NCBI GenBank assembly: GCA_023705905.1
Contig: BPTK01000006.1
Coordinates: 1-43,247 of the forward strand
Origin: Candidatus Heimdallarchaeota archaeon
GTDB taxonomy: Archaea > Asgardarchaeota > Heimdallarchaeia > Heimdallarchaeales > Heimdallarchaeaceae
DNA length: 43,247 nt
Direction: 5' to 3'
Positions 1-43,247 of this stretch are shown piece after piece; within the stretch, counting starts at the first letter, position 1; each line of letters begins with the position of its first letter. The notes under the pieces are model-generated. The model did not search any database. It saw nothing but the letters and a program-made list of their open reading frames with translations, and was not told the DNA's origin. The position numbers and the translations under genes are program-made.

Positions 1-127
1 ACGCGCGGAGAATACGTCCCCGCTTTTTGTACACACCGCCCGTCGTTGCAACGAAATGGGTCTCGGTTGAGGCTGGGGCGATACGGTTCAGTCGAAACTG
101 GGATTCGTGACGATGCAAAAGTCGTAA

Positions 128-159
128 GGATAAGTGCTGCGTGCACTCATCTCGATAAA
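128..159 (+). other. Extra hairpin inserted in 16S between GTCGTAA and CAAGG
   Basis: Archaeal 16S normally reads GTCGTAACAAGGTA here; this gene has 32 extra bases. Bases 128-137 pair with 143-152 (ten positions with one A-C mismatch and one G-U pair) around the loop TGCGT at 138-142. It could be an expansion segment or a very short intron. I could not draw a convincing bulge-helix-bulge splice motif. Confidence 0.75.
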
Positions 160-188
160 CAAGGTATCCGTAGGGGAACCTGCGGAAG

Positions 189-219
189 TATGTGAGTAGA
201 TCACTCATATACCGCATGT
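189..219 (+). other. Extra hairpin inserted between helix 45 and the anti-SD tail
   Basis: Helix 45 (ending GCGGAAG at 188) is normally followed directly by GGATCACCTCC. Here 31 extra bases intervene. Bases 189-197 pair with 203-211 (nine pairs, one G-U) around the loop AGATC at 198-202. The insert contains its own GATCACTC (199-206), which could pair with the GAGTGAT ribosome-binding sites seen in the window, so the functional anti-SD could be either copy. Confidence 0.7.
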
Positions 220-329
220 GGATCACCTCCTATGTTTGGAAGCCCTGAGGGGCTTCCATACCCTTAACTTTTTCAGAGTATCTTTTGTCTCGGGGTTCCT
301 ATATTCTTTGGAGGCCTTTTTATTTGTCA
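219..329 (+). repeat. 16S tail/trailer module, copy 1
   Basis: It begins with the 16S tail GGATCACCTCCTATG and continues with a strong hairpin (GGAAGCCC 238-245 / GGGCTTCC 250-257), CCCTTAACTTTTTCAGAGTATC, and a T-rich end with TTCTTTGGAGG at about 304-314. The same order recurs at 10622-10732 at roughly 85-90 percent identity by eye. The T-rich end probably terminates rRNA transcription and overlaps the stop of the convergent gene at 320. Confidence 0.8.
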
Positions 330-3300
330 TAAAAATATCTCTTAAGAGATTTAAACTCTTCCAGCCAGTTTTTCTCTAACCATTTTTCCCAATCCGCTTT
401 TACGTTGTTATAATCAATATTCTTTTCTCTAACTGTAATGTCAAAGATTAAACCCTTTAGAATATATTTGAATTCTTCAAAACTGTAATCTTTTTTGTTA
501 AATAGTTTCCATGATTTCGTATGTCTTAACCTATTTCCCTTGTCCATTGAAACTTTGGCAATTCTATATTCAACCTTTTTTTCTGACAATAGAGAACCAT
601 TCATAGGATTAATTATCAATTTGTTTCTTTCACAGAATTCAATAAAATCTGAATTTTCCAGTATTCTTTCTTTCTCGAATTTATTTAGTCTTTTAATCCA
701 TTCAAGTAGCAACACCATAACGGATTCATCAGGTATTTTTGCACTAGGACCTTTGGGAAGATTGAAATCATTATCTTTTAACCAAGAAGACCATGCTATA
801 CCCACTTCAGTAAACTCATTTTTATTTCTAGAATGTCTTCCAAAAATAAATCCATCAGTGGAATTATCCCATCTAAATGGAAAGTTTAGAAGGATGTCTT
901 CTTCTATTAATTTTATTCCCATTACTTTTGCTGACTTGGAACCACCTGTTGGAGGTTTATGATAGAAGAATTCTTCTCGATCATTAACAAGTACTATTCC
1001 AATATTTGGCGGTATTCTATGATCCCAATAATTGAATCTGGGAGGAAAACGTTTTTCATCATCACTATCTTCGAAGAGGAAAAAAGTAAAGGGTCTTCTT
1101 CTAAACAATTCCTGTGAGAGAATGTACTCCCTTGATTCGGTATCAAAAAGGTAATCAGGATCCATCAGTAAATTAGTCATATTTGAGAAAAGAGTTGCTT
1201 CTATTGCTTTGCTAAATATTTTTCTAAAATCCTTTGGATGAAGAAAATCTACAATGAAATGGTTTGCATAATCATAAAAGCAACTTATACCTCTTCTCTT
1301 GTTGAAATTGTCGAACCATTCGTATATTCTTTCTTGCAGATTGGTAGAAACCATCGTTTCTAGTGCAAAGAAACCCCTCCCATCAACTAAATCGCGAAGA
1401 TTATTCAATTTTTTACTAGAAAACAAACTATTGAGAAATTCCCTTTTGATTTTTGCAAGAAGAACAAGAATTTCATCATCGGAGAGGCCTTTCCTAATCT
1501 CTTTTTTTATGATTAAACTATTTATCTCTCTTTCATTTTCATTTAATTTTCCAGAAAAACCTTGAAGTATAAGAATGTTTTTCTGCTTTCTCTGCAGAAA
1601 TTTAGGCATGAAGAACAGATAAGAGATTTTTACTGTGTTACCATTGAATTTAATCTCTGTGTGATCAAAAATGTTTACAATCCCCTTAGGGGAGTGTCTT
1701 ATGATATGACCATTTTGTGCTAGACCAATAATTTCGTTTTGCTCGTATAAGCCTTTAATTATTCTCTTCATTATTTTTTCTGTAATAAAACCTTTTTTTA
1801 CAAGCATATTCATTGCTACATGAAACACCTTATTTCGTAATTTAATTAACCAATCATTACCAATTCCGTGATATTGGCGATTTCTATCATAAAATAATTT
1901 GAGAATAAATTGAGGAAAATCCGATTCATTTTTTATACTACTTGTATTTTTGTTTGGATAATTTTTCAGACCACCTTTATTTATAAATTCAGATAATTGT
2001 TTTCTATTTAGCATTATTCGATTTAGATGGTAATTACGTCTCGGTAAATAGTCCCAGGGATGGATTGCCACATAATCTCCCCCTTTGTATTCGGAAAATA
2101 TTATTTTGTATTTATTGTTAATTTTAGATAAGATTACATCATCAAATCCATGTAAATTATCTTCTAAATCATCATATATCTCTCTAAGCAAATTAGTCTG
2201 AGAATTCCTTTGAAGAACATCATTTTCCTTGTAGATTTTCTTTATCGCTTTTTGAAGAAATTCGATATCTGTTTCAGATAAATTGTCAGCTTCTTTGCCT
2301 AGACCCTTGTTAAGAAATCTAAGAAATATGTCTGCTTCTTTGGTCGTAAGCTTATATTCATTTTGTAAACTAAGTATTTTTGTTTTCTCATCTCTCCCCT
2401 CTATAGCATCATACATTTCTTGGATCTTACTTTTGACTGAGGTTGCAGGCTTCACTGATTGGGTTATCCCCTTTTCTTCTTTTTTTTCTGTAGTTGGTGG
2501 TGATTCATCCTCTGTCATCTTCACTGTACCACTGGTATCATCTGTAGTTGCCTTGATAAACACCTGTTCTTCTTTGTAATATTTTCCTAGTTTTGGCTGC
2601 TCATTCAGTATCTCTAGAAGCAGTAGCTCTGTCTTTTTCTTTGTAAGCTTGGTTAGTTCAGCTAATCTAGAAAGTGGTATTTGTATCCCTGCAGTTATGT
2701 TCCAAATTATTGTTCCATTCAGTTTTTTCTTCTGTAAGGAATGTTTCTCTTTCAACCACTTCGTTCTGGTGGTTATACCAAAACTAAGCGCTTGTCTCAT
2801 TTCTCGCTTATTAGTCCACACTTTACCATTCCTCAGATATTCTTTTAGGGAGATAATCCTCGTAGTTTTGTCATCCTTCTCTTCCTCTGCTAAAACCTCC
2901 CCAAGGTTATTACTTGTTTTGACCACGCCTAAGAGAAGGAGAGGAGAAGAAAAGGTCCAAAGAGTAGAGAAATCGGGGATGGTACCAAGGATAATTATAT
3001 TGATACATAAGATAGAAACAGCAAGTAATAGTATGGAGGTATTTCCTAATGTTCTCGTCCTACGAAGGTTATCTTCAACGAAAGCCATTGTTCTAACAAA
3101 ATGTATAGCATAGTATAGAGCTAAAGTCGATACAATCACACAAGCAAAAAGGAAATAATAAGCTTGCCAGAGATTTGTGAAGAAGAAATTGTAAAGGTTA
3201 GACTCATCAATTATGAACCGAAGCTTATCTGCCACAAAGAACAATAGACCTACATTGACTGCAAGGGAACCGATGATAAAAGCTATTAGACCTGCTCTCC

Positions 3301-5359
3301 ACATTTGTTTCCTAGATTTCCTTGACAGAGTTTCAATTGTTTTACTAAAGAGATCATAAAAGGATTCTACCCCATCAAAGAACTCTCGGACTTTGACCAA
3401 CCACTTCTTGATTTTTCCCTTTTCAAAAGAAACATATTCTACCAAAGTGCCGAGATAATAGCTACAAAGGATAGCTAAAGTAGCTAAAGACCAATGGAAG
3501 AGATGGAATAAGTGAAGCAAAACAAGGAATATGAAACATACACTAACGGAAACGATAAGTTGGAGGATAAACTTGTTCCTTTCCTTCTTTTTCTCTTCTT
3601 CCTCTTCTAGAGGTGGTTGATCATAATTTTCATTGTGGCATTTTCTTTTCATACCTCTTCTGAAGATAATCTTTTCATTGAAAATTAGAAAAAGAAAACC
3701 ATAAATTGCTAAAATCCAGTCGATGTTGTACCAATTGAATATGTATGTAACTGAAGGTTCGCTTAAATGAGGGAGGAATTGATACGTGATGTTCTGAAAG
3801 CTGAAAGGAGATTGAATGCCGTAGATGCTGATTTCAAGTTTAATTTCATAAATTCCATTGTAAAGGGAGGCCAGCTCTGTTTCGTAAATTGTTGAGTGAT
3901 AGTCCGCCTTCAGGTATATTATACAACTATTGTTTAGTTTGAGTGAGATGACAGTATAATCAAAAGCTTCCTCATATTCGGACAGAATGTTGAGATGGAA
4001 GGTTAGGTCAACAGCTGAATAATTAGCTACTTTGAAGAAATCGGTAAAACTTAAATGAATTATTCCAAAAGCAGGGGGAGTAATTTCAAAGTTAGAAGCA
4101 AGCGATTGTTCTAAAGACCCATTATTAAAATTTGATAGAGAGGATAGGATAATGGAACTCGAATTGAAGATACTAAATATACCCGTGCTCTCTTGATCAC
4201 CAAACAATCGGAGTAACAATTGCTCTTGAGAGCTAATAGAAATAAATTTCGTAGAAAGGGTGAAGGCAGTTATTGATTGCTGTGAGTAAGATGTTCTCCC
4301 CTCATAGACAACTCTTGTCCCAGCTAGAATCTGATATGTTATCAGTGGAGATAAGAGTGTTCTTATGTGTTTACAGTTGAGTTTTAAACTAACTATCTGC
4401 TCATTAGAATAGGTCTCGGGTTTGAGAGAAGACAGATTGAAAGTGTGATTTAATGTTTCGTCTTCCCATTTTACCCAATCATAAATACTATCAGCGGGGT
4501 TATGTACATTGAAAAATAGATAAGCTGAGAGATGAATATCTTGTACGTTTATCAGAACGGCAGTAGACCTATAGACAAAAACAAGAGTAAGAAAATTCAA
4601 TCCATACTTAGGATAAAGAGAAAGAGATAGAGCGTTAAATTCATCCACTTCGAAATCTTTCTCAGCTACTAGTTCACCATTAAATTGGAATTCAACAAAT
4701 GATTGGAAAGCATAAGTGCAATTAGAGGTAAAGGTAAGTGTGATGTTCGCTTCAGCCGTTTCATTGAAGGAATAGAAGGCAGTAAGAAGGCTAATTCTTT
4801 CTGTGGAAAAAACAGATCCTTCTGCAGAAAATGAATCTGGAACAGTGGGAAGAGGAGAGAGTTGTTGTGTAAGAGTAGGAGGAGTAAGAGGATGAATAGT
4901 TGAACTATGGATTACTAATAGTCCAGACTCACCCAGTTCTGTTTGGCCTTTACATACAACTGTTATGTTCATCTCACCAAGAAAGCTATATGGGTAAGCA
5001 AATGCTTGACTTAAATTATGCTCTAGATTGTCTTGATATAACCGATTTATGGTAAAATTCACTTTTGAGGAGTTAAAAAAGAAAACAACATCTAATCCTT
5101 GATTTGTACTCTTATCACCTGTAACCACAAAAAACATGATTAAACTATTAAATTCACTTAGTTCAATATTTGACTGAGTAAAGTCAAAGGTTTGTTCTTT
5201 ATATGTTTGATTAAACTCAAAGATTATCTCTTGTGTAAGAGAAGAAGGCAAACAAGCTGGGTCTTGCTCTTCTAGGTCCCCTTGGATGGTCATTGAAAAG
5301 TACCTACTAGCTAAAGCTATCAACAAAAATACAAATACCAACCTACTTCTTTTGACCAT
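320..5359 (-). CDS. Large membrane protein with glycosylation-rich ectodomain
   Basis: I do not recognise the family of this 1679-residue protein. Residues 1-25 look like a signal peptide or anchor (VFVFLLIALA). Residues 25-540 are a predicted outside domain rich in beta-type sequence, with well over ten N-x-S/T sequons. A membrane segment lies near 546-562 (ILAIYGFLFLIF), followed by a KRKC/EEEEEKKKER stretch and five or so further membrane segments between about 596 and 795. The remaining 850 residues are charged and probably cytoplasmic; near 880-940 there is a helix-turn-helix-like stretch (LSRLAELTKLTKKKTELLLLE). The gene converges with 16S. Its promoter has TTTATAAACGAATTT at about 5382-5396 (minus strand), close to the TPR-gene promoters. 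It could be a surface receptor or adhesin that signals inward; this is an inference from topology only. Confidence 0.8.
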   Translation of the reverse strand: MVKRSRLVFVFLLIALASRYFSMTIQGDLEEQDPACLPSSLTQEIIFEFNQTYKEQTFDFTQSNIELSEFNSLIMFFVVTGDKSTNQGLDVVFFFNSSKVNFTINRLYQDNLEHNLSQAFAYPYSFLGEMNITVVCKGQTELGESGLLVIHSSTIHPLTPPTLTQQLSPLPTVPDSFSAEGSVFSTERISLLTAFYSFNETAEANITLTFTSNCTYAFQSFVEFQFNGELVAEKDFEVDEFNALSLSLYPKYGLNFLTLVFVYRSTAVLINVQDIHLSAYLFFNVHNPADSIYDWVKWEDETLNHTFNLSSLKPETYSNEQIVSLKLNCKHIRTLLSPLITYQILAGTRVVYEGRTSYSQQSITAFTLSTKFISISSQEQLLLRLFGDQESTGIFSIFNSSSIILSSLSNFNNGSLEQSLASNFEITPPAFGIIHLSFTDFFKVANYSAVDLTFHLNILSEYEEAFDYTVISLKLNNSCIIYLKADYHSTIYETELASLYNGIYEIKLEISIYGIQSPFSFQNITYQFLPHLSEPSVTYIFNWYNIDWILAIYGFLFLIFNEKIIFRRGMKRKCHNENYDQPPLEEEEEKKKERNKFILQLIVSVSVCFIFLVLLHLFHLFHWSLATLAILCSYYLGTLVEYVSFEKGKIKKWLVKVREFFDGVESFYDLFSKTIETLSRKSRKQMWRAGLIAFIIGSLAVNVGLLFFVADKLRFIIDESNLYNFFFTNLWQAYYFLFACVIVSTLALYYAIHFVRTMAFVEDNLRRTRTLGNTSILLLAVSILCINIIILGTIPDFSTLWTFSSPLLLLGVVKTSNNLGEVLAEEEKDDKTTRIISLKEYLRNGKVWTNKREMRQALSFGITTRTKWLKEKHSLQKKKLNGTIIWNITAGIQIPLSRLAELTKLTKKKTELLLLEILNEQPKLGKYYKEEQVFIKATTDDTSGTVKMTEDESPPTTEKKEEKGITQSVKPATSVKSKIQEMYDAIEGRDEKTKILSLQNEYKLTTKEADIFLRFLNKGLGKEADNLSETDIEFLQKAIKKIYKENDVLQRNSQTNLLREIYDDLEDNLHGFDDVILSKINNKYKIIFSEYKGGDYVAIHPWDYLPRRNYHLNRIMLNRKQLSEFINKGGLKNYPNKNTSSIKNESDFPQFILKLFYDRNRQYHGIGNDWLIKLRNKVFHVAMNMLVKKGFITEKIMKRIIKGLYEQNEIIGLAQNGHIIRHSPKGIVNIFDHTEIKFNGNTVKISYLFFMPKFLQRKQKNILILQGFSGKLNENEREINSLIIKKEIRKGLSDDEILVLLAKIKREFLNSLFSSKKLNNLRDLVDGRGFFALETMVSTNLQERIYEWFDNFNKRRGISCFYDYANHFIVDFLHPKDFRKIFSKAIEATLFSNMTNLLMDPDYLFDTESREYILSQELFRRRPFTFFLFEDSDDEKRFPPRFNYWDHRIPPNIGIVLVNDREEFFYHKPPTGGSKSAKVMGIKLIEEDILLNFPFRWDNSTDGFIFGRHSRNKNEFTEVGIAWSSWLKDNDFNLPKGPSAKIPDESVMVLLLEWIKRLNKFEKERILENSDFIEFCERNKLIINPMNGSLLSEKKVEYRIAKVSMDKGNRLRHTKSWKLFNKKDYSFEEFKYILKGLIFDITVREKNIDYNNVKADWEKWLEKNWLEEFKSLKRYFYDK

Positions 5360-5470
5360 TTACTTCACTTAGATATCTTTAAATTCGTTTATAAACGGGG
5401 AGAATATCTAAATTTCAGATATTTTTTTGCTGGTTTTTATAGATTCATTTAGTATTTTTATTGTATAAGT

Positions 5471-6640
5471 ATGAAATCTTACTCTCACCAAAAGTGTATC
5501 ATTCTTTCCTTGTTAGTCTTTTCTTGTTTAATAATCAATAGTAAAACAATTAGAGGAGACTCTGCAGAACGGATAAATTTGGAGCAGAATTATATCGATC
5601 ATGAACCCATCATTATTGCTTCAGATGCTGAACTTTCTGCTTTTAATGGTGCAGGAACATTAGAGGATCCACATGTTATAGAGGGGTTGAATATCACTAC
5701 AAATGAGAGAGATGGTATTTCTGTTTCTTTAACAACTAAGCATTTTGTTATAAGGGATTGCTATATTGATGCCAGTTCTGCGGGAATAAGTGTTGAGTCA
5801 GTAGCTGAAGGAACAGCTGTAATAATGAACAACATCTGTACAAATAATCAGAATACAAATGGGGTGGGTATACAAATAGCTTTTGCTAACAAAGTAGGAT
5901 TGAGAGACAATATTTGTAATGGTAATGAAGCGTATGGAATCTTGCTATTCTTCTCTTATGACCTAATTCTTTATCGAAATACATGTAATAACAATGGCAT
6001 GAATGGGATAGTTGCAGCTTTTGCAAATAACTCTCTTTTCTCTGAAAATGTTTGTAAAAATAATGGGTGGGAAGGATTGTATCTTGCAGGATCAGCAGGG
6101 TCTAATCTAGTAAGTAATATCTTTTCAAATAATCGTGAATATGGTATAAGAATGGAATATGCGGATTATTCCACTCTTGTGAATAACACTATGGAACAGA
6201 ATGAAGCATGCGGGACTTATGTTTGGGAAACAGATGGTTGTTTGTTCAACTATAACTGGTTTATGAGCAATTATTATAGTGCCCTCTACTTTACTTCAAG
6301 TTGTGCAAATAACAGAGTTTATCTTAATAATTTCATAGAAAACGGTTTTTCTGATAACAGTCAAGCAGTTGATGAGGGGAACAATACGTGGTATAATGAG
6401 ATAGATGAAATTGGGAATTATTGGACAGATTTAGAGGGAGAAGAACATTATCAAATAGATGGAGAAAGTAAGCTCGAGGACAAGTTTCCTTTAGAAAGAA
6501 CATGCAATTTCATGGAAGAAGTGGTTGATATTTCAACTAAAGAAGCAGATTCCGAATTGGTCTTCTTCATCCTCTCCTATCTAATATTGTTTGGGGTTCG
6601 AGGTAATCAATTCAAAAAAGTAACAAATGGCTTTTTATAG
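5471..6640 (+). CDS. Secreted right-handed beta-helix protein (NosD-like repeats)
   Basis: The 389-residue protein has an N-terminal signal peptide (CIILSLLVFSCLII, about 9-22). It carries the FNGAGTLEDPHVIEG signature at about 58-72 that opens many NosD/PbH1 beta-helix proteins. A series of 22-25-residue parallel beta-helix repeats follows (NNICTNNQNTNGVGI, DNICNGNEAYGILL, RNTCNNNGMNGIVA, ENVCKNNGWEGLYL, SNIFSNNREYGIRM), then the typical end WYNEIDEIGNYWTD. A hydrophobic C-terminal segment (LVFFILSYLILFGV) probably anchors it. Such proteins bind or cleave surface polysaccharides or fold as adhesins; the substrate is unknown. It is apparently leaderless, with a TTTTTATAGA box about 30 bases upstream, and is divergent from the large membrane gene. 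Confidence 0.8.
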   Translation: MKSYSHQKCIILSLLVFSCLIINSKTIRGDSAERINLEQNYIDHEPIIIASDAELSAFNGAGTLEDPHVIEGLNITTNERDGISVSLTTKHFVIRDCYIDASSAGISVESVAEGTAVIMNNICTNNQNTNGVGIQIAFANKVGLRDNICNGNEAYGILLFFSYDLILYRNTCNNNGMNGIVAAFANNSLFSENVCKNNGWEGLYLAGSAGSNLVSNIFSNNREYGIRMEYADYSTLVNNTMEQNEACGTYVWETDGCLFNYNWFMSNYYSALYFTSSCANNRVYLNNFIENGFSDNSQAVDEGNNTWYNEIDEIGNYWTDLEGEEHYQIDGESKLEDKFPLERTCNFMEEVVDISTKEADSELVFFILSYLILFGVRGNQFKKVTNGFL

Positions 6641-6663
6641 CAAAAATCTCAATGTAATGTAAA

Positions 6664-6690
6664 ATGTTTGGAGGTTTTTTATTTATCAAT
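6664..6690 (+). terminator. T-rich end of the beta-helix gene
   Basis: TGTTTGGAGG followed by TTTTTTATTTATC matches the T-rich end of the intergenic module seen after several genes here. It probably ends transcription of the 5471-6640 gene. Confidence 0.5.
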
Positions 6691-6812
6691 TAATTGTTAT
6701 TTCATAAGTTGAGATCTAATCAATTTTCTATAAATAAGATAATTTAACATTGCTAGATATTGTTCCGTGATAGCGTTTATAAGTTCAAAAGACTAATAAT
6801 AAGTTGGTAAAA

Positions 6813-7592
6813 ATGAAATTGAGTCCTGCTCCAAAGAGTATAATTTCAGGATTTTTATTAGCTTGTATCTTGACTTCTGTAGTATCAGGAGTATTTTTTA
6901 GTATAGATTCTCCTTCACAAAATAATATAACAAGTATCGATATTCTTTATCCCCTCTTTGATTGGGATTTTGAATCACCACTAAAACTCGCTAACCAGAT
7001 GAATGAACGCTCAATATACCTTTTTGGAATGTGGACAATTGTTGGTAGAATAACAGGTGTTCTAGATAATGGATATAGTGCAGAACTCCTTCCGTACTTC
7101 AATTATTCAATAGGTGGGTTTGATATGTGGTATATTATCAAATCCGAGAACTGGAAATTTAATTGTGATACTGTTGGTATGCCAGTTGAATTGTATGGGT
7201 CTTTATTTAGTAGTAATTCTACAATTTTTACACCTCTACATGAAGGACTACTGTTAGACATGCTACAATTTGAGAATATCAGTAATAGACCTGGTGGTTG
7301 GGAAACAATTCGCTCAATTGCTGACATAAATGCAACCTATTTCGACATAATGCATATTTATCAAGATGGTTCTTTGATTTGGTTGAAGTCATTTAATGAT
7401 AAAATTGTAATTCAGTATGAAAGAGTCAGTGAATATATAAACGAAGAAAGGGAAGATGGAATTCACATTGGGTGGGGATTAGACCCAGAATTTGAACCAC
7501 TTTGGTTCGTAGGTGATTTTTCGAATCAATTCGCAAATTATACTATTGCCATTAATCAATTTTTAGATGCAATTTATGAGTCTACTCGCTAG
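6813..7592 (+). CDS. Secreted or membrane-anchored protein of unknown function
   Basis: About 259 residues from the ATG at 6813; a TTG at 6804 is in frame, but the TTTATAAG box at 6776-6783 puts the transcript start near 6806, which favours the ATG. An N-terminal hydrophobic stretch (IISGFLLACILTSVVSGVFF) is a signal peptide or anchor. The rest is soluble and rich in aromatic residues with several N-x-S/T sites, so it is probably outside the cell. No family recognised. The stop codon at 7590-7592 touches the ribosome-binding site of the next gene, so the two are an operon and the pair may act together across the membrane. Confidence 0.7.
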   Translation: MKLSPAPKSIISGFLLACILTSVVSGVFFSIDSPSQNNITSIDILYPLFDWDFESPLKLANQMNERSIYLFGMWTIVGRITGVLDNGYSAELLPYFNYSIGGFDMWYIIKSENWKFNCDTVGMPVELYGSLFSSNSTIFTPLHEGLLLDMLQFENISNRPGGWETIRSIADINATYFDIMHIYQDGSLIWLKSFNDKIVIQYERVSEYINEEREDGIHIGWGLDPEFEPLWFVGDFSNQFANYTIAINQFLDAIYESTR

Positions 7593-7602
7593 GAGGAAAC
7601 AA

Positions 7603-8094
7603 ATGAAAGCTAACACTAAACAGGTTCAAAATAATGCCTTGGAACATCCAACCTCTCTTAAGATCTACCTCTATACACGTTCAAAATCCCCTAATAGTGT
7701 TGGGATTCGTGAAGTTCAACGAGCTTTAATGATGGTTAGCTCAAACACAGTGCAAAGACATTTTCACAGACTTGAAGATGAGGGATTAGTTGAGAAATTA
7801 CCTTCAAATAGGTTTATTTTGACACAAAAAGGCTCAAGTAAACAAACATTACAAATTCCAACAAAAACCTCTTTATATTTGCTCAAAGGAGTATTTATAA
7901 CAAGTAATTTGTTTCTTTTAAGCTTCCTTGTAACCATGTTTGTATTAACACTAATAATTGCTTTCTTCAATCCTTTACTTGCAATAATTATTGGATTAAT
8001 GGGTTTGTTAGTTAGCACTGTAATATCATATTTTCAATTCAGGAAAATGAAAATGCAAATACAAAACATCACAAATTTTGAAAAAAACGCTTGA
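7603..8094 (+). CDS. Membrane-bound winged-helix protein
   Basis: The start at 7603 is chosen because AGGAGG (7591-7596) lies seven bases upstream; an in-frame ATG at 7567 would overlap the previous gene. The protein has about 163 residues. Residues 15-75 form a winged helix-turn-helix (IREVQRALMMVSSNTVQRHFHRLEDEGLVEKL, then a wing ending FILTQKG). Two membrane segments follow at about 90-145 (LFLLSFLVTMFVLTLIIAFF and LLAIIIGLMGLLVSTVISYF), then a short basic tail. A membrane-tethered regulator coupled to a secreted partner suggests transmembrane sensing; the ligand and target genes are unknown. Confidence 0.75.
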   Translation: MKANTKQVQNNALEHPTSLKIYLYTRSKSPNSVGIREVQRALMMVSSNTVQRHFHRLEDEGLVEKLPSNRFILTQKGSSKQTLQIPTKTSLYLLKGVFITSNLFLLSFLVTMFVLTLIIAFFNPLLAIIIGLMGLLVSTVISYFQFRKMKMQIQNITNFEKNA

Positions 8095-8102
8095 TCGTAT
8101 TT

Positions 8103-8155
8103 AGAGTATCTTGTTCTCGGGGTTCCTATATTCTTTGGAGATTTTTCTTTTTGTC
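8103..8155 (+). repeat. Intergenic terminator module, T-rich part
   Basis: AGAGTATCTTGTTCTCGGGG through TTCTTTGGAG and TTTTTCTTTTTGTC matches 277-329 and 10679-10732, but without the anti-SD part. It lies just after the winged-helix gene and probably terminates it. Confidence 0.7.
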
Positions 8156-8192
8156 ATAACTCTTATTAACACTCTTTTCTTTCTTTTAGTCT

Positions 8193-10613
8193 ATGATTGA
8201 AGATTCTTATGATGCTCAAGAACTTCTTAACATGCTTCTCAGCAAAGATGTCAACAGTCGTGCTAGCGCCAGTTCAACTTTACTGAAGAAAGGTTTAAGT
8301 GGAGAATTGGAAAATAAACTTCTTCAAATCTTAAGAGATGACAAAGATGAATCTAACAATTCTATAGCTTTTTTTATTCTTGGAAGATACAAATGTCAAA
8401 GCATCATACCTTTTCTTCTGGATAAATTGAAAAACGATAAACACTATCAACATCGTACTTTGGTCGTATATTTCTTAGGAGACTTAGAGGTAAAAGAAGC
8501 TGTTCCACTACTCCTGGAGATTTTACAATCAGAAAAAGAAGAACTTAGTCTAAAACAATCGGTAATTTATACTCTTGGTAGAATAGATGATTTAGCTGCA
8601 ATTCCTATATTAAAAAATATGTACTTAACGAAAAGGGATTTAGGATTACATGAAAGAAGGAATTTGGGGGAAGTTCTAGATAAAATTGCTATAAGCAATG
8701 GAAAAAAGAACAGATATGATTTTTTTCAAGCAGAGGAAATTAACCCAAGAAAGCTAGAACTTGACATTCTTTTAGAAAAACTCGAAACGGGAGATAGGAA
8801 AAAAGTATTGGAACAATTAAAGGAAATTGAAAAACTCCCAGACCGGGATGACTTTTTTAAAACTGATGAATACAAAAAGAGACATGTTAAAGATAACGTT
8901 AAACACAACAGAACTAGCGCCATAAAGCAGCTTATTGGTTTGTCTTCCTTTATAAAGGAAAATGAAGAAACTAGAAGGGAAGTTGTAAAAAGCATCTCAA
9001 AATTTGTTCGAGATGAAATGTATTTAGCTAATATTGTTGTTGAAGCTTTAAGCAAGATGGGAAAAGAAGAATCGATCGAACCACTTAAACTTGCTTTGAT
9101 GAGAGATGATTGGGTAAGTATAGAAGCTGCTAAAGTACTCGGAATGATTGGAACAGAAGCATCTTTAGCATTAATTGTTGAAGTACTAAGAAACCAGATT
9201 GAAACGAATTTTGAAAGGCTGAAGGTTGAAGCAACAAAAGTTTGTGGAAATCAATTGTTAAAAGAGACTATACCCGTTTTAATTGAAGTATTTGCTGATG
9301 ATAATGATGTTAATCTCAAATATGAGATCCTCTGTAGTTTGAGTAAACTGGCAAAGGATATAACAGATATTAAGATATTAGAAAATGTTCTAATTCAAGA
9401 ATTGAACAAAGAGGGTGTTGACACTGCCATTCTAGCTAAAGCTATTGAAATCCTAAGAAAAATAGGTTCAAAGAAAGCAGCAAACATCATATTTGAATTA
9501 TTACATAAAAATTCTAGCAAAATTATTCAACTAGAAATCTTATCTTTTGCAGTTGAATTAGACGAGACGGGAATCATAGGTAAAAAGAAAGAAATATTTA
9601 TAGAAGGAAATGAAGAAGCTAAACGCGAGATAGAAGTTGCATTAGATAAGATGGGAAGAAGAAGCGAAACTATTGAATTATTCTCAGATATATATGTCAA
9701 AGGAAAATCAAATTTTGAAATAGAAGAATACAATCTACCGCTTTTTGTTCATTCGAAAGACCCTGTCGATATATGTGTAATAGATAACAGAATTCTAGGT
9801 TTTGAATATGCAGGAACTATGGCAATGTATGGAGGAAGAGCATTTGAAGTGCTTAGCAATCTCATTAAGTATGATGTTGGAAAACATACAATTCCTAATG
9901 AGCTTCATAAATATCTTATCGAAGAAGTGAAATATAAACGACAATTTGAGGGTGATCCTTGTTTAAGCGGCTGTTATGCAGATGGAATGATAATCTATTT
10001 TAGATGTTTAGAACTAAATCTTGAGATTTCAGGGGATTCTTCCTTTCCAGTAATTTTTAAGAACATTAGATTTGAAGAAAAACCATTGGATGTTGAACTT
10101 AGACTTTCCCCTGAAGATGCATTCTTTATTCTTAGCAATTTGTGTGTTGAAGGTTCTTTTGCACATCAATTTATGGTTGTAGATTTTCTCAGTAAGGAAG
10201 AACGTTTTAGGCAGTATGATCAGTACATTGAAGAATTAGTGGAAAAGCGTGCTCTCCAACATGATGCTTCTAGAGATAGAAGAGTAAGATTCAGTATTGA
10301 ATATTATTACTATATAAGAGATAGAATTATAGAAAAAACATTGCAGCCAATAGACGTTCTAAGAACAGGAGGAATTAGAACACTGTGTCTTTTGCAAAAT
10401 ATTCCCTCTGTGTCAAAGTTTATTGACAAGACGATTGACAAGATGATTTCATATCATGAATTAACTGTATCAGAAAAGTTAATGTTTTACACTCTAATTA
10501 AAAGCTGGGAACTGGAATCACCAAAGAAAAGCGAGTTCATGGAAAAATATAGACACGTTTTACAAAAAATAGAGAAGGAACTAAGAAAAGATTTTCGTCC
10601 ACTGAAGTTTTAG
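8193..10613 (+). CDS. HEAT-repeat scaffold protein
   Basis: The 806-residue protein shows HEAT/PBS-lyase-type helical repeats over about residues 1-160 (SIAFFILGRYKCQSIIPFLL, RTLVVYFLGDLEVKEAVPLL, SVIYTLGRIDDLAAIPIL) and again at about 265-500 (ANIVVEALSKMGKEESIEPL, IEAAKVLGMIGTEASLALI). A charged linker lies between them. The C-terminal 290 residues (from about 515) are a different, mixed domain that I do not recognise. HEAT arrays usually hold protein complexes together; no catalytic motif is visible. It sits between two copies of the intergenic module and seems to be a single-gene unit. The start ATG has no Shine-Dalgarno sequence. Confidence 0.75.
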   Translation: MIEDSYDAQELLNMLLSKDVNSRASASSTLLKKGLSGELENKLLQILRDDKDESNNSIAFFILGRYKCQSIIPFLLDKLKNDKHYQHRTLVVYFLGDLEVKEAVPLLLEILQSEKEELSLKQSVIYTLGRIDDLAAIPILKNMYLTKRDLGLHERRNLGEVLDKIAISNGKKNRYDFFQAEEINPRKLELDILLEKLETGDRKKVLEQLKEIEKLPDRDDFFKTDEYKKRHVKDNVKHNRTSAIKQLIGLSSFIKENEETRREVVKSISKFVRDEMYLANIVVEALSKMGKEESIEPLKLALMRDDWVSIEAAKVLGMIGTEASLALIVEVLRNQIETNFERLKVEATKVCGNQLLKETIPVLIEVFADDNDVNLKYEILCSLSKLAKDITDIKILENVLIQELNKEGVDTAILAKAIEILRKIGSKKAANIIFELLHKNSSKIIQLEILSFAVELDETGIIGKKKEIFIEGNEEAKREIEVALDKMGRRSETIELFSDIYVKGKSNFEIEEYNLPLFVHSKDPVDICVIDNRILGFEYAGTMAMYGGRAFEVLSNLIKYDVGKHTIPNELHKYLIEEVKYKRQFEGDPCLSGCYADGMIIYFRCLELNLEISGDSSFPVIFKNIRFEEKPLDVELRLSPEDAFFILSNLCVEGSFAHQFMVVDFLSKEERFRQYDQYIEELVEKRALQHDASRDRRVRFSIEYYYYIRDRIIEKTLQPIDVLRTGGIRTLCLLQNIPSVSKFIDKTIDKMISYHELTVSEKLMFYTLIKSWELESPKKSEFMEKYRHVLQKIEKELRKDFRPLKF

Positions 10614-10621
10614 ATTATAAA

Positions 10622-10732
10622 TGGATCACCTCCTATGTTTGGAAACCCTTCGGGGCTCTCCTTACCCTTAACTTTTTCAGAGTATCTTGCTCTCGGGGTT
10701 TCTATGTTCTTTGGAGGTTTTTCTTTTTGTCT
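10622..10732 (+). repeat. 16S tail/trailer module, copy 2 (not next to rRNA)
   Basis: GGATCACCTCCTATG at about 10623-10637 repeats the 16S tail, followed by an imperfect hairpin (GGAAACCC...GGGGCTCTCC), CCCTTAACTTTTTCAGAGTATC and TTCTTTGGAGG with a TTTTTCTTTTTGTC end. It starts about eight bases after the HEAT gene stop, so the HEAT mRNA would carry an anti-SD sequence in its 3' end. Confidence 0.85.
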
Positions 10733-10759
10733 CTAAATTTTGAAAAATTCTTTGGCAAC

Positions 10760-11878
10760 CTATAGTTTGAACGCACTTGCTCTTTTATACGCTGACCAAT
10801 TCTTTGTGAAAGCTCTAGGTCCGAATATTTGTAACGCTTTTTCTGTTCTCCAAATCTCTGGAGCGTCTCTTGTTAAAACTGTAACTTCTCTATTTCGCTT
10901 GTAATCATTCTCCCATGGAGTTAAACCATACCCTGTTTTAGAATCGACAATATAAATCCCATCTGGGCAGGTAACGAATGGTTCGTTATTTAACCAAGAG
11001 AGAAGATATTCGTTCTGGTACCAAACCTTTAATTCATGGTTTTTTCCATTCAAGGAATCGAGAACAATCTCCCCTGAGGTAAACCCTCCTTCTTCTGTTC
11101 TTGAAAAATCTTTTACTTTCCCAGTAAAAACTACTCTAGCGTCAGTAAGTGTATCAAGAATTGTTTGTATTGGTTGTTCTTTTTGTTCGTTAGCTATTCT
11201 TACTTGCTTACCTAATTCTATTGCTAAAGATAGAGTTTGAGGAATGACTGCTTGCTGAGCTTCTTTAATCTTCATTGGGCATCGAGCAACACCAACTGAT
11301 CCTCCCGACAAACGTGAAGAGGTTCGAGCAATGAGTTCGCCTCTAATGTCATCTGCAACAGTTTTTACAAGCTGTATATCTCCATACTGACTAACTATTG
11401 AAAACGGTGCTATGGGAATATCTTTCACTCTTGTTGTACTAATAGATATTTTTGGCTTGCTCCTTCCACAACAATCTCCGTTGATAGCTACTTTACCCAT
11501 CTGAGCAGCTACAAATAAAGGAACAACACTATTATAAGGACCAAGTTCAGTAGCGATAAAAGCGCTGAATTCTTCACCTAGGAACAATTCAAGCTCTTTA
11601 ACAGCTGAGAACATAGGTTTATTCTCTACTATCGCTTTTCCTTCAACTAGTTTCTTATCTTCTTCTGTAATCCCTCCTCCAACCATCCCAATAATGCAAA
11701 TATTATCGTTTGATTGAAAATCTGTTAAGTCAGCAATCGTAAAATTCATGCCTATGCCATATGTTTTATCGATGTGCTCGAGAGCATTAACTTCGCTTCC
11801 TCCTCCACCACAGGCTAAAATCTTTGCACCTATAACAAGATCATAAGCGTCTCGTTTTGATAATTTGCGAATAGTCAT
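10760..11878 (-). CDS. DUF917 family protein (S-methylthiohydantoin desulfurase-like)
   Basis: The 372-residue protein shows the DUF917 hallmarks: the N-terminal glycine cluster ACGGGGSEVNA near residue 22-32, MVGGGITEED near 65-74, ATELGPYNS near 109-117, and NGDCCGRSKP near 133-142. The family is often found beside hydantoin or amino-acid metabolism genes, and one member desulfurises S-methylthiohydantoins, but the substrate here cannot be told. It is a cytosolic enzyme with no signal peptide. It is convergent with the HEAT gene and divergent from the first peptide-TPR cassette, with which it shares about 140 bases of upstream sequence. Confidence 0.8.
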   Translation of the reverse strand: MTIRKLSKRDAYDLVIGAKILACGGGGSEVNALEHIDKTYGIGMNFTIADLTDFQSNDNICIIGMVGGGITEEDKKLVEGKAIVENKPMFSAVKELELFLGEEFSAFIATELGPYNSVVPLFVAAQMGKVAINGDCCGRSKPKISISTTRVKDIPIAPFSIVSQYGDIQLVKTVADDIRGELIARTSSRLSGGSVGVARCPMKIKEAQQAVIPQTLSLAIELGKQVRIANEQKEQPIQTILDTLTDARVVFTGKVKDFSRTEEGGFTSGEIVLDSLNGKNHELKVWYQNEYLLSWLNNEPFVTCPDGIYIVDSKTGYGLTPWENDYKRNREVTVLTRDAPEIWRTEKALQIFGPRAFTKNWSAYKRASAFKL

Positions 11879-11950
11879 GACAAATGAATTAGGGTTTGCA
11901 GACTTTTATGCTTTTTCTGTTGATAAGTATACTAGTAAAACAGTTGTATT

Positions 11951-12021
11951 GGCAGTTTCTTTCTTGTTGTCTTTTAGTATCTTTCTCCTCTTCTAAGTGT
12001 AACTAATAGAGTGATGCAAAG
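11951..12021 (+). promoter_or_regulatory. Conserved leader of peptide gene 1
   Basis: A run of about 70 bases is nearly identical to 13854-13923 (GGCAGTTTCTTTCTTGTTG, CTTTTAGTATCTTTCTCC, CTAATAGAGTGATGCAAA). It contains a TATA-like TTTTAGTAT and a ribosome-binding site GTGAT at 12011-12015, seven bases before the ATG. Confidence 0.65.
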
Positions 12022-12090
12022 ATGACAAAACAAACATATGATCCTGAAGATGGAGATGAATCGTTAACCCCTCCCCTATGGTGGCCTTAG
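12022..12090 (+). CDS. Small acidic peptide 1 (YDP...PPLWWP family)
   Basis: A 22-residue peptide opens with MTKQ, continues YDPEDGDESL and ends TPPLWWP. Residues 6-13 give the acidic core and the last six the Trp/Pro tail shared by eight such genes in this window. There is no signal peptide and no membrane segment. The start is fixed by GTGAT seven bases upstream and by the match in length to the sister genes. It lies 75 bases before TPR gene 1. Function unknown; a signal or regulatory peptide for the neighbouring TPR protein is my inference. Such short genes are usually missed by gene callers. Confidence 0.85.
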   Translation: MTKQTYDPEDGDESLTPPLWWP

Positions 12091-12132
12091 ATGGCTACCT
12101 TATATTAACTTTTTATAATAATATTATCATCC

Positions 12133-12153
12133 TTTATAAACGAATTTGCGGAT
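12133..12153 (+). promoter_or_regulatory. Promoter of TPR gene 1
   Basis: TTTATAAA at 12133-12140 is followed by CGAATTT and GCGGAT at 12148-12153. The same arrangement precedes TPR genes 2, 3 and 5. The expected transcript start is about 12160-12165, making the mRNA nearly leaderless. Confidence 0.7.
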
Positions 12154-12165
12154 TATAATGTGTGG

Positions 12166-13752
12166 ATGAGAATGGATAAGAAAATTGAGTTTGTAAACAC
12201 TGATTCACAGGAAGCATTAGAAACTGTGTTAAAAGACCTCCGTATTTTATCATGTAACAAAAAAGCAAATAGTCAAGTTATTAGGGTACTTGACAGAGCA
12301 ATTTCAAAAGTTAAAGAGACAAACTCTAAAAAAATCTTATTCAATCTTTATAGTTTAAAGATTACCCAAATTCATCATTTAAAATCAAAAATTCAAGAAA
12401 TTACCCAAATTATTGATGAAATGTGGCTTCTTCTTGAAGGTCTTGATTATGCTGAAGGTTATGCCTTATACTATTCGCATCTATGGTATATTGAAAAAAT
12501 TCAAGGCAATAAGAAGAAAGCAAAAATATACATCGATAAATTAGCAGAAAATCTTAATGAGAGTAATATTAAAGATGAATTCGTATATTATACATGTAAA
12601 TATACATACGCTATTGAAAAATGGTTTGAAGAACATGATTCTGAAAGCGCGGCAATTCTAGAAGGGTGTGCGGAATACTTTTTCAAGGAGGGGTTCTACA
12701 GGAGTTTGGCTCAAACTTTTGCTTTTTTGAGCGTTATTTATACTAGAAAACATAAAAATAAAAAAGCGTTAAAACTAGGAAATGAAATTCTTGCAAATCG
12801 AACTCTCTTTGAGAAGTTACCACCTGATATAAGAGGAATAGTCTATTATTTCATGGGTCTAGGTCATATGTTAGAAGCTAACTTAGTGATTGCTGAATCG
12901 TATTTCAATGAAGCTTACTTTATTCTAAAACCTATTTTCAGTGACAATATATATTTCAGCAATTCCATTATATTACATTCATATCTTGCTACTGTAAAAG
13001 GCTTGCAGGGTAAAACAGATCAAGCTAATGTTCTAGCCAACGAAGCGTATATTCTTCTCCAAACAGATTATATAAAGACTAATTTGGATAAAGTTACAGA
13101 AAAACAAATTATTCATACTCTCAATCTCGTAAAGTTCTACAATATTTCACGTTTAGGCAATTATAACCCTCAGGATCATCAGAAGCTTATTGAGGAGATT
13201 ATTGATAATTGTAAAAACCTGTATAGTGATTTCATGACTCTTAGTGAGTTTATCCTTAGTGCCAATCTCGATTCAGTCAAACTTCAACAACTATTAGCAA
13301 TGGATAATTTCAGCATTAACCGTGTTAAGCATCTACTTGAGTTTATGCTTGAAAACCAAAAGATAGATACAGAGATAGGTAAAGAACAAAAGGCTTTGAA
13401 CTGTATTGCTATTTTGGAAAAACGTATAATAACAACCAAGACTACATTCATGGAAAATGCCTATACAGATCTCCTTATTGCTCAACAAATGTTCACTCTT
13501 AAGCGGTATGCTGAAATTTCTTCTCTTCTCAAGCAGTATGAAAGTAGGCCTCATAGAATTGAAGTCTTAGAGGTGCGTATCTTCATGGAAGCTTTCATCC
13601 AAGTAGGAGCGTATAAAAATGGTGACCCTCTTGGCCCTGCTTTACAATATATGGCCATTAAAAAATGCAGACTCCATGGTTTCTCTAGATTGGAAAACAA
13701 ACTACTACATTACTTACAACTGCAACATAAGGAGAGAACAAGAACAATATAG
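12166..13752 (+). CDS. TPR-like helical protein 1 of the peptide cassette
   Basis: About 528 residues from ATG 12166; GTG 12160 and ATG 12172 are also in frame. It is all-helical, with TPR-like repeats such as GIVYYFMGLGHMLEANLVIA and YLATVKGLQGKTDQANVLA near the middle. Family landmarks are an N-terminal LFNLYSLKITQIHHL block, a central HTLNLVKFY..SRL block near 325, and a strongly conserved end from about 445 containing GDPLGPALQYMAIKKCR (about 484-500) and GFSRLENKLL. No DNA-binding domain, signal peptide or membrane segment is visible, so it is probably a cytosolic peptide- or protein-binding regulator. The Rap/RRNPP comparison rests on TPR architecture and linkage to the peptide gene only. 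Confidence 0.8.
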   Translation: MRMDKKIEFVNTDSQEALETVLKDLRILSCNKKANSQVIRVLDRAISKVKETNSKKILFNLYSLKITQIHHLKSKIQEITQIIDEMWLLLEGLDYAEGYALYYSHLWYIEKIQGNKKKAKIYIDKLAENLNESNIKDEFVYYTCKYTYAIEKWFEEHDSESAAILEGCAEYFFKEGFYRSLAQTFAFLSVIYTRKHKNKKALKLGNEILANRTLFEKLPPDIRGIVYYFMGLGHMLEANLVIAESYFNEAYFILKPIFSDNIYFSNSIILHSYLATVKGLQGKTDQANVLANEAYILLQTDYIKTNLDKVTEKQIIHTLNLVKFYNISRLGNYNPQDHQKLIEEIIDNCKNLYSDFMTLSEFILSANLDSVKLQQLLAMDNFSINRVKHLLEFMLENQKIDTEIGKEQKALNCIAILEKRIITTKTTFMENAYTDLLIAQQMFTLKRYAEISSLLKQYESRPHRIEVLEVRIFMEAFIQVGAYKNGDPLGPALQYMAIKKCRLHGFSRLENKLLHYLQLQHKERTRTI

Positions 13753-13760
13753 AATCCCAA

Positions 13761-13800
13761 GGAGGGGTTCCTATGTTCTTTGGAGGTTTTTCTTTTTGTC
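13761..13800 (+). terminator. Terminator module after TPR gene 1
   Basis: GGAGGGGTTCCTATGTTC, TTTGGAGG and TTTTTCTTTTTGTC match the T-rich end of the 219-329 and 10622-10732 modules. It sits eight bases after the stop codon. Confidence 0.7.
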
Positions 13801-13853
13801 ACACAACTAAAACAGTTTTTGTGGATAATATAACTAGAAAAAGAGGGGGATTG

Positions 13854-13923
13854 GCAGTTTCTTTCTTGTTGTCTTTTAGTATCTTTCTCCTCTTCTAAGT
13901 ACAACTAATAGAGTGATGCAAAA
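13854..13923 (+). promoter_or_regulatory. Conserved leader of peptide gene 2
   Basis: It differs from the leader at 11951-12021 by only a few bases and includes the same GAGTGATG ribosome-binding site just before the ATG. The near identity shows a recent tandem duplication of the whole cassette. Confidence 0.65.
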
Positions 13924-13995
13924 ATGAAACAATTATATGATCCAGATGGAGAACCTGGCGACGATGACATAGGACCACCTTTGTGGCATCCTTAA
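13924..13995 (+). CDS. Small acidic peptide 2 (YDP...PPLWHP family)
   Basis: A 23-residue peptide: MKQL, then YDPDGEPGDDDI, then GPPLWHP. It has two extra residues in the acidic centre compared with peptide 3. GTGAT lies eight bases before the ATG. TPR gene 2 starts 70 bases after its stop. Cytosolic by sequence; function unknown. Confidence 0.85.
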   Translation: MKQLYDPDGEPGDDDIGPPLWHP

Positions 13996-14029
13996 TTTTT
14001 TTATTAACAACGCTAAAATATTACCCTCC

Positions 14030-14050
14030 TTTATAAATCAATTTTCGGAT
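14030..14050 (+). promoter_or_regulatory. Promoter of TPR gene 2
   Basis: TTTATAAA at 14030-14037 and TTTTCGGAT ending at 14050 match the promoter of TPR gene 1 base for base at most positions. The ATG at 14066 lies close to the predicted transcript start. Confidence 0.7.
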
Positions 14051-14065
14051 ATATTGTCGAAGGTT

Positions 14066-15658
14066 ATGGTTAATATTGATGTATTTGACACTATAAAGGA
14101 AAAACTAAGTTTGGTAGAAACAAAAGATGATTTCAAAACTGTTTTCAAATTAGTGCAGATATTAGCATCTAATGAGCGCTCGAACAAAGATGTAATGGCA
14201 CTACTTGATGATGGAATAAGAAAAGCTGTTTTTCTAGAAGATAATGAATCCTTGGTTAATCTATATGGTCTAAAAATATTGCAATTAGAGCATTTAAAGA
14301 CAAATATACCCACTATTTCAGAACTGCTAATTGAAATGCACAAAATAGCTAAAAAGTATGATTACAATGAAGGATTAGCGTTTTATTACTCATTCGTCTG
14401 GTATATTGAAAAGTTTAAGGGAGAACAAGTAAAAAGTAAACAAGCTATCTTAAAAGCGATAGAGATTCTATCTCAAGCTGAGAAGAAAAATGAATATGTT
14501 TACCATTTTGTTAGATATTCTTACGCTATAGAACAATGGACAACCAATCATGATGAAGATTGCGTGGAGATTTTTGAAGAGTGTTTACTATATTACTACA
14601 ATAGTAATTTTCACAGAAGTGCAGTCCAAACTTTAGGTCTTTTAGGGATTATCTATCAACAAACTCAAAACAGAAAAAAGGCTTCTAATGCTTCTAAACA
14701 AGTATTTAATAATAATTATTTCTTTGATCAACAACCTGAAGATGTTAAGGCTATAGCATATTATCTTGCAGGAGTAAGCCAACTATTAGAACACAATCTT
14801 GGACAAGCGGGTTATTTGTGCAGTGAATCCTATAATCTACTAAACAACAAATTGCATCATAGCAATTTCTATTCTTATTATATTGCCAGATTGCTATCTC
14901 ACTTAGCCATTGTTCATGCATTGCAAGGTAAACTTGAACTATCATTTGAAAACATTACAAAAATTGAAGATTTGCTTGATGATGATTGTATTAAGAATGG
15001 TATGGGTAACAACAGTATAGAACAAGTATATCATACATTAAATTTAATCAAATTCTATGTTTATTCACGATTATTTGGTTTTAAGGTAGAAAAAGTTCAA
15101 ACCCTTATAAGTAAAATATACCAAGGAATTTCAAATAATTACAGTGATTCTATACTTCTTAGCGAATTTATATTAAACGCAAAATTAGATAGTGAGCAAC
15201 TTAAAAAATTGACAAATACAACCAATGCAAGTTTACAAAGAATTAAACACATCTTAGAATACACTCTAATAAAATCAAGCAATAATTTAGAAATTAAAAC
15301 AGATTCTCTTATAAGTATACTTAGTAAAAAACAAAAAATCAAGAACTTCACTTTTATTGAGGAAGCTCATTCTGATTTGCTACTAGCTCAAGAATTATTC
15401 TCTGAAAAAAGATATGCTGAAATCTCTTCTCTTCTCAAACAATATGAGAATAGACTTCATCAGATTGAAGTTTTAGAGATGCGGATCTTCATGGAAGCGT
15501 TCATTCAAGTTGGAGCGTATAAGAATGGTGACCCTCTTGGTCCAGCTTTGCAATACATGGCAATAAAGAAATGTAGAAATCATGGATTCTCCCGATTAGA
15601 AAATAAACTACTGAATTACTTACAATTGCAGCATAAGGAGATTGCAAGACCGATATAG
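14066..15658 (+). CDS. TPR-like helical protein 2 of the peptide cassette
   Basis: About 530 residues from ATG 14066 (TTG 14054 is in frame but lies at or before the predicted transcript start). The N-terminal half is clearly diverged from TPR protein 1, while the last 85 residues are nearly identical (RYAEISSLLKQYENRLHQIE, GDPLGPALQYMAIKKCR, GFSRLENKLLNYLQLQHKE). Other shared blocks are NLYGLKILQLEHLK near 72-85 and HTLNLIKFYVYSRL near 330. The repeat unit AIAYYLAGVSQLLEHNLGQA is TPR-like. The pattern of a variable front and a fixed end suggests different inputs feeding the same output or partner. Confidence 0.8.
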   Translation: MVNIDVFDTIKEKLSLVETKDDFKTVFKLVQILASNERSNKDVMALLDDGIRKAVFLEDNESLVNLYGLKILQLEHLKTNIPTISELLIEMHKIAKKYDYNEGLAFYYSFVWYIEKFKGEQVKSKQAILKAIEILSQAEKKNEYVYHFVRYSYAIEQWTTNHDEDCVEIFEECLLYYYNSNFHRSAVQTLGLLGIIYQQTQNRKKASNASKQVFNNNYFFDQQPEDVKAIAYYLAGVSQLLEHNLGQAGYLCSESYNLLNNKLHHSNFYSYYIARLLSHLAIVHALQGKLELSFENITKIEDLLDDDCIKNGMGNNSIEQVYHTLNLIKFYVYSRLFGFKVEKVQTLISKIYQGISNNYSDSILLSEFILNAKLDSEQLKKLTNTTNASLQRIKHILEYTLIKSSNNLEIKTDSLISILSKKQKIKNFTFIEEAHSDLLLAQELFSEKRYAEISSLLKQYENRLHQIEVLEMRIFMEAFIQVGAYKNGDPLGPALQYMAIKKCRNHGFSRLENKLLNYLQLQHKEIARPI

Positions 15659-15668
15659 AATAAAGTTT

Positions 15669-15705
15669 AGGGATTCCTATATTCTTTTGGGGTTTTTTCT
15701 TTACT
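15669..15705 (+). terminator. Terminator module after TPR gene 2
   Basis: GGGATTCCTATATTC, TTTTGGGG and TTTTTTCTTTACTC are a diverged form of the module after TPR gene 1, ten bases after the stop codon. Confidence 0.6.
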
Positions 15706-15820
15706 CAGAAATTTTCTCTTATTATTTTTAGATACTATTCTCTTCAGACCCCGGGTTTATTCCCTGTATATTTTTGTAAAAGTGTAAATTCTCCCTTTAG
15801 ATATAAGTTCTAAGTTCTTC

Positions 15821-16156
15821 TTATTCCTTAACCTTGTATCTATCTTTATCTGCGAAAAATTCCATACTAGCATATCCTGCATATATTATTGCTGAATGAC
15901 TTTCTCCTTCTAGTATGTAGAAACGATCTCCTTTGGTGTATGTTTGTTCTTCTCCCTCTACTGTTAAAGCTATTTTCCCCTCTAAAACTATTCCCCATTG
16001 TGGTCCATGAGAGTGTGCTGGAACCTCTGTATCTTGACTAAAGTGCATGAAAACAAGTTGATGGTTCTTATCTTGTGATAAATAGGCTGTAATTCCTGGT
16101 ATCGGAATATCTGCTTCTGGTAGTTCTCTTATTGCTTCTGGAAATACATGCTTCAT
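15821..16156 (-). CDS. Small cupin-domain protein
   Basis: A 111-residue single-domain cupin. Motif 1 is PAHSHGPQWGIVLEGKIAL (about 46-64), with the metal-binding His pair and a downstream Glu. Motif 2 is the GDRFYILEGESHSAII part (about 76-91) with the third His. It probably binds one metal ion and acts as a small enzyme or sensor; the substrate cannot be told. It is leaderless by appearance. It lies downstream of the molybdopterin oxidoreductase on the same strand but is separated from it by a hairpin, so co-transcription is uncertain. Confidence 0.8.
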   Translation of the reverse strand: MKHVFPEAIRELPEADIPIPGITAYLSQDKNHQLVFMHFSQDTEVPAHSHGPQWGIVLEGKIALTVEGEEQTYTKGDRFYILEGESHSAIIYAGYASMEFFADKDRYKVKE

Positions 16157-16236
16157 AGTATTTACATGTGTGAAATAGTGGTTTAAAAAGATTGACGAAA
16201 GGGTGTCTCAAACTAACCAAAATCCTTTTTTTATTT

Positions 16237-16270
16237 TCTTACCACATTAATAATATTTTGCGTGGTAAGA
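16237..16270. terminator. Hairpin of the TCTTACCAC family
   Basis: TCTTACCAC at 16237-16245 pairs with GTGGTAAGA at 16262-16270 across a 16-base AT-rich loop. The same stem occurs twice at 32272-32393. Here it lies just past the stop of the molybdopterin oxidoreductase (minus strand), so a terminator is likely, though it could also be a palindromic protein-binding site. Confidence 0.55.
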
Positions 16271-16327
16271 TTTTCTTAACTCTTTGATTTTTCCCATTCA
16301 GCACAAAAAACATTGTTTCCTATTGGT

Positions 16328-18286
16328 TTAATCTGCACGCTTAACTTTAACTTTTGTTGAGTTGAACCTTGGACCACTTCCGATAACTTGAGGAGATCCA
16401 TCTGTTAATACATTCAGAGGTTGTCCTTTTACTCCTGTTAAAGGTCTAGGTGTCCAAAGCACTCCTGGAATGGTGTTATTAGTTACAGTTGCGTTAATTG
16501 TTACTTCACCCAGATCATTGAATAATGTTATCTCATCATTATTTTTTATATCCAATCTCTTTGCATCTACTGGATTTATCCATACTATCTGTGGTATAGG
16601 ACCGTAAACATCTATGAATTGTGAGTGAGTATACTTGGGAATAGAGCTATTGAGTAGCACAAACCAACCTTCTTCAATTTCAGTAGGTAGTTGTTCAGGT
16701 AAGGGACTAAAACCTAGTTCTTCAGCTTCAGAGGAGTAGAATTCTATCTTACTTGAGGGGGTCTGATATTCATTCATAGGTTTAAGTTTAAGTTTCAACA
16801 CTTTGCCACCCTTCAAATCAGCTAGAGTTCCATCTTGAAATGTTGCAGCTAATGTCTTATTGAGCGCTTTCCAAGGATCTTCAAATAGCCATTCTTCCTT
16901 TAAGCCTAATTCCTTTGCAAGACTGTGCATCAAAGATACCTCGTCTTTGCTCTCCCCTGAAGGTTCGATGACTTTTCTAGAGATTCTTGTGTAAAGATGA
17001 TGGTTAGAGAAGTTGATATCCTCCTTCTCTAAATAAGTTGAAGCAGGTAGAATAACATCTGCAAGATAAGCTGTTTCGGTCCAATGAGTATCATGAACTA
17101 CAGTAAAAACTTCTTTTTTAGAAAAGCCGGATCTTACAGATTTTTGATTAGGTAGAGTAGATGCGGGATTACATCCATATACAAATACAAATTTGAACTT
17201 ACCAGAAACAAGCTCTGAACCTACGGAAACATGATGAATTGTTTTGCAGTTTTTGTTTGTTAATCTATTCCCACCCAGATAAGCAAAATCAATATCTATC
17301 CCCCTTGAATCACTGTAATGGAACCCTCTGTTATATCCAAGCAAAGATGGAAGAAGAGAAACAGCTCTAGCTGCTTCAGCTCCATGAAGAGATTTCTGTA
17401 AACCAAGACCGATCATAAAGGTTCCAGGTTTAGAATTAGCATAAATTGAACCTAGCTTAGCAATATCATCCCAGCTTACTCCTGTGACATCTTCTAAACG
17501 TTCTGGAGTCCAAGTTAATACCTCCTCCTTGTACTGTTGAAAACCAACAGAGCTTCGTTCAATGAAGTCAGTATCAACTAGATCGTTCTCAATCAAGTAT
17601 CTAGCTATACCATATGTTAAAGCAACATCACTTCCAGGACGAGGGCTTACCCACATATCAGCTACTTGAGATGTTTCGCTATTTCGTGGGTCAACTGAGA
17701 TGATAGTTGTTCCTCTGTCTTTTCTAGCCTTATGACTCAAAGTCCACATATGGGGGGAACTAACCTTAGCATTATTACCCCAGTAGATAATTATTTCCAT
17801 GTCAAGTAGTTCTTCTGGCTGTACTCCGTAAGCAAGACCATAGTGAAGACCTATCCCTTTATGACCTGAAGCACTGCATAGGGCATAATCTGTTTTTGTT
17901 GCACCAAGAGCATTCCATAACCTGTGAGGATATTGCATTGCAAGAAAACCTTGGTTACCTGCATAGTCCAAAAGCAAAACAGATTCTTCTCCATGTATCT
18001 GAATAGCCTCTTGAAGCTTGCTTGAGATGAAACTGATAGCTTCTTTCCATGAGACGCGTTTAAACTTAACACCATCGTTGTCTCTCGATCTTATATGAGG
18101 ATAAAGTACTCTATCCTTACTGTATACTCTAGCGGGATCACCCCTTCCTCTAGGGCATAGAAAGCCTTGAGTTACAGGATTAGCTGTACTACCTTTCATA
18201 GAGATTATCTTGTTATCTTTCACTTCTACATCTATGAAGCAAGTGTCAGGACAATCTCGATGGCACACAGTCTTAATTATAGTCAA
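16328..18286 (-). CDS. Molybdopterin (bis-MGD) oxidoreductase, large subunit
   Basis: The 652-residue protein has the 4Fe-4S motif of the DMSO-reductase family at its N-terminus: Cys8, Cys12, Cys16 (CHRDCPDTC) and Cys44 (GFLCPRG). The catalytic Mo/W domain follows, with SWKEAI near 79, YALCSASGHKG near 133 as a candidate Mo-ligand region, IIYWGNNAKVSSPH, SVDPRNSETS, and a C-terminal molybdopterin-dinucleotide-binding domain (PSSKIEFYS, WINPVDAKRLDI, TPRPLTGVKG). There is no twin-arginine signal, so it acts in the cytosol. No partner subunits are nearby, and the substrate (formate, aldehyde, polysulfide or another) cannot be assigned. Confidence 0.85.
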   Translation of the reverse strand: MTIIKTVCHRDCPDTCFIDVEVKDNKIISMKGSTANPVTQGFLCPRGRGDPARVYSKDRVLYPHIRSRDNDGVKFKRVSWKEAISFISSKLQEAIQIHGEESVLLLDYAGNQGFLAMQYPHRLWNALGATKTDYALCSASGHKGIGLHYGLAYGVQPEELLDMEIIIYWGNNAKVSSPHMWTLSHKARKDRGTTIISVDPRNSETSQVADMWVSPRPGSDVALTYGIARYLIENDLVDTDFIERSSVGFQQYKEEVLTWTPERLEDVTGVSWDDIAKLGSIYANSKPGTFMIGLGLQKSLHGAEAARAVSLLPSLLGYNRGFHYSDSRGIDIDFAYLGGNRLTNKNCKTIHHVSVGSELVSGKFKFVFVYGCNPASTLPNQKSVRSGFSKKEVFTVVHDTHWTETAYLADVILPASTYLEKEDINFSNHHLYTRISRKVIEPSGESKDEVSLMHSLAKELGLKEEWLFEDPWKALNKTLAATFQDGTLADLKGGKVLKLKLKPMNEYQTPSSKIEFYSSEAEELGFSPLPEQLPTEIEEGWFVLLNSSIPKYTHSQFIDVYGPIPQIVWINPVDAKRLDIKNNDEITLFNDLGEVTINATVTNNTIPGVLWTPRPLTGVKGQPLNVLTDGSPQVIGSGPRFNSTKVKVKRAD

Positions 18287-18592
18287 AGAATCATCTCAAG
18301 TTATCTGTTATAGTATCAAATTTGAAGATGATTTTAAAATCTTCTCAAACTCATATTTCAGAGATTTAGATGTGACTCGTCCAAGTAATTTATTGAAGAA
18401 GGAGAGGAAATAGAGGTTTTGTTCCTTCGAGTGATGCCACATAGTCCTTATGCCCTCTCTTCGCCACCCTCTACTTCCACTAGTTGAATGTGTTCATCCT
18501 AAAAAAACTACTCTGAAAGAAGTTGACATATTTTCTTTTTCTCATTTTGACAATGTTTTTATCATTGCATGAAAAAGTTAATGGGAAGCAAT

Positions 18593-19138
18593 ATGGTAGA
18601 TATAGACTCCTTGTGGCATAAAATCAAAGTTGGCCCTAATCCTCCTGAAGAGGTTTATGCCATTATTGAGAACCCTAAAAATAGTAAGAATAAATACGAA
18701 TTAGGGAAAGATGGCATAATTTACTTAGATCGTGTTTTGCACTCTTCAGTTCATTTTCCAGGAGATTATGGTTTGATTCCTCAAACTTACTTTGAGGATG
18801 GTGACGCACTTGATATCCTTGCTCTCATTTCTGAACCTACTTTCACAGGTTGTGTTGTAGCTGCTCGTCCGATTGGCGTTCTTAGGATGAAAGATGAGAA
18901 AGGGCATGATGATAAGATATTAGCTGTTGCTTCAACCGATCCTTTCTATCATGGTGTTTATGAATTGGATGATGTCTATCCTCACACACTTAGTGAAATT
19001 GCAGAGTTTTTCAAGACCTACAAAGGGTTAGAACATGGTAAAAAGGTGGAAGTACTAGGGTGGGATAAGAAAGCAGAAGCTTTCAAATGCATAACTCACT
19101 CTATGAAACTATACAAAGAATTATTCAATGAGAAGTAA
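18593..19138 (+). CDS. ppa: Inorganic pyrophosphatase, family I
   Basis: It hydrolyses pyrophosphate to phosphate in the cytosol, driving biosynthesis forward. About 181 residues from ATG 18593; the ATG at 18569 would add eight residues not typical of the family. Family I motifs are YELGKDGIIYLDRVL, FPGDYGLIPQTYFEDGDALDILAL with the Asp cluster that binds Mg2+, and FKTYKGLEHGKKVEVLGW with active-site Lys residues. The promoter is not clear; CATATTTTC lies about 60 bases upstream. It forms a same-strand pair with PEP carboxykinase, 111 bases apart. Confidence 0.93.
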   Translation: MVDIDSLWHKIKVGPNPPEEVYAIIENPKNSKNKYELGKDGIIYLDRVLHSSVHFPGDYGLIPQTYFEDGDALDILALISEPTFTGCVVAARPIGVLRMKDEKGHDDKILAVASTDPFYHGVYELDDVYPHTLSEIAEFFKTYKGLEHGKKVEVLGWDKKAEAFKCITHSMKLYKELFNEK

Positions 19139-19249
19139 AGCCGTGCTCATTTTTCCGTTTTTCATTTTCATTGTCATAACGATATATTCATAATTCAATT
19201 TCCTTTGAGAGTAAATCAGAATTTACTATAAATTAGGAGAACGCTTGTT

Positions 19250-21139
19250 ATGACTCTCGAAAAATGGATAAACAATGAGGATTTAGAGAAACTTCGTGCT
19301 CTCGAAAATCCTAAAGCTGAAAAGGTAATTGAAAAATTTCTTACTTTATGCAAACCTGCTAAAGCAAGAGTAATTGATGATTCACCAAAAGATATCGCAT
19401 ATGTTCGTCAACTTGCCATTGATAACGGTGAAGAGATGAAAGTAACGATAAAAGGACATACAATCCATTATGACGGTTTTTATGATCAGGCTAGGGATAA
19501 AAAAAACACTCGTTTACTTGTTCCAGCTGATGAAAAAGATAATTATGGCCAACATATTAACACTGTTGATCGCGATGAAGGATTGAAAGAAGTTCTAGAG
19601 ATTATGGATGGAACAATGGAAGGAAAAACTGTTCTCATAAGGTTTTTCAGTTTAGGTCCAACCAAATCAAAATTTTCACTTCTCGCTCTTCAACTTACAG
19701 ATTCTGCATATGTTGCTCATTCTGAGGACATTTTATACCGAATGGGCTATGAAGAATTTAAGCGTAGAAAAGGTGATGATTTCTTCTACCTTATACACTC
19801 AGCAGGGGAACTTACAGATAAAAATGTTACAAAAAATGTTGACAAAAGAAGAATATACATTGATTTAGTTGAAAATCGTGTTCTTACAGTTAACAACCAA
19901 TATGCTGGAAATAGTCTAGGGTTAAAAAAACTTGCCTTAAGATTAGCAATTAACAAAGCAATAAGTGAAGATTGGCTCACTGAACACATGTTCATTAACG
20001 CTGTTTGGCCCTTGGATAAAAGTAGAAAAACTTACTTCCTCGGAGCTTTTCCAAGTGCTTGTGGTAAGACTAGTACAGCTATGATCCCCGGGTTTACAAT
20101 TGTTGGGGATGACATAGCGTACCTAAGGTTAAATGAAGCAGGAGAAGTTAAAGCCGTTAATATCGAACAAGGCATTTTTGGAATCATTAAGGATGTTAAT
20201 CCAGGTGATGATCCAGAGATTTACAAAAATCTATGTACACCAAGAGAAGCCATCTTTTCAAATGTACTAATCAATGAAGGCACTCCTTATTGGTTAGGAA
20301 TGGGTAAACAAGTTACCGTCCCAGACAAAGGAATCAACTGGACTTCCTCCAAGCTTGGAGATTGGGAAGCAGGAAAATGTTTCGATGATGATGGTAATGA
20401 ATTCAAATTCTCTCATCCAAATGCTAGGTATACCATTAGAATTGAGGGGCTTGAGAATGCTGATGAAGCTATTCATGACCCTAATGGTGTCAAAGTTTCT
20501 GGAATCATCTATGGAGGCAGAGATTCTAACACATCTGTCCCCGTTTATGAATCATTTTCATGGGAACATGGAGTATATATTGGAGCATCTATTGAATCTG
20601 AAACTACTGCAGCAACACTAGGTAAGGCTGGTGTTAGAAAACATCAACCAATGGCAAATCTTGATTTCATTGTTGTGCCCTTGGGTAAATACCTACAAGC
20701 TCACTTAGATTTTGGTAAAAGAATTGATGATGCAAAACGTCCTCGTATATTCTCAACCAACTATTTTCTTAAAGACGAAAACGGTCATTATTTCGATGAA
20801 ATCTTAGACAAGAAGATTTGGTTACTTTGGGCTGAAGGTAGAGTTCATGGTGAGTATGAAGCCATTGAAACTCCAATCGGTCACATTCCAAAGTATGAAG
20901 ACTTAGTTCAACTCTTCAAAGAAGCATTTGACGTAGACTATGGTAAGGAAAGATATGAAACAGAGTTTTCAATTAGAATTCAAATGTTCCTTGAGAAGAT
21001 TGAAAGAATAGAATCAATCTTTCGAGGAGAAAAGGATGTTCCTGAAAAGTTCTTTGTTGAACTAGAGGAACAAAAGAAACGACTTCTAGTTGCTAAAGAA
21101 AAGTTTGGCTCTGATATTTTATCACCCCTTCTTTTTTAA
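19250..21139 (+). CDS. pckG: Phosphoenolpyruvate carboxykinase (GTP)
   Basis: It interconverts oxaloacetate plus GTP with phosphoenolpyruvate, CO2 and GDP, linking the TCA pool and gluconeogenesis. The 629-residue length matches the GTP-dependent family. Seen in the sequence: the P-loop GAFPSACGKTSTAM (about 264-278), kinase-2-like VGDDIAYL (about 284-291), NIEQGIFGI (about 303-311), and the substrate-binding GGRDSNTSVPVYESFSWEHGV region near 423-443. AGGAGA eight bases before ATG 19250 fixes the start, and a TATAAAT box lies just above it. It is followed by a short membrane protein gene. Confidence 0.93.
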   Translation: MTLEKWINNEDLEKLRALENPKAEKVIEKFLTLCKPAKARVIDDSPKDIAYVRQLAIDNGEEMKVTIKGHTIHYDGFYDQARDKKNTRLLVPADEKDNYGQHINTVDRDEGLKEVLEIMDGTMEGKTVLIRFFSLGPTKSKFSLLALQLTDSAYVAHSEDILYRMGYEEFKRRKGDDFFYLIHSAGELTDKNVTKNVDKRRIYIDLVENRVLTVNNQYAGNSLGLKKLALRLAINKAISEDWLTEHMFINAVWPLDKSRKTYFLGAFPSACGKTSTAMIPGFTIVGDDIAYLRLNEAGEVKAVNIEQGIFGIIKDVNPGDDPEIYKNLCTPREAIFSNVLINEGTPYWLGMGKQVTVPDKGINWTSSKLGDWEAGKCFDDDGNEFKFSHPNARYTIRIEGLENADEAIHDPNGVKVSGIIYGGRDSNTSVPVYESFSWEHGVYIGASIESETTAATLGKAGVRKHQPMANLDFIVVPLGKYLQAHLDFGKRIDDAKRPRIFSTNYFLKDENGHYFDEILDKKIWLLWAEGRVHGEYEAIETPIGHIPKYEDLVQLFKEAFDVDYGKERYETEFSIRIQMFLEKIERIESIFRGEKDVPEKFFVELEEQKKRLLVAKEKFGSDILSPLLF

Positions 21140-21237
21140 TACTAATAAGTAAATCAGGGGAGATATTTTTCTTCCCCCTATTTTTTGATTTTTTGTGGTG
21201 CATATATACGCTAAGACATACTCAATATTAGATTAAG

Positions 21238-21474
21238 TTGACATTAGAATATCAAGTAGATAAAAACAAACAAAGCAAAAAAATGAAGAAATTTGCTCTT
21301 GTAAACTGTATTATAGGAATACCAACGATTTTATTTTTAATATGGCTTATGGCTAAGGGATTCCTAGCAGATCATATTGTTACATCTTCTTTAGCTCTTA
21401 GTGTTCTTGCAATTGGTATTGGTTATTCCGTTTTCAAGTTAATTAGGGGAAGGAAAAATAGGAAATTAAATTAA
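21238..21474 (+). CDS. Small two-segment membrane protein
   Basis: 78 residues from TTG 21238, or 63 from ATG 21283. Two membrane segments are visible: FALVNCIIGIPTILFLIWLM and SLALSVLAIGIGYSVFKLI, followed by a basic tail (RGRKNRK). No family recognised. The start is uncertain, since no ribosome-binding site is seen at either codon. Confidence 0.5.
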   Translation: MTLEYQVDKNKQSKKMKKFALVNCIIGIPTILFLIWLMAKGFLADHIVTSSLALSVLAIGIGYSVFKLIRGRKNRKLN

Positions 21475-22240
21475 GCAAATTGATACTCTAAACTTATTTC
21501 TAGATTGCATAAAACATCTTTAAAACCTGTATTTTGAGCTGAAAATACATTATTGTCGAGAATAAGAACTTAGAACCATTAAAAACACAATTTATGGCTA
21601 TCAAAGTTCATAATTTCGGTATTTTTTCTCTTGTACTATTTATGTCGGGAGTTGTACAAAGAAATAGACTTTCAAATAAATGATTACTCAATAAACATTT
21701 TATAATAATTTTGAACTAGATTGTTGAATAAAGATATGTTAGAATAGGCGTGTTAATCGTAAAGAACTAAAGCGTCGAATATAGTTTATAACAAAAAAAG
21801 AACAAGAAGAACTCAGTTTAATCTAAGAAGGAAAATATAGTATATATCTAACAGAAGTACTAAAACAGACGAATACAAGAGTTTCAAAAATTGGAAAATA
21901 TTTCAGGAAAATTATATTGAACTTTCTTTAGTAACATTACCAATAATTGGTTTTCCAAAAAATAGAACAAAATTGAAATCTCAACTATGAAAGTTTGAGA
22001 AAATGATAAACCTACATAAGGTATATCTTATGACTGTGATCATAGTTTGGTTTCCAATTGCAAAAAGAGAAAGAAGGCAAAATAAACCTGCAAAAGTAAA
22101 TGGGAAGAACAGATGTTGTGTAAACTTGGAAACTAATTAGGTGACCTTAAAAGCAACTTGCGCAGAAAATGTGGATTTGTCATAATACAGTAATAATACG
22201 TTACGTATACTAGTTGACTACATGGATATTCTGTTGAAAA
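21475..22240. other. Gene-poor stretch, possibly decayed sequence
   Basis: About 770 bases without a convincing gene. A broken reading frame runs from about 21840 to 22140 on the plus strand with several stops (segments reading NYIELSLVTLPIIGFPKNR and NLHKVYLMTVIIVWFPIAKR), which could be a dead gene. I cannot identify its parent. No RNA gene or repeat was seen. Confidence 0.35.
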
Positions 22241-22242
22241 TG

Positions 22243-22250
22243 TTTATAAT
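22243..22250 (+). promoter_or_regulatory. TATA box of the coiled-coil gene
   Basis: TTTATAAT lies about 26 bases before the GTG start at 22274, so the transcript is probably leaderless. Confidence 0.55.
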
Positions 22251-22273
22251 GACAACAAAATCCTTGTAGAAAC

Positions 22274-22804
22274 GTGATTGAAGAAGTAAGAGATTTACTC
22301 AAGCGTATTGATCAAATAATTGATTCAGAATCAAGAAGGATGACTGATCAGATAGATGAACTAAAAGAAGAATTAAAGGAATTAAAGGAATCTGGAGAGA
22401 ATATCAGCTCAATTCGAGATGAAGTTAAGAACCTTACTTCACAATTAGATGAAATAACATATGAACGAGATAGTCTTCAGAAAACAGTTGAAAAGCTTTC
22501 ACCTTTAGAGAGTAAGACTGAAGCATTGAACAAACAAGTAGAAGATTTAACACAACAACAAGAAGGCTACATTTTTACAATTAAAGTTATATCAAATTGG
22601 ATACCTAGCCAAAAAGAGAATATTGATGTTCTTGTAACTTTGTCATCATCACCAAACCACACTTGCACATTGAAAGAATTACACAGCAAAACAACAATTC
22701 CTGAAGTGACATTAAAAAACCGTATTCTTCCTATCCTAGAAGATAACTCGCTGATAAGTGTAGATGGCAAAAATATAAAGCTTACAATAAAAGAGAGTGA
22801 GTAA
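22274..22804 (+). CDS. Coiled-coil protein with C-terminal winged helix
   Basis: The 176-residue protein starts at GTG 22274, placed by the TATA box. Residues 1-100 are a long coiled coil rich in E, K and L (ELKEELKELKESGENISSI, SLQKTVEKLSPLESKTEALN). Residues 105-176 resemble a winged helix (ENIDVLVTLSSSPNHTCTLK, ELHSKTTIPEVTLKNRILPI). It is probably a dimeric DNA-binding or chromatin-associated protein. It lies 67 bases before the pilin-like gene on the same strand, so the two may be linked. Confidence 0.65.
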   Translation: MIEEVRDLLKRIDQIIDSESRRMTDQIDELKEELKELKESGENISSIRDEVKNLTSQLDEITYERDSLQKTVEKLSPLESKTEALNKQVEDLTQQQEGYIFTIKVISNWIPSQKENIDVLVTLSSSPNHTCTLKELHSKTTIPEVTLKNRILPILEDNSLISVDGKNIKLTIKESE

Positions 22805-22871
22805 TATTAGAGAACGTTTGCGTAAGAAGTTCCGCAAAGTTAAATAAGACAAATTGTTAAACATAATATAC

Positions 22872-23684
22872 ATGAAAAAGATACTCAAATCTCGTCGAGG
22901 AGTTTCAAGTATTATATCAACTTTAGTTATCTTCACAGTAATGGTTTCTGCTTTAGGTTTGGCTTTTTCGCAAATAATACCATCATTAGAAAGATTTCAG
23001 ACACAAAGTGATCTAACAGCTGCAACAAACACATTCTTGGCTTTCGATTCAGAAATTAAAACACTCATCAACACACCAGACAACTCGTCAAGTGTGTTAA
23101 GATATAATCTTGATAGTGGGATACTAGATTTGAAACAAAACAGAGAAATATCCTTAATGATAAATTCAGGAGGAGTTACTTTATTGAACAAATCCTATTT
23201 TACGGGAGAGGTTGAGTATAAAATAGAAGGAAATTTTGAAGGGTTAGGGGGAGCAATATATGACTTTGGTAGTCCATTATTACTCGTTTATTCGCTTAAC
23301 AGAACAGCACAAATGATGAATATAGTTCACCAAACATTTGATGGATACAAAACTATTCAATTATACTACAGTATTTTTGTGAGTATTGAAGTAACTAGTG
23401 AAACAGATGTAGAAGTTAACTTCATGGTAGTTCACCTAAATACTTCAAAGACTTTGGATGGGCAAGGAGAGTATTTTCCAATAGTAAATACACAAGATAA
23501 AATCCAAATTGTGAAATTAAGTCAAGTAATAGAAAGTATTGATCTTGGTGAGCAAAACAATGAACTATCTGTAGAAGCTCTAACAACAGGTTTTTCACAA
23601 AATATTGACTATACGTTGGCTCCACCTGTGTTTTCATTAACTGTTAATATCATACACATAAACATCGATTTTCGTACAGTATGA
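22872..23684 (+). CDS. Type IV pilin-like secreted protein
   Basis: About 270 residues from ATG 22872 (TTG 22854 is in frame). The N-terminus KSRRGVSSIISTLVIF is the archaeal pilin/archaellin-like pattern: a short basic leader, a cleavage-type RRG-VS junction, then a hydrophobic helix (IISTLVIFTVMVSALGLAF) that packs the filament core. The rest is a beta-rich ectodomain (NSGGVTLLNKSYFTGEVEYK, GGAIYDFGSPLLLVYS). It is probably processed by a prepilin peptidase and exposed outside the cell as a pseudopilin or pilin; no pilus assembly genes are in the window. Confidence 0.7.
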   Translation: MKKILKSRRGVSSIISTLVIFTVMVSALGLAFSQIIPSLERFQTQSDLTAATNTFLAFDSEIKTLINTPDNSSSVLRYNLDSGILDLKQNREISLMINSGGVTLLNKSYFTGEVEYKIEGNFEGLGGAIYDFGSPLLLVYSLNRTAQMMNIVHQTFDGYKTIQLYYSIFVSIEVTSETDVEVNFMVVHLNTSKTLDGQGEYFPIVNTQDKIQIVKLSQVIESIDLGEQNNELSVEALTTGFSQNIDYTLAPPVFSLTVNIIHINIDFRTV

Positions 23685-24020
23685 AATGAAACAATCATCA
23701 ATAACACTAACAAAAAAGGATATAATGTACAACAATTATGTCTATCTAGCGAAGTTTTCTCGTGTGGGATTGGACTTATTGGTGTAGACCCTTGAATGAT
23801 AATCTCATCTCGAAACTTCGCTATCCATATTTTTTAGTAGCTGAATTGTTCTTTTTACTGGTTGTTTTAATGGGTTACAACCGTTTAATGAGATAATACT
23901 ATAGGTATTATTACATTCATTACTACATCTTTATGCTACGTTCAACCTTGTTGGTATCTTTAATCTTTTTTAGAAAATACTTGTTTTGTTGATATTTCTA
24001 CCAGTAAAACTTCTCTTCTG
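23685..24020. other. Intergenic stretch with an 11-base inverted repeat
   Basis: TAGCGAAGTTT at 23747-23757 is perfectly complementary to AAACTTCGCTA at 23813-23823, enclosing 55 bases. A smaller hairpin GGTTGT/ACAACC lies near 23862-23885. No open reading frame of note. A tRNA was considered and rejected. It may be a structured RNA, a terminator of the pilin gene or a recombination scar. Confidence 0.5.
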
Positions 24021-24092
24021 ACAGTTTCTTTCTTGTTGTCTTTTAGTATGTTATTACACTTCTAAGTACAACTTAATGAGTGATGAACAACC
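24021..24092 (+). promoter_or_regulatory. Conserved leader of peptide gene 3
   Basis: It shares ACAGTTTCTTTCTTGTTG and CTTTTAGTAT with the leaders of peptides 1 and 2, then diverges before the common ending GAGTGATG about nine bases before the ATG. Confidence 0.6.
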
Positions 24093-24158
24093 ATGAACCA
24101 AAAATATGATCCTGAAGATGGAGATGAATCGATACTTCCGCCCTTGTGGCACCCTTAA
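24093..24158 (+). CDS. Small acidic peptide 3 (YDP...PPLWHP family)
   Basis: A 21-residue peptide: MNQK, YDPEDGDESI, LPPLWHP. The acidic block is identical to that of peptide 1. An ATG at 24083 in another frame runs to a stop within nine codons and is ignored. TPR gene 3 follows after about 165 bases, the longest gap of the set. Confidence 0.85.
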   Translation: MNQKYDPEDGDESILPPLWHP

Positions 24159-24291
24159 TTTTTCTTTTTGTTTTCATATCCGAGAAATAGTTAGTTACAA
24201 CAGCAATGTAAAATCCCTTCGCTATTTTTTAAAAATTATTCCTTTCTAGTCGATATAAAACAGAATTTTATCCTGTTGAGTATTATCCCCA

Positions 24292-24312
24292 TTTATATAC
24301 CAATTTGCGGAT
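24292..24312 (+). promoter_or_regulatory. Promoter of TPR gene 3
   Basis: TTTATATA, then CCAATTTGCGGAT ending at 24312, the same layout as TPR genes 1, 2 and 5. The predicted transcript start is at about 24320. Confidence 0.65.
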
Positions 24313-24324
24313 TAGATATTGAAA

Positions 24325-24930
24325 ATGGACATAAGAGCAGTAATCGATAGTATTGAAGAGAAATTAAAAGCAGTCTCATCAAATAAACAAATGAAAGAAA
24401 TTGTTACAGATTTACGTATTGTAATATCCAATAATCGTTCATCATCAGAACTAATGGAAACAACTAAAAAGGCAATAAGTACTGCTCTAGAATTAGGTTA
24501 TAACAAAGATTTAACCAATCTTTACGGACTTTTAATTCTACAATTAGAACATTGTGAGGAGAATTTGGTTGAAGTTTCTTTATTAATAGAGAAAATGCAA
24601 CAATTAGCAAAAAGCACCGGATGTCAAGAAAGTATTGCCTTAACGTATGCCTATTTATGGTATCATGAAAAAATCAAGGGTAATAGTAAACAAAGCAAAG
24701 ATGCAATTTTGAAAGCAAAAAGAATATTTGAGAATCTACAGAAGTACGATAGCTATAATTACTATTTTGTCCTTTATTCTTATGCCGTAGAGATTTGGTT
24801 ACACAGTCATGATTCACAGAGTACTAAACTTCTTGAAGAATGCGCTAATTTTTTCTATCGAGAAGGATATTATAGAAGCTTAGCTCAAACTTTTAGCCTT
24901 CTAAGTATTATGTATACTAGAACAGCATGA
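24325..24930 (+). CDS. TPR-like protein 3, N-terminal part (gene broken by a frameshift)
   Basis: Residues match the first 200 or so of TPR proteins 1 and 2: NLYGLLILQLEHC, YAYLWYHEKIKGNSKQSKDA, LEECANFFYREGYYRSLAQTF. The frame ends in TGA at 24928 right after MYTRTA. In the other frame the following bases read QHEGKRALNMSNIILANR, which continues the family alignment, so a single base was lost or two gained near 24918-24924. The start is ATG 24325; TTG 24319 is also in frame. Either the gene is inactive in this strain or the assembly has an error here. Confidence 0.75.
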   Translation: MDIRAVIDSIEEKLKAVSSNKQMKEIVTDLRIVISNNRSSSELMETTKKAISTALELGYNKDLTNLYGLLILQLEHCEENLVEVSLLIEKMQQLAKSTGCQESIALTYAYLWYHEKIKGNSKQSKDAILKAKRIFENLQKYDSYNYYFVLYSYAVEIWLHSHDSQSTKLLEECANFFYREGYYRSLAQTFSLLSIMYTRTA

Positions 24931-24949
24931 GGGCAAGAGAGCTTTAAAC

Positions 24950-25927
24950 ATGAGTAACATAATTCTCGCCAATAGATCTCTTTTCGAAAATCTACCTGTT
25001 GATGTTAAAGGCATTATCTACTACTTTACAGGTTTAGGATATTTGTTAGATACTAATTTAGCTACTTCAGAATCATATTTCGATGAAGCTTACAACATCC
25101 TTAAACCAATTTACAAGGATAGTATCTATTTTGCTTATTATCTTGTCTTACTTTCTTATCTTGCTACAGTAAGAGGTTTACAAGGGAAAACTGAGCTATC
25201 TGTAGATATGGTTAAAGAATCAGAAGCTCTTCTTCAAACAGAATTTATTGAGAAATACCTGGATAAAAATACTAAGAAACAAATTACTCATACACACAAT
25301 TTAATAAAATTCTATAATTTATCACGTTTAAGCAATTATAACTCTCAAGAAAATCAAGAATTACAAGAGGAAATCAATGAAGGTTGTAAGGTTCATTATA
25401 GTGAGTTCATGACCTTTAGTGAGTTCATCCTTAACTCTAATCTTGATTCTGATAAACTTCACTTATTGTTATCGATTGATAATTTCAGCATTAATCGAGT
25501 AAAACATCTAATTGAATTCATGCTAGAAAAGAAAAAACTGGAAACAGAAATTAGTCAAGAACAAAAGATTTTGAATTGTATAGCTATTCTGAGAAATAGA
25601 GTAAATTCAGGCAAAACCACATTTATAGAACATTCCTCTGCAGATTTCCTTATAGCTCAGCAATTATTTTCACTTAAACGGTATGCAGAAATTTCTCCTC
25701 TTTTGAAGAAATATGAAAGTAGACTCCATAAAATAGAGGTTCTAGAAATGCGGATCTTCATGGAGGCTTTTATACAAGTGGGGGCATATAAAAATGGAGA
25801 TCCTCTCGGTCCTGCTCTCCAATACATGGCTATCAAGAAATGCAGAAATTATGGTTTCAGTAGATTAGAAAATAAATTGTTGAATTACTTACAATTGCAG
25901 CAAAAAGAAATATCAAGATTAATGTAG
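24950..25927 (+). CDS. TPR-like protein 3, C-terminal part (gene broken by a frameshift)
   Basis: The 325-residue continuation of the broken gene begins within the family block MSNIILANRSLFENLPVDVKG. It keeps all later landmarks: YYFTGLGYLLDTNLATSESY, HTHNLIKFYNLSRL, KRYAEISPLLKKYESRLHKI, GDPLGPALQYMAIKKCR and GFSRLENKLLNYLQLQQKE. The preserved frame over 970 bases means the damage is recent or an artefact. The ATG at 24950 is internal and probably not a true start; no ribosome-binding site precedes it. Confidence 0.75.
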   Translation: MSNIILANRSLFENLPVDVKGIIYYFTGLGYLLDTNLATSESYFDEAYNILKPIYKDSIYFAYYLVLLSYLATVRGLQGKTELSVDMVKESEALLQTEFIEKYLDKNTKKQITHTHNLIKFYNLSRLSNYNSQENQELQEEINEGCKVHYSEFMTFSEFILNSNLDSDKLHLLLSIDNFSINRVKHLIEFMLEKKKLETEISQEQKILNCIAILRNRVNSGKTTFIEHSSADFLIAQQLFSLKRYAEISPLLKKYESRLHKIEVLEMRIFMEAFIQVGAYKNGDPLGPALQYMAIKKCRNYGFSRLENKLLNYLQLQQKEISRLM

Positions 25928-25942
25928 AACACAAGAGAACGA

Positions 25943-25981
25943 CTATAATGTTCTTTGGAAGAATTATTTGTCTCTAAATTT
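25943..25981 (+). terminator. Degenerate terminator module after TPR gene 3
   Basis: ATGTTCTTTGGA and TTTGTCTCTAAATTT match the end of the module at 10698-10740, with the central T-run broken. Confidence 0.45.
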
Positions 25982-26026
25982 CTTATGGTTTTTTGTATGT
26001 TAGTCTTCTTAGATTAATGATAGACG

Positions 26027-26094
26027 ATGAAAACAATACTTGACCCTGAAGATGGAGACGAAAGTATAACCCCCCACTTTGGTCTCCACACTGA
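26027..26094 (+). pseudogene. Small acidic peptide 4, frameshifted, upstream of the ABC transporter
   Basis: It reads MKTI, LDPEDGDESIT, then leaves the family frame at a run of six C (26070-26075). With seven C it would end TPPLWSPH and stop at 26092-26094. As written, the frame continues for several more codons into a Phe-rich tail. The usual GTGATG site is replaced by TAATGATAGACG. It precedes the ABC transporter, not a TPR gene. The C-run may vary between cells, be a sequencing error, or mark a dead copy. Confidence 0.65.
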
Positions 26095-26255
26095 TTTTTT
26101 TTTCATTTATTTCTTTTAGATTCTTAATAAACCAGCAATAATACCGATAAAAGAACTATATTCTATAGAACTTCAAAAACATGCAATAATCTGAGCACTA
26201 AAAGATAACAATAAAGATAAAGGTTTATTACGAAATACAGACGGGTAGTCTTAAG

Positions 26256-27104
26256 ATGGAACAAATCGTTCGCTTCGCTAATGTATCAAAGAAGTTTCAA
26301 TTATTCTGGGAAGAATTAGTAATACTTAAAAAAATAGACCTAGAAATAGATAGAGATGAATTGGTATTATTGTATGGTCCAAGCGGAAGTGGGAAAACAA
26401 CACTATTGAACATATTAACTGGTCTTTTGCACCCAAATGAGGGAGAAATAGAAGTAGCTGGATTGTATATAGATCTTATAGAAGATAGAGAAAAAGCTGA
26501 TTTTCGCTCAAACTACCTTGGTATTGTTTTTCAAGAAAATAATCTAGTATCCACACTTACTGTAAAAGAAAATATCATCCTGTTCCAAGAACTTTGTGGT
26601 TTTGATGGGGAGGAAGAAGAAAGAGAAAAAAAGATTGATAAATTACTAAAGAGATTAAAGATAGATAATAGGAAAGATAGTTTTCCGGCACAATTGAGTG
26701 GAGGAGAAAAGAAACGTGTGGCAATAGCAAGAGCACTATCCAATAACCCATATATACTAATTTTAGATGAACCTACAGGAAATTTAGATCGCGAATCAGC
26801 AGATGTGCTCTGTAACTTAATTAATGAGATTTTCACAACAACGGATATCACAGTAATTGTTTCATCACATGATCAAAAAATGAAGGAGATTGCATCAACA
26901 ATATACAAAATAGGTTCACAAGGAGTAGTTCTTGAAGAAGAACATCCTGAAAGAAGAAAAAAGGATGACATCAAGTATAGAATCATTAGCTCTATGGAAA
27001 CACAAGAGGAAGGAACTGGATCAAATGATGACTATACAGAGAAAGAAATAATGGACATGACAGAAGAAGAAATAGATTTCATAGAAGAAGAACAAGAAAA
27101 CTAG
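26256..27104 (+). CDS. ABC transporter ATP-binding protein (MacB/LolD type)
   Basis: The 282-residue ATPase subunit drives a FtsX-type exporter or lipoprotein/peptide extruder at the membrane. Motifs in order: Walker A GPSGSGKTT (41-49), Q-loop FQENN (about 94), signature LSGGEKKRVAIARAL (about 147-161), Walker B ILILDEPTGNLD (about 165-176), and H-loop SSHDQK (about 205). The last 55 residues are an unusual acidic, charged extension (EEHPERRKKDD and EEEIDFIEEEQEN). It is apparently leaderless, with GGTTTATTAC about 30 bases upstream. The permease follows after 19 bases, so the two form an operon. The upstream peptide gene ties it to the cassette family. Confidence 0.9.
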   Translation: MEQIVRFANVSKKFQLFWEELVILKKIDLEIDRDELVLLYGPSGSGKTTLLNILTGLLHPNEGEIEVAGLYIDLIEDREKADFRSNYLGIVFQENNLVSTLTVKENIILFQELCGFDGEEEEREKKIDKLLKRLKIDNRKDSFPAQLSGGEKKRVAIARALSNNPYILILDEPTGNLDRESADVLCNLINEIFTTTDITVIVSSHDQKMKEIASTIYKIGSQGVVLEEEHPERRKKDDIKYRIISSMETQEEGTGSNDDYTEKEIMDMTEEEIDFIEEEQEN

Positions 27105-27123
27105 ACGTGGGAGCGAGATAGAG

Positions 27124-28935
27124 ATGATAGGACAACTGAAGTTTGCTTGGATTGATTTTAGAAGGTCGTTCCTAAGCTCATTGTTTACCTTCATTAGCCA
27201 AATAATAACCTATTCAGCTATTACAATCAGTATAGGGTTATTTTCATTGATGAGAGCTAATCACCTAATGTCATTGAATTATGTATACTTCAGCTCGTAC
27301 ACATTAATTACCATGTTTTTCATAGTGATTTGTATAATAATAGGAGTAATAGTAACTATTAGATCAATAGATCTTAAGTTTCAAAGTCAAAAAGACGATA
27401 TAGCTGTGATGAAAAATGTAGGAGGAAAAAGCAGGTGGATATACAGTTATTTCATCTTCAATCAGATTTTAACAGCAATAATCATGTTAATTCTAGGGAT
27501 GATTCTAGGATTAATTGTTCTAACCATAACAAGTATTTCTTTTGGATTGGGAAGCATTTTTAGCTATGTAGGGTTCCTTCCAATACTAGGGGGAAACATA
27601 GTAATATTGGTTTTTTCTTACCTTAAAGCACATTATACTATATTAAAATTCATTAGTGAAAAAGACTTTGAAATATCTTCCAGCAGTTTAAGTAGCTACA
27701 AAAGCATCTTTGAATTTGACGCAGTAATAAACAAGTTTACTTCATCTGTAAAGCTAGGTATAAAGAATTTCCTAAGATCAGGAAAAGTGTTGTCTAGTTT
27801 TCTATTTAGCTTCTTCCTTATATTCTCATCAATTTCTTTCGTTTTGGGACCACTAACAGTTGCTGAAACATATTATGTAAATTTGAATGGTAGATTTCAA
27901 GATTACTCATATGTTATAGGAGCACCAGATGCAATAGATTTCTTTAATCAGAGTTTACCAGTACAAGAATATAGTAATAGTTCTTACACTGGATTAGATA
28001 ATGATCTAGAACATTTCTATGATACTTCAATAGCAACTCAACTATTGACGGAATTAGGGGGAATAAACGTAACGTATCAGAAGTATTTCATTTCAAAATT
28101 GCAAATACAAGAAGTGTCAGCGTATGAGATAGTGAACGATATATACGTGCCAATAGGTCAAGATCGAAGAGTATATGCTACAATAATAGGATATGAAAAT
28201 ATCAATTTTGAAGAAAATGAATATATAGCAGGAATCAACCCAAACCCTTCGAGAGATGAAGTTTTAATCGGTGACAGCTTAGAAGCTAGGTTTTTTGATA
28301 ATAGCACCCTTCAAAAATTGAAATTGTACGGTGATTCAAATGATTACCAAATTAGTGGTGTAGTGATAGATAGCTTTGCAGCAGGATACAGTGTTTATTG
28401 CCCACTGAATAAATTAATCTCAGAAGGAGTAGCTAATGGGACTAATCTGCTAATGTTAGAGAACATAGACTCAGCAGTTTATGAGGAAATAAGTGAGATT
28501 CTAGAAGGATATGAATATCAAATAGTAAGTATGGAAAGAATGATAGAGCAAGGTCTAGCAAATTATAACAGTTTTACAACTATGTTTAAAGTGCTGGGAG
28601 GAATAATGTTCGCAATATTCTCATTCCAAGTAATAGTATATTCATTCCTGTATTTCTTAACATATAGAAAGGATTTCGAACTACTCTATAGGCTAGGAAT
28701 TAAAAAGAAAAGTATATACGGATCAGTAATTACAGCAATACTTCTGCAAATCATTCCAGGTATAGCACTAGGAAGCTATTTCGGAGCAATAATAGGAAGA
28801 TATTTTCTAGTGCCGTATGCGGTATTATCGAACTTTCCAGTAATAATCATAGCAGTAATAGTAGGATTCATACTAATAGCAACAACAACTTCAATCTATG
28901 CAAGTAAAAAAGGGCTGGAAAAAGTGATAGTATAA
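27124..28935 (+). CDS. FtsX/MacB-type ABC permease
   Basis: The 603-residue permease has three membrane segments near the N-terminus (about 15-45, 58-80, 110-140), a fourth at about 145-165 and one near 220-245 (SSFLFSFFLIFSSISFVLG). A 250-residue predicted outside domain follows (about 245-490), then three C-terminal segments (MFAIFSFQVIVYSFLYFL, SVITAILLQIIPGIALGSYF, VIIIAVIVGFILIATTT). This is the doubled FtsX layout with the conserved cytoplasmic DIAVMKNVGGKSRWIY and DFELLYRLGIKKKSIYG coupling loops. It is expected to partner the ATPase upstream and export or extract a peptide or lipid-linked substrate. The substrate is unknown; the YDP peptides are one possibility raised only by position. 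Confidence 0.85.
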   Translation: MIGQLKFAWIDFRRSFLSSLFTFISQIITYSAITISIGLFSLMRANHLMSLNYVYFSSYTLITMFFIVICIIIGVIVTIRSIDLKFQSQKDDIAVMKNVGGKSRWIYSYFIFNQILTAIIMLILGMILGLIVLTITSISFGLGSIFSYVGFLPILGGNIVILVFSYLKAHYTILKFISEKDFEISSSSLSSYKSIFEFDAVINKFTSSVKLGIKNFLRSGKVLSSFLFSFFLIFSSISFVLGPLTVAETYYVNLNGRFQDYSYVIGAPDAIDFFNQSLPVQEYSNSSYTGLDNDLEHFYDTSIATQLLTELGGINVTYQKYFISKLQIQEVSAYEIVNDIYVPIGQDRRVYATIIGYENINFEENEYIAGINPNPSRDEVLIGDSLEARFFDNSTLQKLKLYGDSNDYQISGVVIDSFAAGYSVYCPLNKLISEGVANGTNLLMLENIDSAVYEEISEILEGYEYQIVSMERMIEQGLANYNSFTTMFKVLGGIMFAIFSFQVIVYSFLYFLTYRKDFELLYRLGIKKKSIYGSVITAILLQIIPGIALGSYFGAIIGRYFLVPYAVLSNFPVIIIAVIVGFILIATTTSIYASKKGLEKVIV

Positions 28936-29002
28936 TCCACTGAGTCTTTAGGGTAAACTAGTTTTAATGAAATTTCAACAATTTAAATTAATTTTTTTAG
29001 TG

Positions 29003-29070
29003 TCTTTTTCTTATTTTGAAGTTTAAATATTCTCCTTATACAATAATATAAACAATTCAAGTGATGCAAA
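29003..29070 (+). promoter_or_regulatory. Leader and promoter of peptide gene 5
   Basis: GTTTAAATATTC at 29021-29032 is a TATA-like element; AATATAAACAATTCAA and GTGATG follow, with the ribosome-binding site seven bases before the ATG. The same block recurs 172 bases downstream before peptide 6. Confidence 0.6.
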
Positions 29071-29136
29071 ATGAAACAAATATATGATCCTGAACCTGGT
29101 GATGATGATATTGGCCCGCCTTTATGGTGGCCATAA
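29071..29136 (+). CDS. Small acidic peptide 5 (YDP...PPLWWP family)
   Basis: A 21-residue peptide: MKQI, YDPEPGDDDI, GPPLWWP. It is the first of two peptide genes in tandem before TPR gene 4. The tail equals that of peptide 1 and the centre resembles peptide 2. Confidence 0.85.
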   Translation: MKQIYDPEPGDDDIGPPLWWP

Positions 29137-29172
29137 ACAACCTTTTTTTATTAATTTATTAGGAAAAAAATT

Positions 29173-29242
29173 GTCACTTTTTTATTTTGAGGTTTAAATA
29201 TTCTTCTTGCACAATAATATAAACAATTCAAGAGTGATGTAA
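29173..29242 (+). promoter_or_regulatory. Leader and promoter of peptide gene 6
   Basis: A near copy of 29003-29070: TTTTGAGGTTTAAATATTC, AATATAAACAATTCAA and GAGTGATG. It gives peptide 6 its own promoter, so both peptides of the pair can be made independently. Confidence 0.6.
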
Positions 29243-29311
29243 TATGAAATGTAAATATGATCCTGATGGGGATGGCGATGAGGATATTGGCCCGCCTCTA
29301 TGGCGGCCATG
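29243..29311 (+). CDS. Small acidic peptide 6 (YDP...PPLWRP family)
   Basis: A 22-residue peptide: MKCK, YDPDGDGDEDI, GPPLWRP. It has the only Cys in the set (residue 3), and Arg before the final Pro. TPR gene 4 starts 120 bases after the stop. Confidence 0.85.
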
Positions 29312-29431
29312 AGTTAATATCATAATTTCTTTTTTTTTTGTAATTACAAAGAACATAAATGAAGAACTGTAAAGAAAATGCAATTTCCTTCAAAGAGTAT
29401 TTAAAAACAAACTATTATTTCAACAGGTTAG

Positions 29432-31027
29432 GTGTATAAATTGTGTTATAAATCCTTTATTCGCAAATTAAATGTAATTAACATGAAAGAAGATTTACAG
29501 AAATATGTAATAGAATTGCGCGTTTTTGCTTCTAATAACAAATTTGAGAAAGCAGTCACCGAGCTCATAGAGGAAACAATAAGAAAAGCAGAAACCATTG
29601 ATGATAAAAAATCTCTTGTAGATTTATATGAATTAAAAATATCTCAAATAGAACATCTTCATGACAGTTATGATCAGATATTACAATTATTGCTACTTAT
29701 GAGAGAGTTGTCTTTAGAAATCGATTACAAGGAAGGTTTGGCCCTCTCTTATAATGTAGAGTGGTATATTGAGAAATTTAAAGGAAATAAAGCTAAGAGT
29801 AAAAATGCTATAGATTTGTCAATTATAACTCTAGTAAATCACAAAGAATATGATAACTATAGCTACGTTACTTGTTATTATTCATACGCAGTTGAACTGT
29901 GGTTAGAAGAAAATAATCCACAAAGTGCCTCTATACTTGAAGAATGTGTTGATTTCTTCTATAAAGAGGGATTTTACAGAAGTTTAGTACAATCATTAGC
30001 TGTATTATTTGTAATTTATCAGGAAACTCAAAATAAGAAGGGAGCGTTGAAGGTAACACAAAAACTGCTAAGTAATAAAATTCCTTTTGACAATCTCCCT
30101 CGTGACATTCAAGCTATTTCTTACTATTTTGTAGGTTTAAGTCATAAATTACAACTTAATCTATCATTGGCAGAGAAATATTTGGAAAAAGCAAGAAGAA
30201 TTCTCAAAGAAACGCTTGAAAAAAACATATATTCATTTTATTATATACCTGTATTAACACACCTTTCTACAGTGTTAGCGTTACAAGGTAAAATTGAACA
30301 AGCTCTAGAATTAATAAAAACAGCAGAAATTCTACTTCAAGGTAAAATCTTCTCAAATTATTCTGATCCAATAAGTCGTAGACAAATAAACCATTCTTTC
30401 AATTTGGTTAATTTTTATATCAAATCTAGGATACATGAAAGTACGTGTGATGAAATTATAGATCTTATTGATAATATCTATACCGATTGTAAGATAAATT
30501 ATAGTAACGCGATTATTCTAACAGAATTCTTACTAAATGCTAACTTAAATTATGAACAACTAAAAGAATTAAAAAGCACCAATAATGCCAGTTTAGAAAG
30601 AGTAAGACATATTATTATTTTCTTAATTGCAAAAGAAAAAGGTAAAGATAAAGCAGATGAAGAACAAAATTACTTGGACAGGATAGAAGTTCTTCGAGAA
30701 AGATTCAAGATAAATAAGATGACTTTCATTGAAAAAGCCTATGCAGACTTACTTATTGCTCAACAATTATTTTCACTTAAACAATTCGCAGAGATTTATG
30801 TTATTCTTAAGAAATATAAAAAACAAATTAATAGAATAGAAGTGCTGGAATTGCGTATATTTATGGAAGGATTTATTCAAGTTGGTGCATATAAGTCTGG
30901 AGATCCTCTGGGACCAGCATTACAATATATGGCAATAAAGAAATGTAGACAATATGGGTTCAGCAGATTGGAAAATACGTTGTTAAATTATCTAGATATG
31001 CAGAGAAAGGAAATTTACCAATTCTAA
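29432..31027 (+). CDS. TPR-like helical protein 4 of the peptide cassette
   Basis: 531 residues from GTG 29432. The start is supported because residues 7-26 align with the other family members (KSFIRKLNVINMKEDLQKYV) and because TATTTAAAAAC at 29398-29408 lies about 27 bases upstream; the ATG at 29483 would cut conserved sequence. Landmarks: DLYELKISQIEHL, LEECVDFFYKEGFYRSLVQ, HSFNLVNFYIKSRI, and the C-terminal GDPLGPALQYMAIKKCR with GFSRLENTLLNYLDMQ. It lacks the CGGAT promoter element of its sisters, so it may be regulated differently. Two peptide genes precede it. Confidence 0.8.
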   Translation: MYKLCYKSFIRKLNVINMKEDLQKYVIELRVFASNNKFEKAVTELIEETIRKAETIDDKKSLVDLYELKISQIEHLHDSYDQILQLLLLMRELSLEIDYKEGLALSYNVEWYIEKFKGNKAKSKNAIDLSIITLVNHKEYDNYSYVTCYYSYAVELWLEENNPQSASILEECVDFFYKEGFYRSLVQSLAVLFVIYQETQNKKGALKVTQKLLSNKIPFDNLPRDIQAISYYFVGLSHKLQLNLSLAEKYLEKARRILKETLEKNIYSFYYIPVLTHLSTVLALQGKIEQALELIKTAEILLQGKIFSNYSDPISRRQINHSFNLVNFYIKSRIHESTCDEIIDLIDNIYTDCKINYSNAIILTEFLLNANLNYEQLKELKSTNNASLERVRHIIIFLIAKEKGKDKADEEQNYLDRIEVLRERFKINKMTFIEKAYADLLIAQQLFSLKQFAEIYVILKKYKKQINRIEVLELRIFMEGFIQVGAYKSGDPLGPALQYMAIKKCRQYGFSRLENTLLNYLDMQRKEIYQF

Positions 31028-31128
31028 ACAAAAGCATTTTAAAACATTGGCAGATTTAGTAAAGAATGGAAAATGGTACTTATACAGGCAAACTGTAAAG
31101 GGAACAAATATCATTATCTGGTTCAGGA

Positions 31129-31431
31129 TCATGAAATTGGAACAAAATCCTTAGTTAACATTTTGTTGATCTCTCTTTGAGGGATCTCTTTAGCTTTTAA
31201 GCCTGCAACAAAGACACTAAGACATTCTTTACAATAGACTTTCTTAATTCTAGTATTATAAGTCAAGGGAGACATAAATTTACTCTTGCCACAGATCGTG
31301 CATCTATCATGAATACCTGATGTAATATCTGCTGTACAATCTTCGCAATAATTAACCTTACCTTGGACAGGACGTCCACACTTAGCACAGAAACGTACTC
31401 TAGTAACCATAGTATCGAGATTTCCGGTCAT
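31129..31431 (-). CDS. Small double zinc-ribbon protein
   Basis: 100 residues (or 93 from the second ATG). Two treble-clef or ribbon zinc sites are visible: CAKC...CEDC at about 15-32 and CTIC...CKEC at about 44-69. The rest is a short basic helix (LKAKEIPQREINKML). It is leaderless by appearance. Its start lies next to the candidate origin at 31482-31665, so a DNA- or RNA-binding role is plausible but not shown. No specific family recognised. Confidence 0.65.
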   Translation of the reverse strand: MTGNLDTMVTRVRFCAKCGRPVQGKVNYCEDCTADITSGIHDRCTICGKSKFMSPLTYNTRIKKVYCKECLSVFVAGLKAKEIPQREINKMLTKDFVPIS

Positions 31432-31481
31432 TAAAAGATTTTAAACATTTGTATAGTTAAATAAAAGCTGACAAGTATACA

Positions 31482-31665
31482 GACTCCCCTTTGTTTCTTG
31501 TGGAAGTGATATTTATTGTACATATTATGGAAAAAAGTATGATATAGGTTAATTGTACATAGTCTCCCAATAAAAGAAAAATGATGATTATATAAGTCTT
31601 TCTATATTTAATGCAGAAAAAAGTTATTTATATAGATAATAGTCTCCAATGGAACTGGTGGGGTC
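31482..31665. other. Candidate replication origin A with inverted ORB elements
   Basis: GACTCCCCTTTGTTTCTTG with TGGAAG (31482-31506) is an ORB-like element on the minus strand: its complement reads CTTCCACAAGAAACAAAGGG. GTCTCCAATGGAACTGGTGG with GGTC (31642-31665) is one on the plus strand. Both G-runs point outward and about 135 bases of AT-rich sequence lie between them, the classic archaeal layout for Orc1/Cdc6 binding around an unwinding element. The zinc-ribbon and winged-helix genes diverge from it. Confidence 0.55.
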
Positions 31666-31795
31666 TGTCTAAATTTTAGTCGGAACAGTTTTTTGTTAAT
31701 ACGTATCTTTTTAATGGCCTATACCTAGACAAACGTGATATCTACCTTTAAATACAAATTAATGAGTAAACATAACAAGTAACAAAGTGAGTCTA

Positions 31796-32242
31796 ATGCC
31801 TAAAGAAATTACAATTAAACTGCCTGATGGGACGATCATAAGAATACCTTCAGGTGACACTGAGAGTTTAAAGACAACACTTGCTTTAGTTACTGGAAAA
31901 GAAGCCGTTTCTACTGAAGGAGAACGCGAACCAATTAAGATGAGCTCTATAACAGAATTACTTGGAGCTTCAATCATTGAAAGAGTTGCCAGTATAATCA
32001 GGAACCATTATCCTGAAAGTGATTGGTTTACCTCTAATGAAGTCTGTGAGTTGTATGAGATAGTGTTTAGAGAAGGAATAAAAATGAGCACTGTAAGTAC
32101 TTATCTTGCAAGATTGGCAGATGAGAATATGTTACATAGGAAAGGTAACGTCTCTCAACGATTGTATTCCGTAACCACCAAACTTCTTGAAATCTATGGT
32201 GAGTTAAAGATATTGGAAATCCCCCCTGATCTATTAAGATGA
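31796..32242 (+). CDS. Winged-helix protein beside candidate origin A
   Basis: About 148 residues from ATG 31796, which follows GTGAG by four bases; GTG 31787 is in frame. CTTTAAATAC at about 31746-31755 is the likely TATA box. Residues 1-30 form a small beta-rich piece (EITIKLPDGTIIRIPSGD). Residues 60-135 contain a winged helix (SDWFTSNEVCELYEIVFREG, KMSTVSTYLARLADENMLHR, then a wing GNVSQRLYSV). It is probably a DNA-binding regulator; its place at the origin hints at replication or local control, which is an inference. Confidence 0.65.
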   Translation: MPKEITIKLPDGTIIRIPSGDTESLKTTLALVTGKEAVSTEGEREPIKMSSITELLGASIIERVASIIRNHYPESDWFTSNEVCELYEIVFREGIKMSTVSTYLARLADENMLHRKGNVSQRLYSVTTKLLEIYGELKILEIPPDLLR

Positions 32243-32271
32243 TTTTGGACGAAAAACTTTTTTTTATTATT

Positions 32272-32307
32272 ATCTTACCACATGAATATATTTTTCTGTG
32301 GTAAGAT
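32272..32307. terminator. Hairpin of the ATCTTACCACA family, copy A
   Basis: ATCTTACCACA at 32272-32282 and TGTGGTAAGAT at 32297-32307 form an 11-base perfect stem with a 14-base AT-rich loop, followed by TTTTTCTTC. It lies 30 bases after the winged-helix gene and fits a terminator on the plus strand. Confidence 0.6.
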
Positions 32308-32357
32308 TTTTCTTCTGTCTTATTTTTCCATATATGGATCTTCGATGTCACTTTATT

Positions 32358-32393
32358 ATCTTACCACACTTTTAATATTTACTGTGGTAAGAT
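32358..32393. repeat. Hairpin of the ATCTTACCACA family, copy B
   Basis: The same 11-base stem as copy A (32358-32368 with 32383-32393) with a different 14-base loop, again followed by TTTT. Two identical stems 86 bases apart are more than one terminator needs. Confidence 0.6.
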
Positions 32394-32473
32394 TTTGTAT
32401 TCAATCGTTTCGGTGCCTGAAACAACTAATATCTCTCCCCTTTTATATAAAACTCAATAACTATAAATGGTCT

Positions 32474-32557
32474 TACTGTTTCTTTGTCTTATAATTTCCT
32501 TGTTGTTTTAGTACCTTCTTCCTCTCTCTAAGTATAACTAAATGAGTGATATAAACG
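32474..32557 (+). promoter_or_regulatory. Leader of peptide gene 7
   Basis: TTTCCTTGTTGTTTTAGTAC, CTCTAAGTATAACTAAATG and GAGTGAT correspond to the leader of peptides 1-3 with scattered changes. The ribosome-binding site lies seven bases before ATG 32558. Confidence 0.55.
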
Positions 32558-32629
32558 ATGATGAAAATGAAAACATATGATCCTGACGAAGTAGACGAAG
32601 AAATAGGTTCCCCCTTGTGGAGACCATAA
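32558..32629 (+). CDS. Small acidic peptide 7 (YDP...SPLWRP family)
   Basis: A 23-residue peptide from ATG 32558: MMKMKT, YDPDEVDEEI, GSPLWRP. In-frame ATGs at 32561 and 32567 would shorten it; spacing to GTGAT favours the first. It has Ser in place of the first Pro of the PPLW motif. It is the first of two peptide genes before TPR gene 5. Confidence 0.8.
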   Translation: MMKMKTYDPDEVDEEIGSPLWRP

Positions 32630-32784
32630 TCTCTCCCACGTCTTCTTTATTGTTTTTTTTTATTCTATGAAAATGCAATTTAATCACTGTTTCGTGGGAA
32701 GAGACGATTTTGTCATCTTCTTCCTTGAGGTGTTTTAATAGCTTTCTTCTATTAATATGGTAACCCTTTCCTAGATGATGTATT

Positions 32785-32856
32785 ATGTACAAACCAAAAT
32801 ATGATCCTGATGAAGGAGATGAAGGAATACTTCCTCCTGCCTGGTCTCCAGGTTAA
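32785..32856 (+). CDS. Small acidic peptide 8 (YDP...PPAWSPG variant)
   Basis: A 23-residue peptide: MYKPK, YDPDEGDEGI, LPPAWSPG. It is the most diverged tail: Ala for Leu before Trp and an extra C-terminal Gly. The upstream site is a weak GATGATG. It lies about 90 bases before TPR gene 5. Confidence 0.8.
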   Translation: MYKPKYDPDEGDEGILPPAWSPG

Positions 32857-32905
32857 CCCCCCTTTTTCTTTATTTTTCTTAGTTTGAACTCTAATATTAC
32901 CCTAG

Positions 32906-32926
32906 TTTATAAATCATTTTACGGAT
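32906..32926 (+). promoter_or_regulatory. Promoter of TPR gene 5
   Basis: TTTATAAA at 32906-32913 and ATTTTACGGAT ending at 32926, as before TPR genes 1-3. The promoter is intact although the gene behind it is frameshifted. Confidence 0.65.
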
Positions 32927-32946
32927 AAGATTTTGAGTGAGTTTAC

Positions 32947-33012
32947 ATGAAATTCAATAGTTTTACAGAAGAATTAAATAATATAAACACTTCTGATGCT
33001 TTAATAGCTTAA
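32947..33012 (+). pseudogene. TPR-like protein 5, N-terminal remnant before a frameshift
   Basis: ATG 32947 opens MKFNSFTEELNNINTSDALIA and then meets TAA at 33010. The family sequence resumes in another frame from about 33012 (INRIRPICANEKSTRINLF), so a one-base change near 32997-33011 broke the gene. Confidence 0.65.
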
Positions 33013-33125
33013 TAAATAGAATTCGTCCTATTTGTGCTAATGAGAAATCAACTCGTATTAACCTCTTTATAGACGATGCAATTAGAAGAAGTAAAAGATT
33101 CAGTGACAAGATAATTCTAGTAAAT

Positions 33126-34523
33126 TTGTATGATTTGAAAATTAGACAGCTTTATTCCTCTATAGCTGAGCTTCCCAAAATCCTTGAATTTCATTCAAAA
33201 ATGCATCTTTTATGTGAAGAGTTGAAATATGATGCAGGATTAGCACTTGTATTCCAGTTAGCTTGGCACATAGAAAAACTCGAAGGAAATATAAATAAAA
33301 GCTCAGAAAACATTAATAGGTCAATTGAAATTGTAAAAAAGTCTTCTTTTGTGGATGATTATACAAAGTATTTCTGTTTTTACTCATTTGCGGTAGAAAA
33401 CTGGTTAAAAAATCGTGAATTCTCTAGTTCTGAGATTCTTGAAGAATGTGTTATCTATTTTTATTCCAACGAATTTCATCATGGACTAGCTATGTCTTTA
33501 GGTATCTTAATCATCATTTATCAACAATCACAGAATAAGGAAGAATCAATGAAATTAATAAGAAGGATTCTCAGTGGTAGAAATCTTTTACTTAAAATGC
33601 CAAAAGAAATTCAATCGATCATTCATTTCTTTGTTGGCTTCAGTCACGAATTATGTTTCAATCTCAATGAAGCAGAAAAACAACTAATAGAAGCAATGAA
33701 CATCTTGAAACCTATTTACAAAAAAAGTATCTATTCAGGATATTATTTAACAACTCTCTCTCATTTGACTGCAACCTATGCCCTTCAAGGTAAACTAGAA
33801 CTAGCTCTCAAACAGCTGAAAGAGGTCGAAGGGTTAATTGAAGAGGGAATTACTACAAAAAATCTAGATTCTTTTAGTAAAAAGCAAATAATCCATACTT
33901 TCAATCTAGTAAAATTTTACGTTAAGTCGAGATTACAGAGTTTTCGAATTGAACAAGAGCAAGATTTGGTACAAATTATCTCTGACAACCTTAACAAATA
34001 TCACAGCAATGCCATATTTTTTGGTGAATTTCTCTTGAATTCTAATCTTAACAAAGAACAGTTAATAAAAGTAAGAGAGATGGATAATCCAAGTACTAAG
34101 AGGATAGAACACATTATCAATTTCCTAATTGACAAAACAATACAGACTGAAGAACAACGAATTATGAAATCTATTTCTATATTAAAAAAGAGACCTAGAG
34201 AAGCTAGAATGACTTATGTTGAAAGAGCATTCGCTGATTTGCTAGCAGCGCAAGAATATTACAAAATCAGTCGTTTTGCAGAGATATATCCTTTGTTAAA
34301 GAAATATGAAAATCATCCTCATAAAATAGAAGTTCTTGAAATGCGTGTTTTCATGGAAGCTTTTATCCAGGTTGGCAAATTCAAAAATGGTGATCCTTTA
34401 GGACCTGCTCTCCAATACATGGCTATTAAAAAATGCAGAAATTATGGTTTCAGTAGATTAGAAAATAAGTTGCTAGACTATTTAGATATGCAACGAAGAG
34501 ATATTCAGTCCCTAACACTATAA
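33126..34523 (+). CDS. TPR-like helical protein 5 (main part of a frameshifted gene)
   Basis: 465 residues are open from TTG 33126, but the family match starts upstream at about 33012 in the same frame, so this is the body of a gene that began at ATG 32947. Landmarks: NLYDLKIRQLYSSI, LEECVIYFYSNEFHHGLAMS, HTFNLVKFYVKSRL, GDPLGPALQYMAIKKCR, GFSRLENKLLDYLDMQRRD. Apart from the one indel, the frame is clean for 1.5 kb, which argues for recent damage, a sequencing error or programmed frameshifting. Confidence 0.75.
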   Translation: MYDLKIRQLYSSIAELPKILEFHSKMHLLCEELKYDAGLALVFQLAWHIEKLEGNINKSSENINRSIEIVKKSSFVDDYTKYFCFYSFAVENWLKNREFSSSEILEECVIYFYSNEFHHGLAMSLGILIIIYQQSQNKEESMKLIRRILSGRNLLLKMPKEIQSIIHFFVGFSHELCFNLNEAEKQLIEAMNILKPIYKKSIYSGYYLTTLSHLTATYALQGKLELALKQLKEVEGLIEEGITTKNLDSFSKKQIIHTFNLVKFYVKSRLQSFRIEQEQDLVQIISDNLNKYHSNAIFFGEFLLNSNLNKEQLIKVREMDNPSTKRIEHIINFLIDKTIQTEEQRIMKSISILKKRPREARMTYVERAFADLLAAQEYYKISRFAEIYPLLKKYENHPHKIEVLEMRVFMEAFIQVGKFKNGDPLGPALQYMAIKKCRNYGFSRLENKLLDYLDMQRRDIQSLTL

Positions 34524-34528
34524 ACTTA

Positions 34529-34559
34529 GGATTGATTACCTCCTATGTTGGCATCCTTC
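34529..34559 (+). repeat. Partial 16S-tail-like sequence after TPR gene 5
   Basis: GGATTGATTACCTCCTATG followed by TTGGCATCC resembles the start of the module at 219 (GGATCACCTCCTATGTTTGG). The T-rich half is absent. Confidence 0.4.
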
Positions 34560-34567
34560 TTAATAAA

Positions 34568-35704
34568 CTAAATAGCTGTAAATGATTCTACTGTTTTTTT
34601 GTCTAATCTTCTTACTAGTTCCAGTATTAGTTTTATAGCATTATCTACATCATTTAGATCTATTATACCATTATGCGCATGTATATGTCTTGTAGGTATT
34701 CCTATTACTATACTTGGACATCCCATGTCTGTTATATGAATAACTCCTGCATCTGTTCCTCCCCCTGCTACTAGTGACAATTGATGTGGTATTTCCATTT
34801 CTTCAGCTGTTTTTATTACAAAGTCTCTAAATCTCGGATTTGGTATCATTGATCCATCGTAAGTAAGTATACTTGGACCCTTTCCCATCTTTGCTGGAGC
34901 TTTTGTTTGGTCTACTCCTGGAACATCTCCTGCTATATCTACTTCTAGCGCTATCCCTATATCTGGATTTATCATCTGCGCTGCTGTTCTTGCTCCTCTT
35001 AGCCCTACTTCTTCTTGTGTTGTTGCTGCACCATAAACCCTGTTGGGGTGTTTATTTCCTTCACTTGTTAGTTTCTTTACTATTTCTGCAGTTATTACTG
35101 CTCCTGCTCTGTCATCGAATGCTTTACCTACTGCTAGTTTTACTGTGCTTTTTTCGTCTTCTTTTCCATCTTTTCCTTTCACTATTCTAGGTCTTTCCCA
35201 TATTTCAAATATTGAATGTGGTGCAATTGGATCTCCTATTCTAATTCCTAGTTCTTTTGCCTCTTCTGCGTTTGAACATCCTATGTCTATGAACATCTTG
35301 TTCTTTGTAACTACCTTAGTCCTTTCTTCAGGTTCTAATATGTGAGGTGGTTTTGCAGCAATTATACCTGGAATCATTTTACCTTCAACTGTTCTAATGA
35401 CTACTCTCTGTGACAGTAAAGTTTGATCCCACCATCCCCCTAATTGATGAAATTTCAGATAACCTTCTTTAGTTATTGCTTCTACTTGAAACCCTACTTC
35501 ATCGACGTGGCCAGCAATCATAATTTTTGGACCTTTGCCATCTCCATCAGCTGTAAAAATTAGTGTACCTGTTCTATCTTGTAGTATTTGGTCTGCATAA
35601 GTTTTTACATACTTCTTCAATTTCTTTTGAACTTCCCATTCGAACCCACTTGGGCCAAATTCATTCGATAATTCTTCTAATAGTGCTGTATCAAAATCAA
35701 CCAT
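34568..35704 (-). CDS. M42 family aminopeptidase (TET type)
   Basis: The 378-residue cytosolic metallopeptidase probably assembles as a tetrahedral dodecamer that trims short peptides. Metal and catalytic residues: His66 and Asp68 in IMIAGHVDEVG, Asp in KAFDDRAG (about 195), the Glu pair in TQEEVGLRGA (about 229), Asp in ALEVDIAGD (about 254), and His in TRHIHAHNG near 338. The start is supported by AAGGTGAG a few bases upstream. A glycine- and lysine-rich insert (VKGKDGKEDEKS) lies near 174-186. It lies next to the cassette region, so it might degrade the small peptides, but nothing beyond position supports that. Confidence 0.92.
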   Translation of the reverse strand: MVDFDTALLEELSNEFGPSGFEWEVQKKLKKYVKTYADQILQDRTGTLIFTADGDGKGPKIMIAGHVDEVGFQVEAITKEGYLKFHQLGGWWDQTLLSQRVVIRTVEGKMIPGIIAAKPPHILEPEERTKVVTKNKMFIDIGCSNAEEAKELGIRIGDPIAPHSIFEIWERPRIVKGKDGKEDEKSTVKLAVGKAFDDRAGAVITAEIVKKLTSEGNKHPNRVYGAATTQEEVGLRGARTAAQMINPDIGIALEVDIAGDVPGVDQTKAPAKMGKGPSILTYDGSMIPNPRFRDFVIKTAEEMEIPHQLSLVAGGGTDAGVIHITDMGCPSIVIGIPTRHIHAHNGIIDLNDVDNAIKLILELVRRLDKKTVESFTAI

Positions 35705-35880
35705 TGTCTCACCTTATTATTTCATTACATTAAACAACTTAACTATTTTATGTGCTTAATCTCCTCTTGTACGGAATTATTTAACTATTACCCTAAGTCT
35801 GCTACTTTGTCCAAGTTCTCCGGATAATCTTCTTTTCTTCCTCAAAATCGCTTTCTTCTTACTGATTTATCTTCCTCTTT

Positions 35881-36145
35881 TGTGAATGTCTCCAATGGAA
35901 ATGTAGTATATAGGGCTGATTGTCTAATGATTTACCGTTTAGGACGCTTCACACATTGTGAACAGTTAAATTCTTGGTTTACACAACGAGTTTCCAGTGG
36001 AAATGAAGGGGTAGTGAATCTTTGTTCACAATAATTTTTCTTGTGTTGAACATATGGATTCACATATCACTTTTTTTGCCGGATGATATCTTCTGTTCAC
36101 AAGCTTTTCAAAAACGAGTGAACGGAATCCCCACATCCATTCACA
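35881..36145. repeat. Cluster of TTCACA/TGTGAA motifs in origin B
   Basis: Seven exact TTCACA hexamers on either strand: minus at 35881 and 35957; plus at 35948, 36025, 36059, 36096 and 36140. Several are extended to GTTCACAA or ATTCACAA. They may be iterons for an initiator or regulator. Confidence 0.5.
35888..36012. other. Candidate replication origin B with ORB elements
   Basis: GTTTCCAGTGGAAATGAAGG with GGT at 35990-36012 is a close match to the archaeal ORB consensus, including the inverted TTCCAGTGGAA core and the G-run. GTCTCCAATGGAAATG at 35888-35903 is a half-match without the G-run and equals the core at 31642. The 592-base gene-free region 35705-36296 is about 1.2 kb upstream of orc1/cdc6, the usual place for an archaeal origin. 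Confidence 0.6.
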
Positions 36146-36296
36146 AAGGAATTGTGCCGTACATCTGTTCTTGTTAGACGGTCTCTAACTGAAATTATAT
36201 GTTAAGTGAAGTAATGTGTCCATTGTGTATGCTGTATTTATTACGTATTACACTTTACAGTATTTATCAGTGCTGAAAAAATTAGTATTAAGAAAT

Positions 36297-36644
36297 TCAG
36301 AGTTTTTCAAGGTTTTCAAGAGCTTTTGATAGTTTCTTCTTTTTTACAATTAAGTTTTTGATCCTTTTTCCAATATCAATACTTTCTGTTATTGCTGATG
36401 GTATCCTCTTACCCAAATATCTACTATACCTGTATTCAGGTTCCATTCTAAGATAATAATAAGGTCCATGCAGATATTGCCCTCCTCGTTCACACTTACA
36501 ATTTTCTTTTCCGCATTTGATGTATTTCGAGCTAACAAAACCGAATATTATATCATTTCTTCCTAGTATCTCTAGACGATTATCAATTTCATTTATAGCA
36601 TTTAATATATCAATTCTAAGATTACTTATTTTATTAACTGCCAT
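36297..36644 (-). CDS. DUF6788-like small protein
   Basis: The 115-residue protein carries the motif KYIKCGKENCKCERGGQYLH then GPYYYLR (about 40-66), typical of DUF6788, with three Cys and a His that may bind zinc. The flanks are charged helices (RIKNLIVKKKKLSKALENLE). Related genes are scattered in mobile and archaeal contexts; no function is established. It lies beside origin B and is divergent from a winged-helix gene. Confidence 0.65.
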   Translation of the reverse strand: MAVNKISNLRIDILNAINEIDNRLEILGRNDIIFGFVSSKYIKCGKENCKCERGGQYLHGPYYYLRMEPEYRYSRYLGKRIPSAITESIDIGKRIKNLIVKKKKLSKALENLEKL

Positions 36645-36775
36645 CTTCAGTCAGATATATATAATCCTACTCACAAAAAGTCTTAGATATTACTCAGATA
36701 TTCTGCAGATTATATTGACTTATTTATTCGACATTAATCCTCTAACATTGTAGAAAAAAATCAAAGAGTGATAAC

Positions 36776-37090
36776 ATGGCCCATAGTAAGAACCTATTAA
36801 CAAAGAAAATTAGTAAGAAATCACAGATTCAGGGTGTTGTTGTAAGTAGCAGAAGAGTATATGTTTACTCTGATGAAACCGATTATGAGATCGAATTAGA
36901 AAATCTTCTTATTGGTCTTATTGCAGATAATGGCCCTCTTACCAGAGGACAAATTGTCTCTATGACACACATACCTAGATCTACTCTATATGATAACCTG
37001 GCAAAACTCATAAACAAGGGTGTCGTCAAAAAAGAATCTGTACCCAGATCTACAAGGGGTAGACCTAAGGTTTTGTTTAAACTAGCATGA
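36776..37090 (+). CDS. Winged-helix transcription regulator
   Basis: 104 residues. The ATG follows AGAGTGATAAC, a good match to the GTGAT ribosome-binding sites in this window. A basic N-terminal tail (LLTKKISKKSQIQG) precedes a winged helix at about 40-104: LLIGLIADNGPLTRGQIVSM, THIPRSTLYDNLAKLINKGV, VKK, then a wing with STRGRPKVLFKLA. This is the MarR/TrmB/ArsR-type fold; the target is unknown. It lies between the DUF6788 gene and orc1/cdc6. Confidence 0.75.
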   Translation: MAHSKNLLTKKISKKSQIQGVVVSSRRVYVYSDETDYEIELENLLIGLIADNGPLTRGQIVSMTHIPRSTLYDNLAKLINKGVVKKESVPRSTRGRPKVLFKLA

Positions 37091-37213
37091 CTTTACACTA
37101 GATTTCCCATATATTAATTCAGTGTATTTACATTCATTATAGACGTCATTTATCGACAAAGTTAAACAACCCTCCGAATATCATAGAAGCAACGAACTGA
37201 GAGATGAAAAATA

Positions 37214-38437
37214 GTGGAAGAAAAACCATCAAATAGTATAGATGATATATTTGATAGATATCTGGATGCTGATGCAAACGTATTTGCCAATAGAGAGGTT
37301 CTGAGTCCTCATCATGTTCCAAATGTTCTACCTCATAGAGATGAAAAGTTCGAAGAGTTAGCAAAAATCCTTGCTCCCTCTTTAAGAGGTGGAACTCCTT
37401 CTAACATATTTATTTATGGTACAACAGGAACAGGGAAAACTGCTGTAACTAAACAAGTGTTGGCAAAATTAAAGGAACGAGCAGATTCTCGGAATCTATC
37501 CTTTAAATACAGCTATATGAATTGCCAACATGTAGATACAAAATATCGTGTTTTGACTCAATTATGTGAAGATGTTGGAATAGATGTTCCTTTTACAGGT
37601 TTGCACTTTGATATCATCTATCAGAAATTCAAAAAAGCCTTAGATGAGCTTAAAACACTCCATGTTACAGTTCTTGATGAAGTTGATATGCTTTACAAAA
37701 AGAGCACTGAATCATTGTATATTTTAACACGTATGAATAGTGATTTAGATTTTTCAAAAATCAGCATTATAGGTATTACTAACGATGTAAACTTCAAGGA
37801 AACATTAGATCCAAGAATCAGAAGTAGTTTGAGCGAAGAAGAAATTGTTTTTTCTCCCTATACTGCAGAACAGTTACGAGATATTCTTACACAAAGAGCC
37901 AAAATTGCATTTCAAAAAGATGTTCTTGACTTTGGAGTAATTAATTTATGTTCAGCTATCGGAGCCCAACAACACGGAGATGCACGAAGATCTCTTGATT
38001 TATTACGTGTAGCAGCGGAACTTGTTGAACGTAATGGTGAAGAGAAGATTACTGAACTTCATGTACGCAAAGCTCAACAAGTTATAGAAAGAAACACAGT
38101 TATTGAGGTTTTAACATCTTTGCCAATTCAAACTAAAGCAGTTTTACAGGCAATCTATCTTGGTGAAGGGAAAAATGATGAGATCACCACTGGAGATGTT
38201 TACGAGATTTACAACAAAATTTGTAAACTAGTTAGATTAGATCAATTAACAGCAAGAAGAGTTGGAGATTTAATTAATGAATTAGATATGCTAGGTATTG
38301 TTACTGCTCAAGTCATTAGCAAAGGACGTTATGGTCGTTCTAAAAGAATCCATCTAACTGTTTCATCCAAGCAGGTAAGAAACGTATTAGATAGTGACTT
38401 TAGATTGTCAAAAATATTTGAGATAGAAGAATTGTAA
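37214..38437 (+). CDS. Orc1/Cdc6 replication initiator
   Basis: The 407-residue AAA+ protein binds ORB elements and loads MCM helicase. Seen: Walker A YGTTGTGKTA (68-77), Walker B HVTVLDEVDML (about 149-159), sensor 1 IIGITNDV (about 182-189), sensor 2 QHGDARRSLDLLRVA (about 256-270), and a C-terminal winged helix (ITTGDVYEIYNKICKLVRLD, LTARRVGDLINELDMLGIVT). The start is GTG 37214, without an obvious ribosome-binding site. Origin B lies about 1.2 kb upstream and origin A about 5.5 kb upstream. Confidence 0.93.
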   Translation: MEEKPSNSIDDIFDRYLDADANVFANREVLSPHHVPNVLPHRDEKFEELAKILAPSLRGGTPSNIFIYGTTGTGKTAVTKQVLAKLKERADSRNLSFKYSYMNCQHVDTKYRVLTQLCEDVGIDVPFTGLHFDIIYQKFKKALDELKTLHVTVLDEVDMLYKKSTESLYILTRMNSDLDFSKISIIGITNDVNFKETLDPRIRSSLSEEEIVFSPYTAEQLRDILTQRAKIAFQKDVLDFGVINLCSAIGAQQHGDARRSLDLLRVAAELVERNGEEKITELHVRKAQQVIERNTVIEVLTSLPIQTKAVLQAIYLGEGKNDEITTGDVYEIYNKICKLVRLDQLTARRVGDLINELDMLGIVTAQVISKGRYGRSKRIHLTVSSKQVRNVLDSDFRLSKIFEIEEL

Positions 38438-38507
38438 AATACTTATTTGTTATTCCAGGGAAGGGAAAGACTTTTCTTTTTAGTTTTTAGAATTAAACTG
38501 AGTGCTA

Positions 38508-39821
38508 ATGAGTGAACTATTTATTGTTTCTAAGTTTATTGTATCGGGATTTACATGTAATAAAATAATAAAACACGGTGGCATTCTTATCGAAGATAAT
38601 GAGATTGTTGCAGTTGGAAAAGCAGAGGATGTGAAGAAATTAGTATCTGGTCATGATGAACTGGACCGCAAGAATCATATTGTAATCCCTTCCTTAGTAA
38701 ATTCACATACTCACATTCCTGAAACACTATTAAGAGGAATTTGCGATGATGAAAAATTGTTGACCTGGTTAAATGATTATATTTGGCCTTTTGAACATCA
38801 AATGACTCCTGAGGATGCATACTATGGTACTCTCTTGGGTTGTCTCGAATTGATTGAATCGGGAACGTCAGGATTCATTGATCAGTACTTTTACGCAGAA
38901 TCTATCGAAAAAGCGGCGAAAGAAGCCAAAATAAGAGCATTAATTTGTCCCTCAGTTTTTGATAATACACCGGAATCAGGTAGTCTTGAAAATACTTGGA
39001 GACATGTTTCTAATCTACTTAACAACAAACATCCAAATAAAAACAAATTAGTTAATTTTGGTATAGGGCCACATGCGCCATATACGGTTCCAGAGGAATA
39101 TATACACAGAGTCAAAGATTTAGCTCTCAAGAATTCTTTACCAATCCATATTCACCTCAATGAAACGAAAAGAGAAGTGGAAGAAGCTCTAGACAACTTT
39201 GGTATGTCACCTATTGAATATGTACATAAACTTGGTTTAACAGAAAATAAAATCTTGGCTGCTCATTGTGTAGATACTTCAAACAAAGATTGGAAGATTA
39301 TGAAAGAAACAGATTTTACTGTTTTACATAACCCACAATCAAACCTTAAGATGGCTAATGGGATTGCACCGATTCACACCTATCTTGATTTAGGAATTAA
39401 AGTAGCTGTAGGTACAGATGGTAATGCCTCTAATAATGATCTAGGAATGCTAGAAGAAATATCTACTGCAGCAATGCTTCAAAAACATAAATACAATAAT
39501 CCCAAAGTACTAGGAAATTCACAAACACTTCAATTGGGTACTGTTAATGGTATGAAGGCTCTAGGTGTCAACTCAAATGGCATTTCTAATAATTCGGTAG
39601 CCGATCTCACCATTCTCTCTCTTGATAGGAGCCACTCTTGGCCTCAGAATAATGTCTTATCCAATATAATATATTCCTCATCTAGTTCAGACGTTACAGA
39701 CCTTATCGTCAATGGAAAGATAGTTTATGAAAATAGAAAGCATAAAACGTTGAACAAAGAAAGAATAATTGAGCAATGCTCAAAAATTTCTGAAAGAATT
39801 ATTACTGAAATAGAAAAATAA
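38508..39821 (+). CDS. Amidohydrolase of the MtaD/SsnA deaminase group
   Basis: About 437 residues from ATG 38508 (GTG 38502 in frame). This is a TIM-barrel metal-dependent hydrolase, probably a deaminase of S-adenosylhomocysteine, 5'-deoxyadenosine or a related compound. Metal and catalytic signatures: NSHTHIPETLLRG (about 65-77), HAPYTVP near 192, HIHLNETKREVE (about 215-226) with the zinc-ligand His and catalytic Glu, AAHCV near 250, HNPQSNLKMANGIAP (about 272-286) and VGTDGNASNNDLGMLEE (about 299-315). It acts in the cytosol. Exact substrate cannot be told from sequence alone. Confidence 0.88.
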   Translation: MSELFIVSKFIVSGFTCNKIIKHGGILIEDNEIVAVGKAEDVKKLVSGHDELDRKNHIVIPSLVNSHTHIPETLLRGICDDEKLLTWLNDYIWPFEHQMTPEDAYYGTLLGCLELIESGTSGFIDQYFYAESIEKAAKEAKIRALICPSVFDNTPESGSLENTWRHVSNLLNNKHPNKNKLVNFGIGPHAPYTVPEEYIHRVKDLALKNSLPIHIHLNETKREVEEALDNFGMSPIEYVHKLGLTENKILAAHCVDTSNKDWKIMKETDFTVLHNPQSNLKMANGIAPIHTYLDLGIKVAVGTDGNASNNDLGMLEEISTAAMLQKHKYNNPKVLGNSQTLQLGTVNGMKALGVNSNGISNNSVADLTILSLDRSHSWPQNNVLSNIIYSSSSSDVTDLIVNGKIVYENRKHKTLNKERIIEQCSKISERIITEIEK

Positions 39822-40065
39822 AAAAACAAGGTATATTATTTCTATTTGGCAATGACGAGTCTAACCCTTTACTGAATTTGGTGTTGAGGATCTTGAGTTC
39901 TGAGCCACCCATATTATCCTATGCTTAATCCTGTTAGAAAAAACACCCTTTTCATTGATTCTTTATGTATTCTTTATGTATTATATTGGTATTCTACATT
40001 TTACGTCCATTTCGAAATTACTAGATGTTGCGCTTTCTAACTATCTTTTATTAAGAAAAAAAATT

Positions 40066-42060
40066 CTAACTTATTGATTTATTTCTCTTGTATCCTTGAA
40101 ATTCAAATTGCCAAAAAGCGTAACCTTCAGAAGCTCCTCTTAATTCGGATGCCATCTGAAGTGATGATTCTACACTTATTTCTCCACTAATTATTGTTCG
40201 TGAAACATGGTGTTCTGTATCAGAAATAACACAGTTGAATCTTTGAACTACAGCTAAGATAGCTCCCATGTACTGAAGAGGTGTATTGATTGAGAAGGAA
40301 TAAATCGGTTCATAAATACCTACATTACCTTCAATAATGGCTTCATGAATAGCATTTCTTACTAAAGGTACCATTATTTCATATCTGATAGAATTTGGTT
40401 TGAGTTCTTTGATCTCCTTGACAATCAAGGTTAGCTTTCGTACCAAATAACCTCTTAAAGGTCCTTTAAGAATCGCATTCCGAAAACCTGGTTTCAGTAA
40501 ATCACTCAATTCTTCCCCACCAATTTTATCCTCAACTACTAGGCAATTATTCCTATAATCTGAATATATACATTCTTTTTCACTATGAGTTGTTGGTTTG
40601 CATTCAAAAGTGATTTGTAATAGACCTAGATAATCTTGCTTTGTCAACATTACTTCTTTTTCAATTTGCTCAACAAGAGTTACTTCAGGATCCGAAACAT
40701 CTACCTTTATGTTACTTTTTTCGATTTCACCAATTATAATTTCAAGTTGAAGTTCTCCAATACCAAATATCTTCATCTCTCCAGTATTTTCATCAGTAGA
40801 ATGGTGGAAATTTGGTTTAATAAGTGATAATATATCAAGTAATTGTTGCAATTTGGGTATGTCAGATACCTTATGTGGTTCCACTCGTCTAGAAATAACT
40901 GATTCTTGAAGGTAGGATATCTGATTAAACAGGATATTTGGGAATGTATCTATCTTCTCAGTAATAGTATCTCCTATTTGGACGTTTTTCATCCCAATAA
41001 GAACAGCAATATTACCTGCTCCAACTGAATCCAGTTTTACAAGGGATTGACCTTTATAGATACAGACTTGTTGTAATCTAGAAGATTCTCCTGTCCTTAT
41101 ATTCAGGAGAACACTACCTGATTTTATTGTTCCTGAGAAGATTCTAACAACTGAGATTAAACCTCTGTTGTCTTCGTATAATAGTTTTCCTAGACATAAA
41201 ATTGTGGGACCTTTATCATCACAGTCAATAAGTGCTTTTTCAGATTGCTGGTCACTGAATTGTGTTATATACTTATAGCGGTTCTTTTGGGCATCTTTAG
41301 GGTTAGGAACGTTTTCTATGATGGAAGTAAGAATTGATTCTGTTATAGGGAAATTAATCTTTAGTTCATTAGAATTATTTTCCAAGTGTAGTTTAATTAT
41401 TTCATCAAATGAAGGAGCGTTCTTGGAATACGCTGATATTGCCCAACCATTTAATGCTGACCCAATAATTACGGTTCCATTATCAAATTTGACCTTCCAC
41501 TTCTCTCTAAATTGAGAGTGAGCGTATTGCGTTACTAATTCATTAACCATTTGAATTATGTTGTTAATTCTAACTTCTATCTCCTTTTTGGGTAACTTGA
41601 GTTCGTTTATTAATCGATCAATCTTATTTATGAACAGTATTGGACGTAGACATTCACCCATTGCTTGTCTTATTACTGATTCAGTTTGAGCCATAATTTG
41701 TTCTACAGCATCTACTACTATAATTGCACCATCCACTAATCGTAAAGCTTGGGAAACCATTCCTGAAAAGTCAACGTGCCCAGGTGTATCTACTAAATTG
41801 ATTAAATGTGAGATATTGTTATGTTTGTATACTAGGGATATGTTTGCAGTCTTGATAGTTATTCCTCGTTTCTGTTCTTCATCAAGGTAATCAAGTGCTC
41901 TTGCTGTCCCTGCCATTGTTGGTGATATCAAACCACCTGCTTGTAGAAGATGATCAGACAAGGTTGTTTTACCATGATCAACATGACTAACAATACTTAC
42001 ATTACGTATCTTTGTTTTATCTTGCATGGAAGAAGAAACATTCTCTACGTATTTGCTCAT
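40066..42060 (-). CDS. EF-2 paralogue lacking the diphthamide loop
   Basis: The 664-residue translational GTPase is shorter than the usual 730 or so of archaeal EF-2. G1 SHVDHGKTT (25-33), G3 VDTPGHVDF (about 91-99), G4 INKIDR (about 145-150) and G5 GSAL (about 202) are intact, so it should bind and hydrolyse GTP. Domains II-V follow, with GFRNAILKGPLRG in domain IV and NTPLQYMGAILAVVQRFN in domain V. Where EF-2 has HEDxxHRGxxQ with the diphthamide His, this protein reads VKEIKELKPNSIRYEIMVP (about 542-560) with no His. EF-2 paralogues without the diphthamide site are known in Asgard archaea. Its role may be as a second EF-2 or a ribosome-recycling factor. Confidence 0.88.
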   Translation of the reverse strand: MSKYVENVSSSMQDKTKIRNVSIVSHVDHGKTTLSDHLLQAGGLISPTMAGTARALDYLDEEQKRGITIKTANISLVYKHNNISHLINLVDTPGHVDFSGMVSQALRLVDGAIIVVDAVEQIMAQTESVIRQAMGECLRPILFINKIDRLINELKLPKKEIEVRINNIIQMVNELVTQYAHSQFREKWKVKFDNGTVIIGSALNGWAISAYSKNAPSFDEIIKLHLENNSNELKINFPITESILTSIIENVPNPKDAQKNRYKYITQFSDQQSEKALIDCDDKGPTILCLGKLLYEDNRGLISVVRIFSGTIKSGSVLLNIRTGESSRLQQVCIYKGQSLVKLDSVGAGNIAVLIGMKNVQIGDTITEKIDTFPNILFNQISYLQESVISRRVEPHKVSDIPKLQQLLDILSLIKPNFHHSTDENTGEMKIFGIGELQLEIIIGEIEKSNIKVDVSDPEVTLVEQIEKEVMLTKQDYLGLLQITFECKPTTHSEKECIYSDYRNNCLVVEDKIGGEELSDLLKPGFRNAILKGPLRGYLVRKLTLIVKEIKELKPNSIRYEIMVPLVRNAIHEAIIEGNVGIYEPIYSFSINTPLQYMGAILAVVQRFNCVISDTEHHVSRTIISGEISVESSLQMASELRGASEGYAFWQFEFQGYKRNKSIS

Positions 42061-42234
42061 AGGTATATTGTTATAGTATACAACGGTTTAAAGATTTATC
42101 TTCAGAGATATTTCAACCAAAACGTAAATCCGTTAACGTTTTAAATTTGAAAGTTATAGTATAAGTTAGCAGTAGAAATTTGACTAATATTATTAGATAA
42201 GATTTAGTTTAAGAGGCAAAAATGGTGTAATAGT

Positions 42235-42624
42235 ATGTATGAAACGAAGATTCCAGGAACTAGATATTCCATAGCACTAATGAACATTAAAGGCCAATGG
42301 ATGATACAAATTAAATTAGATGGATTAATAGAAGCTGAAACACTTGTAAAGGATGTTTCTGAGAGAGGAATATTTGATAATATCAAAACAGTAGTCGCAG
42401 AAGTTAATCTATACTTAAACGAGTTTTTGCTCGATCAAATCACTAAGAACATCACGGAACAAGCTTCCATACTATTAAAAGAAGTAGTAGCTACTGCCAC
42501 AAGGGAGAAACAAACAGAAGTATCAGCACTTGAAGAAACAATAATCAGTATCATGGAACGGTTACAAATACTTGAGGAGAGAGTAAAACGATTGGAAACT
42601 AACTTAGAACATCGAACCGCATAA
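42235..42624 (+). CDS. Coiled-coil protein of unknown function
   Basis: 129 residues. GGTGT lies a few bases before ATG 42235. Residues 5-30 form beta strands (YSIALMNIKGQWMIQIKLDG), and residues 80-125 a strong coiled coil (SALEETIISIMERLQILEER, VKRLETNLEHR). No family recognised. It lies about 100 bases before uS10 on the same strand. Confidence 0.65.
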   Translation: MYETKIPGTRYSIALMNIKGQWMIQIKLDGLIEAETLVKDVSERGIFDNIKTVVAEVNLYLNEFLLDQITKNITEQASILLKEVVATATREKQTEVSALEETIISIMERLQILEERVKRLETNLEHRTA

Positions 42625-42726
42625 CGTGTTTCTTTTTAATTTCTTTTTGTTGTTTATTTATTTTTACAAAACTTAAAACGAAATCTTCTTAAAACAAACT
42701 TGTTGCTTTTACAAAAAGGTGTAGCA

Positions 42727-43041
42727 ATGTCTCAACGTGCAAGAATAAAATTGATAGGAAATGATCACCAGTCTTTGCAAAAAATCTGTAATCAAATTCA
42801 AAAAATTGCTGAAAGAACAGGAGTACGTATTAGAGGACCCATACCAATTCCATCAAAACGCATTGTTATTCCAGTTAGAAAATCTCCTTGTGGTAATGGA
42901 ACTGCAACATATGACCATTATGAAATGAAATTACATAAGAGAATTATCGATATGGACGCAGAAGAAAAGAGTATGAGACTTCTTATGAGGATTCATGTTC
43001 CTGAAGATGTACACATCGAAATCGCTATTGAACGAAAATAA
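42727..43041 (+). CDS. rps10: Ribosomal protein uS10
   Basis: The 104-residue small-subunit protein includes the archaeal signature RGPIPIPSKRIVIPVRKSPC, GNGTATYDHYEMKLHKRIID and HVPEDVHIEIAIE. AAAGGTG a few bases upstream of ATG 42727 fixes the start; an in-frame TTG at 42700 would add nine residues not found in the family. In many archaea this gene follows EF-1 alpha; that neighbour is absent here. Confidence 0.95.
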   Translation: MSQRARIKLIGNDHQSLQKICNQIQKIAERTGVRIRGPIPIPSKRIVIPVRKSPCGNGTATYDHYEMKLHKRIIDMDAEEKSMRLLMRIHVPEDVHIEIAIERK

Positions 43042-43100
43042 TTTTTCAAATTCATAACAGAATTAGAATGAAATTCTTTCATGCCTCTTATAACCATTCT

Positions 43101-43247
43101 TCAATTATTGCTTGTTTTCAGTCCATAAGATGGAAAAAAATTATTTATTAGAATCAACAAGTCGTCCGGTTGTTTTACAGCATCAGACCCATAGACAAAA
43201 CTTCTACTGAATTCTAGCATAGAATTGAGATAATTTACAATATCCAT
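43101..43247 (-). CDS. Possible C-terminal end of a gene running off the window
   Basis: A 48-codon frame on the minus strand enters at the window edge and stops with TGA at 43103-43101. It reads MDIVNYLNSMLEFSRS, then FVYGSDAVKQPDDLLI, LINNFFPSYGLKTSNN. The composition looks protein-like, but it is too short to name, and the ATG at the edge may be internal. Confidence 0.4.
   Translation of the reverse strand: MDIVNYLNSMLEFSRSFVYGSDAVKQPDDLLILINNFFPSYGLKTSNN

Follow-up and report, generated by a model that had tools for sequence, protein, structure and literature searches.

A 43,247-nucleotide stretch of contig BPTK01000006.1 from Candidatus Heimdallarchaeota archaeon (hereafter the window) carries small peptide genes that recur beside paralogous TPR genes, which raises the question of whether each peptide belongs to its neighboring TPR protein and what the two might do together. 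Very probably, peptide and receptor form a dedicated ligand-receptor pair in each intact unit; the peptide would bind the inner groove of the TPR protein and switch a common partner.

Peptide and receptor genes of the window

A sequence-only reading of this DNA had claimed eight peptide genes and five TPR paralogues. Each of the eight peptide frames was confirmed, with one of them starting 1 base from the position first given (29244, not 29243), and copy 4, which had been called frameshifted, has its PPLWSP tail in a different frame. The common PPLWxP tail described for the set holds for most copies, but the tail reads SPLWRP in copy 7 and PPAWSPG in copy 8. The peptides are 18-27 aa long, hydrophilic, strongly acidic and Pro-rich, with the pattern YDP...GDE...PPLWxP, and inspection for a hydrophobic leader, signal sequence or cleavage site found none in any of them. 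The peptide genes are as follows, with receptor residues numbered here and throughout as in receptor 2 (530 aa).

12022 to 12090, plus strand: peptide 1, MTKQTYDPEDGDESLTPPLWWP; predicted cognate of receptor 1, fitting its code N272, S68
13924 to 13995, plus strand: peptide 2, MKQLYDPDGEPGDDDIGPPLWHP; predicted cognate of receptor 2, fitting Y272, G68/L72/E75
24093 to 24158, plus strand: peptide 3, MNQKYDPEDGDESILPPLWHP; broken receptor downstream
26027 to 26094, plus strand: peptide 4 remnant, LDPEDGDESITP, tail PPLWSPH in another frame; pseudogene with an ABC transporter gene downstream
29071 to 29136, plus strand: peptide 5, MKQIYDPEPGDDDIGPPLWWP; distal, misfit to receptor 4 (W versus E68)
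29244 to 29312, plus strand: peptide 6, MKCKYDPDGDGDEDIGPPLWRP; proximal, predicted cognate of receptor 4 (R with E68/E75)
32558 to 32629, plus strand: peptide 7, MMKMKTYDPDEVDEEIGSPLWRP; distal
32785 to 32856, plus strand: peptide 8, MYKPKYDPDEGDEGILPPAWSPG; proximal, predicted cognate of receptor 5 (H184/M188, D68/R72, F233)

The five TPR paralogues were likewise confirmed. They share 38-67% identity with the first one, and two of the five (the third and fifth below) are damaged.

12172 to 13752, plus strand: receptor 1, TPR solenoid of ~526 aa; open from GTG 12160, with an ATG also at 12166
14066 to 15658, plus strand: receptor 2, TPR solenoid of 530 aa
24319 to 25927, plus strand: receptor 3, frameshift near 24920; pseudogene or assembly error
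29432 to 31027, plus strand: receptor 4, TPR solenoid
32947 to 34523, plus strand: receptor 5, TPR solenoid; N-terminal stops or frameshift near 33005

AlphaFold modeled receptor 2 as all-helical repeats (mean pLDDT 89.0, pTM 0.88), and the receptor models have 29 helices in ~12-13 pairs. When peptide, natural linker and receptor 1 were modeled as one chain (pTM 0.87), peptide residues 11-20 reached a pLDDT of ~83 and linker residues 25-49 stayed below 50, although pLDDT might be raised simply by conservation of the peptide rows in the alignment. Receptor residues 440-525 (~85) form a near-invariant C-terminal stretch with 69-76% identity, versus 40-43% elsewhere. Third-base identity within genomes is only slightly higher in this stretch (0.54 versus 0.45), which points mainly to purifying selection, and gene conversion was rejected as its source. 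Because the stretch is near-invariant in all receptors, one common downstream partner is proposed, and peptide binding would most likely switch the contact of the 440-525 surface with it.

Occurrence, promoters and selection

The 3.7-Mb genome contains 7 matches to the PPLWxP motif and none to its reversed pattern; the fuller peptide pattern gave 121 matches in 504 kb, compared with 1 in reversed and 0-1 in shuffled sequence. These controls rule out chance or low complexity as the origin of the peptide frames. Outside the window, a seventh PPLWxP match and one more peptide each lie 5' of another TPR homologue (C250, C23). The sequence-only reading had suggested looking for peptide homologues beside TPR homologues in related genomes; one to three co-oriented peptides were found within 600 nt upstream in 71 of the 73 core receptor gene models. 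The pair is found repeatedly within one family of Heimdallarchaeota, where peptides number more than 110 and receptors more than 70, all from metagenome bins that are incomplete. Homologues of a single query protein were exclusively Candidatus Heimdallarchaeota or Asgard group records. Searching the phylum with the peptide pattern returned, outside the family, only scattered chance-like matches, so a wider spread was rejected, and a viral origin was rejected as IMG/VR viral contigs contained no homologue.

The pair is inserted variably in a conserved gene backbone, and pseudogenes, orphan peptides without a receptor (L141) and peptide-less receptors occur. Such copy number, turnover and broken copies would be explained by a toxin-antitoxin or selfish addiction cassette, in which one partner harms and the other neutralizes. 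We regard this as unlikely, since the receptor consists simply of a solenoid and matched no family of enzymes or toxins, the peptides are not of the membrane-toxic type, and orphans of both kinds persist. The ABC/FtsX pair adjoining peptide 4 recurs in 8-10 genomes; it is part of the conserved backbone and stays at L141, where the receptor is absent, and was therefore rejected as a co-inherited exporter. No dedicated transporter or protease was found to accompany the peptide/receptor pair.

Peptide and receptor have separate promoters. The element TGTCA-N2-TTTCTTTC is common to peptide promoters, 70-75 nt 5' of the peptide ATG, and with at most one mismatch it precedes 75 of 117 peptides (0 of 117 in shuffles). 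Unrelated genes also carry the TGTCA element upstream, so it does not mark a peptide-only regulon. The TATA-like box TTTATAAA is found 5' of many receptor starts. Both types of element are seen in the window.

11949 to 11966, plus strand: peptide-promoter element TTGGCAGTTTCTTTCTTG, 5' of peptide 1
12133 to 12140, plus strand: TATA-like box TTTATAAA between peptide 1 and receptor 1, the receptor's own promoter
13851 to 13868, plus strand: shared peptide-promoter element, 5' of peptide 2
14030 to 14037, plus strand: TATA-like box TTTATAAA between peptide 2 and receptor 2
24018 to 24035, plus strand: shared peptide-promoter element, 5' of peptide 3, 1 mismatch
32710 to 32727, plus strand: shared peptide-promoter element, 5' of peptide 8, 1 mismatch

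Some arrest peptides have a proline-rich end ahead of the stop codon. The peptides described here have such an end and lie upstream of the receptor, as would a cis-acting leader (upstream ORF) in which ribosome stalling at PPLWxP-stop controls the TPR gene. We consider this highly improbable. A ribosome-arrest leader shares a transcript with the gene that it regulates and lies upstream of it. Here, a TATA-like box of the receptor's own stands between the peptide gene and many receptor starts, and the peptide gene of a distant receptor subfamily is convergent, downstream on the opposite strand (L097, L101, L105, L109, L121, L132, L140, L142); separate promoters and convergent orientation led us to reject an upstream-ORF attenuator. 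Orphan peptides such as that at L141 have no receptor to control, and covariation with inner-groove residues, described below, is unexpected for a leader.

Peptide codons show purifying selection (pS 0.70 versus pN 0.26 in 2,542 same-length pairs), a check that the sequence-only reading had called for. Selection is alike in distal, orphan and proximal peptides (pN/pS 0.11, 0.05 and 0.10, respectively).

Covariation between peptide and receptor

In 60 non-redundant pairs, peptide order and receptor position were correlated in an antiparallel sense along the solenoid (rho -0.74, circular-shift P 0.004), and 0 of 60 shuffled pairings reproduced this ordered covariation. It covers most of the peptide, including the C-terminal residue, and 17 of the top 20 couplings fall in inner (A) helices and none in B helices (Fisher 5e-6). 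Three residue rules hold in 63 of 63 pairs, the same pairs from which they were picked: T before PP when receptor residue 272 is N (6 changes each on the tree), x=W with S68 (4 changes) and G at the second acidic site with D324 (6 changes). Further rules are x=R with E68 plus E75 and, for the residue before W, A with M188 and L/F/I/M with Q188. Independent-pairs tests of the three strongest rules gave 4/4, 4/4 and 5/5 in the expected direction, each being small and non-significant alone. The unbiased test is held-out matching, in which a receptor's own peptide was recognized with AUC 0.94, 0.92 and 0.85 when training used only receptors >30, >45 and >52% divergent, respectively.

Proximal peptides fit their adjacent receptor at 0.99, distal peptides at 0.69 and random pairings at 0.75. 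The earlier proposal had every peptide acting on its TPR partner. Linkage throughout the genus, purifying selection on the peptides, covariation in an ordered pattern, the residue rules and the held-out test strongly support this for the nearest peptide; where a receptor has two or three, the proposal fails for the distal ones, which match at chance. Most of 20 distal peptides tested had no well-matching receptor in their own (incomplete) genome.

Neighboring peptide and receptor descend jointly (Mantel r 0.67), and covariation could reflect mere shared ancestry of linked genes, without binding. This account is unlikely, as distal peptides ~200 nt farther off show no match, the couplings follow an order and fall within inner helices, the rules survive repeated independent changes, and held-out prediction holds across >45% divergence. 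If recombination joined a peptide to the neighboring 5' portion of a receptor, some coupling could follow, but neither the ordered inner-helix pattern nor the failure of distal peptides would. Covariation in the 63 pairs therefore suggests direct recognition of the peptide by the receptor. In such a dedicated pair, a short, unprocessed, acidic peptide (~18-22 residues), made from its own promoter, would bind extended and antiparallel in the inner groove of the adjacent TPR solenoid, its C-terminal end (WxP) lying at the receptor's N-terminal repeats. Inner-helix residues would decide which peptide is accepted, so that one cell could hold up to ~10 insulated pairs.

Relation to known systems and possible roles

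RRNPPA receptors have a core of 5 TPRs, optionally with 4 more and an N-terminal HTH (PMC12700828). The Asgard pairs resemble RRNPPA systems (Rap-Phr, NprR-NprX, PlcR-PapR, AimR-AimP) in that a peptide gene adjoins the gene of a TPR solenoid receptor, orthogonal paralogues are multiplied, and the adjacent peptide appears to be specifically recognized, presumably in the inner groove. Foldseek matches include NprR (5dbk, 4gpk) and Rap (4gyo), at a TM of ~0.4 that is generic to TPRs. The sequence-only reading was right to keep the system apart from Firmicutes RRNPP, as several defining features are absent. Unlike those receptors, the Asgard proteins have ~12-13 helix pairs rather than 5 or 9 TPRs, a conserved, putative C-terminal output region, and no HTH domain reported among 55 members. 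Their ligand is ~18 residues long and apparently used over most of its length, whereas RRNPPA propeptides have a secretion signal and cleavage sites and mature to 5-8 residues. RRNPPA systems belong to Bacillota and their mobile elements, the present one to Heimdallarchaeota/Asgard. The receptors gave weak TPR_12/TPR_MalT matches below the curated cut-off. Homology to RRNPP was not supported by sequence or family libraries: a PDB profile search returned no RRNPP chain, and no relevant NCBIfam or Pfam family was found.

Best structural matches also include eukaryotic APPBP2, LGN and APC/C TPR subunits, which share the solenoid fold. LGN binds extended partners antiparallel. The ligands of these eukaryotic receptors (APPBP2-degron, LGN-Inscuteable, APC/C TPR subunits) are segments of larger proteins, unlike separate peptide genes co-inherited with the receptor.

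Leaderless communication peptides of Firmicutes (SIP/RopB, LCP) are likewise encoded by a tiny unprocessed ORF beside a TPR-type receptor, and are secreted and then re-imported (PMC10518010). Most of them comprise 8-10 hydrophobic residues, compared with 18-24 strongly acidic, Pro-rich residues here, and the Asgard receptor lacks an Rgg-type DNA-binding domain.

Dedicated pairing would accommodate two uses of the peptide. It may be an intercellular pheromone, exported without a leader, taken up by neighbors and read by the cytoplasmic TPR protein as an Asgard counterpart of Rap/NprR/AimR or leaderless RopB systems; we rate this as plausible, at somewhat under an even chance. Consistent with it, the paired genes are adjacent, each genome has many orthogonal paralogues, and the solenoid is similar to NprR and Rap, among other proteins; secretion and re-import of leaderless peptides also have a Firmicutes precedent (PMC10518010). 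Distal peptides misfit the adjacent receptor, and equal purifying selection on distal and orphan peptides would be expected if they were meant for other cells. The lack of a signal sequence or cleavage site, and of a co-traveling transporter or protease, counts against export.

The same lack of export signals favors an intracellular microprotein cofactor or inhibitor, which would license or block the receptor in the producing cell and report the activity of its own promoter. We hold this second use, too, to be a reasonable candidate that falls a little short of even. The shared promoter element suggests joint control of all peptide genes, and specificity would also be needed to separate ten paralogous pairs in one cytoplasm. 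Against it, most distal peptides tested lack a well-matching receptor in their own genome, a point weakened by genome incompleteness and by the further receptors available elsewhere. More tentative than either use is an Asgard intercellular peptide language that evolved independently of RRNPP, with many insulated channels per genome, a readable residue code, and distal peptides that would be emitted although the cell's own receptors do not read them, and that match receptors of related genomes. The peptide is a putative signal, for which export, quorum sensing and anti-repression are hypothetical.

To our knowledge, peptide ligands paired with TPR receptors have been described from Bacillota and the phages of that group, and a literature search found no report of such pairs in archaea. 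Because peptide and receptor change in step, position by position, this is probably a previously undescribed peptide-recognition system, with a signaling function, in Asgard archaea. Such a system would then sit in the archaeal group nearest eukaryotes. Its specificity code is explicit enough for immediate testing with synthetic peptides. The pairs suggest that a solenoid can, over its entire length, read a full-length peptide of ~18 residues that has a gene of its own; this may be useful for the design of orthogonal peptide-binding proteins.

Peptide and receptor genes in the window

The sequence-only reading had placed eight short YDP...PPLWxP peptide frames and five paralogous TPR proteins, here called receptors, in the window. 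All eight frames were found where it put them, copy 4 being frameshifted, and the start coordinates held except for that of copy 6, whose true start is 29244. All five receptors were also recovered; the copy at 24319-25927 carries a frameshift, and the final one has a disruption near 33005. Back-translated PPLWxP has seven matches in the whole 3.7-Mb genome, and the reversed pattern has none. The seventh site, on contig C250, encodes MYDPEPTDNESMPPLWSP and lies 5' of a receptor with just 21% identity to the query, while on contig C23 MMKMYDPKDGDENILPPGWFPN precedes another receptor homologue. Two further window features are as follows.

1-231: 16S rRNA 3' end, GGATCACCTCCT, source of the anti-Shine-Dalgarno sequence used
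26256-28935: ABC ATPase and FtsX-like permease, preceded by a peptide remnant; kept in 8-10 genomes on the same backbone

A possible terminator is repeated at 293-330 and 13760-13800 and also occurs at locus L085; it consists of the element GGGGTTCCTAT(A/G)TTCTTTGGAGG with a T-run after it.

Selection on the peptide codons is purifying, with a synonymous difference of 0.70 and a nonsynonymous difference of 0.26 among 116 distinct core DNA sequences. GTGA or GTTGA, complementary to the 16S 3' end, stands a short way 5' of the ATG in 87 of 117 peptides, mostly at a spacing of 3-7. We infer that the peptide genes are translated. A TGTCA-N2-TTTCTTTC-like element lies 70-75 nt 5' of the peptide ATG (one mismatch or fewer in 75 of 117; 0 in shuffles), followed by a T-rich TATA-like box before the peptide genes, and many receptors have a TTTATAAA box of their own; peptide and receptor are therefore most likely separate transcription units. 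At locus L193 (G000:C250), MTDHTYDLEEEEKSYCMSFVHF comes after the promoter element and may be a peptide gene in decay. The variant TTTGTCACTTTCTTTCTTCAC, with a TATA-like box behind it, occurs at G000:C13:8974-, G000:C97:7815+, G011:C302:7293+ and 9361+, and G006:C78:2932-. These sites stand 5' of genes for an amidohydrolase, a secreted hydrolase-like protein and a zinc-ribbon protein, all unrelated to the system, so a wider regulon may include the peptide promoter element.

Distribution of the family

Receptor homologues (E <= 1e-10) were found in 21 of the 59 genomes searched in the class, every one from a single family. Exact PPLWxP-stop matches are frequent in this family and at background level elsewhere. 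Scanning GTDB genomes with a single protein gave 39 loci, AB_125 among them; every record carries the title Candidatus Heimdallarchaeota or Asgard group. The viral contigs searched contained no relative, and when the pattern was sought across the phylum, in 228 genomes, no second concentration resembling the heimdallarchaeal one appeared. These searches make the peptide/TPR system a lineage-specific heimdallarchaeal family.

The core family has 73 receptor gene models, fragments counted in, and in 71 of them the 600 nt upstream hold 1-3 peptides in the same orientation. A loose peptide pattern has 121 matches in 504 kb around receptor genes, versus 1 when reversed and 0-1 when shuffled. In a distant receptor subfamily (~560 aa), the peptide tends to be convergent and downstream. 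One such receptor gene, at L101, is flanked by a perfect 114-nt inverted repeat (10875-10988 and 12805-12918) with an identical peptide gene (MYDPEPGDEDTLPPHWFP) in each arm, which could allow inversion. A further subfamily (L131, L133-L139) consists of related TPR proteins of 549-573 aa that sit at conserved positions and have no detectable peptide, possibly the ancestral state. Orphan peptides, which have no receptor, also exist (e.g., L141). At L177, L178, and L181 the conserved receptor C-terminal region stands alone, apparently in truncated genes or at contig ends.

Covariation of peptide and receptor

Receptor distance is correlated with nearest-peptide distance (Mantel r 0.67; 0/2000 permutations). 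Where a locus has several peptides (18 loci), the near peptide gives r 0.52 and the far peptide r 0.28. In site-by-site coupling (APC-corrected mutual information, 60 pairs; receptor 2 numbering), the peptide's C-terminal tail and the position following W are tied to receptor 35-113, and the position preceding W is tied to 184-192. The acidic centre couples to 233-324, and the positions that follow DP couple for the most part to 362-445. This order is antiparallel (rho -0.74; circular shift P 0.004; 0/60 shuffled pairings). A helices hold 17 of the top 20 couplings and B helices hold none, with the A-helix register set by a Pfam TPR_12 match at 164-213 and the helix lists made after a first look at the couplings.

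Three if-and-only-if residue rules hold in 63/63 pairs each: T before PP with receptor N272 (6 changes of each), W after W with S68 (4 changes), and G at the second acidic site with D324 (6 changes), counted on a receptor tree made without the rule columns. Independent-pair tests of these rules gave 4/4, 4/4, and 5/5 in the same direction, each individually small. After W, R occurs with E68 and E75 (7/9) and H with G68-L72-E75 (9/9); before W, A occurs with M188 (10/11) and L/F/I/M with Q188 (38/42).

Six simple rules fit proximal peptides at 0.99, distal (further-upstream) peptides at 0.69, and random pairs at 0.75; under regional linkage alone the distal peptides should match too. A model trained solely on receptors >45% divergent ranked a receptor's own peptide over others with AUC 0.92; distal peptides reached about 0.6, and 0.50 at training divergence >52%. 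Purifying selection is nevertheless the same on distal and orphan peptides as on proximal ones, in an estimate that uses nearest relatives and favours low pN; all-pairs values concur. Their best-matching receptor is usually from another genome, where more receptors are on offer. The sequences indicate that peptide and receptor co-evolve.

Structure, known systems, and output

AlphaFold predicts with confidence that the receptor is an all-helical solenoid (mean pLDDT 89.0, pTM 0.88). Since peptide 1 lies in the same frame as receptor 1, a naturally tethered complex was modelled from 12022-13749 with stops read as glycine. Because the peptide is confident (block 11-20, pLDDT 83) and the linker is not (25-49, <50), the model suggests that peptide 1 may dock on receptor 1. 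Foldseek matches are generic TPR proteins, including NprR, NprR-NprX, and Rap-CSF (TM about 0.4). In placing a tiny peptide gene beside a TPR receptor, the heimdallarchaeal system works like RRNPP and leaderless systems. It falls outside their membership by its repeat number, ligand length and taxon, and by the criteria of propeptide and sequence homology. A literature search covering few subscription papers and no preprints found no prior description.

The units are inserted at varying places in a conserved backbone of neighbouring genes, an arrangement that speaks against a target gene nearby. Because receptor 440-525 is 69-76% identical irrespective of peptide type, versus 40-43% for the rest, the simplest reading is that the receptors would have a shared downstream partner.
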